Position numbers and translations under genes: made by a program
Source of the DNA: Siphonodentalium dalli
Lineage: Eukaryota; Mollusca; Scaphopoda; Gadilida; Siphonodentaliidae
DNA length: 64,000 nucleotides
NCBI GenBank assembly: GCA_032622095.1
Contig: CP136061.1
Location: 97,151,345 to 97,215,344, forward strand
Direction of reading: 5' to 3'
Shown here: positions 1 through 64,000 of the stretch, piece after piece
How positions within the stretch are numbered: the stretch's first letter is position 1
Layout of the letters: every line of letters begins with the position of its first letter
The notes under the pieces: generated by a model
Databases searched by the model: none
What the model was told of the DNA's origin: nothing
The model's input: only the letters and a program-made list of their open reading frames with translations

Positions 1-1231
1 CTACATGTATCTTGTTAGCAGCCTACATGTATCTTGTTAGCAGCCTACATGTATCTTGTTAGCAGCCTGAGAACACCACATGTATCTTGTTAGCAGCCTG
101 AGAACACCACATGTATCTTGTTAGCAGCCTACATGTGTCTTGTTAGCAGCCTACATGTATCTTGTTAGCAGCCTACATGTATCTTGTTAGCAGCCTGAGA
201 ACACCACATGTATCTTGTTAGCAGCTTGAGAACACTACATGTATCTTGTTAGCAGCCTACATGTATCTTGTTAGCAGCCTGAGAACACCACATGTATCTT
301 GTTAGCAGCCTACATGTGTCTTGTTAGCAGCCTACATGTATCTTGTTAGCAGCCTGAGAACACCACATGTATCTTGTTAGCAGCCTACATGTGTCTTGTT
401 AGCAGCCTACATGTATCTTGTTAGCAGCCTACATGTATCTTGTTAGCAGCCTGAGAACACCACATGTATCTTGTTAGCAGCTTGAGAACACTACATGTAT
501 CTTGTTAGCAGCCTACATGTATCTTGTTAGCAGCCTGAGAACACCACATGTATCTTGTTAGCAGCTTGAGAACACCACATGTATCTTGTTAGCAGCCTAC
601 ATGTATCTTGTTAGCAGCCTACATGTATCTTGTTAGCAGCCTATATGTATCTTGTTAGCAGCCTACATGTGTCTTGTTAGCAGCCTGAGAACACCACATG
701 TATCTTGTTAGCAGCTTGAGAACACCACATGTATCTTGTTAGCAGCCTACATGTATCTTGTTAGCAGCCTACATGTATCTTGTTAGCAGCCTGAGAACAC
801 CACATGTATCTTGTTAGCAGCTTGAGAACACCACATGTATCTTGTTAGCAGCCTACATGTGTCTTGTTAGCAGCCTACATGTATCTTGTTAGCAGCCTAC
901 ATGTATCTTGTTAGCAGCCTACATGTATCTTGTTAGCAGCCTGAGAACACCACATGTATCTTGTTAGCAGCTTGAGAACACCACATGTATCTTGTTAGCA
1001 GCCTACATGTATCTTGTTAGCAGCCTACATGTATCTTGTTAGCAGCCTGAGAACACCACATGTATCTTGTTAGCAGCTTGAGAACACCACATGTATCTTG
1101 TTAGCAGCCTACATGTGTCTTGTTAGCAGCCTACATGTATCTTGTTAGCAGCCTACATGTATCTTGTTAGCAGCCTACATGTATCTTGTTAGCAGCCTAC
1201 ATGTATCTTGTTAGCAGCCTACATGTATCTT
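1..1231 (+). repeat. Mixed 22/31-mer segment with TGTGTC variants and a 256-bp duplication
   Basis: Ordinary 22-mers alternate with 31-mers, most of them with CACCACATG after the nine-base insert. Many 31-mers start with T instead of C (TTGAGAACAC). Some 22-mers read TGTGTC in place of TGTATC. The order of monomers around the TGTGTC site near 135 is repeated near 391, and the TTGAGAACACTAC 31-mer at 226 recurs at 482. Both give a 256-bp spacing (six 22-mers plus four 31-mers). No gene is present. Confidence 0.93.
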
Positions 1232-2500
1232 GTTAGCAGCCTACATGTATATTGTTAGCACACTACATGTATCTTGTTAGCAGCCTGAGAACACCACATG
1301 TATCTTGTTAGCAGCCTACATGTATCTTGTTAGCAGCCTACATGTATCTTGTTAGCAGCCTACATGTATATTGTTAGCACACTACATGTATCTTGTTAGC
1401 AGCCTGAGAACACCACATGTATCTTGTTAGCAGCCTACATGTATCTTGTTAGCAGCCTACATGTATCTTGTTAGCAGCCTACATGTATATTGTTAGCACA
1501 CTACATGTATCTTGTTAGCAGCCTGAGAACACCACATGTATCTTGTTAGCAGCCTACATGTATCTTGTTAGCAGCCTACATGTATCTTGTTAGCAGCCTA
1601 CATGTATCTTGTTAGCAGCCTACATGTATCTTGTTAGCAGCCTACATGTATCTTGTTAGCAGCCTACATGTATATTGTTAGCACACTACATGTATCTTGT
1701 TAGCAGCCTGAGAACACCACATGTATCTTGTTAGCAGCCTACATGTATCTTGTTAGCAGCCTACATGTATCTTGTTAGCAGCCTACATGTATCTTGTTAG
1801 CAGCCTACATGTATCTTGTTAGCAGCCTACATGTATCTTGTTAGCAGCCTACATGTATATTGTTAGCAGCCTACATGTATCTTGTTAGCAGCCTACATGT
1901 ATCTTGTTAGCACCCTACATGTATATTGTTAGCACACTACATGTATCTTGTTAGCAGCCTGAGAACACTACATGTATCTTGTTAGCAGCCTACATGTATC
2001 TTGTTAGCAGCCTACATGTATCTTGTTAGCAGCCTACATGTATATTGTTAGCACACTACATGTATCTTGTTAGCAGCCTGAGAACACCACATGTATCTTG
2101 TTAGCAGCCTACATGTATCTTGTTAGCAGCCTACATGTATCTTGTTAGCAGCCTACATGTATCTTGTTAGCAGCCTACATGTATCTTGTTAGCAGCCTAC
2201 ATGTATCTTGTTAGCAGCCTACATGTATCTTGTTAGCAGCCTACATGTATATTGTTAGCACACTACATGTATCTTGTTAGCAGCCTGAGAACACCACATG
2301 TATCTTGTTAGCAGCCTACATGTATCTTGTTAGCAGCCTACATGTATCTTGTTAGCAGCCTACATGTATCTTGTTAGCAGCCTACATGTATATTGTTAGC
2401 ACACTACATGTATCTTGTTAGCAGCCTGAGAACACCACATGTATCTTGTTAGCAGCCTACGTGTATCTTGTTAGCACACTACATGTATCTTGTTAGCAGC
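1232..2500 (+). repeat. 119-bp higher-order repeats with GCACAC junction variant
   Basis: The marker is a 22-mer reading TATATTG and usually ending GCACA instead of GCAGC. It recurs with its TATATTG change at about 1251, 1370, 1489, 1674, 1859, 1925, 2044, 2251 and 2392. The spacings are 119, 119, 185, 185, 66, 119, 207 and 141 bp. The base unit of 119 bp is four 22-mers plus one 31-mer, and the larger spacings add 1, 3 or 4 further 22-mers. The marker near 1859 lacks the GCACA ending. The marker monomer is usually followed by one plain 22-mer and then a CTGAGAACAC 31-mer. Confidence 0.92.
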
Positions 2501-3580
2501 CTGAGAACACCACATGTATCTTGTTAGCAGCCTACATGTGTCTTGTTAGCAGCCTACATGTATCTTGTTAGCAGCCTACATGTATCTTGTTAGCAGCCTA
2601 CATGTATATTGTTAGCACACTACATGTATCTTGTTAGCAGCTTGAGAACACCACATGTATCTTGTTAGCAGCCTACATGTATCTTGTTAGCAGCCTACAT
2701 GTATCTTGTTAGCAGCCTACATGTATCTTGTTAGCAGCCTACATGTGTCTTGTTAGCAGCCTACATGTATCTTGTTAGCAGCCTACATGTATCTTGTTAG
2801 CAGCCTACATGTATATTGTTAGCACACTACATGTATCTTGTTAGCAGCTTGAGAACACCACATGTATCTTGTTAGCAGCCTACATGTATCTTGTTAGCAG
2901 CCTACATGTATCTTGTTAGCAGCCTACATGTATCTTGTTAGCAGCCTGAGAACACTACATGTATCTTGTTAGCAGCTTGAGAACACCACATGTATCTTGT
3001 TAGCAGCCTACATGTATCTTGTTAGCAGCCTACATGTATCTTGTTAGCAGCCTACATGTATCTTGTTAGCACACTACATGTATCTTGTTAGCAGCTTGAG
3101 AACACCACATGTATCTTGTTAGCAGCCTACATGTATCTTGTTAGCAGCCTACATGTATCTTGTTAGCAGCCTACATGTATCTTGTTAGCACACTACATGT
3201 ATCTTGTTAGCAGCCTGGGAACACCACATGTATCTTGTTAGCAGCCTACATGTATCTTGTTAGCAGCCTACATGTATCTTGTTAGCAGCCTACATGTATC
3301 TTGTTAGCAGCCTACATGTATCTTGTTAGCAGCCTACATGTATCTTGTTAGCAGCCTACATGTATATTGTTAGCACACTACATGTATCTTGTTAGCAGCC
3401 TACATGTATCTTGTTAGCAGCCTACATGTATATTGTTAGCACACTACATGTATCTTGTTAGCAGCTTGAGAACACCACATGTATCTTGTTAGCAGCTTAA
3501 GAACACCACATGTATCTTGTTAGCAGCCTACATGTGTCTTGTTAGCAGCCTGAGAACACTACATGTATCTTGTTAGCAGC
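2501..3580 (+). repeat. 1,080-bp higher-order repeat, copy 1
   Basis: This unit starts at a CTGAGAACACCAC 31-mer at 2501 whose counterpart is at 3581. It contains TATATTG/GCACAC markers, TGTGTC monomers and TTGAGAACAC 31-mers in the same order as the next unit. Private differences include CTGGGAACACC near 3215 and TTAAGAACACC near 3507. The length equals thirty-five 22-mers plus ten 31-mers. It has one 22-mer more than copy 2, located before the TGTGTC monomer near 2746. Confidence 0.92.
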
Positions 3581-4638
3581 CTGAGAACACCACATGTATC
3601 TTGTTAGCAGCCTACATGTATCTTGTTAGCAGCCTACATGTATCTTGTTAGCAGCCTACATGTATCTTGTTAGCAGCCTACATGTATATTGTTAGCACAC
3701 TACATGTATCTTGTTAGCAGCTTGAGAACACCACATGTATCTTGTTAGCAGCCTACATGTATCTTGTTAGCAGCCTACATGTATCTTGTTAGCAGCCTAC
3801 ATGTGTCTTGTTAGCAGCCTACATGTATCTTGTTAGCAGCCTACATGTATCTTGTTAGCAGCCTACATGTATATTGTTAGCACACTACATGTATCTTGTT
3901 AGCAGCTTGAGAACACCACATGTATCTTGTTAGCAGCCTACATGTATCTTGTTAGCAGCCTACATGTATCTTGTTAGCAGCCTACATGTATCTTGTTAGC
4001 AGCCTGAGAACACTACATGTATCTTGTTAGCAGCTTGAGAACACCACATGTATCTTGTTAGCAGCCTACATGTATCTTGTTAGCAGCCTACATGTATCTT
4101 GTTAGCAGCCTACATGTATCTTGTTAGCACACTACATGTATCTTGTTAGCAGCTTGAGAACACCACATGTATCTTGTTAGCAGCCTACATGTATCTTGTT
4201 AGCAGCCTACATGTATCTTGTTAGCAGCCTACATGTATCTTGTTAGCACACTACATGTATCTTGTTAGCAGCCTGAGAACACCACATGTATCTTGTTAGC
4301 AGCCTACATGTATCTTGTTAGCAGCCTACATGTATCTTGTTAGCAGCCTACATGTATCTTGTTAGCAGCCTACATGTATCTTGTTAGCAGCCTACATGTA
4401 TCTTGTTAGCAGCCTACATGTATATTGTTAGCACACTACATGTATCTTGTTAGCAGCCTACATGTATCTTGTTAGCAGCCTACATGTATATTGTTAGCAC
4501 ACTACATGTATCTTGTTAGCAGCTTGAGAACACCACATGTATCTTGTTAGCAGCTTGAGAACACCACATGTATCTTGTTAGCAGCCTACATGTGTCTTGT
4601 TAGCAGCCTGAGAACACTACATGTATCTTGTTAGCAGC
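3581..4638 (+). repeat. 1,058-bp higher-order repeat, copy 2
   Basis: This is the tandem duplicate of 2501-3580. Markers correspond at a constant 1,058 bp after the missing 22-mer: the 31-mer at 2946 and 4004, the GCACAC sites at 3069 and 4127 and at 3187 and 4245, and the TATATTG sites at 3363 and 4421. A third copy begins at 4639 but keeps only about five monomers: the TATATTG monomer near 4742 is followed by an ordinary GCAGC ending, and the register of markers stops there. Confidence 0.92.
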
Positions 4639-4863
4639 CTGAGAACACCACATGTATCTTGTTAGCAGCCTACATGTATCTTGTTAGCAGCCTACATGTA
4701 TCTTGTTAGCAGCCTACATGTATCTTGTTAGCAGCCTACATGTATATTGTTAGCAGCCTACATGTATCTTGTTAGCAGCCTGAGAACACCACATGTATCT
4801 TGTTAGCAGCTTGAGAACACCACATGTATCTTGTTAGCAGCCTACATGTGTCTTGTTAGCAGC
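4639..4863 (+). repeat. Remnant third copy of the 1.06-kb unit and linker monomers
   Basis: The segment starts with the CTGAGAACACCAC 31-mer that opens the preceding two units, then plain 22-mers and a TATATTG monomer. It then switches to 31-mers of the CACCACATG class and a TGTGTC 22-mer. The switch marks the right edge of the 1.06-kb repeat. Confidence 0.85.
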
Positions 4864-5257
4864 CTGAGAACACTACATGTATCTTGTTAGCAGCCTGAGA
4901 ACACTACATGTATCTTGTTAGCAGCCTGAGAACACTACATGTATCTTGTTAGCAGCCTGAGAACACTACATGTATCTTGTTAGCAGCCTGAGAACACTAC
5001 ATGTATCTTGTTAGCAGCCTACATGTGTCTTGTTAGCAGCCTGAGAACACTACATGTATCTTGTTAGCAGCCTGAGAACACTACATGTATCTTGTTAGCA
5101 GCCTGAGAACACTACATGTATCTTGTTAGCAGCCTGAGAACACTACATGTATCTTGTTAGCAGCCTGAGAACACTACATGTATCTTGTTAGCAGCCTGAG
5201 AACACTACATGTATCTTGTTAGCAGCTTGAGAACACCACATGTATCTTGTTAGCAGC
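4864..5257 (+). repeat. 31-mer-rich block (5 + 6 long monomers)
   Basis: Five consecutive CTGAGAACACTAC 31-mers begin at 4864, 4895, 4926, 4957 and 4988. One TGTGTC 22-mer follows at 5019, then six more 31-mers at 5041, 5072, 5103, 5134, 5165 and 5196. A TTGAGAACACCAC 31-mer at 5227 closes the block. The TAC form of the 31-mer is unusual in this part of the array, where CACCACATG is commoner, so this looks like a local expansion of one variant. Confidence 0.93.
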
Positions 5258-6002
5258 CTACATGTGTCTTGTTAGCAGCCTACTTGTATCTTGTTAGCAG
5301 CCTACATGTATCTTGTTAGCAGCCTACATGTATCTTGTTAGCAGCCTGAGAACACTACATGTATCTTGTTAGCAGCTTGAGAACACCACATGTATCTTGT
5401 TAGCAGCCTACATGTATCTTGTTAGCAGCCTACATGTATCTTGTTAGCAGCCTACATGTATCTTGTTAGCAGCCTGAGAACACCACATGTATCTTGTTAG
5501 CAGCTTGAGAACACCACATGTATCTTGTTAGCAGCCTACATGTGTCTTGTTAGCAGCCTACATGTATCTTGTTAGCAGCCTACATGTATCTTGTTAGCAG
5601 CCTACATGTATCTTGTTAGCAGCCTACATGTATCTTGTTAGCAGCCTACATGTATCTTGTTAGCAGCCTACATGTATCTTGTTAGCAGCCTACATGTATC
5701 TTGTTAGCAGCCTACATGTATCTTGTTAGCAGCCTACATGTATCTTGTTAGCAGCCTACATGTATCTTGTTAGCAGCCTGAGAACACCACATGTATCTTG
5801 TTAGCAGCCTACATGTATCTTGTTAGCAGCCTACATGTATATTGTTAGCAGCCTGAGAACACCACATGTATCTTGTTAGCAGCCTACATGTATCTTGTTA
5901 GCAGCCTACATGTGTCTTGTTAGCAGCCTACATGTATCTTGTTAGCAGCCTACATGTATCTTGTTAGCAGCCTGAGAACACCACATGTATCTTGTTAGCA
6001 GC
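5258..6002 (+). repeat. 22-mer-rich segment, left member of an 875-bp spaced duplication
   Basis: Mostly plain 22-mers, with an unbroken run from about 5530 to 5775. One monomer near 5281 reads CTACTTG. A TATATTG monomer with its change at 5841 begins a monomer order (31-mer, 22-mer, TGTGTC 22-mer, two 22-mers, 31-mer, 22-mer, TTGAGAACAC 31-mer) that is seen again starting at 6716, 875 bp to the right. The 230-bp repeats of 6003-6599 lie between the two copies. Confidence 0.88.
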
Positions 6003-6599
6003 CTACATGTATCTTGTTAGCAGCTTGAGAACACCACATGTATCTTGTTAGCAGCCTGAGAACACCACATGTATCTTGTTAGCAGCCTACATGTATCTTG
6101 TTAGCAGCTTGAGAACACCACATGTATCTTGTTAGCAGCCTGAGAACACCACATGTATCTTGTTAGCAGCCTGAGAACACCACATGTATCTTGTTAGCAG
6201 CCTGAGAACACCACATGTATCTTGTTAGCAGCCTACATGTATCTTGTTAGCAGCTTGAGAACACCACATGTATCTTGTTAGCAGCCTGAGAACACCACAT
6301 GTATCTTGTTAGCAGCCTACATGTATCTTGTTAGCAGCTTGAGAACACCACATGTATCTTGTTAGCAGCCTGAGAACACCACATGTATCTTGTTAGCAGC
6401 CTGAGAACACCACATGTATCTTGTTAGCAGCCTGAGAACACCACATGTATCTTGTTAGCAGCCTACATGTATCTTGTTAGCAGCTTGAGAACACCACATG
6501 TATCTTGTTAGCAGCCTGAGAACACCACATGTATCTTGTTAGCAGCCTACATGTATCTTGTTAGCAGCTTGAGAACACCACATGTATCTTGTTAGCAGC
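6003..6599 (+). repeat. 230-bp higher-order repeat, about 2.6 copies
   Basis: Units start at 6003, 6233 and 6463. Each full unit is eight monomers: 22-mer, TTGAGAACAC 31-mer, CTGAGAACAC 31-mer, 22-mer, TTGAGAACAC 31-mer, then three CTGAGAACAC 31-mers. All long monomers are the CACCACATG class. Two 22-mers plus six 31-mers give 230 bp. The third unit breaks after its fifth monomer at 6600. Confidence 0.94.
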
Positions 6600-7100
6600 C
6601 TACATGTATCTTGTTAGCAGCCTGAGAACACCACATGTATCTTGTTAGCAGCCTACATGTATCTTGTTAGCAGCTTGAGAACACCACATGTATCTTGTTA
6701 GCAGCCTACATGTATATTGTTAGCAGCCTGAGAACACCACATGTATCTTGTTAGCAGCCTACATGTATCTTGTTAGCAGCCTACATGTGTCTTGTTAGCA
6801 GCCTACATGTATCTTGTTAGCAGCCTACATGTATCTTGTTAGCAGCCTGAGAACACCTCATGTATCTTGTTAGCAGCCTACATGTATCTTGTTAGCAGCT
6901 TGAGAACACCACATGTATCTTGTTAGCAGCCTACATGTATCTTGTTAGCAGCCTACATGTATATTGTTAGCACACTACATGTATCTTGTTAGCAGCCTGA
7001 GAACACCACATGTATCTTGTTAGCAGCCTATATGTATCTTGTTAGCAGCTTGAGAACACTACATGTATCTTGTTAGCAGCCTACATGTATCTTGTTAGCA
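6600..7100 (+). repeat. Right member of the 875-bp spaced duplication and transition to the G subtype
   Basis: The monomer order from the TATATTG change at 6716 repeats the order from 5841. A private change gives CACCTCATG near 6857. A last TATATTG/GCACAC pair is near 6965 and a CTATATG monomer is near 7028. CTGCATG monomers appear just right of this segment. Confidence 0.85.
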
Positions 7101-8239
7101 GCCTACATGTATCTTGTTAGCAGCCTGCATGTATCTTGTTAGCAGCCTGCATGTATCTTGTTAGCAGCCTGAGAACACTACATGTATCTTGTTAGCAGCC
7201 TACATGTATCTTGTTAGCAGCCTACATGTATCTTGTTAGCAGCCTGCATGTATCTTGTTAGCAGCCTACATGTATCTTGTTAGCAGCCTGCATGTATCTT
7301 GTTAGCAGCCTACATGTATATTGTTAGCAGCCTGAGAACACTACATGTATCTTGTTAGCAGCCTACATGTATCTTGTTAGCAGCCTACATGTATCTTGTT
7401 AGCAGCCTGCATGTATCTTGTTAGCAGCCTACATGTATCTTGTTAGCAGCCTGCATGTATCTTGTTAGCAGCCTGCATGTATCTTGTTAGCAGCCTGCAT
7501 GTATCTTGTTAGCAGCCTGCATGTATCTTGTTAGCAGCCTACATGTATCTTGTTAGCAGCTTGAGAACACCACATGTATCTTGTTAGCAGCCTACATGTA
7601 TCTTGTTAGCAGCCTGCATGTATCTTGTTAGCAGCCTGCATGTATCTTGTTAGCAGCCTGCATGTATCTTGTTAGCAGCCTGCATGTATCTTGTTAGCAG
7701 CCTGCATGTATCTTGTTAGCAGCCTGCATGTATCTTGTTAGCAGCCTACATGTATCTTGTTAGCAGCCTACCTTTATCTTGTTAGCAGCTTGAGAACACC
7801 ACATGTATCTTGTTAGCAGCCTACATGTATCTTGTTAGCAGCTTGAGAACACTACATGTATCTTGTTAGCAGCCTACATGTATCTTGTTAGCAGCCTGCA
7901 TGTATCTTGTTAGCAGCCTGCATGTATCTTGTTAGCAGCTTGAGAACACCACATGTATCTTGTTAGCAGCCTACATGTATCTTGTTAGCAGCTTGAGAAC
8001 ACTACATGTATCTTGTTAGCAGCCTACATGTATCTTGTTAGCAGCCTACATGTATCTTGTTAGCAGCCTACATGTATCTTGTTAGCAGCCTGCATGTATC
8101 TTGTTAGCAGCCTGCATGTATCTTGTTAGCAGCTTGAGAACACCACATGTATCTTGTTAGCAGCCTACATGTATCTTGTTAGCAGCTTGAGAACACTACA
8201 TGTATCTTGTTAGCAGCCTACATGTATCTTGTTAGCAGC
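7101..8239 (+). repeat. Start of the CTGCATG (G-subtype) domain, mixed order
   Basis: Monomers whose third base is G (CTGCATG) first become frequent here, mixed with plain 22-mers and TTGAGAACAC 31-mers. The block 'TTGAGAACACCAC 31-mer, 22-mer, TTGAGAACACTAC 31-mer, 22-mers, two G monomers' recurs around 7788, 7938 and 8132 with different numbers of 22-mers. One monomer near 7769 reads CTACCTTTATC. Confidence 0.9.
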
Positions 8240-9317
8240 CTGCATGTATCTTGTTAGCAGCCTGCATGTATCTTGTTAGCAGCCTGCATGTATCTTGTTA
8301 GCAGCCTGCATGTATCTTGTTAGCAGCCTGCATGTATCTTGTTAGCAGCCTGCATGTATCTTGTTAGCAGCCTGCATGTATCTTGTTAGCAGCCTGCATG
8401 TATCTTGTTAGCAGCCTGCATGTATCTTGTTAGCAGCCTGCATGTATCTTGTTAGCAGCCTGCATGTATCTTGTTAGCAGCCTGCATGTATCTTGTTAGC
8501 AGCCTGCATGTATCTTGTTAGCAGCCTGCATGTATCTTGTTAGCAGCCTGCATGTATCTTGTTAGCAGCCTGCATGTATCTTGTTAGCAGCCTGCATGTA
8601 TCTTGTTAGCAGCCTGCATGTATCTTGTTAGCAGCCTGCATGTATCTTGTTAGCAGCATGCATGTATCTTGTTAGCAGCCTGCATGTATCTTGTTAGCAG
8701 CCTACATGTATCTTGTTAGCAGCCTGCATGTATCTTGTTAGCAGCCTGCATGTATCTTGTTAGCAGCCTGCATGTATCTTGTTAGCAGCCTGCATGTATC
8801 TTGTTAGCAGCCTGCATGTATCTTGTTAGCAGCCTGCATGTATCTTGTTAGCAGCCTGCATGTATCTTGTTAGCAGCCTGCATGTATCTTGTTAGCAGCC
8901 TGCATGTATCTTGTTAGCAGCCTCCATGTATCTTGTTAGCAGCCTGCATGTATCTTGTTAGCAGCCTGCATGTATCTTGTTAGCAGCCTGCATGTATCTT
9001 GTTAGCAGCCTGCATGTATCTTGTTAGCAGCCTGCATGTATCTTGTTAGCAGCCTGCATGTATCTTGTTAGCAGCCTGCATGTATCTTGTTAGCAGCCTG
9101 CATGTATCTTGTTAGCAGCCTGCATGTATCTTGTTAGCAGCCTGCATGTATCTTGTTAGCAGCATGCATGTATCTTGTTAGCAGCCTGCATGTATCTTGT
9201 TAGCAGCCTGCATGTATCTTGTTAGCAGCCTGCATGTATCTTGTTAGCAGCCTGCATGTATCTTGTTAGCAGCCTGCATGTATCTTGTTAGCAGCCTGCA
9301 TGTATCTTGTTAGCAGC
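8240..9317 (+). repeat. Long uniform run of CTGCATG monomers (21 + 1 + 27)
   Basis: Twenty-one G-subtype 22-mers run from 8240, then one plain CTACATG monomer at 8702, then twenty-seven G-type positions to 9317. This is the most uniform part of the window. Two junctions read AGCATGCATG instead of AGCCTGCATG, near 8655 and 9161; their spacing is 506 bp, which is twenty-three monomers and suggests an internal duplication. One monomer at 8922 reads CTCCATG. Confidence 0.95.
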
Positions 9318-10001
9318 CTACATGTATCTTGTTAGCAGCTTGAGAACACCACATGTATCTTGTTAGCAGCCTGAGAACACCACATGTATCTTGTTAGCAG
9401 CCTGCATGTATCTTGTTAGCAGCCTGCATGTATCTTGTTAGCAGCCTGCATGTATCTTGTTAGCAGCCTGCATGTATCTTGTTAGCAGCCTACATGTATC
9501 TTGTTAGCAGCCTGAGAACACTACATGTATCTTGTTAGCAGCCTGAGAACACCACATGTATCTTGTTAGCAGCCTGAGAACACTACATGTATCTTGTTAG
9601 CAGCCTGAGAACACCACATGTATCTTGTTAGCAGCCTGCATGTATCTTGTTAGCAGCCTACATGTATCTTGTTAGCAGCCTGCATGTATCTTGTTAGCAG
9701 CCTGCATGTATCTTGTTAGCAGCCTGAGAACACCACATGTATCTTGTTAGCAGCCTGCATGTATCTTGTTAGCAGCCTGCATGTATCTTGTTAGCAGCCT
9801 GCATGTATCTTGTTAGCAGCCTGCATGTATCTTGTTAGCAGCCTGCATGTATCTTGTTAGCAGCCTACATGTATCTTGTTAGCAGCTTGAGAATACTACA
9901 TGTATCTTGTTAGCAGCCTACATGTATCTTGTTAGCAGCTTGAGAACACCACATGTATCTTGTTAGCAGCCTGAGAATACCACATGTATCTTGTTAGCAG
10001 C
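9318..10001 (+). repeat. Mixed G-subtype, 22-mer and 31-mer segment
   Basis: A plain 22-mer at 9318 and a TTGAGAACACCAC 31-mer at 9340 end the uniform run. G monomers, plain monomers and both C and T forms of CTGAGAACAC(C/T)AC follow. Two 31-mers carry GAATAC instead of GAACAC, near 9890 and 9974. Confidence 0.9.
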
Positions 10002-10635
10002 CTGCATGTATCTTGTTAGCAGCCTGCATGTATCTTGTTAGCAGCCTGCATGTATCTTGTTAGCAGCCTGCATGTATCTTGTTAGCAGCCTGCATGTATC
10101 TTGTTAGCAGCCTGCATGTATCTTGTTAGCAGCCTGCATGTATCTTGTTAGCAGCCTGCATGTATCTTGTTAGCAGCCTGCATGTATCTTGTTAGCAGCC
10201 TGCATGTATCTTGTTAGCAGCCTGCATGTATCTTGTTAGCAGCCTGCATGTATCTTGTTAGCAGCCTGCATGTATCTTGTTAGCAGCCTGCATGTATCTT
10301 GTTAGCAGCCGGCATGTATCTTGTTAGCAGCCTACATGTATCTTGTTAGCAGCTTGAGAACACCACATGTATCTTGTTAGCAGCCTGAGAACACCACATG
10401 TATCTTGTTAGCAGCCTACATGTATCTTGTTAGCAGCCTGCATGTATCTTGTTAGCAGCCTGTATGTATCTTGTTAGCAGCCTGCATGTATCTTGTTAGC
10501 AGCCTGCATGTATCTTGTTAGCAGCCTGCATGTATCTTGTTAGCAGCCTGCATGTATCTTGTTAGCAGCCTGCATGTATCTTGTTAGCAGCCTGCATGTA
10601 TCTTGTTAGCAGCCTGCATGTATCTTGTTAGCAGC
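10002..10635 (+). repeat. Second uniform CTGCATG run and flank
   Basis: Fifteen monomer positions from 10002 to 10331 are G-subtype; the last reads CCGGCATG near 10310 and creates a rare CpG. A plain 22-mer at 10332 and two 31-mers follow. A further G run then leads up to the 31-mer block at 10636, and includes a CTGTATG variant near 10460. Confidence 0.9.
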
Positions 10636-11224
10636 CTGAGAACACCACATGTATCTTGTTAGCAGCCTGAGAACACTACATGTATCTTGTTAGCAGCCTG
10701 AGAACACCACATGTATCTTGTTAGCAGCCTGAGAACACCACATGTATCTTGTTAGCAGCCTGAGAACACTACATGTATCTTGTTAGCAGCCTGAGAACAC
10801 CACATGTATCTTGTTAGCAGCCTGAGAACACTACATGTATCTTGTTAGCAGCCTGAGAACACTACATGTATCTTGTTAGCAGCCTGAGAACACTACATGT
10901 ATCTTGTTAGCAGCCTGAGAACACCACATGTATCTTGTTAGCAGCCTGAGAACACCACATGTATCTTGTTAGCAGCCTGAGAACACCACATGTATCTTGT
11001 TAGCAGCCTGAGAACACTACATGTATCTTGTTAGCAGCCTGAGAACACTACATGTATCTTGTTAGCAGCCTGAGAACACTACATGTATCTTGTTAGCAGC
11101 CTGAGAACACCACATGTATCTTGTTAGCAGCCTGAGAACACCACATGTATCTTGTTAGCAGCCTGAGAACACCACATGTATCTTGTTAGCAGCCTGAGAA
11201 CACTACATGTATCTTGTTAGCAGC
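10636..11224 (+). repeat. Nineteen consecutive 31-mers with a 186-bp sub-period
   Basis: Nineteen long monomers follow one another with no 22-mer between them (19 x 31 = 589 bp). Writing c for CACCACATG and t for CACTACATG, the order is c t c c t c, then t t t c c c twice, then t. The repeated six-monomer pattern gives a 186-bp higher-order period. The next monomer, at 11225, reads CTGCAAGTATATTG and is itself doubly mutated. Confidence 0.95.
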
Positions 11225-12620
11225 CTGCAAGTATATTGTTAGCAGCCTACATGTATCTTGTTAGCAGCCTGCATGTATCTTGTTAGCAGCCTGCATGTAT
11301 CTTGTTAGCAGCCTACATGTATCTTGTTAGCAGCTTGAGAACACCACATGTATCTTGTTAGCAGCCTGAGAACAATACATGTATCTTGTTAGCAGCCTAC
11401 ATGTATCTTGTTAGCAGCCTGCATGTATCTTGTTAGCAGCCTGCATGTATCTTGTTAGCAGCCTGCATGTATCTTGTTAGCAGCCTGCATGTATCTTGTT
11501 AGCAGCCTGCATGTATCTTGTTAGCAGCCTGCATGTATCTTGTTAGCAGCCTGCATGTATCTTGTTAGCAGCCTGCATGTATCTTGTTAACAGCCTGCAT
11601 GTATCTTGTTAGCAGCCTGCATGTATCTTGTTAGCAGCCTGCATGTATATTGTTAGCAGCCTACATGTATCTTGTTAGCAGCCTGCATGTATCTTGTTAG
11701 CAGCCTGCATGTATCTTGTTAGCAGCCTACATGTATCTTGTTAGCAGCCTGCATGTATCTTGTTAGCAGCCTACATGTATCTTGTTAGCAGCCTACATGT
11801 ATCTTGTTAGCAGCCTGCATGTATCTTGTTAGCAGCCTACATGTATCTTGTTAGCAGCCTGCATGTATCTTGTTAGCAGCCTGCATGTATCTTGTTAGCA
11901 GCCTGCATGTATCTTGTTAGCAGCCTGCATGTATCTTGTTAGCAGCCTACATGTATCTTGTTAGCAGCTTGAGAACACCACATGTATCTTGTTAGCAGCC
12001 TACATGTATCTTGTTAGCAGCCTGCATGTATCTTGTTAGCAGCCTGCATGTATCTTGTTAGCAGCCTGCATGTATCTTGTTAGCAGCCTGCATGTATCTT
12101 GTTAGCAGCCTGCATGTATCTTGTTAGCAGCCTACATGTATCTTGTTAGCAGCTTGAGAACACCACATGTATCTTGTTAGCAGCCTACATGTATCTTGTT
12201 AGCAGCCTGCATGTATCTTGTTAGCAGCCTACATGTATCTTGTTAGCAGCTTGAGAACACCACATGTATCTTGTTAGCAGCCTACATGTATCTTGTTAGC
12301 AGCCTGCATGTATCTTGTTAGCAGCCTACATGTATCTTGTTAGCAGCCTACATGTATCTTGTTAGCAGCCTGCATGTATCTTGTTAGCAGCATACATGTG
12401 TCTTGTTAGCAGCTTGAGAACACTACATGTATCTTGTTAGCAGCCTGCATGTATCTTGTTAGCAGCCTGCATGTATCTTGTTAGCAGCCTGCCTGTATCT
12501 TGTTAGCAGCCTGCATGTATCTTGTTAGCAGCCTGCATGTATCTTGTTAGCAGCCTGCATGTATCTTGTTAGCAGCCTACATGTATCTTGTTAGCAGCCT
12601 GCATGTATCTTGTTAGCAGC
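11225..12620 (+). repeat. Mixed G and plain 22-mer segment
   Basis: G-subtype and plain 22-mers are interleaved, with a few TTGAGAACAC 31-mers. Variants include GAACAATAC near 11373, TTAACAGC near 11588, TATATTG near 11648, CTGCCTG near 12489 and an AGCATACATGTGTC monomer near 12390. The right edge is set by the start of homology to the 6-kb repeats. Confidence 0.9.
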
Positions 12621-15600
12621 CTACATGTATCTTGTTAGCAGCCTACATGTATCTTGTTAGCAGCCTACATGTATCTTGTTAGCAGCCTACATGTATCTTG
12701 TTAGCAGCCTGCATGTATCTTGTTAGCAGCCTACATGTATCTTGTTAGCAGCCTGCATGTATCTTGTTAGCAGCCTACATGTATCTTGTTAGCAGCCTAC
12801 ATGTATCTTGTTAGCAGCCTGCATGTATCTTGTTAGCAGCCTACATGTATCTTGTTAGCGGCCTACATGTATCTTGTTAGCAGCCTACATGTATCTTGTT
12901 AGCAGCCTACATGTATCTTGTTAGCAGCTTGAGAACACTACATGTATCTTGTTAGCAGCCTACATGTATCTTGTTAGCAGCCTACATGTATCTTGTTAGC
13001 AGCCTACATGTATCTTGTTAGCAGCCTACATGTATCTTGTTAGCAGCCTACATGTATCTTGTTAGCAGCCTACATGTATCTTGTTAGCAGCCTACATGTA
13101 TCTTGTTAGCAGCCTACATGTATCTTGTTAGCAGCCTACATGTATCTTGTTAGCAGCCTACATGTATCTTGTTAGCAGCCTACATGTATCTTGTTAGCAG
13201 CCTACATGTATCTTGTTAGCAGCCTACATGTATCTTGTTAGCAGCCTACATGTATCTTGTTAGCAGCCTGCATGTATCTTGTTAGCAGCCTACATGTATC
13301 TTGTTAGCAGCCTACATGTATCTTGTTAGCAGCCTACATGTATCTTGTTAGCAGCCTACATGTATCTTGTTAGCAGCCTACATGTATCTTGTTAGCAGCC
13401 TGCATGTATCTTGTTAGCAGCCTACATGTATCTTGTTAGCAGCCTGCATGTATCTTGTTAGCAGCCTACATGTATCTTGTTAGCAGCCTGCATGTATCTT
13501 GTTAGCAGCCTACATGTATCGTGTTAGCAGCCTACATGTATCTTATTAGCAGCCTACATATATCTTGTTAGCAGCCTACATGTATCTTGTTAGCAGCCTA
13601 CATGTATCTTGTTAGCAGCCTACATGTATCTTGTTAGCAGCCTACATGTATCTTGTTAGCAGCCTACATGTATCTTGTTAGCAGCCTACATGTATCTTGT
13701 TAGCAGCCTACATGTATCTTGTTAGCAGCCTACATGTATCTTGTTAGCAGCCTACATGTATCTTGTTAGCAGCCTACATGTATCTTGTTAGCAGCCTACA
13801 TGTATCTTGTTAGCAGCCTACATGTATCTTGTTAGCAGCCTACATGTATCTTGTTAGCAGCCTACATGTATCTTGTTAGCAGCCTACATGTATCTTGTTA
13901 GCAGCCTGCATGTATCTTGTTAGCAGCCTACATGTATCTTGTTAGCAGCCTACATGTATCTTGTTAGCAGCCTACATGTATCTTGTTAGCAGCCTACATG
14001 TATCTTGTTAGCAGCCTACATGTATCTTGTTAGCAGCCTGCATGTATCTTGTTAGCAGCCTACATGTATCTTGTTAGCAGCCTGCATGTATCTTGTTAGC
14101 AGCCTACATGTATCTTGTTAGCAGCCTGCATGTATCTTGTTAGCAGCCTGCATGTATCTTGTTAGCAGCCTGCATGTATCTTGTTAGCAGCCTACATGTA
14201 TCTTGTTAGCAGCTTGAGAACACTACTTGTATCTTGTTAGCAGCCTACATGTATCTTGTTAGCAGCCTACATGTATCTTGTTAGCAGCCTACATGTATCT
14301 TGTTAGCAGCTTGAGAACACTACATGTATCTTGTTAGCAGCCTACATGTATCTTGTTAGCAGCCTACATGTATCTTGTTAGCAGCCTACATGTATCTTGT
14401 TAGCAGCTTGAGAACACCACATGTATCTTGTTAGCAGCCTACATGTATCTTGTTAGCAGCCTGCATGTATCTTGTTAGCAGCCTACATGTATCTTGTTAG
14501 CAGCCTACATGTATCTTGTTAGCAGCCTGCATGTATCTTGTTAGCAGCCTACATGTATCTTGTTAGCAGCCTACATGTATCTTGTTAGCAGCTTGAGAAC
14601 ACTACATGTATCTTGTTAGCAGCCTACATGTATCTTGTTAGCAGCCTACATGTATCTTGTTAGCAGCCTACATGTATCTTGTTAGCAGCTTGAGAACACT
14701 ACATGTATCTTGTTAGCAGCCTGCATGTATCTTGTTAGCAGCCTACATGTATCTTGTTAGCAGCCTGAGAACACTACATGTATCTTGTTAGCAGCCTGGG
14801 AACACTACATGTATCTTGTTAGCAGCTTGAGAACACTGCATGTATCTTGTTAGCAGCCTGGGAACACTACATGTATCTTGTTAGCAGCCTGAGAACACTA
14901 CATGTATCTTGTTAGCAGCATACATGTATCTTGTTAGCAGCTTGAGAACACTACATGTATCTTGTTAGCAGCCTACATGTATCTTGTTAGCAGCTTGAGA
15001 ACACTACATGTATCTTGTTAGCAGCCTACATGTATCTTGTTAGCAGCCTACATGTATCTTGTTAGCAGCCTACATGTATCTTGTTAGCAGCTTGAGAACA
15101 CTACATGTATCTTGTTAGCAGCTTGAGAACACTACATGTATCTTGTTAGCAGCCTACATGTATCTTGATAGCAGCCTACATGTATCTTGTTAGCAGCCTA
15201 CATGTATCTTGTTAGCAGCTTGAGAACACTACATGTATCTTGTTAGCAGCTTGAGAACACTACATGTATCGTGTTAGCAGCCTACATGTATCTTGTTAGC
15301 AGCTTGAGAACACTACATGTATCTTGTTAGCAGCCTACATGTATCTTGTTAGCAGCTTGAGAACACTACATGTATCTTGTTAGCAGCCTACATGTATCTT
15401 GTTAGCAGCCTACATGTATCTTGTTAGCAGCCTACATGTATCTTGTTAGCAGCCTACATGTATCTTGTTAGCAGCCTACATGTATCTTGTTAGCAGCCTA
15501 CATGTATCTTGTTAGCAGCCTACATGTATCTTGTTAGCAGCCTACATGTATCTTGTTAGCAGCCTGAGAACATTACAAGTATCTTGTTAGCAGCCTACAT

Positions 15601-18600
15601 GTATCTTGTTAGCAGCCTGAGAACACTACATGTATCTTGTTAGCAGCCTACATGTATCTTGTTAGCAGCTTGAGAACACTACATGTATCTTGTTAGCAGC
15701 CTACATGTATCTTGTTAGCAGCCTACATGTATCTTGTTAGCAGCCTACATGTATCTTGTTAGCAGCTTGAGAACACTACATGTATCTTGTTAGCAGCTTG
15801 AGAACACTACATGTATCTTGTTAGCAGCCTACATGTATCTTGTTAGCAGCTTGAGAACACTACATGTATCTTGTTAGCAGCCTACATGTATCTTGTTAGC
15901 AGCCTACATGTATCTTGTTAGCAGCCTGCATGTATCTTGTTAGCAGCCTACATGTATCTTGTTAGCAGCCTACATGTATCTTGTTAGCAGCTTGAGAACA
16001 CTACATGTATCTTGTTAGCAGCCTACATGTATCTTGTTAGCAGCCTACATGTATCTTGTTAGCAGCCTACATGTATCTTGTTAGCAGCCTACATGTATCT
16101 TGTTAGCAGCCTACATGTATCTTGTTAGCAGCCTGAGAACACTACATGTATCTTGTTAGCAGCCTACATGTATCTTGTTAGCAGCTTGAGAACACTACAT
16201 GTATCTTGTTAGCAGCCTACATGTATCTTGTTAGCAGCCTACATGTATCTTGTTAGCAGCCTACATGTATCTTGTTAGCAGCCTACATGTATCTTGTTAG
16301 CAGCCTACATGTATCTTGTTAGCAGCCTACATGTATCTTGTTAGCAGCTTGAGAACACTACATGTTTCTTGTTAGCAGCCTACATGTATCTTGTTAGCAG
16401 CCTACATGTATCTTGTTAGCAGCCTACATGTATCTTGTTAGCAGCTTGAGAACACTACATGTATCTTGTTAGCAGCCTGCATGTATCTTGTTAGCAGCCT
16501 ACATGTATCTTGTTAGCAGCCTGAGAACACTACATGTATCTTGTTAGCAGCCTGGGAATACTACATGTATCTTGTTAGCAGCCTGAGAACACTACATGTA
16601 TCTTGTTAGCAGCCTGAGAACACTACATGTATCTTGTTAGCAGCCTGGGAACACTACATGTATCTTGTTAGCAGCCTGAGAACACTACATGTATCTTGTT
16701 AGCAGCCTGCATGTATCTTGTTAGCAGCCTACATGTATCTTGTTAGCAGCCTGAGAACACTACATGTATCTTGTTAGCAGCCTGGGAACACTACATGTAT
16801 CTTGTTAGCAGCCTGAGAACACTACATGTATCTTGTTAGCAGCCTGAGAACACTACATGTATCTTGTTAGCAGCCTGGGAACACTACATGTATCTTGTTA
16901 GCAGCCTGAGAACTCTACATGTATCTTGTTAGCAGCCTGTATGTATCTTGTTAGCAGCCTACATGTATCTTGTTAGCAGCCTGAGAACACTACATGTATC
17001 TTGTTAGCAGCCTGGGAACACTACATGTATCTTGTTAGCAGCCTGAGAACACTACATGTATCTTGTTAGCAGCCTGAGAACACTACATGTATCTTGTTAG
17101 CAGCCTGAGAACACTACATGTATCTTGTTAGCAGCCTACATGTATCTTGTTAGCAGCCTGAGAACACTACATGTATCTTGTTAGCAGCCTGAGAACACTA
17201 CATGTATCTTGTTAGCAGCCTGAGAACACTACATGTATCTTGTTAGCAGCCTACATGTATCTTGTTAGCAGCCTACATGTATCTTGTTAGCAGCCTACAT
17301 GTATCTTGTTAGCAGCCTACATGTATCTTGTTAGCAGCCTACATGTATCTTGTTAGCAGCCTACATGTATCTTGTTAGCAGCTTGAGAACACTACATGTA
17401 TCTTGTTAGCAGCCTACATGTATCTTGTTAGCAGCCTACATGTATCTTGTTAGCAGCCTACATGTATCTTGTTAGCAGCCTACATGTATCTTGTTAGCAG
17501 CTTGAGAACACCACATGTATCTTGTTAGCAGCCTACATGTATCTTGTTAGCAGCCTGCATGTATCTTGTTAGCAGCCTACATGTATCTTGTTAGCAGCTT
17601 GAGAACACTACATGTATCTTGTTAGCAGCCTACATGTATCTTGTTAGCAGCTTGAGAACACTACATGTATCTTGTTAGCAGCCTGCATGTATCTTGTTAG
17701 CAGCCTACATGTATCTTGTTAGCAGCCTGCATGTATCTTGTTAGCAGCCTACATGTATCTTGTTAGCAGCTTGAGAACACTACATGTATCTTGTTAGCAG
17801 CCTGAGAACACTACATGTATCTTGTTAGCAGCCTACATGTATCTTGTTAGCAGCTTGAGAACACTACATGTATCTTGTTAGCAGCCTGAGAACACTACAT
17901 GTATCTTGTTAGCAGCCTGAGAACACTACATGTATCTTGTTAGCAGCCTACATGTATCTTGTTAGCAGCCTGCATGTTTCTTGTTAGCAGCCTGAGAACA
18001 CCACATGTATCTTGTTAGCAGCCTACATGTATCTTGTTAGCAGCTTGAGAACACTACATGTATCTTGTTAGCAGCCTACATGTATCTTGTTAGCAGCTTG
18101 AGAACACTACATGTATCTTGTTAGCAGCCTACATGTATCTTGTTAGCAGCCTACATGTATCTTGTTAGCAGCCTACATGTATCTTGTTAGCAGCTTGAGA
18201 ACACTACATGTATCTTGTTAGCAGCTTGAGAACACTACATGTATCTTGTTAGCAGCCTACATGTATCTTGTTAGCAGCTTGAGAACACTACATGTATCTT
18301 GTTAGCAGCCTACATGTATCTTGTTAGCAGCCTACATGTATCTTGTTAGCAGCCTGCATGTATCTTGTTAGCAGCCTACATGTATCTTGTTAGCAGCCTA
18401 CATGTATCTTGTTAGCAGCTTGAGAACACTACATGTATCTTGTTAGCAGCCTACATGTATCTTGTTAGCAGCCTACATGTATCTTGTTAGCAGCCTACAT
18501 GTATCTTGTTAGCAGCCTACATGTATCTTGTTAGCAGCCTACATGTATCTTGTTAGCAGCCTGAGAACACTACATGTATCTTGTTAGCAGCCTACATGTA

Positions 18601-18644
18601 TCTTGTTAGCAGCTTGAGAACACTACATGTATCTTGTTAGCAGC
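12621..18644 (+). repeat. 6-kb higher-order repeat, copy 1 (6,024 bp)
   Basis: Private variants act as markers and recur in later copies at fixed offsets: AGCGGCC at 12857, CTACTTG at 14224, TTGATAG near 15166, TATCGTG near 15270, ACATTACAAG near 15570, CATGTTTC at 16361, AACTCTAC at 16911 and CTGCATGTTTC at 17970. Copy 1 also has TATCGTG, TTATTAG and ACATATA in three successive monomers (13511-13565); these are in copy 3 but not copy 2. Inside the unit, three 230-bp subunits start at 16477, 16707 and 16937. A private GGGAATAC is near 16554. Confidence 0.95.
16477..17166 (+). repeat. 230-bp subunits inside the 6-kb repeat
   Basis: Three units start at 16477, 16707 and 16937. The first two read: G-subtype 22-mer, plain 22-mer, then six 31-mers of which the second and fifth carry CTGGGAACAC. 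The second unit ends with AACTCTAC; the third begins CTGTATG, lacks the second CTGGGAACAC and loses its regular order at the end. The same set recurs from 21810, 27834 and 30262. The length matches the unrelated-looking 230-bp unit at 6003. Confidence 0.93.
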
Positions 18645-21600
18645 CTACATGTATCTTGTTAGCAGCCTACATGTATCTTGTTAGCAGCCTACATGTATCT
18701 TGTTAGCAGCCTACATGTATCTTGTTAGCAGCCTGCATGTATCTTGTTAGCAGCCTACATGTATCTTGTTAGCAGCCTGCATGTATCTTGTTAGCAGCCT
18801 ACATGTATCTTGTTAGCAGCCTACATGTATCTTGTTAGCAGCCTGCATGTATCTTGTTAGCAGCCTACATGTATCTTGTTAGCGGCCTACATGTATCTTG
18901 TTAGCAGCCTACATGTATCTTGTTAGCAGCCTACATGTATCTTGTTAGCAGCCTACATGTATCTTGTTAGCAGCCTACATGTATCTTGTTAGCAGCCTAC
19001 ATGTATCTTGTTAGCAGCCTACATGTATCTTGTTAGCAGCCTACATGTATCTTGTTAGCAGCCTACATGTATCTTGTTAGCAGCCTACATGTATCTTGTT
19101 AGCAGCCTACATGTATCTTGTTAGCAGCCTACATGTATCTTGTTAGCAGCCTACATGTATCTTGTTAGCAGCCTACATGTATCTTGTTAGCAGCCTACAT
19201 GTATCTTGTTAGCAGCCTACATGTATCTTGTTAGCAGCCTGCATGTATCTTGTTAGCAGCCTACATGTATCTTGTTAGCAGCCTACATGTATCTTGTTAG
19301 CAGCCTACATGTATCTTGTTAGCAGCCTACATGTATCTTGTTAGCAGCCTACATGTATCTTGTTAGCAGCCTGCATGTATCTTGTTAGCAGCCTACATGT
19401 ATCTTGTTAGCAGCCTGCATGTATCTTGTTAGCAGCCTACATGTATCTTGTTAGCAGCCTGCATGTATCTTGTTAGCAGCCTGCATGTATCTTGTTAGCA
19501 GCCTGCATGTATCTTGTTAGCAGCCTACATGTATCTTGTTAGCAGCTTGAGAACACTACTTGTATCTTGTTAGCAGCCTACATGTATCTTGTTAGCAGCC
19601 TACATGTATCTTGTTAGCAGCCTACATGTATCTTGTTAGCAGCTTGAGAACACTACATGTATCTTGTTAGCAGCCTACATGTATCTTGTTAGCAGCCTAC
19701 ATGTATCTTGTTAGCAGCCTACATGTATCTTGTTAGCAGCTTGAGAACACCACATGTATCTTGTTAGCAGCCTACATGTATCTTGTTAGCAGCCTGCATG
19801 TATCTTGTTAGCAGCCTACATGTATCTTGTTAGCAGCCTACATGTATCTTGTTAGCAGCCTGCATGTATCTTGTTAGCAGCCTACATGTATCTTGTTAGC
19901 AGCCTACATGTATCTTGTTAGCAGCTTGAGAACACTACATGTATCTTGTTAGCAGCCTACATGTATCTTGTTAGCAGCCTACATGTATCTTGTTAGCAGC
20001 CTACATGTATCTTGTTAGCAGCTTGAGAACACTACATGTATCTTGTTAGCAGCCTGCATGTATCTTGTTAGCAGCCTACATGTATCTTGTTAGCAGCCTG
20101 AGAACACTACATGTATCTTGTTAGCAGCCTGGGAACACTACATGTATCTTGTTAGCAGCTTGAGAACACTGCATGTATCTTGTTAGCAGCCTGGGAACAC
20201 TACATGTATCTTGTTAGCAGCCTGAGAACACTACATGTATCTTGTTAGCAGCATACATGTATCTTGTTAGCAGCTTGAGAACACTACATGTATCTTGTTA
20301 GCAGCCTACATGTATCTTGTTAGCAGCTTGAGAACACTACATGTATCTTGTTAGCAGCCTACATGTATCTTGTTAGCAGCCTACATGTATCTTGTTAGCA
20401 GCCTACATGTATCTTGTTAGCAGCTTGAGAACACTACATGTATCTTGTTAGCAGCTTGAGAACACTACATGTATCTTGTTAGCAGCCTACATGTATCTTG
20501 ATAGCAGCCTACATGTATCTTGTTAGCAGCCTACATGTATCTTGTTAGCAGCTTGAGAACACTACATGTATCTTGTTAGCAGCTTGAGAACACTACATGT
20601 ATCGTGTTAGCAGCCTACATGTATCTTGTTAGCAGCTTGAGAACACTACATGTATCTTGTTAGCAGCCTACATGTATCTTGTTAGCAGCTTGAGAACACT
20701 ACATGTATCTTGTTAGCAGCCTACATGTATCTTGTTAGCAGCCTACATGTATCTTGTTAGCAGCCTACATGTATCTTGTTAGCAGCCTACATGTATCTTG
20801 TTAGCAGCCTACATGTATCTTGTTAGCAGCCTACATGTATCTTGTTAGCAGCCTACATGTATCTTGTTAGCAGCCTACATGTATCTTGTTAGCAGCCTGA
20901 GAACATTACAAGTATCTTGTTAGCAGCCTACATGTATCTTGTTAGCAGCCTGAGAACACTACATGTATCTTGTTAGCAGCCTACATGTATCTTGTTAGCA
21001 GCTTGAGAACACTACATGTATCTTGTTAGCAGCCTACATGTATCTTGTTAGCAGCCTACATGTATCTTGTTAGCAGCCTACATGTATCTTGTTAGCAGCT
21101 TGAGAACACTACATGTATCTTGTTAGCAGCTTGAGAACACTACATGTATCTTGTTAGCAGCCTACATGTATCTTGTTAGCAGCTTGAGAACACTACATGT
21201 ATCTTGTTAGCAGCCTACATGTATCTTGTTAGCAGCCTACATGTATCTTGTTAGCAGCCTGCATGTATCTTGTTAGCAGCCTACATGTATCTTGTTAGCA
21301 GCCTACATGTATCTTGTTAGCAGCTTGAGAACACTACATGTATCTTGTTAGCAGCCTACATGTATCTTGTTAGCAGCCTACATGTATCTTGTTAGCAGCC
21401 TACATGTATCTTGTTAGCAGCCTACATGTATCTTGTTAGCAGCCTACATGTATCTTGTTAGCAGCCTGAGAACACTACATGTATCTTGTTAGCAGCCTAC
21501 ATGTATCTTGTTAGCAGCTTGAGAACACTACATGTATCTTGTTAGCAGCCTACATGTATCTTGTTAGCAGCCTACATGTATCTTGTTAGCAGCCTACATG

Positions 21601-23977
21601 TATCTTGTTAGCAGCCTACATGTATCTTGTTAGCAGCCTACATGTATCTTGTTAGCAGCCTACATGTATCTTGTTAGCAGCTTGAGAACACTACATGTTT
21701 CTTGTTAGCAGCCTACATGTATCTTGTTAGCAGCCTACATGTATCTTGTTAGCAGCCTACATGTATCTTGTTAGCAGCTTGAGAACACTACATGTATCTT
21801 GTTAGCAGCCTGCATGTATCTTGTTAGCAGCCTACATGTATCTTGTTAGCAGCCTGAGAACACTACATGTATCTTGTTAGCAGCCTGGGAACACTACATG
21901 TATCTTGTTAGCAGCCTGAGAACACTACATGTATCTTGTTAGCAGCCTGAGAACACTACATGTATCTTGTTAGCAGCCTGGGAACACTACATGTATCTTG
22001 TTAGCAGCCTGAGAACACTACATGTATCTTGTTAGCAGCCTGCATGTATCTTGTTAGCAGCCTACATGTATCTTGTTAGCAGCCTGAGAACACTACATGT
22101 ATCTTGTTAGCAGCCTGGGAACACTACATGTATCTTGTTAGCAGCCTGAGAACACTACATGTATCTTGTTAGCAGCCTGAGAACACTACATGTATCTTGT
22201 TAGCAGCCTGGGAACACTACATGTATCTTGTTAGCAGCCTGAGAACTCTACATGTATCTTGTTAGCAGCCTGTATGTATCTTGTTAGCAGCCTACATGTA
22301 TCTTGTTAGCAGCCTGAGAACACTACATGTATCTTGTTAGCAGCCTGGGAACACTACATGTATCTTGTTAGCAGCCTGAGAACACTACATGTATCTTGTT
22401 AGCAGCCTGAGAACACTACATGTATCTTGTTAGCAGCCTGAGAACACTACATGTATCTTGTTAGCAGCCTACATGTATCTTGTTAGCAGCCTGAGAACAC
22501 TACATGTATCTTGTTAGCAGCCTGAGAACACTACATGTATCTTGTTAGCAGCCTGAGAACACTACATGTATCTTGTTAGCAGCCTACATGTATCTTGTTA
22601 GCAGCCTACATGTATCTTGTTAGCAGCCTACATGTATCTTGTTAGCAGCCTACATGTATCTTGTTAGCAGCCTACATGTATCTTGTTAGCAGCCTACATG
22701 TATCTTGTTAGCAGCTTGAGAACACTACATGTATCTTGTTAGCAGCCTACATGTATCTTGTTAGCAGCCTACATGTATCTTGTTAGCAGCCTACATGTAT
22801 CTTGTTAGCAGCCTACATGTATCTTGTTAGCAGCTTGAGAACACCACATGTATCTTGTTAGCAGCCTACATGTATCTTGTTAGCAGCCTGCATGTATCTT
22901 GTTAGCAGCCTACATGTATCTTGTTAGCAGCTTGAGAACACTACATGTATCTTGTTAGCAGCCTACATGTATCTTGTTAGCAGCTTGAGAACACTACATG
23001 TATCTTGTTAGCAGCCTGCATGTATCTTGTTAGCAGCCTACATGTATCTTGTTAGCAGCCTGCATGTATCTTGTTAGCAGCCTACATGTATCTTGTTAGC
23101 AGCTTGAGAACACTACATGTATCTTGTTAGCAGCCTGAGAACACTACATGTATCTTGTTAGCAGCCTACATGTATCTTGTTAGCAGCTTGAGAACACTAC
23201 ATGTATCTTGTTAGCAGCCTGAGAACACTACATGTATCTTGTTAGCAGCCTGAGAACACTACATGTATCTTGTTAGCAGCCTACATGTATCTTGTTAGCA
23301 GCCTGCATGTTTCTTGTTAGCAGCCTGAGAACACCACATGTATCTTGTTAGCAGCCTACATGTATCTTGTTAGCAGCTTGAGAACACTACATGTATCTTG
23401 TTAGCAGCCTACATGTATCTTGTTAGCAGCTTGAGAACACTACATGTATCTTGTTAGCAGCCTACATGTATCTTGTTAGCAGCCTACATGTATCTTGTTA
23501 GCAGCCTACATGTATCTTGTTAGCAGCTTGAGAACACTACATGTATCTTGTTAGCAGCTTGAGAACACTACATGTATCTTGTTAGCAGCCTACATGTATC
23601 TTGTTAGCAGCTTGAGAACACTACATGTATCTTGTTAGCAGCCTACATGTATCTTGTTAGCAGCCTACATGTATCTTGTTAGCAGCCTGCATGTATCTTG
23701 TTAGCAGCCTACATGTATCTTGTTAGCAGCCTACATGTATCTTGTTAGCAGCTTGAGAACACTACATGTATCTTGTTAGCAGCCTACATGTATCTTGTTA
23801 GCAGCCTACATGTATCTTGTTAGCAGCCTACATGTATCTTGTTAGCAGCCTACATGTATCTTGTTAGCAGCCTACATGTATCTTGTTAGCAGCCTGAGAA
23901 CACTACATGTATCTTGTTAGCAGCCTACATGTATCTTGTTAGCAGCTTGAGAACACTACATGTATCTTGTTAGCAGC
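18645..23977 (+). repeat. 6-kb higher-order repeat, copy 2 (5,333 bp, 691-bp deletion)
   Basis: The AGCGGCC marker at 18881 is 6,024 bp from its copy 1 partner, but all markers from CTACTTG (19557) onward are 5,333 bp from theirs. Copy 2 is therefore 691 bp shorter (thirty 22-mers plus one 31-mer) between these two markers. The missing part contains the TTGAGAACAC 31-mer found at 12930 in copy 1 and the TATCGTG/TTATTAG/ACATATA trio. All later markers are present in order, including TTGATAG, ACATTACAAG (20904 region), CATGTTTC (21694), AACTCTAC (22244) and CTGCATGTTTC (23303). Confidence 0.95.
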
Positions 23978-26900
23978 CTACATGTATCTTGTTAGCAGCC
24001 TACATGTATCTTGTTAGCAGCCTACATGTATCTTGTTAGCAGCCTACATGTATCTTGTTAGCAGCCTGCATGTATCTTGTTAGCAGCCTACATGTATCTT
24101 GTTAGCAGCCTGCATGTATCTTGTTAGCAGCCTACATGTATCTTGTTAGCAGCCTACATGTATCTTGTTAGCAGCCTGCATGTATCTTGTTAGCAGCCTA
24201 CATGTATCTTGTTAGCGGCCTACATGTATCTTGTTAGCAGCCTACATGTATCTTGTTAGCAGCCTACATGTATCTTGTTAGCAGCTTGAGAACACTACAT
24301 GTATCTTGTTAGCAGCCTACATGTATCTTGTTAGCAGCCTACATGTATCTTGTTAGCAGCCTACATGTATCTTGTTAGCAGCCTACATGTATCTTGTTAG
24401 CAGCCTACATGTATCTTGTTAGCAGCCTACATGTATCTTGTTAGCAGCCTACATGTATCTTGTTAGCAGCCTACATGTATCTTGTTAGCAGCCTACATGT
24501 ATCTTGTTAGCAGCCTACATGTATCTTGTTAGCAGCCTACATGTATCTTGTTAGCAGCCTACATGTATCTTGTTAGCAGCCTACATGTATCTTGTTAGCA
24601 GCCTACATGTATCTTGTTAGCAGCCTGCATGTATCTTGTTAGCAGCCTACATGTATCTTGTTAGCAGCCTACATGTATCTTGTTAGCAGCCTACATGTAT
24701 CTTGTTAGCAGCCTACATGTATCTTGTTAGCAGCCTACATGTATCTTGTTAGCAGCCTGCATGTATCTTGTTAGCAGCCTACATGTATCTTGTTAGCAGC
24801 CTGCATGTATCTTGTTAGCAGCCTACATGTATCTTGTTAGCAGCCTGCATGTATTTTGTTAGCAGCCTACATGTATCGTGTTAGCAGCCTACATGTATCT
24901 TATTAGCAGCCTACATATATCTTGTTAGCAGCCTACATGTATCTTGTTAGCAGCCTACATGTATCTTGTTAGCAGCCTACATGTATCTTGTTAGCAGCCT
25001 ACATGTATCTTGTTAGCAGCCTACATGTATCTTGTTAGCAGCCTACATGTATCTTGTTAGCAGCCTACATGTATCTTGTTAGCAGCCTACATGTATCTTG
25101 TTAGCAGCCTACATGTATCTTGTTAGCAGCCTACATGTATCTTGTTAGCAGCCTACATGTATCTTGTTAGCAGCCTACATGTATCTTGTTAGCAGCCTAC
25201 ATGTATCTTGTTAGCAGCCTACATGTATCTTGTTAGCAGCCTACATGTATCTTGTTAGCAGCCTGCATGTATCTTGTTAGCAGCCTACATGTATCTTGTT
25301 AGCAGCCTACATGTATCTTGTTAGCAGCCTACATGTATCTTGTTAGCAGCCTACATGTATCTTGTTAGCAGCCTACATGTATCTTGTTAGCAGCCTGCAT
25401 GTATCTTGTTAGCAGCCTACATGTATCTTGTTAGCAGCCTGCATGTATCTTGTTAGCAGCCTACATGTATCTTGTTAGCAGCCTGCATGTATCTTGTTAG
25501 CAGCCTGCATGTATCTTGTTAGCAGCCTGCATGTATCTTGTTAGCAGCCTACATGTATCTTGTTAGCAGCTTGAGAACACTACTTGTATCTTGTTAGCAG
25601 CCTACATGTATCTTGTTAGCAGCCTACATGTATCTTGTTAGCAGCCTACATGTATCTTGTTAGCAGCTTGAGAACACTACATGTATCTTGTTAGCAGCCT
25701 ACATGTATCTTGTTAGCAGCCTACATGTATCTTGTTAGCAGCCTACATGTATCTTGTTAGCAGCTTGAGAACACCACATGTATCTTGTTAGCAGCCTACA
25801 TGTATCTTGTTAGCAGCCTGCATGTATCTTGTTAGCAGCCTACATGTATCTTGTTAGCAGCCTAAATGTATCTTGTTAGCAGCCTGCATGTATCTTGTTA
25901 GCAGCCTACATGTATCTTGTTAGCAGCCTACATGTATCTTGTTAGCAGCTTGAGAACACTACATGTATCTTGTTAGCAGCCTACATGTATCTTGTTAGCA
26001 GCCTACATGTATCTTGTTAGCAGCCTACATGTATCTTGTTAGCAGCTTGAGAACACTACATGTATCTTGTTAGCAGCCTGCATGTATCTTGTTAGCAGCC
26101 TACATGTATCTTGTTAGCAGCCTGAGAACACTACATGTATCTTGTTAGCAGCCTGGGAACACTACATGTATCTTGTTAGCAGCTTGAGAACACTGCATGT
26201 ATCTTGTTAGCAGCCTGGGAACACTACATGTATCTTGTTAGCAGCCTGAGAACACTACATGTATCTTGTTAGCAGCATACATGTATCTTGTTAGCAGCTT
26301 GAGAACACTACATGTATCTTGTTAGCAGCCTACATGTATCTTGTTAGCAGCTTGAGAACACTACATGTATCTTGTTAGCAGCCTACATGTATCTTGTTAG
26401 CAGCCTACATGTATCTTGTTAGCAGCCTACATGTATCTTGTTAGCAGCTTGAGAACACTACATGTATCTTGTTAGCAGCTTGAGAACACTACATGTATCT
26501 TGTTAGCAGCCTACATGTATCTTGATAGCAGCCTACATGTATCTTGTTAGCAGCCTACATGTATCTTGTTAGCAGCTTGAGAACACTACATGTATCTTGT
26601 TAGCAGCTTGAGAACACTACATGTATCGTGTTAGCAGCCTACATGTATCTTGTTAGCAGCTTGAGAACACTACATGTATCTTGTTAGCAGCCTACATGTA
26701 TCTTGTTAGCAGCTTGAGAACACTACATGTATCTTGTTAGCAGCCTACATGTATCTTGTTAGCAGCCTACATGTATCTTGTTAGCAGCCTACATGTATCT
26801 TGTTAGCAGCCTACATGTATCTTGTTAGCAGCCTACATGTATCTTGTTAGCAGCCTACATGTATCTTGTTAGCAGCCTACATGTATCTTGTTAGCAGCCT

Positions 26901-29900
26901 ACATGTATCTTGTTAGCAGCCTGAGAACATTACAAGTATCTTGTTAGCAGCCTACATGTATCTTGTTAGCAGCCTGAGAACACTACATGTATCTTGTTAG
27001 CAGCCTACATGTATCTTGTTAGCAGCTTGAGAACACTACATGTATCTTGTTAGCAGCCTACATGTATCTTGTTAGCAGCCTACATGTATCTTGTTAGCAG
27101 CCTACATGTATCTTGTTAGCAGCTTGAGAACACTACATGTATCTTGTTAGCAGCTTGAGAACACTACATGTATCTTGTTAGCAGCCTACATGTATCTTGT
27201 TAGCAGCTTGAGAACACTACATGTATCTTGTTAGCAGCCTACATGTATCTTGTTAGCAGCCTACATGTATCTTGTTAGCAGCCTGCATGTATCTTGTTAG
27301 CAGCCTACATGTATCTTGTTAGCAGCCTACATGTATCTTGTTAGCAGCTTGAGAACACTACATGTATCTTGTTAGCAGCCTACATGTATCTTGTTAGCAG
27401 CCTACATGTATCTTGTTAGCAGCCTACATGTATCTTGTTAGCAGCCTACATGTATCTTGTTAGCAGCCTACATGTATCTTGTTAGCAGCCTGAGAACACT
27501 ACATGTATCTTGTTAGCAGCCTACATGTATCTTGTTAGCAGCTTGAGAACACTACATGTATCTTGTTAGCAGCCTACATGTATCTTGTTAGCAGCCTACA
27601 TGTATCTTGTTAGCAGCCTACATGTATCTTGTTAGCAGCCTACATGTATCTTGTTAGCAGCCTACATGTATCTTGTTAGCAGCCTACATGTATCTTGTTA
27701 GCAGCTTGAGAACACTACATGTTTCTTGTTAGCAGCCTACATGTATCTTGTTAGCAGCCTACATGTATCTTGTTAGCAGCCTACATGTATCTTGTTAGCA
27801 GCTTGAGAACACTACATGTATCTTGTTAGCAGCCTGCATGTATCTTGTTAGCAGCCTACATGTATCTTGTTAGCAGCCTGAGAACACTACATGTATCTTG
27901 TTAGCAGCCTGGGAACACTACATGTATCTTGTTAGCAGCCTGAGAACACTACATGTATCTTGTTAGCAGCCTGAGAACACTACATGTATCTTGTTAGCAG
28001 CCTGGGAACACTACATGTATCTTGTTAGCAGCCTGAGAACACTACATGTATCTTGTTAGCAGCCTGCATGTATCTTGTTAGCAGCCTACATGTATCTTGT
28101 TAGCAGCCTGAGAACACTACATGTATCTTGTTAGCAGCCTGGGAACACTACATGTATCTTGTTAGCAGCCTGAGAACACTACATGTATCTTGTTAGCAGC
28201 CTGAGAACACTACATGTATCTTGTTAGCAGCCTGGGAACACTACATGTATCTTGTTAGCAGCCTGAGAACTCTACATGTATCTTGTTAGCAGCCTGTATG
28301 TATCTTGTTAGCAGCCTACATGTATCTTGTTAGCAGCCTGAGAACACTACATGTATCTTGTTAGCAGCCTGGGAACACTACATGTATCTTGTTAGCAGCC
28401 TGAGAACACTACATGTATCTTGTTAGCAGCCTGAGAACACTACATGTATCTTGTTAGCAGCCTGAGAACACTACATGTATCTTGTTAGCAGCCTACATGT
28501 ATCTTGTTAGCAGCCTGAGAACACTACATGTATCTTGTTAGCAGCCTGAGAACACTACATGTATCTTGTTAGCAGCCTGAGAACACTACATGTATCTTGT
28601 TAGCAGCCTACATGTATCTTGTTAGCAGCCTACATGTATCTTGTTAGCAGCCTACATGTATCTTGTTAGCAGCCTACATGTATCTTGTTAGCAGCCTACA
28701 TGTATCTTGTTAGCAGCCTACATGTATCTTGTTAGCAGCTTGAGAACACTACATGTATCTTGTTAGCAGCCTACATGTATCTTGTTAGCAGCCTACATGT
28801 ATCTTGTTAGCAGCCTACATGTATCTTGTTAGCAGCCTACATGTATCTTGTTAGCAGCTTGAGAACACCACATGTATCTTGTTAGCAGCCTACATGTATC
28901 TTGTTAGCAGCCTGCATGTATCTTGTTAGCAGCCTACATGTATCTTGTTAGCAGCTTGAGAACACTACATGTATCTTGTTAGCAGCCTACATGTATCTTG
29001 TTAGCAGCTTGAGAACACTACATGTATCTTGTTAGCAGCCTGCATGTATCTTGTTAGCAGCCTACATGTATCTTGTTAGCAGCCTGCATGTATCTTGTTA
29101 GCAGCCTACATGTATCTTGTTAGCAGCTTGAGAACACTACATGTATCTTGTTAGCAGCCTGAGAACACTACATGTATCTTGTTAGCAGCCTACATGTATC
29201 TTGTTAGCAGCTTGAGAACACTACATGTATCTTGTTAGCAGCCTGAGAACACTACATGTATCTTGTTAGCAGCCTGAGAACACTACATGTATCTTGTTAG
29301 CAGCCTACATGTATCTTGTTAGCAGCCTGCATGTTTCTTGTTAGCAGCCTGAGAACACCACATGTATCTTGTTAGCAGCCTACATGTATCTTGTTAGCAG
29401 CTTGAGAACACTACATGTATCTTGTTAGCAGCCTACATGTATCTTGTTAGCAGCTTGAGAACACTACATGTATCTTGTTAGCAGCCTACATGTATCTTGT
29501 TAGCAGCCTACATGTATCTTGTTAGCAGCCTACATGTATCTTGTTAGCAGCTTGAGAACACTACATGTATCTTGTTAGCAGCTTGAGAACACTACATGTA
29601 TCTTGTTAGCAGCCTACATGTATCTTGTTAGCAGCTTGAGAACACTACATGTATCTTGTTAGCAGCCTACATGTATCTTGTTAGCAGCCTACATGTATCT
29701 TGTTAGCAGCCTGCATGTATCTTGTTAGCAGCCTACATGTATCTTGTTAGCAGCCTACATGTATCTTGTTAGCAGCTTGAGAACACTACATGTATCTTGT
29801 TAGCAGCCTACATGTATCTTGTTAGCAGCCTACATGTATCTTGTTAGCAGCCTACATGTATCTTGTTAGCAGCCTACATGTATCTTGTTAGCAGCCTACA

Positions 29901-30001
29901 TGTATCTTGTTAGCAGCCTGAGAACACTACATGTATCTTGTTAGCAGCCTACATGTATCTTGTTAGCAGCTTGAGAACACTACATGTATCTTGTTAGCAG
30001 C
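23978..30001 (+). repeat. 6-kb higher-order repeat, copy 3 (6,024 bp)
   Basis: Markers recur 11,357 bp from copy 1 and, after the deletion point, 6,024 bp from copy 2: AGCGGCC at 24214, TATCGTG at 24875, CTACTTG near 25581, TTGATAG near 26521, ACATTACAAG near 26927, CATGTTTC at 27718, AACTCTAC at 28268 and CTGCATGTTTC at 29327. It retains the 691-bp segment absent from copy 2. I saw only a few private changes, such as TATTTTG near 24853 and CTAAATG near 25863, so the copies are nearly identical and the duplications recent. Confidence 0.95.
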
Positions 30002-31882
30002 CTACATGTATCTTGTTAGCAGCCTACATGTATCTTGTTAGCAGCCTACATGTATCTTGTTAGCAGCCTACATGTATCTTGTTAGCAGCCTACATGTATC
30101 TTGTTAGCAGCCTACATGTATCTTGTTAGCAGCTTGAGAACACTACATGTTTCTTGTTAGCAGCCTACATGTATCTTGTTAGCAGCCTACATGTATCTTG
30201 TTAGCAGCCTACATGTATCTTGTTAGCAGCTTGAGAACACTACATGTATCTTGTTAGCAGCCTGCATGTATCTTGTTAGCAGCCTACATGTATCTTGTTA
30301 GCAGCCTGAGAACACTACATGTATCTTGTTAGCAGCCTGGGAACACTACATGTATCTTGTTAGCAGCCTGAGAACACTACATGTATCTTGTTAGCAGCCT
30401 GAGAACACTACATGTATCTTGTTAGCAGCCTGGGAACACTACATGTATCTTGTTAGCAGCCTGTGAACACTACATGTATCTTGTTAGCAGCCTGCATGTA
30501 TCTTGTTAGCAGCCTACATGTATCTTGTTAGCAGCCTGAGAACACTACATGTATCTTGTTAGCAGCCTGGGAACACTACATGTATCTTGTTAGCAGCCTG
30601 AGAACACTACATGTATCTTGTTAGCAGCCTGAGAACACTACATGTATCTTGTTAGCAGCCTGGGAACACTACATGTATCTTGTTAGCAGCCTGAGAACAC
30701 TACATGTATCTTGTTAGCAGCCTGCATGTATCTTGTTAGCAGCCTACATGTATCTTGTTAGCAGCCTGAGAACACTACATGTATCTTGTTAGCAGCCTGG
30801 GAACACTACATGTATCTTGTTAGCAGCCTGAGAACACTACATGTATCTTGTTAGCAGCCTGAGAACACTACATGTATCTTGTTAGCAGCCTGAGAACACT
30901 ACATGTATCTTGTTAGCAGCCTACATGTATCTTGTTAGCAGCCTGAGAACACTACATGTATCTTGTTAGCAGCCTGAGAACACTACATGTATCTTGTTAG
31001 CAGCCTGAGAACACTACATGTATCTTGTTAGCAGCCTACATGTATCTTGTTAGCAGCCTACATGTATCTTGTTAGCAGCCTACATGTATCTTGTTAGCAG
31101 CCTACATGTATCTTGTTAGCAGCCTACATGTATCTTGTTAGCAGCCTACATGTATCTTGTTAGCAGCTTGAGAACACTACATGTATCTTGTTAGCAGCCT
31201 ACATGTATCTTGTTAGCAGCCTACATGTATCTTGTTAGCAGCCTACATGTATCTTGTTAGCAGCCTACATGTATCTTGTTAGCAGCTTGAGAACACCACA
31301 TGTATCTTGTTAGCAGCCTACATGTATCTTGTTAGCAGCCTGCATGTATCTTGTTAGCAGCCTACATGTATCTTGTTAGCAGCTTGAGAACATTACATGT
31401 ATCTTGTTAGCAGCCTACATGTATCTTGTTAGCAGCTTGAGAACACTACATGTATCTTGTTAGCAGCCTGCATGTATCTTGTTAGCAGCCTACATGTATC
31501 TTGTTAGCAGCCTGCATGTATCTTGTTAGCAGCCTACATGTATCTTGTTAGCAGCTTGAGAACACTACATGTATCTTGTTAGCAGCCTGAGAACACTACA
31601 TGTATCTTGTTAGCAGCCTACATGTATCTTGTTAGCAGCTTGAGAACACTACATGTATCTTGTTAGCAGCCTGAGAACACTACATGTATCTTGTTAGCAG
31701 CCTGAGAACACTACATGTATCTTGTTAGCAGCCTACATGTATCTTGTTAGCAGCCTGCATGTTTCTTGTTAGCAGCCTGAGAACACCACATGTATCTTGT
31801 TAGCAGCCTACATGTATCTTGTTAGCAGCTTGAGAACACTACATGTATCTTGTTAGCAGCCTACATGTATCTTGTTAGCAGC
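30002..31882 (+). repeat. 6-kb higher-order repeat, partial copy 4 (1,881 bp)
   Basis: This segment repeats 27574-29454 of copy 3 at an offset of 2,428 bp: CATGTTTC at 27718 and 30146, the G monomer at 27834 and 30262, and CTGCATGTTTC at 29327 and 31755. The AACTCTAC and CTGTATG changes are absent at the expected places (about 30696 and 30722). Private changes are CTGTGAACAC near 30461 and ACATTACATG near 31391. Homology stops after the 22-mer at 31861, where copy 3 has a 31-mer and this segment has a G monomer. Confidence 0.92.
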
Positions 31883-33110
31883 CTGCATGTATCTTGTTAG
31901 CAGCCTACATGTATCTTGTTAGCAGCCTGCATGTATCTTGTTAGCAGCCTGTATGTATCTTGTTAGCAGCCTACATGTATCTTGTTAGCAGCTTGAGAAC
32001 ACTACATGTATCTTGTTAGCAGCCTGAGAACACCACATGTATCTTGTTAGCAGCCTACATGTATCTTGTTAGCAGCCTACATGTATCTTGTTAGCAGCCT
32101 GCATGTATCTTGTTAGCAGCCTACATGTATCTTGTTAGCAGCCTGCATGTATCTTGTTAGCAGCCTACATGTATCTTGTTAGCAGCCTGCATGTATCTTG
32201 TTAGCAGCCTACAAGTATCTTGTTAGCAGCCTGCATGTATCTTGTTAGCAGCCTACATGTATCTTGTTAGCAGCTTGAGAACACTACATGTATCTTGTTA
32301 GCAGCCTGCATGTATCTTGTTAGCAGCCTACATGTATCTTGTTAGCAGCATACATGTTTCTTGTTAGCAGCCTACATGTATCTTATTAGCAGCCTACATG
32401 TATCTTGTTAGCAGCCTGAGAACACTACATGTATCTTGTTAGCAGCCTACATGTATCTTGTTAGCAGCCTACATGTATCTTGTTAGCAGCCTGAGAACAC
32501 TACATGTATCTTGTTAGCAGCCTACATGTATCTTGTTAGCAGCCTGCATGTATCTTGTTAGCAGCCTACATGTATCTTGTTAGCAGCCTGCATGTATCTT
32601 GTTAGCAGCCTGTATGTATCTTGTTAGCAGCCTACATGTATCTTGTTAGCAGCTTGAGAACACTACATGTATCTTGTTAGCAGTCTGAGAACACCACATG
32701 TATCTTGTTAGCAGCCTACATGTATCTTGTTAGCAGCCTACATGTATCTTGTTAGCAGCCTGCATGTATCTTGTTAGCAGCCTACATGTATCTTGTTAGC
32801 AGCCTGCATGTATCTTGTTAGCAGCCTACATGTATCTTGTTAGCAGCCTGCATGTATCTTGTTAGCAGCCTACAAGTATCTTGTTAGCAGCCTGCATGTA
32901 TCTTGTTAGCAGCCTACATGTATCTTGTTAGCAGCTTGAGAACACTACATGTATCTTGTTAGCAGCCTGCATGTATCTTGTTAGCAGCCTGAGAACACTA
33001 CATGTATCTTGTTAGCAGCATGCATGTATCTTGTTAGCAGCCTGCATGTATCTTGTTAGCAGCCTGCATGTATCTTGTTAGCAGCATACATGTTTATTGT
33101 TAGCAGCCTA
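31883..33110 (+). repeat. 661-bp tandem duplication with G monomers
   Basis: CTGTATG at 31949 recurs at 32610, and ACAAGTATC at 32211 recurs at 32872; both give 661 bp (twenty-three 22-mers plus five 31-mers). The AGCATACATG junction near 32350 recurs near 33086, 736 bp away, so the right copy carries 75 extra bases there (two 22-mers plus one 31-mer). This is the last place where CTGCATG monomers occur. The first regular TTATTAG monomers start at about 32384. Confidence 0.92.
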
Positions 33111-35200
33111 CATGTATCTTATTAGCAGCCTACATGTATCTTGTTAGCAGCCTGAGAACACTACATGTATCTTATTAGCAGCCTACATGTATCTTATTAG
33201 CAGCCTACATGTATCTTGTTAGCAGCCTACATGTATCTTATTAGCAGCCTGAGAACACTACATGTATCTTGTTAGCAGGCTACATGTATCTTGTTAGCAG
33301 CCTACATGTATCTTGTTAGCAGCCTACATGTATCTTGTTAGCAGCCTACATGTATCTTATTAGCAGCCTACATGTATCTTATTAGCAGCCTGAGAACACT
33401 ACATGTATCTTGTTAGCAGCCTACATGTCTCTTATTAGCAGCCTACATGTATCTTATTAGCAGCCTGAGAACACTACATGTATCTTATTAGCAGCCTACA
33501 TGTATCTTGTTAGCAGCCTACATGTATCTTGTTTGCAGCCTACATGTATCTTGTTAGCAGCCTACATGTATCTTATTAGCAGCCTACATGTATCTTATTA
33601 GCAGCCTGAGAACACTACATGTATCTTGTTAGCAGCCTACATGTATCTTATTAGCAGCCTGAGAACACTACATGTATCTTGTTAGCAGCCTACATGTATC
33701 TTGTTAGCAGCCTACATGTATCTTATTAGCAGCCTACATGTATCTTATTAGCAGCCTACATGTATCTTATTAGCAGCCTACATGTATCTTATTAGCAGCC
33801 TGAGAACACTACATGTCTCTTATTAGCAGCCTACATGTATCTTATTAGCAGCCTACATGTATCTTGTTAGCAGCCTACATGTTTCTTGTTAGCAGCCTAC
33901 ATGTATCTTATTAGCAGCCTGAGAACACTACATGTATCTTGTTAGCAGCCTACATGTTTCTTGTTAGCAGCCTGAGAACACTACAAGTATCTTGTTAGCA
34001 GCCTACATGTTTCTTGTTAGCAGCCTACATGTATCTTATTAGCAGCCTGAGAACACTACATGTATCTTGTTAGCAGCCTACATGTTTCTTGTTAGCAGCC
34101 TACATGTATCTTATTAGCAGCCTACATGTTTCTTGTTAGCAGCCTGAGAACACTACATGTCTCTTATTAGCAGCCTACATGTATCTTATTAGCAGCCTAC
34201 ATGTATCTTGTTAGCAGCCTACATGTTTCTTGTTAGCAGCCTACATGTATCTTATTAGCAGCCTGAGAACACTACATGTATCTTGTTAGCAGCCTACATG
34301 TTTCTTGTTAGCAGCCTACATGTATCTTATTAGCAGCCTACATGTATCTTATTAGCAGCCTACATGTATCTTATTAGCAGCCTACATGTATCTTATTAGC
34401 AGCCTGAGAACACTACAAGTATCTTGTTAGCAGCCTACATGTTTCTTGTTAGCAGCCTACATGTTTCTTGTTAGCAGCCTACATGTTTCTTGTTAGCAGC
34501 CTACATGTCTCTTGTTAGCAGCCTACATGTATCTTGTTAGCAGCCTACATGTCTCTTGTTAGCAGCCTACATGTATCTTGTTAGCAGCCTACATGTATCT
34601 TATTAGCAGCCTACATGTATCTTATTAGCAGCCTGAGAACACTACATGTATCTTGTTAGCAGCCTACATGTTTCTTGTTAGCAGCCTACATGTATCTTGT
34701 TAGCAGCCTACATGTATCTCATTAGCAGCCTACATGTATCTTATTAGCAGCCTACATGTTTCTTGTTAGCAGCCTACATGTTTCTTGTTAGCAGCCTACA
34801 TGTATCTTATTAGCAGCCTACATGTATCTTGTTAGCAGCCTACATGTTTCTTGTTAGCAGCCTACATGTTTCTTGTTAGCAGCCTACATGTATCTTATTA
34901 GCAGCCTACATGTATCTTATTAGCAGCCTGAGAACACTACATGTATCTTGTTAGCAGCCTACATGTATCTTGTTAGCAGCCTACATGTTTCTTGTTAGCA
35001 GCCTACATGTATCTTATTAGCAGCCTACATGTATCTTATTAGCAGCCTGAGAACACTACATGTATCTTGTTAGCAGCCTACATGTATCTTGTTAGCAGCC
35101 TACATGTATCTTATTAGCAGCCTGAGAACACTACATGTATCTTGTTAGCAGCCTACATGTATCTTGTTAGCAGCCTACATGTTTCTTGTTAGCAGCCTAC
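33111..35200 (+). repeat. Transition zone: TTGTTAG, TTATTAG, TTTC and TCTC forms mixed
   Basis: Monomers ending TTATTAGCAGC rise from rare to common, while TATCTTG monomers persist. TTTCTTG and TCTCTTA forms also appear. The 31-mers are now almost all CTGAGAACACTAC; the TTGAGAACAC form has gone. A block starting at the 31-mer at 33800 (reading TCTC) is repeated from 34144, 344 bp apart (ten 22-mers plus four 31-mers). ACAAGTATC occurs near 33984 and 34414. Confidence 0.88.
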
Positions 35201-38200
35201 ATGTATCTTTTTAGCAGCCTACATGTATCTTATTAGCAGCCTACATGTATCTTATTAGCAGCCTACATGTATCTTATTAGCAGCCTACATGTATCTTATT
35301 AGCAGCCTACATGTATCTTATTAGCACCCTACATGTATCTTATTAGCAGCCTACATGTATCTTATTAGCAGCCTACATGTATCTTATTAGCAGCCTACAT
35401 GTATCTTATTAGCAGCCTACATGTATCTTGTTAGCAGCCTACATGTTTCTTGTTAGCAGCCTACATGTATCTTATTAGCAGCCTACATGTATCTTATTAG
35501 CAGCCTGAGAACACTACATGTATCTTATTAGCAGCCTACATGTATCTTGTTAGCAGCCTACATGTATCTTGTTAGCAGCCTACATGTATCTTGTTAGCAG
35601 CCTACATGTATCTTATTAGCAGCCTACATGTATCTTATTAGCAGCCTGAGAACACTACATGTATCTTATTAGCAGCCTACATGTATCTTATTAGCAGCCT
35701 ACATGTATCTTATTAGCAGCCTACATGTATCTTATTAGCAGCCTACATGTATCTTATTAGCAGCCTGAGAACACTACATGTATCTTATTAGCAGCCTACA
35801 TGTCTCTTATTAGCAGCCTACATGTATCTTATTAGCAGCCTACATGTATCTTATTAGCAGCCTGAGAACACTACATGTATCTTGTTAGCAGCCTACATGT
35901 ATCTTGTTAGCAGCCTACATGTATCTTGTTAGCAGCCTACATGTATCTTATTAGCAGCCTACATGTATCTTATTAGCAGCCTACATGTATCTTGGTAGCA
36001 GCCTACATGTATCTTATTAGCAGCCGGAGAACACTACATGTATCTTATTAGCAGCCTACATGTATCTTATTAGCAGCCTGAGAACACTACATGTATCTTG
36101 TTAGCAGCCTACATGTATCTTGTTAGCAGCCTACATGTATCTTGTTAGCAGCCTACATGTTTCTTGTTAGCAGCCTACATGTATCTTATTAGCAGCCTAC
36201 ATGTATCTTATTAGCAGCCTACATGTATCTTATTAGCAGCCTGAGAACACTACATGTATCTTGTTAGCAGCCTACATGTATCTTGTTAGCAGCCTACATG
36301 TATCTTGTTAGCAGCCTACATGTTTCTTGTTAGCAGCCTACATGTATCTTATTAGCAGCCTACATGTATCTTATTAGCAGCCTACATGTATCTTATTAGC
36401 AGCCTACATGTATCTTATTAGCAGCCTACATGTATCTTATTAGCAGCCTACATGTATCTTATTAGCAGCCTGAGAACACTACATGTATCTTGTTAGCAGC
36501 CTACATGTATCTTATTAGCAGCCTACATGTATCTTGTTAGCAGCTTACATGTATCTTGTTAGCAGCCTACATGTATCTTGTTAGCAGCCTACATGTTTCT
36601 TGTTAGCAGCCTACATGTATCTTATTAGCAGCCTACATGTATCTTATTAGCAGCCTACATGTATCTTATTAGCAGCCTACATGTATCTTATTAGCAGCCT
36701 ACATGTATCTTATTAGCAGCCTACATGTATCTTATTAGCAGCCTGAGAACACTACATGTATCCTGTTAGCAGCCTACATGTTTCTTGTTAGCAGCCTACA
36801 TGTATCTTATTAGCAGCCTACATGTATCTTATTAGCAGCCTACATGTATCTTATTAGCAGCCTACATGTATCTTGTTAGCAGCCTACATGTATCTTATTA
36901 GCAGCCTGAGAACACTACATGTATCTTATTAGCAGCCTACATGTATCTTGTTAGCAGCCTACATGTATCTTGTTAGCAGCCTACATGTATCTTGTTAGCA
37001 GCCTACATGTATCTTATTAGCAGCCTACATGTATCTTATTAGCAGCCTGAGAACACTACATGTATCTTATTAGCAGCCTACATGTATCTTATTAGCAGCC
37101 TACATGTATCTTGTTAGCAGCCTACATGTATCTTATTAGCAGCCTGAGAACACTACATGTATCTTATTAGCAGCCTACATGTATCTTGTTAGCAGCCTAC
37201 ATGTATCTTATTAGCAGCCTACATGTATCTTATTAGCAGCCTGAGAACACTACATGTATCTTATTAGCAGCCTACATGTATCTTATTAGCAGCCTACATG
37301 TATCTTATTAGCAGCCTACATGTATCTTATTAGCAGCCTACATGTATCTTATTAGCAGCCTACATGTATCTTGTTAGCAGCCTGAGAACACTACATGTAT
37401 CTTATTAGCAGCCTACATGTATCTTATTATCAGCCTACATGTATCTTATTAGAAGCCTACATGTATCTTATTAGCAGCCTACATGTATCTTATTAGCAGC
37501 CTGAGAACACTACATGTATCTTATTAGCAGCCTACATGTATCTTATTAGCAGCATACATGTCTCTTATTAGCAGCCTGAGAACACTACATGTATCTTATT
37601 AGCAGCCTACATGTATCTTATTAGCAGCCTACATGTATCTTATTAGCAGCCTGAGAACACTACATGTCTCTTATTAGCAGCCTACATGTATCTTATTAGC
37701 AGCCTACATGTCTCTTATTAGCAGCCTGAGAACACTACATGTATCTTATTAGCAGCCTACATGTATCTTATTAGCAGCCTACATGTATCTTGTTAGCAGC
37801 CTGAGAACACTACATGTATCTTATTAGCAGCCTACATGTATCTTATTAGCAGCCTACATGTATCTTATTAGCAGCCTGAGAACACTACATGTATCTTATT
37901 AGCAGCCTACATGTATCTTGTTAGCAGCCTGAGAACACTACATGTATCTTATTAGCAGCCTGAGAACACTACATGTATCTTATTAGCAGCCTGAGAACAC
38001 TACATGTATCTTATTAGCAGCCTACATGTATCTTATTAGCAGCCTGAGAACACTACATGTATCTTATTAGCAGCCTACATGTATCTTATTAGCAGCCTAC
38101 ATGTATCTTATTAGCAGCCTACATGTATCTTGTTAGCAGCCTACATGTCTCTTATTAGCAGCCTACATGTATCTTATTAGCAGCCTACATGTATCTTATT

Positions 38201-39074
38201 AGCAGCCTACATGTATCTTATTAGCAGCCTACATGTATCTTATTAGCAGCCTGAGAACACTACATGTATCTTATTAGCAGCCTACATGTATCTTATTAGC
38301 AGCCTGAGAACACTACATGTATCTTGTTAGCAGCCTACATGTATCTTGTTAGCAGCCTACATGTATCTTATTAGCAGCCTACATGTATCTTGTTAGCAGC
38401 CTACATGTATCTTGTTAGCAGCCTACATGTATCTTATTAGCAGCCTGAGAACACTACATGTATCTTGTTAGCAGCCTACATGTATCTTGTTAGCAGCCTA
38501 CATGTATCTTATTAGCAGCCTACATGTTTCTTGTTAGCAGCCTACATGTATCTTATTAGCAGCCTACATGTATCTTATTAGCAGCCTACATGTATCTTAT
38601 TAGCAGCCTGAGAACACTACATGTATCTTGTTAGCAGCCTACGTGTATCTTGTTAGCAGCCTACATGTATCTTATTAGCAGCCTACATGTATCTTGTTAG
38701 CAGCCTACATGTTTCTTATTAGCAGCCTACATGTATCTTATTAGCAGCCTGAGAACACTACATGTCTCTTATTAGCAGCCTACATGTATCTTGTTAGCAG
38801 CCTACATGTATCTTGTTAGCAGCCTACATGTATCTTGTTAGCAGCCTACATGTATCTTATTAGCAGCCTACATGTATCTTATTAGCAGCCTACATGTATC
38901 TTGTTAGCAGCCTACATGTATCTTATTAGCAGCCTACATGTATCTTATTAGCAGCCTGAGAACACTACATGTCTCTTGTTAGCAGCCTACATGTATCTTG
39001 TTAGCAGCCTACATGTATCTTGTTAGCAGCCTACATGTATCTTGTTAGCAGCCTACATGTATCTTATTAGCAGC
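35201..39074 (+). repeat. TATCTTATTAG-dominated segment
   Basis: Runs of TATCTTATTAG 22-mers are separated by single CTGAGAACACTAC 31-mers, commonly 75, 97, 119 or 141 bp apart (one 31-mer plus two to five 22-mers). Long runs of 22-mers without a 31-mer lie at about 35215-35500. Private changes include CTTTTTAG near 35209, GCACCC near 35325, CCGGAGAAC near 36024, TATCCTG near 36772 and TTATCAGC near 37426. No gene or foreign sequence is present. Confidence 0.9.
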
Positions 39075-39908
39075 CTGAGAACACTACATGTCTCTTATTA
39101 GCAGCCTACATGTATCTTGTTAGCAGCCTACATGTATCTTGTTAGCAGCCTACATGTCTCTTATTAGCAGCCTACATGTATCTTATTAGCAGCCTGAGAA
39201 CACTACATGTCTCTTATTAGCAGCCTACATGTATCTTGTTAGCAGCCTACATGTATCTTGTTAGCAGCCTACATGTATCTTATTAGCAGCCTACATGTAT
39301 CTTATTAGCAGCCTGAGAACACTACATGTATCTTGTTAGCAGCCTACATGTATCTTATTAGCAGCCTACATGTATCTTGTTAGCAGCCTACATGTCTCTT
39401 ATTAGCAGCCTACATGTATCTTATTAGCAGCCTGAGAACACTACATGTCTCTTATTAGCAGCCTACATGTATCTTGTTAGCAGCCTACATGTATCTTGTT
39501 AGCAGCCTACATGTATCTTATTAGCAGCCTGAGAACACTACATGTCTCTTATTAGCAGCCTACATGTATCTTGTTAGCAGCCTACATGTATCTTGTTAGC
39601 AGCCTACATGTATCTTGTTAGCAGCCTACATGTATCTTATTAGCAGCCTACATGTATCTTATTAGCAGCCTGAGAACACCACATGTATCTTGTTAGCAGC
39701 CTACATGTATCTTGTTAGCAGCCTACATGTCTCTTATTAGCAGCCTACATGTATCTTATTAGCAGCCTGAGAACACTACATGTCTCTTATTAGCAGCCTA
39801 CATGTATCTTGTTAGCAGCCTACATGTATCTTGTTAGCAGCCTACATGTATCTTATTAGCAGCCTACATGTATCTTATTAGCAGCCTACATGTATCTTGT
39901 TAGCAGCC
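39075..39908 (+). repeat. 119-bp spaced units with TCTC 31-mers
   Basis: 31-mers begin at 39075, 39194, 39313, 39432, 39529, 39670 and 39767. The first three spacings are 119 bp (one 31-mer plus four 22-mers). Most of the 31-mers read CATGTCTCTTA, while the two 22-mers after them read TATCTTG. One CACCACATG 31-mer at 39670 is out of place for this part of the array. Confidence 0.87.
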
Positions 39909-41181
39909 TACATGTCTCTTATTAGCAGCCTACATGTCTCTTATTAGCAGCCTACATGTATCTTGTTAGCAGCCTACATGTATCTTGTTAGCAGCCTACA
40001 TGTATCTTATTAGCAGCCTACATGTATCTTATTAGCAGCCTACATGTATCTTATTAGCAGACTGAGAACACTACATGTATCTTATTAGCAGCCTGAGAAC
40101 ACTACTTGTATCTTATTAGCAGCCTACATGTTTCTTGTTAGCAGCCTACATGTATCTTATTAGCAGCCTACATGTATCTTATTAGCAGCCTGAGAACACT
40201 ACATGTATCTTGTTAGCAGCCTACATGTATCTTGTTAGCAGCCTACATGTATCTTATTAGCAGCCTGAGAACACTACATGTCTCTTATTAGCAGCCTACA
40301 TGTATCTTGTTAGCAGCCTACATGTATCTTGTTAGCAGCCTACATGTATCTTGTTAGCAGCCTACATGTCTCTTATTAGCAGCCTACATGTATCTTATTA
40401 GCAGCCTGAGAACACTACATGTCTCTTATTAGCAGCCTACATGTATCTTGTTAGCAGCCTACATGTATCTTGTTAGCAGCCTGAGAACACTACATGTATC
40501 TTGTTAGCAGCCTACATGTCTCTTATTAGCAGCCTACATGTATCTTATTAGCAGCCTGAGAACACTACATGTCTCTTATTAGCAGCCTACATGTATCTTG
40601 TTAGCAGCCTACATGTATCTTGTTAGCAGCCTACATGTATCTTATTAGCAGCCTACATGTATCTTATTAGCAGCCTACATGTATCTTGTTAGCAGCCTAC
40701 ATGTCTCTTATTAGCAGCCTACATGTCTCTTATTAGCAGCCTACATGTATCTTATTAGCAGCCTACATGTATCTTGTTAGCAGCCTACATGTCTCTTATT
40801 AGCAGCCTACATGTCTCTTATTAGCAGCCTACATGTCTCTTATTAGCAGCCTACATGTCTCTTATTAGCAGCCTACATGTATCTTGTTAGCAGCATACAT
40901 GTATCTTGTTAGCAGCCTACATGTATCTTATTAGCAGCCTACATGTATCTTATTAGCAGCCTACATGTATCTTGTTAGCAGCCTACATGTCTCTTATTAG
41001 CAGCCTACATGTCTCTTATTAGCAGCCTACATGTATCTTATTAGCAGCCTACATGTATCTTGTTAGCAGCCTACATGTCTCTTATTAGCAGCCTACATGT
41101 CTCTTATTAGCAGCCTACATGTCTCTTATTAGCAGCCTACATGTCTCTTATTAGCAGCCTACATGTCTCTTATTAGCAGCC
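39909..41181 (+). repeat. 1,273-bp higher-order repeat, copy 1
   Basis: The pair of 31-mers at 40062 and 40093 followed by a TTTCTTG 22-mer at 40124 corresponds to 41335, 41366 and 41397. The TCTC 31-mer at 40556 corresponds to 41829. The offset is 1,273 bp (forty-eight 22-mers plus seven 31-mers). Private changes are AGACTGAG near 40059 and CTACTTG near 40102. The right part holds runs of TCTCTTATTAG 22-mers, the first long ones in the window. Confidence 0.92.
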
Positions 41182-42143
41182 TACATGTCTCTTATTAGCA
41201 GCCTACATGTCTCTTATTAGCAGCCTACATGTATCTTGTTAGCAGCCTACATGTATCTTGTTAGCAGCCTACATGTATCTTATTAGCAGCCTACATGTAT
41301 CTTATTAGCAGCCTACATGTATCTTATTAGCAGCCTGAGAACACTACATGTATCTTATTAGCAGCCTGAGAACACTACATGTATCTTATTAGCAGCCTAC
41401 ATGTTTCTTGTTAGCAGCCTACATGTATCTTATTAGCAGCCTACATGTATCTTATTAGCAGCCTGAGAACACTACATGTATCTTGTTAGCAGCCTACATG
41501 TATCTTGTTAGCAGCCTACATGTATCTTATTAGCAGCCTGAGAACACTACATGTCTCTTATTAGCAGCCTACATGTATCTTGTTAGCAGCCTACATGTAT
41601 CTTGTTAGCAGCCTACATGTATCTTGTTAGCAGCCTACATGTCTCTTATTAGCAGCCTACATGTATCTTATTAGCAGCCTGAGAACACTACATGTCTCTT
41701 ATTAGCAGCCTACATGTATCTTGTTAGCAGCCTACATGTATCTTGTTAGCAGCCTGAGAACACTACATGTATCTTGTTAGCAGCCTACATGTCTCTTATT
41801 AGCAGCCTACATGTATCTTATTAGCAGCCTGAGAACACTACATGTCTCTTATTAGCAGCCTACATGTATCTTGTTAGCAGCCTACATGTATCTTGTTAGC
41901 AGCCTACATGTATCTTATTAGCAGCCTACATGTATCTTATTAGCAGCCTACATGTATCTTGTTAGCAGCCTACATGTCTCTTATTAGCAGCCTACATGTC
42001 TCTTATTAGCAGCCTACATGTATCTTATTAGCAGCCTACATGTATCTTGTTAGCAGCCTACATGTCTCTTATTAGCAGCCTACATGTTTCTTATTAGCAG
42101 CCTACATGTCTCTTATTAGCAGCCTACATGTCTCTTATTAGCA
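41182..42143 (+). repeat. 1,273-bp higher-order repeat, copy 2 (incomplete)
   Basis: This repeats the monomer order of 39909 onward, through the paired 31-mers (41335, 41366), the TTTCTTG monomer (41397), the TCTC 31-mers and the alternating TATC/TCTC 22-mers. Homology fades near 42143, where a TCTCTTG monomer replaces the expected TATCTTG one. About 310 bp of the full unit is therefore missing at the right end. Confidence 0.88.
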
Positions 42144-44469
42144 GCCTACATGTCTCTTGTTAGCAGCCTACATGTATCTTATTAGCAGCCTACATGTTTC
42201 TTGTTAGCAGCCTACATGTATCTTATTAGCAGCCTGAGAACACTACATGTATCTTGTTAGCAGCCTACATGTATCTTATTAGCAGCCTACATGTCTCTTA
42301 TTAGCAGCCTACATGTATCTTATTAGCAGCCTACATGTATCTTATTAGCAGCCTGAGAACACTACATGTATCTTATTAGCAGCCTGAGAACACTACATGT
42401 ATCTTATTAGCAGCCTACATGTATCTTGTTAGCAGCCTACATGTATCTTGTTAGCAGCCTACATGTATCTTATTAGCAGCCTACATGTATCTTATTAGCA
42501 GCCTACATGTATCTTATTAGCAGCCTGAGAACACTACATGTATCTTATTAGCAGCCTGAGAACACTACATGTATCTTATTAGCAGCCTACATGTATCTTG
42601 TTAGCAGCCTACATGTATCTTATTAGCAGCCTACATGTATCTTATTAGCAGCCTGAGAACACTACATGTATCTTGTTAGCAGCCTACATGTATCTTGTTA
42701 GCAGCCTACATGTATCTTATTAGCAGCCTACATGTATCTTGTTAGCAGCCTACATGTCTCTTATTAGCAGCCTACATGTATCTTATTAGCAGCCTGATAA
42801 CACTACATGTCTCTTATTAGCAGCCTGAGAACACTACATGTCTCTTATTAGCAGCCTACATGTATCTTATTAGCAGCCTGAGAACACTACATGTCTCTTA
42901 TTAGCAGCCTGAGAACACTACATGTATCTTGTTAGCAGCCTACATGTCTCTTATTAGCAGCCTACATGTCTCTTATTAGCAGCCTACATGTATCTTATTA
43001 GCCGCCTACATGTATCTTATTAGCAGCCTGAGAACACTACATGTCTCTTATTAGCAGCCTACATGTCTCTTATTAGCAGCCTACATGTATCTTATTAGCA
43101 GCCTGAGAACACTACATGTATCTTGTTAGCAGCCTACATGTATCTTATTAGCAGCCTGAGAACACTACATGTATCTTGTTAGCAGCCTACATGTATCTTA
43201 TTAGCAGCCTACATGTCTCTTATTAGCAGCCTACATGTCTCTTATTAGCAGCCTGAGAACACTACATGTCTCTTATTAGCAGCCTACATGTCTCTTATTA
43301 GCAGCCTACATGTATCTTATTAGCAGCCTGAGAACACTACATGTATCTTATTAGCAGCCTACATGTCTCTTATTAGCAGCCTACATGTCTCTTATTAGCA
43401 GCCTACATGTCTCTTATTAGCAGCCTGAGAACACTACATGTCTCTTATTAGCAGCCTACATGTCTCTTATTAGCAGCCTGAGAACACTACATGTCTCTTA
43501 TTAGCAGCCTACATGTCTCTTATTAGCAGCCTACATCTCTCTTATTAGCAGCCTACATGTCTCTTATTAGCAGCCTACATGTCTCTTATTAACAGCCTAC
43601 ATGTATCTTATTAGCAGCCTGAGAACACTACATGTATCTTATTAGCAGCCTGAGAACACTACATGTCTCTTATTAGCAGCCTACATGTCTCTTATTAGCA
43701 GCCTACATGTCTCTTATTAGCAGCCTACATGTCTCTTATTAGCAGCCTACATGTATCTTATTAGCAGCCTGAGAACACTACATGTATCTTATTAGCAGCC
43801 TGAGAACACTACATGTCTCTTATTAGCAGCCTACATGTCTCTTATTAGAAGCCTGAGAACACTACATGTCTCTTATTAGCAGCCTACATGTCTCTTATTA
43901 GCAGCCTACATGTCTCTTATTAGCAGCCTGAGAACACTACATGTATCTTATTAGCAGCCTGAGAACACTACATGTCTCTTATTAGCAGCCTACATGTATC
44001 TTATTAGCAGCCTACATGTCTCTTATTAGCAGCCTACATGTCTCTTATTAGCAGCCTACATGTCTCTTATTAGCAGCCTACATGTCTCTTATTAGCAGCC
44101 TACATGTCTCTTATTAGCAGCCTACATGTCTCTTATTAGCAGCCTACATGTATCTTATTAGCAGCCTACATGTCTCTTATTAGCAGCCTACATGTCTCTT
44201 ATTAGCAGCCTACATGTCTCTTATTAGCAGCCTGAGAACACTACATGTATCTTATTAGCAGCCTACATGTCTCTTATTAGCAGCCTGAGAACACTACATG
44301 TCTCTTATTAGCAGCCTACATGTCTCTTATTAGCAGCCTACATGTCTCTTATTAGCAGCCTACATGTCTCTTATTAGCAGCCTACATGTCTCTTATTAGC
44401 AGCCTACATGTCTCTTATTAGCAGCCTACATGTATCTTATTAGCAGCCTACATGTATCTTATTAGCAGC
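42144..44469 (+). repeat. Mixed TATC/TCTC zone rich in single 31-mers
   Basis: 22-mers of the TATCTTA and TCTCTTA forms are interleaved, with 31-mers every one to six monomers. TATCTTG monomers die out here. Paired 31-mers at 42353 and 42384 resemble those of the 1,273-bp unit. Odd monomers include CTGATAACAC at about 42796, GCCGCC near 43002, CATCTCTC near 43545, TTAACAGCC near 43590 and GAAGCC near 43849. Confidence 0.88.
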
Positions 44470-44958
44470 CTGAGAACACTACATGTCTCTTATTAGCAGC
44501 CTGAGAACACTACATGTCTCTTATTAGCAGCCTACATGTCTCTTATTAGCAGCCTACATGTCTCTTATTAGCAGCCTACATGTCTCTTATTAGCAGCCTA
44601 CATGTCTCTTATTAGCAGCCTACATGTCTCTTATTAGCAGCCTGAGAACACTACATGTCTCTTATTAGCAGCCTACATGTCTCTTATTAGCAGCCTACAT
44701 GTATCTTATTAGCAGCCTACATGTCTCTTATTAGCAGCCTACATGTATCTTATTAGCAGCCTACATGTATCTTATTAGCAGCCTACATGTATCTTATTAG
44801 CAGCCTACATGTATCTTATTAGCAGCCTACATGTCTCTTATTAGCAGCCTACATGTCTCTTATTAGCAGCCTACATGTCTCTTATTAGCAGCCTACATGT
44901 CTCTTATTAGCAGCCTACATGTATCTTATTAGCAGCCTACATGTATCTTATTAGCAGC
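44470..44958 (+). repeat. 489-bp unit
   Basis: Monomer order, with D for 31-mer, C for a TCTC 22-mer and A for a TATC 22-mer: D D, five C, D, C A C, four A, four C, A A. Three 31-mers plus eighteen 22-mers give 489 bp. The next unit begins with the same paired 31-mers at 44959. Confidence 0.92.
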
Positions 44959-45914
44959 CTGAGAACACTACATGTCTCTTATTAGCAGCCTGAGAACACT
45001 ACATGTCTCTTATTAGAAGCCTACATGTCTCTTATTAGCAGCCTACATGTCTCTTATTAGCAGCCTACATGTCTCTTATTAGCAGCCTACATGTCTCTTA
45101 TTAGCAGCCTACATGTCTCTTATTAGCAGCCTGAGAACACTACATGTCTCTTATTAGCAGCCTACATGTCTCTTATTAGCAGCCTACATGTATCTTATTA
45201 GCAGCCTACATGTCTCTTATTAGCAGCCTACATGTATCTTATTAGCAGCCTACATGTATCTTATTAGCAGCCTACATGTATCTTATTAGCAGCCTACATG
45301 TATCTTATTAGCAGCCTACATGTATCTTATTAGCAGCCTACATGTCTCTTATTAGCAGCCTACATGTCTCTTATTAGCAGCCTACATGTCTCTTATTAGC
45401 AGCCTACATGTCTCTTATTAGCAGCCTACATGTCTCTTATTAGCAGCCTGAGAACACTACATGTCTCTTATTAGCAGCCTACATGTCTCTTATTAGCAGC
45501 CTGAGAACACTACATGTCTCTTATTAGCAGCCTACATGTCTCTTATTAGCAGCCTACATGTCTCTTATTAGCAGCCTACATGTCTCTTATTAGCAGCCTG
45601 AGAACACTACATGTCTCTTATTAGCAGCCTACATGTCTCTTATTAGCAGCCTACATGTATCTTATTAGCAGCCTACATGTCTCTTATTAGCAGCCTACAT
45701 GTATCTTATTAGCAGCCTACATGTATCTTATTAGCAGCCTACATGTATCTTATTAGCAGCCTACATGTATCTTATTAGCAGCCTACATGTCTCTTATTAG
45801 CAGCCTACATGTCTCTTATTAGCAGCCTACATGTCTCTTATTAGCAGCCTACATGTCTCTTATTAGCAGCCTACATGTATCTTATTAGCAGCCTACATGT
45901 ATCTTATTAGCAGC
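44959..45914 (+). repeat. 956-bp higher-order repeat, copy 1
   Basis: The order is D D, five C, D, C A C, five A, five C, D C D, three C, D, C A C, four A, four C, A A. Its two halves are variants of the 489-bp unit next to it. Six 31-mers plus thirty-five 22-mers give 956 bp. One junction near 45016 reads GAAGCC. Confidence 0.92.
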
Positions 45915-46585
45915 CTGAGAACACTACATGTCTCTTATTAGCAGCCTGAGAACACTACATGTCTCTTATTAGCAGCCTACATGTCTCTTATTAGCAGCCT
46001 ACATGTCTCTTATTAGCAGCCTACATGTCTCTTATTAGCAGCCTACATGTCTCTTATTAGCAGCCTACATGTCTCTTATTAGCAGCCTGAGAACACTACA
46101 TGTCTCTTATTAGCAGCCTACATGTCTCTTATTAGCAGCCTACATGTATCTTATTAGCAGCCTACATGTCTCTTATTAGCAGCCTACATGTATCTTATTA
46201 GCAGCCTACATGTATCTTATTAGCAGCCTACATGTATCTTATTAGCAGCCTACATGTATCTTATTAGCAGCCTACATGTATCTTATTAGCAGCCTACATG
46301 TCTCTTATTAGCAGCCTACATGTCTCTTATTAGCAGCCTACATGTCTCTTATTAGCAGCCTACATGTCTCTTATTAGCAGCCTACATGTCTCTTATTAGC
46401 AGCCTGAGAACACTACATGTCTCTTATTAGCAGCCTACATGTCTCTTATTAGCAGCCTGAGAACACTACATGTCTCTTATTAGCAGCCTACATGTCTCTT
46501 ATTAGCAGCCTACATGTCTCTTATTAGCAGCCTACATGTCTCTTGTTAGCAGCCTGAGAACACTACATGTCTCTTATTAGCAGCC
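45915..46585 (+). repeat. 956-bp higher-order repeat, copy 2 (partial)
   Basis: From the paired 31-mers at 45915 the order of 44959-45914 is repeated: D D, five C, D, C A C, five A, five C, D C D, three C, D. The copy then departs from the pattern and leads into alternating 31-mers and TCTC 22-mers. One TCTCTTG monomer near 46541 is private. Confidence 0.88.
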
Positions 46586-46831
46586 TACATGTCTCTTATT
46601 AGCAGCCTGAGAACACTACATGTCTCTTATTAGCAGCCTACATGTCTCTTATTAGCAGCCTGAGAACACTACATGTCTCTTATTAGCAGCCTACATGTCT
46701 CTTATTAGCAGCCTGAGAACACTACATGTATCTTATTAGCAGCCTACATGTCTCTTATTAGCAGCCTACATGTATCTTATTAGCAGCCTACATGTCTCTT
46801 ATTAGCAGCCTACATGTCTCTTATTAGCAGC
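46586..46831 (+). repeat. Alternating 31-mer and TCTC 22-mer segment
   Basis: 31-mers and TCTC 22-mers alternate with 53-bp spacing, then a few TATC and TCTC 22-mers lead to the GCGACC patch at 46832. Confidence 0.88.
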
Positions 46832-47171
46832 CTACATGTATCTTGTTAGCGACCTGATAACACTACATGTCTCTTATTAGCAGCCTACATGTATCTTGTT
46901 AGCGACCTGATAACACTACATGTCTCTTATTAGCAGCCTACATGTCTCTTATTAGCGACCTGATAACACTACATGTCTCTTATTAGCAGCCTACATGTAT
47001 CTTGTTAGCGACCTGATAACACTACATGTATCTTATTAGCAGCCTACATGTCTCTTATTAGCAGCCTACATGTATCTTGTTAGCGACCTGATAACACTAC
47101 ATGTCTCTTATTATCAGCCTACATGTATCTTGTTAGCGACCTGATAACACTACATGTCTCTTATTAGCAGC
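46832..47171 (+). repeat. GCGACCTGATAACAC variant patch, six copies
   Basis: Six 31-mers carry CTGATAACAC instead of CTGAGAACAC, and each is preceded by a 22-mer ending GCGAC instead of GCAGC. The variant junctions (G of GAC) are at about 46851, 46904, 46957, 47010, 47085 and 47138. Spacing is 53 bp except one of 75 bp. The preceding 22-mers usually have TATCTTG, a form otherwise rare in this part of the array. One TTATCAGC monomer is near 47112. The GCGACC combination is not seen elsewhere in the window. Confidence 0.94.
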
Positions 47172-49520
47172 CTACATGTCTCGTATTAGCAGCCTACATG
47201 TCTCTTATTAGCAGCCTACATGTCTCTTATTAGCAGCCTGAGAACACTACATGTCTCTTATTAGCAGCCTACATGTCTCTTATTAGCAGCCTGAGAACAC
47301 TACATGTCTCTTATTAGCAGCCTACATGTCTCTTATTAGCAGCCTGAGAACACTACATGTCTCTTATTAGCAGCCTACATGTCTCTTATTAGCAGCCTAC
47401 ATGTCTCTTATTAGCAGCCTACATGTCTCTTATTAGCAGCCTACATGTCTCTTATTAGCAGCCTACATGTCTCTTATTAGCAGCCTACATGTCTCTTATT
47501 AGCAGCCTACATGTCTCTTATTAGCAGCCTACATGTCTCTTATTAGCAGCCTACATGTCTCTTATTAGCAGCCTACATGTCTCTTATTAGCAGCCTACAT
47601 GTCTCTTATTAGCAGCCTACATGTCTCTTATTAGCAGCCTACTTGTCTCTTATTAGCAGCCTACATGTCTCTTATTAGCAGCCTACATGTCTCTTATTAG
47701 CAGCCTACATGTCTCTTATTAGCAGCCTACATGTCTCTTATTAGCAGCCTACATGTCTCTTATTAGCAGCCTACATGTCTCTTATTAGCAGCCTAAATGT
47801 CTCTTATTAGCAGCCTGAGAACACTACATGTCTCTTATTAGCAGCCTACATGTCTCTTATTAGCAGCCTGAGAACACTACATGTCTCTTATTAGCAGCCT
47901 ACATGTCTCTTATTAGCAGCCTGAGAACACTACATGTCTCTTATTAGCAGCCTACATGTCTCTTATTAGCAGCCTACATGTCTCTTATTAGCAGCCTACA
48001 TGTCTCTTATTAGCAGCCTACATGTCTCTTATTAGCAGCCTACATGTCTCTTATTAGCAGCCTACATGTCTCTTATTAGCAGCCTACATGTCTCTTATTA
48101 GCAGCCTACATGTCTCTTATTAGCAGCCTGAGAACACTACATGTATCTTATTAGCAGCCTGAGAACACTACATGTCTCTTATTAGCAGCCTACATGTATC
48201 TTATTAGCAGCCTACATGTCTCTTATTAGCAGCCTACATGTCTCTTATTAGCAGCCTACATGTCTCTTATTAGCAGCCTACATGTCTCTTATTAGCAGCC
48301 TACATGTCTCTTGTTAGCAGCCTACATGTCTCTTATTAGCAGCCTACATGTCTCTTATTAGCAGCCTACATGTCTCTTATTAGCAGCCTGAGAACACTAC
48401 ATGTATCTTATTAGAAGCCTACATGTCTCTTATTAGCAGCCTACATGTCTCTTATTAGCAGCCTACATGTCTCTTATTAGCAGCCTGAGAACACTACATG
48501 TATCTTATTAGCAGCCTACATGTCTCTTATTAGCAGCCTGAGAACACTACATGTCTCTTATTAGCAGCCTACATGTCTCTTATTAGCAGCCTACATGTAT
48601 CTTATTAGCAGCCTGAGAACACTACATGTATCTTATTAGCAGCCTACATGTCTCTTATTAGCAGCCTACATGTCTCTTATTAGCAGCCTACATGTCTCTT
48701 ATTAGCAGCCTGAGAACACTACATGTATCTTATTAGCAGCCTACATGTCTCTTATTAGCAGCCTGATTACACTACATGTATCTTATTAGCAGCCTACATG
48801 TCTCTTATTAGCAGCCTGAGAACACTACATGTATCTTATTAGCAGCCTACATGTCTCTTATTAGCAGCCTACATGTCTCTTATTAGCAGCCTGAGAACAC
48901 TACATGTATCTTATTAGCAGCCTACATGTCTCTTATTAGCAGCCTACATGTCTCTTATTAGCAGCCTGAGAACACTACATGTATCTTATTAGCAGCCTAC
49001 ATGTCTCTTATTAGCAGCCTACATGTCTCTTATTAGCAGCCTACATGTCTCTTATTAGCAGCCTACATGTCTCTTATTAGCAGCCTGAGAACACTACATG
49101 TATCTTATTAGCAGCCGACATGTCTCTTATTAGCAGCCTGAGAACACTACATGTCTCTTATTAGCAGCCTACATGTCTCTTATTAGCAGCCTGAGAACAC
49201 TACATGTATCTTATTAGCAGCCTACATGTCTCTTATTAGCAGCCTGAGAACACTACATGTCTCTTATTAGCAGCCTACATGTCTCTTATTAGCAGCCTAC
49301 ATGTCTCTTATTAGCAGCCTACATGTCTCTTATTAGCAGCCTGAGAACACTACATGTCTCTTATTAGCAGCCTACATGTCTCTTATTAGCAGCCTACATG
49401 TCTCTTATTAGCAGCCTACATGTCTCTTATTAGCAGCCTACATGTCTCTTATTAGCAGCCTACATGTCTCTTATTAGCAGCCTACATGTCTCTTATTAGC
49501 AGCCTACATGTATCTTATTA
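47172..49520 (+). repeat. TCTCTTATTAG-dominated segment
   Basis: Uniform TCTCTTATTAG 22-mers dominate, with CTGAGAACACTAC 31-mers. From 47375 to 47814 twenty 22-mers follow one another without a 31-mer; two of them read CTACTTG (near 47641) and CTAAATG (near 47795). TATC is kept mostly in 31-mers at 48140-49210. Private changes include TCTCGTA near 47181, CTGATTACAC near 48764 and CCGACATG near 49115. Confidence 0.9.
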
Positions 49521-50314
49521 GCAGCCTGAGAACACTACATGTTTCTTATTAGCAGCCTACATGTCTCTTATTAGCAGCCTGAGAACACTACATGTTTCTT
49601 ATTAGCAGCCTACATGTCTCTTATTAGCAGCCTACATGTATCTTATTAGCAGCCTACATGTCTCTTATTAGCAGCCTACATGTCTCTTATTAGCAGCCTA
49701 CATGTCTCTTATTAGCAGCCTACATGTTTCTTATTAGCAGCCTACATGTCTCTTATTAGCAGCCTGAGAACACTACATGTATCTTATTAGCAGCCTACAT
49801 GTCTCTTATTAGCAGCCTGAGAACACTACATGTTTCTTATTAGCAGCCTACATGTTTCTTATTAGCAGCCTACATGTCTCTTATTAGCAGCCTACATGTA
49901 TCTTATTAGCAGCCTACATGTCTCTTATTAGCAGCCTGAGAACACTACATGTTTCTTATTAGCAGCCTACATGTTTCTTATTAGCAGCCTACATGTCTCT
50001 TATTAGCAGCCTACATGTATCTTATTAGCAGCCTACATGTTTCTTATTAGCAGCCTGAGAACACTACATGTTTCTTATTAGCAGCCTATATGTCTCTTAT
50101 TAGCAGCCTGAGAACACTACATGTTTCTTATTAGCAGCCTACATGTCTCTTATTAGCAGCATACATGTCTCTTATTAGCAGCCTACATGTTTCTTATTAG
50201 CAGCCTACATGTCTCTTATTAGCAGCCTACATGTCTCTTATTAGCAGCCTACATGTCTCTTATTAGCAGCCTACATGTCTCTTATTAGCAGCCTACATGT
50301 CTCTTATTAGCAGC
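49521..50314 (+). repeat. First TTTCTTATTAG segment, left member of a 550-bp duplication
   Basis: TTTC replaces TCTC first in 31-mers (from about 49541) and then in 22-mers. A CTATATGTCTC monomer at 50086 recurs at 50636, 550 bp away. The monomers before both sites have the same order, so the stretch was duplicated. An AGCATACATG junction is near 50159. Confidence 0.88.
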
Positions 50315-50330
50315 CTGAGAACACTGCAGC
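50315..50330 (+). repeat. Truncated 16-bp monomer
   Basis: The monomer reads CTGAGAACACTGCAGC. It keeps the first eleven bases of a 31-mer and then its last five, so fifteen bases (ACATGT through TTA) are missing. It is the only monomer I found that is neither 22 nor 31 bp. The 550-bp spacing of the flanking CTATATG markers fits exactly: thirteen 22-mers, eight 31-mers and these 16 bases. Confidence 0.93.
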
Positions 50331-53131
50331 CTACATGTCTCTTATTAGCAGCCTGAGAACACTACATGTCTCTTATTAGCAGCCTGAGAACACTACATGT
50401 CTCTTATTAGCAGCCTGAGAACACTACATGTCTCTTATTAGCAGCCTGAGAACACTACATGTCTCTTATTAGCAGCCTGAGAACACTACATGTCTCTTAT
50501 TAGCAGCCTGAGAACACTACATGTTTCTTATTAGCAGCCTACATGTCTCTTATTAGCAGCCTACATGTATCTTATTAGCAGCCTACATGTTTCTTATTAG
50601 CAGCCTGAGAACACTACATGTTTCTTATTAGCAGCCTATATGTCTCTTATTAGCAGCCTGAGAACACTACATGTTTCTTATTAGCAGCCTACATGTCTCT
50701 TATTAGCAGCCTACATGTCTCTTATTAGCAGCCTACATGTTTCTTATTAGCAGCCTACATGTTTCTTATTAGCAGCCTACATGTCTCTTATTAGCAGCCT
50801 ACATGTCTCTTATTAGCAGCCTACATGTTTCTTATTAGCAGCCTACATGTCTCTTATTAGCAGCCTACATGTCTCTTATTAGCAGCCTACATGTTTCTTA
50901 TTAGCAGCCTATATGTCTCTTATTAACAGCCTGAGAACACTACATGTCTCTTATTAGCAGCCTACATGTCTCTTATTAGCAGCCTACATGTCTCTTATTA
51001 GCAGCCTACATGTCTCTTATTAGCAGCCTACATGTCTCTTATTAGCAGCCTGAGAACACTACATGTTTCTTATTAGCAGCCTACATGTCTCTTATTAGCA
51101 GCCTGAGAACACTACATGTTTCTTATTAGCAGCCTGAGAACACTACATGTTTCTTATTAGCAGCCTGAGAACACTACATGTCTCTTATTAGCAGCCTACA
51201 TGTCTCTTATTAGCAGCCTACATGTCTCTTATTAGCAGCCTACATGTCTCTTATTAGCAGCCTACATGTCTCTTATTAGCAGCCTGAGAACACTACATGT
51301 TTCTTATTAGCAGCCTACATGTCTCTTATTAGCAGCCTGAGAACACTACATGTTTCTTATTAGCAGCCTGAGAACACTACATGTTTCTTATTAGCAGCCT
51401 ACATGTTTCTTATTAGCAGCCTGAGAACACTACATGTCTCTTATTAGCAGCCTACATGTCTCTTATTAGCAGCCTACATGTCTCTTATTAGCAGCCTACA
51501 TGTCTCTTATTAGCAGCCTACATGTCTCTTATTAGCAGCCTACATGTCTCTTATTAGCAGCCTGAGAACACTACATGTCTCTTATTAGCAGCCTGAGAAC
51601 ACTACATGTCTCTTATTAGCAGCCTGAGAACACTACATGTTTCTTATTAGCAGCCTGAGAACACTACATGTTTCTTATTAGCAGCCTACATGTCTCTTAT
51701 TAGCAGCCTGAGAACACTACATGTCTCTTATTAGCAGCCTACATGTCTCTTATTAGCAGCCTACATGTATCTTATTAGCAGCCTACATGTCTCTTATTAG
51801 CAGCCTACATGTCTCTTATTAGCAGCCTACATGTCTCTTATTAGCAGCCTACATGTATCTTATTAGCAGCCTGAGAACACTACATGTTTCTTATTAGCAG
51901 CCTACATGTCTCTTATTAGCAGCCTGAGAACACTACATGTCTCTTATTAGCAGCCTGAGAACACTACATGTCTCTTATTAGCAGCCTGAGAACACTACAT
52001 GTCTCTTATTAGCAGCCTACATGTCTCTTATTAGCAGCCTACATGTTTCTTATTAGCAGCCTGAGAACACTACATGTTTCTTATTAGCAGCCTACATGTC
52101 TCTTATTAGCAGCCTACATGTCTCTTATTAGCAGCCTACATGTCTCTTATTAGCAGCCTACATGTCTCTTATTAGCAGCCTACATGTCTCTTATTAGCAG
52201 CCTACATGTCTCTTATTAGCAGCCTGAGAACACTACATGTTTCTTATTAGCAGCCTACATGTCTCTTATTAGCAGCCTACATGTCTCTTATTAGCAGCCT
52301 ACATGTCTCTTATTTGCAGCCTACATGTCTCTTATTAGCAGCCTACATGTCTCTTATTAGCAGCCTGAGAACACTACATGTTTCTTATTAGCAGCCTACA
52401 TGTCTCTTATTAGCAGCCTACATGTCTCTTATTAGCAGCCTACATGTCTCTTATTAGCAGCCTACATGTCTCTTATTAGCAGCCTACATGTCTCTTATTA
52501 GCAGCCTACATGTCTCTTATTAGCAGCCTACATGTCTCTTATTAGCAGCCTACATGTCTCTTATTAGCAGCCTGAGAACACTACATGTTTCTTATTAGCA
52601 GCCTACATGTCTCTTATTAGCAGCCTACATGTCTCTTATTAGCAGCCTACATGTCTCTTATTAGCAGCCTACATGTCTCTTATTAGCAGCCTACATGTCT
52701 CTTATTAGCAGCCTACATGTCTCTTATTAGCAGCCTACATGTCTCTTATTAGCAGCCTACATGTCTCTTATTAGCAGCCTGAGAACACTACATGTTTCTT
52801 ATTAGCAGCCTGAGAACACTACATGTTTCTTATTAGCAGCCTGAGAACACTACATGTTTCTTATTAGCAGCCTGAGAACACTACATGTTTCTTGTTAGCA
52901 GCCTACATGTCTCTTATTAGCAGCCTACATGTCTCTTATTAGCAGCCTGAGAACACTACATGTTTCTTATTAGCAGCCTACATGTCTCTTATTAGCAGCC
53001 TACATGTCTCTTATTAGCAGCCTACATGTCTCTTATTAGCAGCCTACATGTCTCTTATTAGCAGCCTACATGTCTCTTATTAGCAGCCTACATGTCTCTT
53101 ATTAGCAGCCTACATGTCTCTTATTAGCAGC
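50331..53131 (+). repeat. TCTC/TTTC mixed segment with short 31-mer runs
   Basis: Six consecutive 31-mers at 50353-50538 follow the truncated monomer. The rest mixes TCTCTTA 22-mers with 31-mers that are mostly TTTCTTA. A CTATATG monomer with TTAACAGC near 50910 joins two variants seen separately elsewhere. TTTGCAGC near 52314 removes the usual TAG. Recurrent blocks of one TTTC 31-mer followed by five to nine TCTC 22-mers lie at about 52071-52790. Confidence 0.88.
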
Positions 53132-53348
53132 CTGAGAACACTACATGTTTCTTATTAGCAGCCTGAGAACACTACATGTTTCTTATTAGCAGCCTGAGAA
53201 CACTACATGTTTCTTATTAGCAGCCTGAGAACACTACATGTTTCTTATTAGCAGCCTGAGAACACTACATGTTTCTTATTAGCAGCCTGAGAACACTACA
53301 TGTTTCTTATTAGCAGCCTGAGAACACTACATGTTTCTTGTTAGCAGC
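53132..53348 (+). repeat. Seven consecutive TTTC 31-mers
   Basis: Long monomers start at 53132, 53163, 53194, 53225, 53256, 53287 and 53318 with no 22-mer between. All read CTGAGAACACTACATGTTTC; the last ends TTGTTAG and the others TTATTAG. A shorter set of four similar 31-mers, also ending in a TTGTTAG form, lies at about 52780-52903, so the two sets look related by duplication. Confidence 0.92.
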
Positions 53349-56201
53349 CTACATGTCTCTTATTAGCAGCCTACATGTCTCTTATTAGCAGCCTGAGAAC
53401 ACTACATGTCTCTTATTAGCAGCCTACATGTCTCTTATTAGCAGCCTGAGAACACTACATGTCTCTTATTAGCAGCCTGAGAACACTACATGTCTCTTAT
53501 TAGCAGCCTGAGAACACTACATGTCTCTTATTAGCAGCCTGAGAACACTACATGTCTCTTATTAGCAGCCTACATGTCTCTTATTAGCAGCCTGAGAACA
53601 CTACATGTCTCTTATTAGCAGCCTGAGAACACTACATGTCTCTTATTAGCAGCCTACATGTCTCTTATTAGCAGCCTGAGAACACTACATGTCTCTTATT
53701 AGCAGCCTACATGTCTCTTATTAGCAGCCTACATGTCTCTTATTAGCAGCCTACATGTCTCTTATTAGCAGCCTACATGTCTCTTATTAGCAGCCTACAT
53801 GTCTCTTATTAGCAGCCTACATGTCTCTTATTAGCAGCCTACATGTTTCTTATTAGCAGCCTGAGAACACTACATGTTTCTTATTAGCAGCCTGAGAACA
53901 CTACATGTCTCTTATTAGCAGCCTGAGAACACTACATGTCTCTTATTAGCAGCCTGAGAACACTACATGTCTCTTATTAGCAGCCTACATGTCTCTTATT
54001 AGCAGCCTACATGTCTCTTATTAGCAGCCTACATGTCTCTTATTAGCAGCCTACATGTCTCTTATTAGCAGCCTACATGTCTCTTATTAGCAGCCTGAGA
54101 ACACTACATGTTTCTTATTAGCAGCCTACATGTCTCTTATTAGCAGCCTGAGAACACTACATGTTTCTTATTAGCAGCCTACATGTTTCTTATTAGCAGC
54201 CTACATGTCTCTTGTTAGCAGCCTACATGTCTCTTGTTAGCAGCCTACATGTCTCTTGTTAGCAGCCTACATGTCTCTTATTAGCAGCCTACATGTCTCT
54301 TATTAGCAGCCTACATGTCTCTTATTAGCAGCCTACATGTTTCTTGTTAGCAGCCTACATGTTTCTTGTTAGCAGCCTACATGTCTCTTATTAGCAGCCT
54401 GAGAACACTACATGTTTCTTATTAGCAGCCTACATGTCTCTTATTAGCAGCCTACATGTCTCTTATTAGCAGCCTACATGTTTCTTGTTAGCAGCCTACA
54501 TGTTTCTTATTAGCAGCCTACATGTTTCTTGTTAGCAGCCTACATGTCTCTTATTAGCAGCCTGAGAACACTACATGTTTCTTATTAGCAGCCTACATGT
54601 CTCTTATTAGCAGCCTGAGAACACTACATGTTTCTTATTAGCAGCCTACATGTCTCTTATTAGCAGCCTACATGTCTCTTATTAGCAGCCTACATGTCTC
54701 TTATTAGCAGCCTACATGTTTCTTATTAGCAGCCTACATGTCTCTTATTAGCAGCCTACATGTCTCTTATTAGCAGCCTACATGTTTCTTGTTAGCAGCC
54801 TACATGTCTCTTATTAGCAGCCTGAGAACACTACATGTTTCTTATTAGCAGCCTACATGTCTCTTATTAGCAGCCTACATGTCTCTTATTAGCAGCCTAC
54901 ATGTCTCTTATTAGCAGCCTGAGAACACTACATGTTTCTTATTAGCAGCCTACATGTTTCTTGTTAGCAGCCTACATGTCTCTTATTAGCAGCCTGAGAA
55001 CACTACATGTCTCTTATTAGCAGCCTACATGTTTCTTGTTAGCAGCCTACATGTCTCTTATTAGCAGCCTGAGAACACTACATGTCTCTTATTAGCAGCC
55101 TACATGTCTCTTATTAGCAGCCTACATGTCTCTTATTAGCAGCCTACATGTCTCTTATTAGCAGCCTGAGAACACTACATGTTTCTTATTAGCAGCCTAC
55201 ATGTCTCTTATTAGCAGCCTGAGAACACTACATGTTTCTTATTAGCAGCCTACATGTCTCTTATTAGCAGCCTGAGAACACTACATGTTTCTTATTAGCA
55301 GCCTACATGTCTCTTATTAGCAGCCTACATGTCTCTTATTAGCAGCCTACATGTCTCTTATTAGCAGCCTACATGTTTCTTGTTAGCAGCCTACATGTCT
55401 CTTATTAGCAGCCTGAGAACACTACATGTTTCTTATTAGCAGCCTACATGTCTCTTATTAGCAGCCTGAGAACACTACATGTTTCTTATTAGCAGCCTAC
55501 ATGTCTCTTATTAGCAGCCTACATGTCTCTTATTAGCAGCCTACATGTCTCTTATTAGCAGCCTACATGTTTCTTGTTAGCAGCCTACATGTTTCTTGTT
55601 AGCAGCCTACATGTCTCTTATTAGCAGCCTGAGAACACTACATGTTTCTTATTAGCAGCCTACATGTCTCTTATTAGCAGCCTACATGTCTCTTATTAGC
55701 AGCCTACATGTTTCTTGTTAGCAGCCTACATGTCTCTTATTAGCAGCCTGAGAACACTACATGTTTCTTATTAGCAGCCTACATGTCTCTTATTAGCAGC
55801 CTACATGTCTCTTATTAGCAGCCTACATGTCTCTTATTAGCAGCCTGAGAACACTACATGTCTCTTATTAGCAGCCTACATGTTTCTTGTTAGCAGCCTA
55901 CATGTCTCTTATTAGCAGCCTGAGAACACTACATGTCTCTTATTAGCAGCCTACATGTCTCTTATTAGCAGCCTACATGTTTCTTATTAGCAGCCTACAT
56001 GTTTCTTGTTAGCAGCCTACATGTTTCTTATTAGCAGCCTACATGTTTCTTGTTAGCAGCCTGAGAACACTACATGTTTCTTATTAGCAGCCTACATGTC
56101 TCTTATTAGCAGCCTACATGTCTCTTATTAGCAGCCTACATGTTTCTTGTTAGCAGCCTACATGTTTCTTGTTAGCAGCCTACATGTCTCTTATTAGCAG
56201 C
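53349..56201 (+). repeat. TCTCTTA 22-mers with rising TTTCTTG forms
   Basis: TCTCTTATTAG 22-mers dominate at first, with many TCTC 31-mers at 53390-53690. From about 54200 TTGTTAG endings return, first with TCTC and then with TTTC. 31-mers mostly read TTTCTTA. No non-satellite sequence was seen. Confidence 0.88.
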
Positions 56202-58230
56202 CTGAGAACACTACATGTTTCTTGTTAGCAGCCTACATGTCTCTTATTAGCAGCCTACATGTTTCTTGTTAGCAGCCTACATGTCTCTTATTAGCAGCCT
56301 GAGAACACTACATGTTTCTTGTTAGCAGCCTACATGTCTCTTATTAGCAGCCTGAGAACACTACATGTTTCTTGTTAGCAGCCTACATGTCTCTTATTAG
56401 CAGCCTGAGAACACTACATGTTTCTTGTTAGCAGCCTACATGTCTCTTATTAGCAGCCTGAGAACACTACATGTTTCTTGTTAGCAGCCTACATGTCTCT
56501 TATTAGCATCCTGAGAACACTACATGTTTCTTGTTAGCAGCCTACATGTCTCTTATTAGCAGCCTGAGAACACTACATGTTTCTTGTTAGCAGCCTACAT
56601 GTCTCTTATTAGCAGCCTGAGAACACTACATGTTTCTTGTTAGCAGCCTACATGTCTCTTATTAGCAGCCTACATGTTTCTTGTTAGCAGCCTACATGTC
56701 TCTTATTAGCAGCCTGAGAACACTACATGTTTCTTATTAGCAGCCTACATGTCTCTTATTAGCAGCCTACATGTTTCTTGTTAGCAGCCTACATGTTTCT
56801 TATTAGCAGCCTACATGTTTCTTGTTAGCAGCCTACATGTTTCTTATTAGCAGCCTGAGAACACTACATGTTTCTTGTTAGCAGCCTACATGTCTCTTAT
56901 TAGCAGCCTGAGAACACTACATGTTTCTTGTTAGCAGCCTACATGTCTCTTATTAGCAGCCTGAGAACACTACATGTTTCTTGTTAGCAGCCTACATGTC
57001 TCTTATTAGCAGCCTGAGAACACTACATGTTTCTTGTTAGCAGCCTACATGTCTCTTATTAGCAGCCTGAGAACACTACATGTTTCTTGTTAGCAGCCTA
57101 CATGTCTCTTATTAGCATCCTGAGAACACTACATGTTTCTTGTTAGCAGCCTACATGTCTCTTATTAGCAGCCTGAGAACACTACATGTTTCTTGTTAGC
57201 AGCCTACATGTCTCTTATTAGCAGCCTGAGAACACTACATGTTTCTTGTTAGCAGCCTACATGTCTCTTATTAGCAGCCTACATGTTTCTTGTTAGCAGC
57301 CTACATGTCTCTTATTAGCAGCCTGAGAACACTACATGTTTCTTATTAGCAGCCTACATGTCTCTTATTAGCAGCCTACATGTTTCTTGTTAGCAGCCTA
57401 CATGTTTCTTATTAGCAGCCTACATGTTTCTTGTTAGCAGCCTACATGTTTCTTATTAGCAGCCTACATGTTTCTTGTTAGCAGCCTGAGAACACTACAT
57501 GTTTCTTATTAGCAGCCTACATGTCTCTTATTAGCAGCCTACATGTCTCTTATTAGCAGCCTACATGTTTCTTGTTAGCAGCCTACATGTCTCTTATTAG
57601 CAGCCTGAGAACACTACATGTTTCTTGTTAGCAGCCTACATGTCTCTTATTAGCAGCCTGAGAACACTACATGTTTCTTGTTAGCAGCCTACATGTCTCT
57701 TATTAGCATCCTGAGAACACTACATGTTTCTTGTTAGCAGCCTACATGTCTCTTATTAGCAGCCTGAGAACACTACATGTTTCTTGTTAGCAGCCTACAT
57801 GTCTCTTATTAGCAGCCTGAGAACACTACATGTTTCTTGTTAGCAGCCTACATGTCTCTTATTAGCAGCCTACATGTTTCTTGTTAGCAGCCTACATGTC
57901 TCTTATTAGCAGCCTGAGAACACTACATGTTTCTTATTAGCAGCCTACATGTCTCTTATTAGCAGCCTACATGTTTCTTGTTAGCAGCCTACATGTTTCT
58001 TATTAGCAGCCTACATGTTTCTTGTTAGCAGCCTACATGTTTCTTATTAGCAGCCTACATGTTTCTTGTTAGCAGCCTGAGAACACTACATGTTTCTTAT
58101 TAGCAGCCTACATGTCTCTTATTAGCAGCCTACATGTCTCTTATTAGCAGCCTACATGTTTCTTGTTAGCAGCCTACATGTTTCTTGTTAGCAGCCTACA
58201 TGTCTCTTATTAGCAGCCTGAGAACACTAC
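56202..58230 (+). repeat. 53-bp dimers arranged in a HOR of about 600 bp
   Basis: A TTTCTTG 31-mer followed by a TCTCTTA 22-mer makes a 53-bp dimer. Dimers run from 31-mers at 56299 to 56617, 56855 to 57226 and 57605 to 57817. A rare GCATCC junction occurs once in each run, just before the 31-mers at 56511, 57120 and 57711. The offsets are 609 bp (fifteen 22-mers, nine 31-mers) and 591 bp (seventeen 22-mers, seven 31-mers). Between the runs are TTTCTTG and TTTCTTA 22-mers in similar order. Three copies of a roughly 600-bp unit are supported. Confidence 0.93.
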
Positions 58231-58918
58231 ATGTTTCTTGTTAGCAGCCTACATGTTTCTTATTAGCAGCCTACATGTCTCTTATTAGCAGCCTGAGAAC
58301 ACTACATGTTTCTTATTAGCAGCCTACATGTCTCTTATTAACAGCCTGAGAACACTACATGTTTCTTATTAGCAGCCTACATGTCTCTTATTAGCAGCCT
58401 GAGAACACTACATGTTTCTTATTAGCAGCCTACATGTCTCTTATTAGCAGCCTACATGTCTCTTATTAGCAGCCTACATGTTTCTTATTAGCAGCCTACA
58501 TGTCTCTTATTAGCAGCCTACATGTATCTTATTAGCAGCCTGAGAAAACTACATGTTTCTTATTAGCAGCCTACATGTCTCTTATTAGCAGCCTACATGT
58601 CTCTTATTAGCAGCCTACATGTCTCTTATTAGCAGCCTGAGAACACTACATGTTTCTTATTAGCAGCCTACATGTCTCTTATTAGCAGCCTACATGTCTC
58701 TTATTAGCAGCCTACATGTATCTTATTAGCAGCCTACATGTCTCTTATTAGCAGCCTGAGAACACTACATGTTTCTTATTAGCAGCCTACATGTCTCTTA
58801 TTAGCAGCCTACATGTATCTTATTAGCAGCCTACATGTCTCTTATTAGCAGCCTACATGTCTCTTATTAGCAGCCTACATGTCTCTTATTAGCAGCCTAC
58901 ATGTCTCTTATTAGCAGC
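58231..58918 (+). repeat. Mixed TTTC 31-mers and TCTC 22-mers
   Basis: 31-mers of the TTTCTTA form are followed by one to five TCTC 22-mers. A few TATC 22-mers reappear. Private changes are TTAACAGCC near 58338 and GAAAACTAC near 58546. Confidence 0.87.
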
Positions 58919-59434
58919 CTGAGAACACTACATGTTTCTTGTTAGCAGCCTACATGTCTCTTATTAGCAGCCTGAGAACACTACATGTTTCTTGTTAGCA
59001 GCCTACATGTCTCTTATTAGCAGCCTACATGTCTCTTATTAGCAGCCTACATGTCTCTTATTAGCAGCCTACATGTCTCTTATTAGCAGCCTGAGAACAC
59101 TACATGTTTCTTGTTAGCAGCCTACATGTCTCTTATTAGCAGCCTGAGAACACTACATGTTTCTTGTTAGCAGCCTACATGTCTCTTATTAGCAGCCTAC
59201 ATGTCTCTTATTAGCAGCCTACATGTCTCTTATTAGCAGCCTACATGTCTCTTATTAGCAGCCTGAGAACACTACATGTTTCTTGTTAGCAGCCTACATG
59301 TCTCTTATTAGCAGCCTGAGAACACTACATGTTTCTTGTTAGCAGCCTACATGTCTCTTATTAGCAGCCTACATGTCTCTTATTAGCAGCCTACATGTCT
59401 CTTATTAGCAGCCTACATGTCTCTTATTAGCAGC
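58919..59434 (+). repeat. 172-bp higher-order repeat, three copies
   Basis: Units start at 58919, 59091 and 59263. Each holds a TTTCTTG 31-mer, a TCTC 22-mer, a second TTTCTTG 31-mer and four TCTC 22-mers. Two 31-mers plus five 22-mers give 172 bp. A fourth unit starts at 59435, but its 31-mers are TTTCTTA and its 22-mer run is longer. Confidence 0.94.
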
Positions 59435-59804
59435 CTGAGAACACTACATGTTTCTTATTAGCAGCCTACATGTCTCTTATTAGCAGCCTGAGAACACTAC
59501 ATGTTTCTTATTAGCAGCCTACATGTCTCTTATTAGCAGCCTACATGTCTCTTATTAGCAGCCTACATGTCTCTTATTAGCAGCCTACATGTCTCTTATT
59601 AGCAGCCTACATGTCTCTTATTAGCAGCCTACATGTCTCTTATTAGCAGCCTACATGTCTCTTATTAGCAGCCTACATGTCTCTTATTAGCAGCCTACAT
59701 GTCTCTTATTAGCAGCCTACATGTCTCTTATTAGCAGCCTACATGTCTCTTATTAGCAGCCTACATGTCTCTTATTAGCAGCCTACATGTCTCTTATTAA
59801 CAGC
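59435..59804 (+). repeat. Altered fourth 172-bp unit with a long TCTC run
   Basis: 31-mers at 59435 and 59488 are separated by one 22-mer, as in the preceding units. Thirteen TCTC 22-mers follow from 59519, and the last ends TTAACAGC. That TTAAC change then becomes frequent to the right. Confidence 0.9.
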
Positions 59805-61033
59805 CTGAGAACACTACATGTTTCTTGTTAGCAGCCTACATGTTTCTTGTTAGCAGCCTACATGTCTCTTATTAGCAGCCTACATGTCTCTTATTAGCAG
59901 CCTACATGTCTCTTATTAGCAGCCTACATGTCTCTTATTAGCAGCCTACATGTTTCTTATTAGCAGCCTACATGTCTCTTATTAGCAGCCTACATGTCTC
60001 TTATTAACAGCCTGAGAACACTACATGTTTCTTATTAGCAGCCTACATGTCTCTTGTTAGCAGCCTACATGTTTCTTATTAGCAGCCTACATGTCTCTTA
60101 TTAGCAGCCTACATGTCTCTTATTAGCAGCCTACATGTCTCTTATTAGCAGCCTACATGTTTCTTATTAGCAGCCTACATGTCTCTTATTAGCAGCCTAC
60201 ATGTCTCTTATTAACAGCCTGAGAACACTACATGTTTCTTATTAGCAGCCTACATGTCTCTTGTTAGCAGCCTACATGTTTCTTATTAGCAGCCTACATG
60301 TCTCTTATTAGCAGCCTACATGTCTCTTATTAGCAGCCTACATGTTTCTTATTAGCAGCCTACATGTCTCTTATTAGCAGCCTACATGTTTCTTATTAGC
60401 AGCCTACATGTCTCTTATTAACAGCCTGAGAACACTACATGTCTCTTATTAGCAGCCTACATGTCTCTTATTAACAGCCTGAGAACACTACATGTATCTT
60501 ATTAGCAGCCTACATCTCTCTTATTAGCAGCCTACATGTCTCTTATTAGCAGCCTACATGTTTCTTATTAGCAGCCTACATGTCTCTTATTAGCAGCCTA
60601 CATGTTTATTATTAGCAGCCTACATGTCTCTTATTAGCAGCCTACATGTCTCTTATTAGCAGCCTACATGTTTCTTATTAGCAGCCTACATGTCTCTTAT
60701 TAGCAGCCTACATGTTTCTTATTAGCAGCCTACATGTCTCTTATTAGCAGCCTACATGTCTCTTATTAACAGCCTGAGAACACTACATGTCTCTTATTAG
60801 CAGCCTACATGTCTCTTATTAACAGCCTGAGAACACTACATGTCTCTTATTAGCAGCCTACATGTCTCTTATTAGCAGCCTACATGTCTCTTATTAGCAG
60901 CCTACATGTCTCTTATTAGCAGCCTACATGTCTCTTATTAGCAGCCTACATGTCTCTTATTAGCAGCCTACATGACTCTTATTAGCAGCCTACATGTCTC
61001 TTATTAGCAGCCTACATGTCTCTTATTAACAGC
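59805..61033 (+). repeat. 1,229-bp higher-order repeat, copy 1, with 207-bp subunits
   Basis: 31-mers at 59805, 60012, 60219 and 60426 define three 207-bp subunits (one 31-mer plus eight 22-mers); the 22-mer before each of these 31-mers ends TTAACAGC. Further markers are CATCTCTC at 60511 and TTTATTA at about 60605. All of these recur 1,229 bp to the right (forty-six 22-mers plus seven 31-mers). CATGACTC near 60972 is private to this copy. Confidence 0.94.
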
Positions 61034-62033
61034 CTGAGAACACTACATGTTTCTTGTTAGCAGCCTACATGTTTCTTGTTAGCAGCCTACATGTCTCTTA
61101 TTAGCAGCCTACATGTCTCTTATTAGCAGCCTACATGTCTCTTATTAGCAGCCTACATGTCTCTTATTAGCAGCCTACATGTTTCTTATTAGCAGCCTAC
61201 ATGTCTCTTATTAGCAGCCTACATGTCTCTTATTAACAGCCTGAGAACACTACATGTTTCTTATTAGCAGCCTACATGTCTCTTGTTAGCAGCCTACATG
61301 TTTCTTATTAGCAGCCTACATGTCTCTTATTAGCAGCCTACATGTCTCTTATTAGCAGCCTACATGTCTCTTATTAGCAGCCTACATGTTTCTTATTAGC
61401 AGCCTACATGTCTCTTATTAGCAGCCTACATGTCTCTTATTAACAGCCTGAGAACACTACATGTTTCTTATTAGCAGCCTACATGTCTCTTGTTAGCAGC
61501 CTACATGTTTCTTATTAGCAGCCTACATGTCTCTTATTAGCAGCCTACATGTCTCTTATTAGCAGCCTACATGTTTCTTATTAGCAGCCTACATGTCTCT
61601 TATTAGCAGCCTACATGTTTCTTATTAGCAGCCTACATGTCTCTTATTAACAGCCTGAGAACACTACATGTCTCTTATTAGCAGCCTACATGTCTCTTAT
61701 TAACAGCCTGAGAACACTACATGTATCTTATTAGCAGCCTACATCTCTCTTATTAGCAGCCTACATGTCTCTTATTAGCAGCCTACATGTTTCTTATTAG
61801 CAGCCTACATGTCTCTTATTAGCAGCCTACATGTTTATTATTAGCAGCCTACATGTCTCTTATTAGCAGCCTACATGTCTCTTATTAGCAGCCTACATGT
61901 TTCTTATTAGCAGCCTACATGTCTCTTATTAGCAGCCTACATGTTTCTTATTAGCAGCCTACATGTCTCTTATTAGCAGCCTACATGTCTCTTATTAACA
62001 GCCTGAGAACACTACATGTCTCTTATTAGCAGC
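61034..62033 (+). repeat. 1,229-bp higher-order repeat, copy 2
   Basis: Markers of copy 1 recur in order: 31-mers at 61034, 61241, 61448 and 61655, CATCTCTC at 61740 and TTTATTA at about 61834. The order still matches to 62108, overlapping the start of the next duplication. The corresponding 22-mers at 62034 and 62087 read CTAGATG instead of CTACATG, which is the entry point of a new variant. Confidence 0.93.
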
Positions 62034-62703
62034 CTAGATGTCTCTTATTAACAGCCTGAGAACACTACATGTCTCTTATTAGCAGCCTAGATGTCTCTTA
62101 TTAACAGCCTGAGAACACTACATGTTTCTTATTAGCAGCCTACATGTCTCTTATTAACAGCCTGAGAACACTACATGTATCTTATTAGCAGCCTACATGT
62201 TTCTTATTAGCAGCCTACATGTTTCTTATTAGCAGCCTACATGTCTCTTATTAGCAGCCTACATGTCTCTTATTAGCAGCCTACATGTCTCTTATTAACA
62301 GCCTACATGTCTCTTATTAACAGCCTACATGTCTCTTATTAGCAGCCTACATGTCTCTTATTAACAGCCTGAGAACACTACATGTCTCTTATTAGCAGCC
62401 TACATGTCTCTTATTAACAGCCTGAGAACACTACATGTCTCTTATTAGCAGCCTACATGTCTCTTATTAGCAGCCTACATGTCTCTTATTAGCAGCCTAC
62501 ATGTCTCTTATTAACAGCCTACATGTCTCTTATTAACAGCCTACATGTCTCTTATTAGCAGCATACATGTCTCTTATTAACAGCCTGAGAACACTACATG
62601 TCTCTTATTAGCAGCCTACATGTCTCTTATTAGCAGCCTACATGTCTCTTATTAGCAGCCTACATGTCTCTTATTAGCAGCCTACATGTCTCTTATTAAC
62701 AGC
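62034..62703 (+). repeat. 670-bp duplication, copy 1, with CTAGATG monomers
   Basis: CTAGATG monomers at 62034 and 62087 recur at 62704 and 62757, 670 bp to the right (twenty-two 22-mers plus six 31-mers). CTAGATG breaks the ACATGT palindrome and is found only in these four places. TTAACAGC endings are common here, in 22-mers before both 31-mers and other 22-mers. Confidence 0.93.
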
Positions 62704-62972
62704 CTAGATGTCTCTTATTAACAGCCTGAGAACACTACATGTCTCTTATTAGCAGCCTAGATGTCTCTTTTTAACAGCCTGAGAACACTACATGTTTCTT
62801 ATTAGCAGCCTACATGTCTCTTATTAACAGCCTGAGAACACTACATGTATCTTATTAGCAGCCTACATGTTTCTTATTAGCAGCCTACATGTTTCTTATT
62901 AGCAGCCTACATGTCTCTTATTAGCAGCCTACATGTCTCTTATTAGCAGCCTACATGTCTCTTATTAGCAGC
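62704..62972 (+). repeat. 670-bp duplication, copy 2 (269 bp)
   Basis: This repeats 62034-62302: CTAGATG 22-mers, TTAACAGC junctions, a TTTC 31-mer at 62779 and a TATC 31-mer at 62832. A private TCTCTTTTTAAC occurs near 62765. Homology ends at 62973, where a CTGATAACAC 31-mer stands in place of a 22-mer. Confidence 0.9.
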
Positions 62973-64000
62973 CTGATAACACTACATGTATCTTATTAGC
63001 AGCCTACATGTTTCTTATTAGCAGCCTACATGTTTCTTATTAGCAGCCTACATGTCTCTTATTAACAGCCTACATGTTTCTTATTAGCAGCCTACATGTC
63101 TCTTATTAGCAGCCTACATGTCTCTTATTAACAGCCTGAGAACACTACATGTCTCTTATTAGCAGCCTACATGTCTCTTATTAGCAGCCTACATGTCTCT
63201 TATTAACAGCCTGAGAACACTACATGTTTCTTATTAGCAGCCTACATGTTTCTTATTAGCAGCCTACATGTCTCTTATTAGCAGCCTACATGTCTCTTAT
63301 TAACAGCCTGAGAACACTACATGTATCTTATTAGCAGCCTACATGTTTCTTATTAGCAGCCTACATGTTTCTTATTAGCAGCCTACATGTCTCTTATTAG
63401 CAGCCTACATGTCTCTTATTAGCAGCCTGAGAACACTACATGTTTCTTATTAGCAGCCTACATGTCTCTTATTAGCAGCCTACATGTCTCTTATTAGCAG
63501 CCTACATGTCTCTTATTAGCAGCCTACATGTTTCTTATTAGCAGCCTACATGTCTCTTATTAGCAGCCTACATGTCTCTTATTAGCAGCCTACATGTTTC
63601 TTATTAGCAGCCTACATGTCTCTTATTAGCAGCCTACATGTCTCTTATTAGCAGCCTACATGTTTCTTATTAGCAGCCTACATGTCTCTTATTAGCAGCC
63701 TACATGTCTCTTATTAGCAGCCTACATGTCTCTTATTAGCAGCCTACATGTTTCTTATTAGCAGCCTACATGTCTCTTATTAGCAGCCTACATGTCTCTT
63801 ATTAGCAGCATACATGTCTCTTATTAGCAGCATACATGTCTCTTATTAGCAGCCTACATGTCTCTTATTAGCAGCCTACATGTCTCTTATTAGCAGCCTA
63901 CATGTCTCTTATTAGCAGCCTACATGTCTCTTATTAGCAGCCTACATGTTTCTTATTAGCAGCCTACATGTCTCTTATTAGCAGCCTACATGTCTCTTAT
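62973..64000 (+). repeat. Right end of window: TCTC/TTTC 22-mers
   Basis: A CTGATAACAC 31-mer at 62973 is followed by TTTC and TCTC 22-mers, with TTAACAGC endings until about 63305. After the 31-mer near 63428 only 22-mers occur: groups of two to five TCTC monomers separated by one TTTC monomer. Two junctions near 63810 and 63832 read GCATACATG. The array continues past the window edge. Confidence 0.92.

Follow-up and report, generated by a model that had tools for sequence, protein, structure and literature searches.

A single-locus tandem array of about 230 kb with interleaved 22-bp and 31-bp monomers in the scaphopod Siphonodentalium dalli

The human minisatellite MSY1, which has been mapped by MVR-PCR, is built from a 25-bp unit whose variants occur in blocks, and many autosomal minisatellite loci carry interspersed variants, the structure being explained by changes in block length and in repeat type, according to the extracted text of PMC2599865. 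In the mouse minor satellite, one family comprises several monomer lengths (a 120-mer, a 112-mer and a 112-64 dimer), as given in the extracts of PMC10880262. Alpha-satellite arrays with layered expansions possess a homogeneous younger part adjoined by older divergent repeats, and unequal exchange, gene conversion or break-induced replication are the mechanisms proposed for the layering in the parts of PMC11034957 drawn upon here.

The array described here, from the genome of the scaphopod mollusc Siphonodentalium dalli, is closest in kind to the variant-repeat minisatellite represented by MSY1, followed by the mouse minor satellite and by layered alpha-satellite growth. It is a long head-to-tail array (about 230 kb) of a short non-coding unit, as in minisatellites and satellites, and its unit variants are interspersed at one locus, as in MVR-type loci. 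The short unit, the variant units and the single locus are shared with MSY1; in contrast, the variants of MSY1 are base substitutions, other unit lengths never having been observed in the extracted account, whereas the present array is far longer and has a 9-bp length difference as its main variant (PMC2599865). With the mouse minor satellite it shares the occurrence of several monomer lengths in one family. However, the mouse lengths split into distinct clades and array types and are centromeric, whereas here the lengths are interleaved, the cores are shared, and the array sits at a single locus (extracts of PMC10880262). Like the layered alpha-satellite arrays it has a homogeneous part and a more divergent one, but neither a centromere role nor one fixed higher-order repeat is in evidence, only one locus is involved and the layering is clear on one arm only (extracts of PMC11034957).

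The window, by which is meant the whole stretch of 64,000 bases analysed at the outset, corresponds to positions 97,151,345-97,215,344 of contig C1 in a genome of 2.23 Gb in nine contigs. Sampling and edge reads place the whole array at about 97,126,115-97,355,910 on C1, i.e. approximately 230 kb. The initial annotation, made from the window, had described two monomer lengths kept over 64 kb, which stands for the window and falls short as an extent, the array being about 3.6 times as long. The array sequence analysed amounts to 145.8 of 229.8 kb, counting in both the window and a foreign stretch of about 2.2 kb that lies inside the array near 97,139,100-97,141,400; the window itself carries no foreign insert, its largest monomer step being 38 bp. 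Both ends of the array border on other sequence, and the analysed array is unidirectional except for a short inverted run near 97,272,905. The features of the window are as follows.

1-64,000, plus strand: part of the head-to-tail array of 22-bp and 31-bp monomers (whole array about G000:C1:97,126,115-97,355,910)
1-22, plus strand: example of the 22-bp monomer, CTACATGTATCTTGTTAGCAGC (from the sequence)
68-76, plus strand: first nine-base cassette, TGAGAACAC, which yields a 31-mer (string match)
13,561-16,558, plus strand: block of 2,998 bp with an exact copy at 18,894-21,891 (exact-repeat comparison)
18,894-21,891, plus strand: exact second copy of 13,561-16,558 (exact-repeat comparison)
19,842-24,067, plus strand: 4,226-bp block, repeated identically at 25,866-30,091 (exact-repeat comparison)
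25,866-30,091, plus strand: exact second copy of 19,842-24,067 (exact-repeat comparison)
32,001-64,000, plus strand: core position 12 often A, not G (38-99% of monomers per 4-kb bin)
50,295-50,332, plus strand: 38-bp monomer, the sole odd length in the window (monomer segmentation)

A best-match core scan of the window identified 2,634 core anchors and hence 2,633 consecutive steps, of which 1,963 measure 22 bp, 669 measure 31 bp and a single one 38 bp, with no other spacing. Tandem Repeats Finder (TRF) reported periods of 22 and 31 plus multiples. Both analyses had been proposed in the initial annotation as checks on its description of two length classes lying side by side, and both agree with it, the two lengths being sharp and a broad spread of lengths being absent in the window. 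The nine-base cassette that it had named as the difference between the classes was also confirmed: the 31-mer differs from the 22-mer by the insertion of TGAGAACAC ahead of the final T, i.e. ahead of the next TACATG. The exact cassette occurs 620 times in the window, once in the 38-mer and otherwise in 31-mers, of which 619 out of 669 carry it and the remaining 50 a variant of it. The core itself had been put at 21 bp; it is indeed shared, but its size was underestimated, the whole 22-mer being common to both lengths.

Across the analysed array, 5,565 steps were scored (3,339 of 22 bp, 2,212 of 31 bp, 12 of 32 bp and one each of 38 and 20 bp), leaving out one 22-mer at the array border and the odd entries of 29, 53 and 29 bp, which are inverted copies to the right of the array. 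These monomers include 100 distinct 22-mers and 197 distinct 31-mers. In the 32-mer, which amounts to a one-base insertion, the junction CTATAATG replaces CTACATG, and the same changed junction is found in all 12 copies, which lie at 97,303,979-97,350,692, over 47 kb, on five slightly different cores, so that a further length variant can be seen directly to have spread within part of the array. The description by two lengths holds for the analysed array, with the 32-mer as one minor third length.

The 31-mer junction was found on the array's strand at 3,686 places genome-wide with at most 2 mismatches and at 3,859 with at most 3, compared with 3,612 and 3,776, respectively, predicted for the array alone by interpolation from the analysed sequence; for the 22-mer junction, the corresponding values are 4,785 genome-wide and 4,767 estimated, likewise by interpolation, so that for both junctions counts and estimates agree within about 2%. 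On the opposite strand, the 31-mer junction occurs at three places, all in or beside the array, and the 22-mer junction at eight places genome-wide, for which the count alone is given. Practically all close genomic copies sit at one locus, the interpolated estimates leaving room for some dozens elsewhere. A centromeric satellite would be expected on all or most chromosomes, a pattern not seen here, the close copies being practically confined to the C1 locus. Chromosome-specific centromere arrays exist, however, and confinement to a single locus is compatible with a centromere here. A coding role is rejected, the window containing no open reading frame of at least 60 amino acids, and an exact 20-mer has no match in the viral contigs.

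The order of 22-mers and 31-mers is inherited with copied blocks. The longest repeated 22/31 order in the window extends over 252 monomers, against 26-34 in 20 shuffles, and the two block pairs listed above are joined by a third exact copy, of 2,175 bp. Exact copied blocks of at least 200, 500 and 1,000 bp account for 69%, 42% and 29% of the window bases, respectively. The copies lie at offsets of 11,357, 6,024, 5,333 and 2,428 bp with no single dominant period. A 31-mer follows a 31-mer with a probability of 0.31 and a 22-mer with 0.24, without fixed alternation.

The array is thus best explained, as to its make-up, by ordinary large-block copying and not by a function needing both lengths. 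We consider it to be, with good probability, a non-coding giant minisatellite of satellite size at a single locus, polymorphic in its monomer for an old nine-base insertion/deletion and shaped by block copying. The copying may have proceeded via unequal sister-chromatid exchange or break-induced replication. One copying step would move dozens to hundreds of monomers, so that neither length would quickly be lost and both could persist without selection for two, and exchange breakpoints within the shared core would bring old cassettes to lie beside new core variants.

The core variants allow this reading to be examined in the relation between core and cassette. Core position 12 is A in 0-1% of monomers per 4-kb bin before 32,001, as against the high values that follow in the window. 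Over 36 bins of the analysed array, the frequency of A12 in 22-mers tracks that in 31-mers (r = 0.97), as do those of C7 (0.95), G3 (0.94), T7 (0.75) and G1 (0.74), whereas three of the eight variants followed do not track across the length classes (G18 0.25, A9 0.19, G7 0.09). Among the 24 core haplotypes with at least 10 copies, 18 occur in both classes, the rarer class being represented by one copy in 4 of the 18. Variants directly beside the cassette are nevertheless nearly restricted to one class: T21 lies on 31-mers in 208 of 209 cases and A19 in 244 of 245, and GCGAC cores are absent from 22-mers against 53.6 expected within bins. Frequent loss of the cassette, whatever the background, would be expected to make 22-mers with T21 or GCGAC common. 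In contrast, A21 is found in 77 22-mers and 55 31-mers, which implies repeated loss or mutation, or exchange reaching close to the cassette.

Linkage to the cassette falls with distance only modestly, which, like the three variants that do not track, tells against the reading. G3 is indifferent to its own cassette, 19 bp away (134 observed, 137.5 expected), and avoids the preceding one, 2 bp away (24 observed, 136.6 expected). The median |Q| is 0.75 at 0-4 bp, 0.69 at 5-9 bp, and 0.47 at both 10-14 and 15-21 bp; the Spearman correlation of linkage with distance, for 20 alleles that are non-independent, is -0.46 on the downstream side (p = 0.04) and -0.31 on the upstream side (p = 0.18). Strong linkage is nevertheless seen for certain distant alleles (A2 0.89 at 20 bp, C10 0.94 at 12 bp), as would also be expected from block copying alone. 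The cassette has the appearance of a single old insertion/deletion polymorphism whose linkage is strong to adjacent bases and on average weaker, though not absent, to distant ones, and the pattern as a whole fits one or few old events combined with block copying and some exchange within the core.

The most notable feature of the array is its length cline. The share of 31-mers ranges from 0.08 to 0.91 per bin over 37 bins, and on the right arm it rises smoothly over about 120 kb, from 0.15 near 97.227 Mb to 0.91 near 97.349 Mb. With a starting point after the window that was chosen post hoc, once the data had been seen, the Spearman correlations along the right arm are 0.985 for the 31-mer share and 0.867 for core diversity, both rising (16 bins, end bin excluded), or 0.951 and 0.889, respectively, with the end bin, in which the share drops to 0.64 (17 bins); from other starts the correlation for the share is 0.89 (97.184 Mb) or 0.72-0.74 (97.150 Mb). 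Against distance from the nearer edge (37 bins), the correlations are -0.37 for the share (p = 0.03) and -0.49 for diversity (p = 0.002), while the left part, which starts with shares of 0.53 and 0.64 and then falls to 0.08, has no significant cline in 31-mer share (-0.34, p = 0.15, 20 bins) and pairwise diversity is only weakly related to the share (0.40, p = 0.03, 29 bins), all these p-values being too small because bins that share copied blocks are non-independent. Diversity is lowest (pi 0.012) in a zone whose 31-mer share, 0.34, is not the lowest.

It is conceivable, though rather doubtful, that the right-arm cline constitutes a directional record, in which long/short heteroduplexes would lose the nine-base loop more often than gain it in each round of growth, making the cline a readable clock of length-biased conversion. 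As regards polarity, the 31-mer may be the older form, as the diversity of the right arm, the distribution of GCGAC and the fact that a 9-bp loss requires no external source of sequence would suggest. The GCGAC 31-mers lie mainly on the 31-rich right arm, with some (8 of 230) at the left edge. The 22-mer may then have arisen by loss of 9 bp between the short direct repeats CT...CT, and the 31-rich, more varied right arm may be the older layer, both steps being proposed with less confidence than the block copying. Against the 31-mer as the older form, 22-mers make up 10 of the 11 final steps at the right end, and both lengths are already intermixed in two small inverted runs beyond the array.

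Selection on both lengths, such as might be exerted by a DNA-binding protein requiring cores on one face of the helix or at two spacings, appears improbable. The initial annotation had suggested that a binding face could keep its helical phase across both monomers; near neighbours are indeed roughly in phase, but the array as a whole is not. At 10.5 bp per turn, a 22-mer shifts the phase by +34 degrees and a 31-mer by -17 degrees, and the mean resultant over 5, 10 and 20 monomers is 0.81, 0.45 and 0.27, compared with 0.40, 0.28 and 0.20 for random phase. Thus, coherence over about five monomers speaks for such a protein and the near-random phase by 20 monomers against it. The corresponding values are 0.87, 0.65 and 0.34 at 10.6 bp per turn and 0.16, 0.13 and 0.08 at 10.0, coherence at 10.0-10.4 being lower than at 10.5. 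By arithmetic, zero drift at 10.5 requires about two thirds of 31-mers, whereas the window has 25%. The earlier proposal that the pair is maintained by constraint also finds no support in the wide swings of the 31-mer share, in the absence of fixed alternation or in an order inherited through block copies.

Other evidence in favour of selection comes from the scarcity of further length changes, only three types of other indel (20, 32 and 38 bp) being present in the analysed array against 79 distinct position-allele substitutions. This shortage has P = 0.011 at an assumed neutral ratio of 1:8 and 0.045 at 1:10 but is not significant at 1:15 (P = 0.23), and the monomer has no long homopolymer prone to slip; the shortage becomes suggestive only under a neutral ratio of about 1:10 or one richer in indels, itself an assumed figure. 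The core also contains the palindrome TACATGTA, likewise in favour of such selection. A unit driven by hairpins was considered separately and rejected: in single-strand DNA folding of window positions 1-93, the plus strand folds no better than shuffles (z -0.27, 71 of 200 folding as well) and the minus strand weakly better (z -1.66, 12 of 200).

An origin of the array as the expanded tandem portion of a transposable element is very improbable. Satellite-like repeats are carried by Helentrons of the Pacific oyster, as described in the extracts of PMC7492417, and just to the right of the array lie two 161-bp pieces, each of which consists of a non-repeat leader followed by inverted monomers spaced 22, 22 and 31. 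However, the 33-bp leader pattern occurs only twice genome-wide at up to 3 mismatches, both times beside the array, so that a transposon-borne repeat with a dispersed common flank is not what is found. The junction counts, moreover, leave few or no close copies elsewhere; diverged copies, for which 40 of 388 candidates were scored, may exist. Least probable of all is that the long exact copies arose through misassembly and that the true length and order of the array differ. Exact repeats of 1-4 kb are where assemblers fail, but the monomer lengths, the cassette and the class-linked variants are independent of the long copies, and other sequence borders the array at either end.

The family had not been recognised in the initial annotation, and six monomer strings match no paper text, in a search that strings in figures, in supplements or broken by spaces would escape. 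The literature searched holds analogues only and no satellite with 22-bp and 31-bp monomers. As far as these searches go, the array is undescribed, and its kind, the large variant-repeat minisatellite or satellite, is already known. Viewed simply as sequence, it is a further repeat from a single genome. Its significance lies in being a clean natural case of the survival and the movement of a length polymorphism within a tandem array, in which numerous substitutions and a one-base insertion can be tracked in parallel with the nine-base cassette. Nothing in the array requires a function needing both lengths, and the coexistence of two monomer lengths over 230 kb would seem possible without one.

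The GC skew, calculated per 2 kb, lies between -0.03 and -0.11 over the first half of the window and is mostly -0.17 to -0.31 in positions 32001-64000. Such a shift would be expected from a G-to-A change at base 12 of the core, the 22-bp unit common to both monomer lengths, together with replacement of the A at base 7 by C or T. A short run of inverted monomers was observed elsewhere in the array, from about C1:97,272,905 onward (offset 3905 of the stretch L054).

The array is broken by about 2.2 kb of foreign sequence at about C1:97,139,111-97,141,386, bounded by core matches at offsets 1110 and 3385 of the stretch L046. A 1,241-bp piece of this foreign sequence returned 811 candidates genome-wide at first look, with identities of 97-100% in the 40 that were scored; some of these scored matches, located on contigs C3, C4, C5 and C6, are arranged head to tail with a spacing of 3,955-3,961 bp.

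The features flanking the array in the S. dalli genome are as follows.

C1:97,120,801-97,122,654 (L025:1-1854), left flank: open frame containing a TIR domain as well as leucine-rich repeats, clipped where the stretch L025 begins
C1:97,355,909-97,356,069 (L064), past the right end of the array: first 161-bp piece
C1:97,357,792-97,357,952 (L064), past the right end of the array: second 161-bp piece

The open frame, which lies to the left of the array at a distance of about 3.5 kb, is probably of the Toll-like receptor type. The two 161-bp pieces are 1.9 kb apart and share 99% identity, each consisting of a leader and a few inverted monomers in which both lengths are represented; they may be remnants either of the seed or of a rearrangement at the edge.
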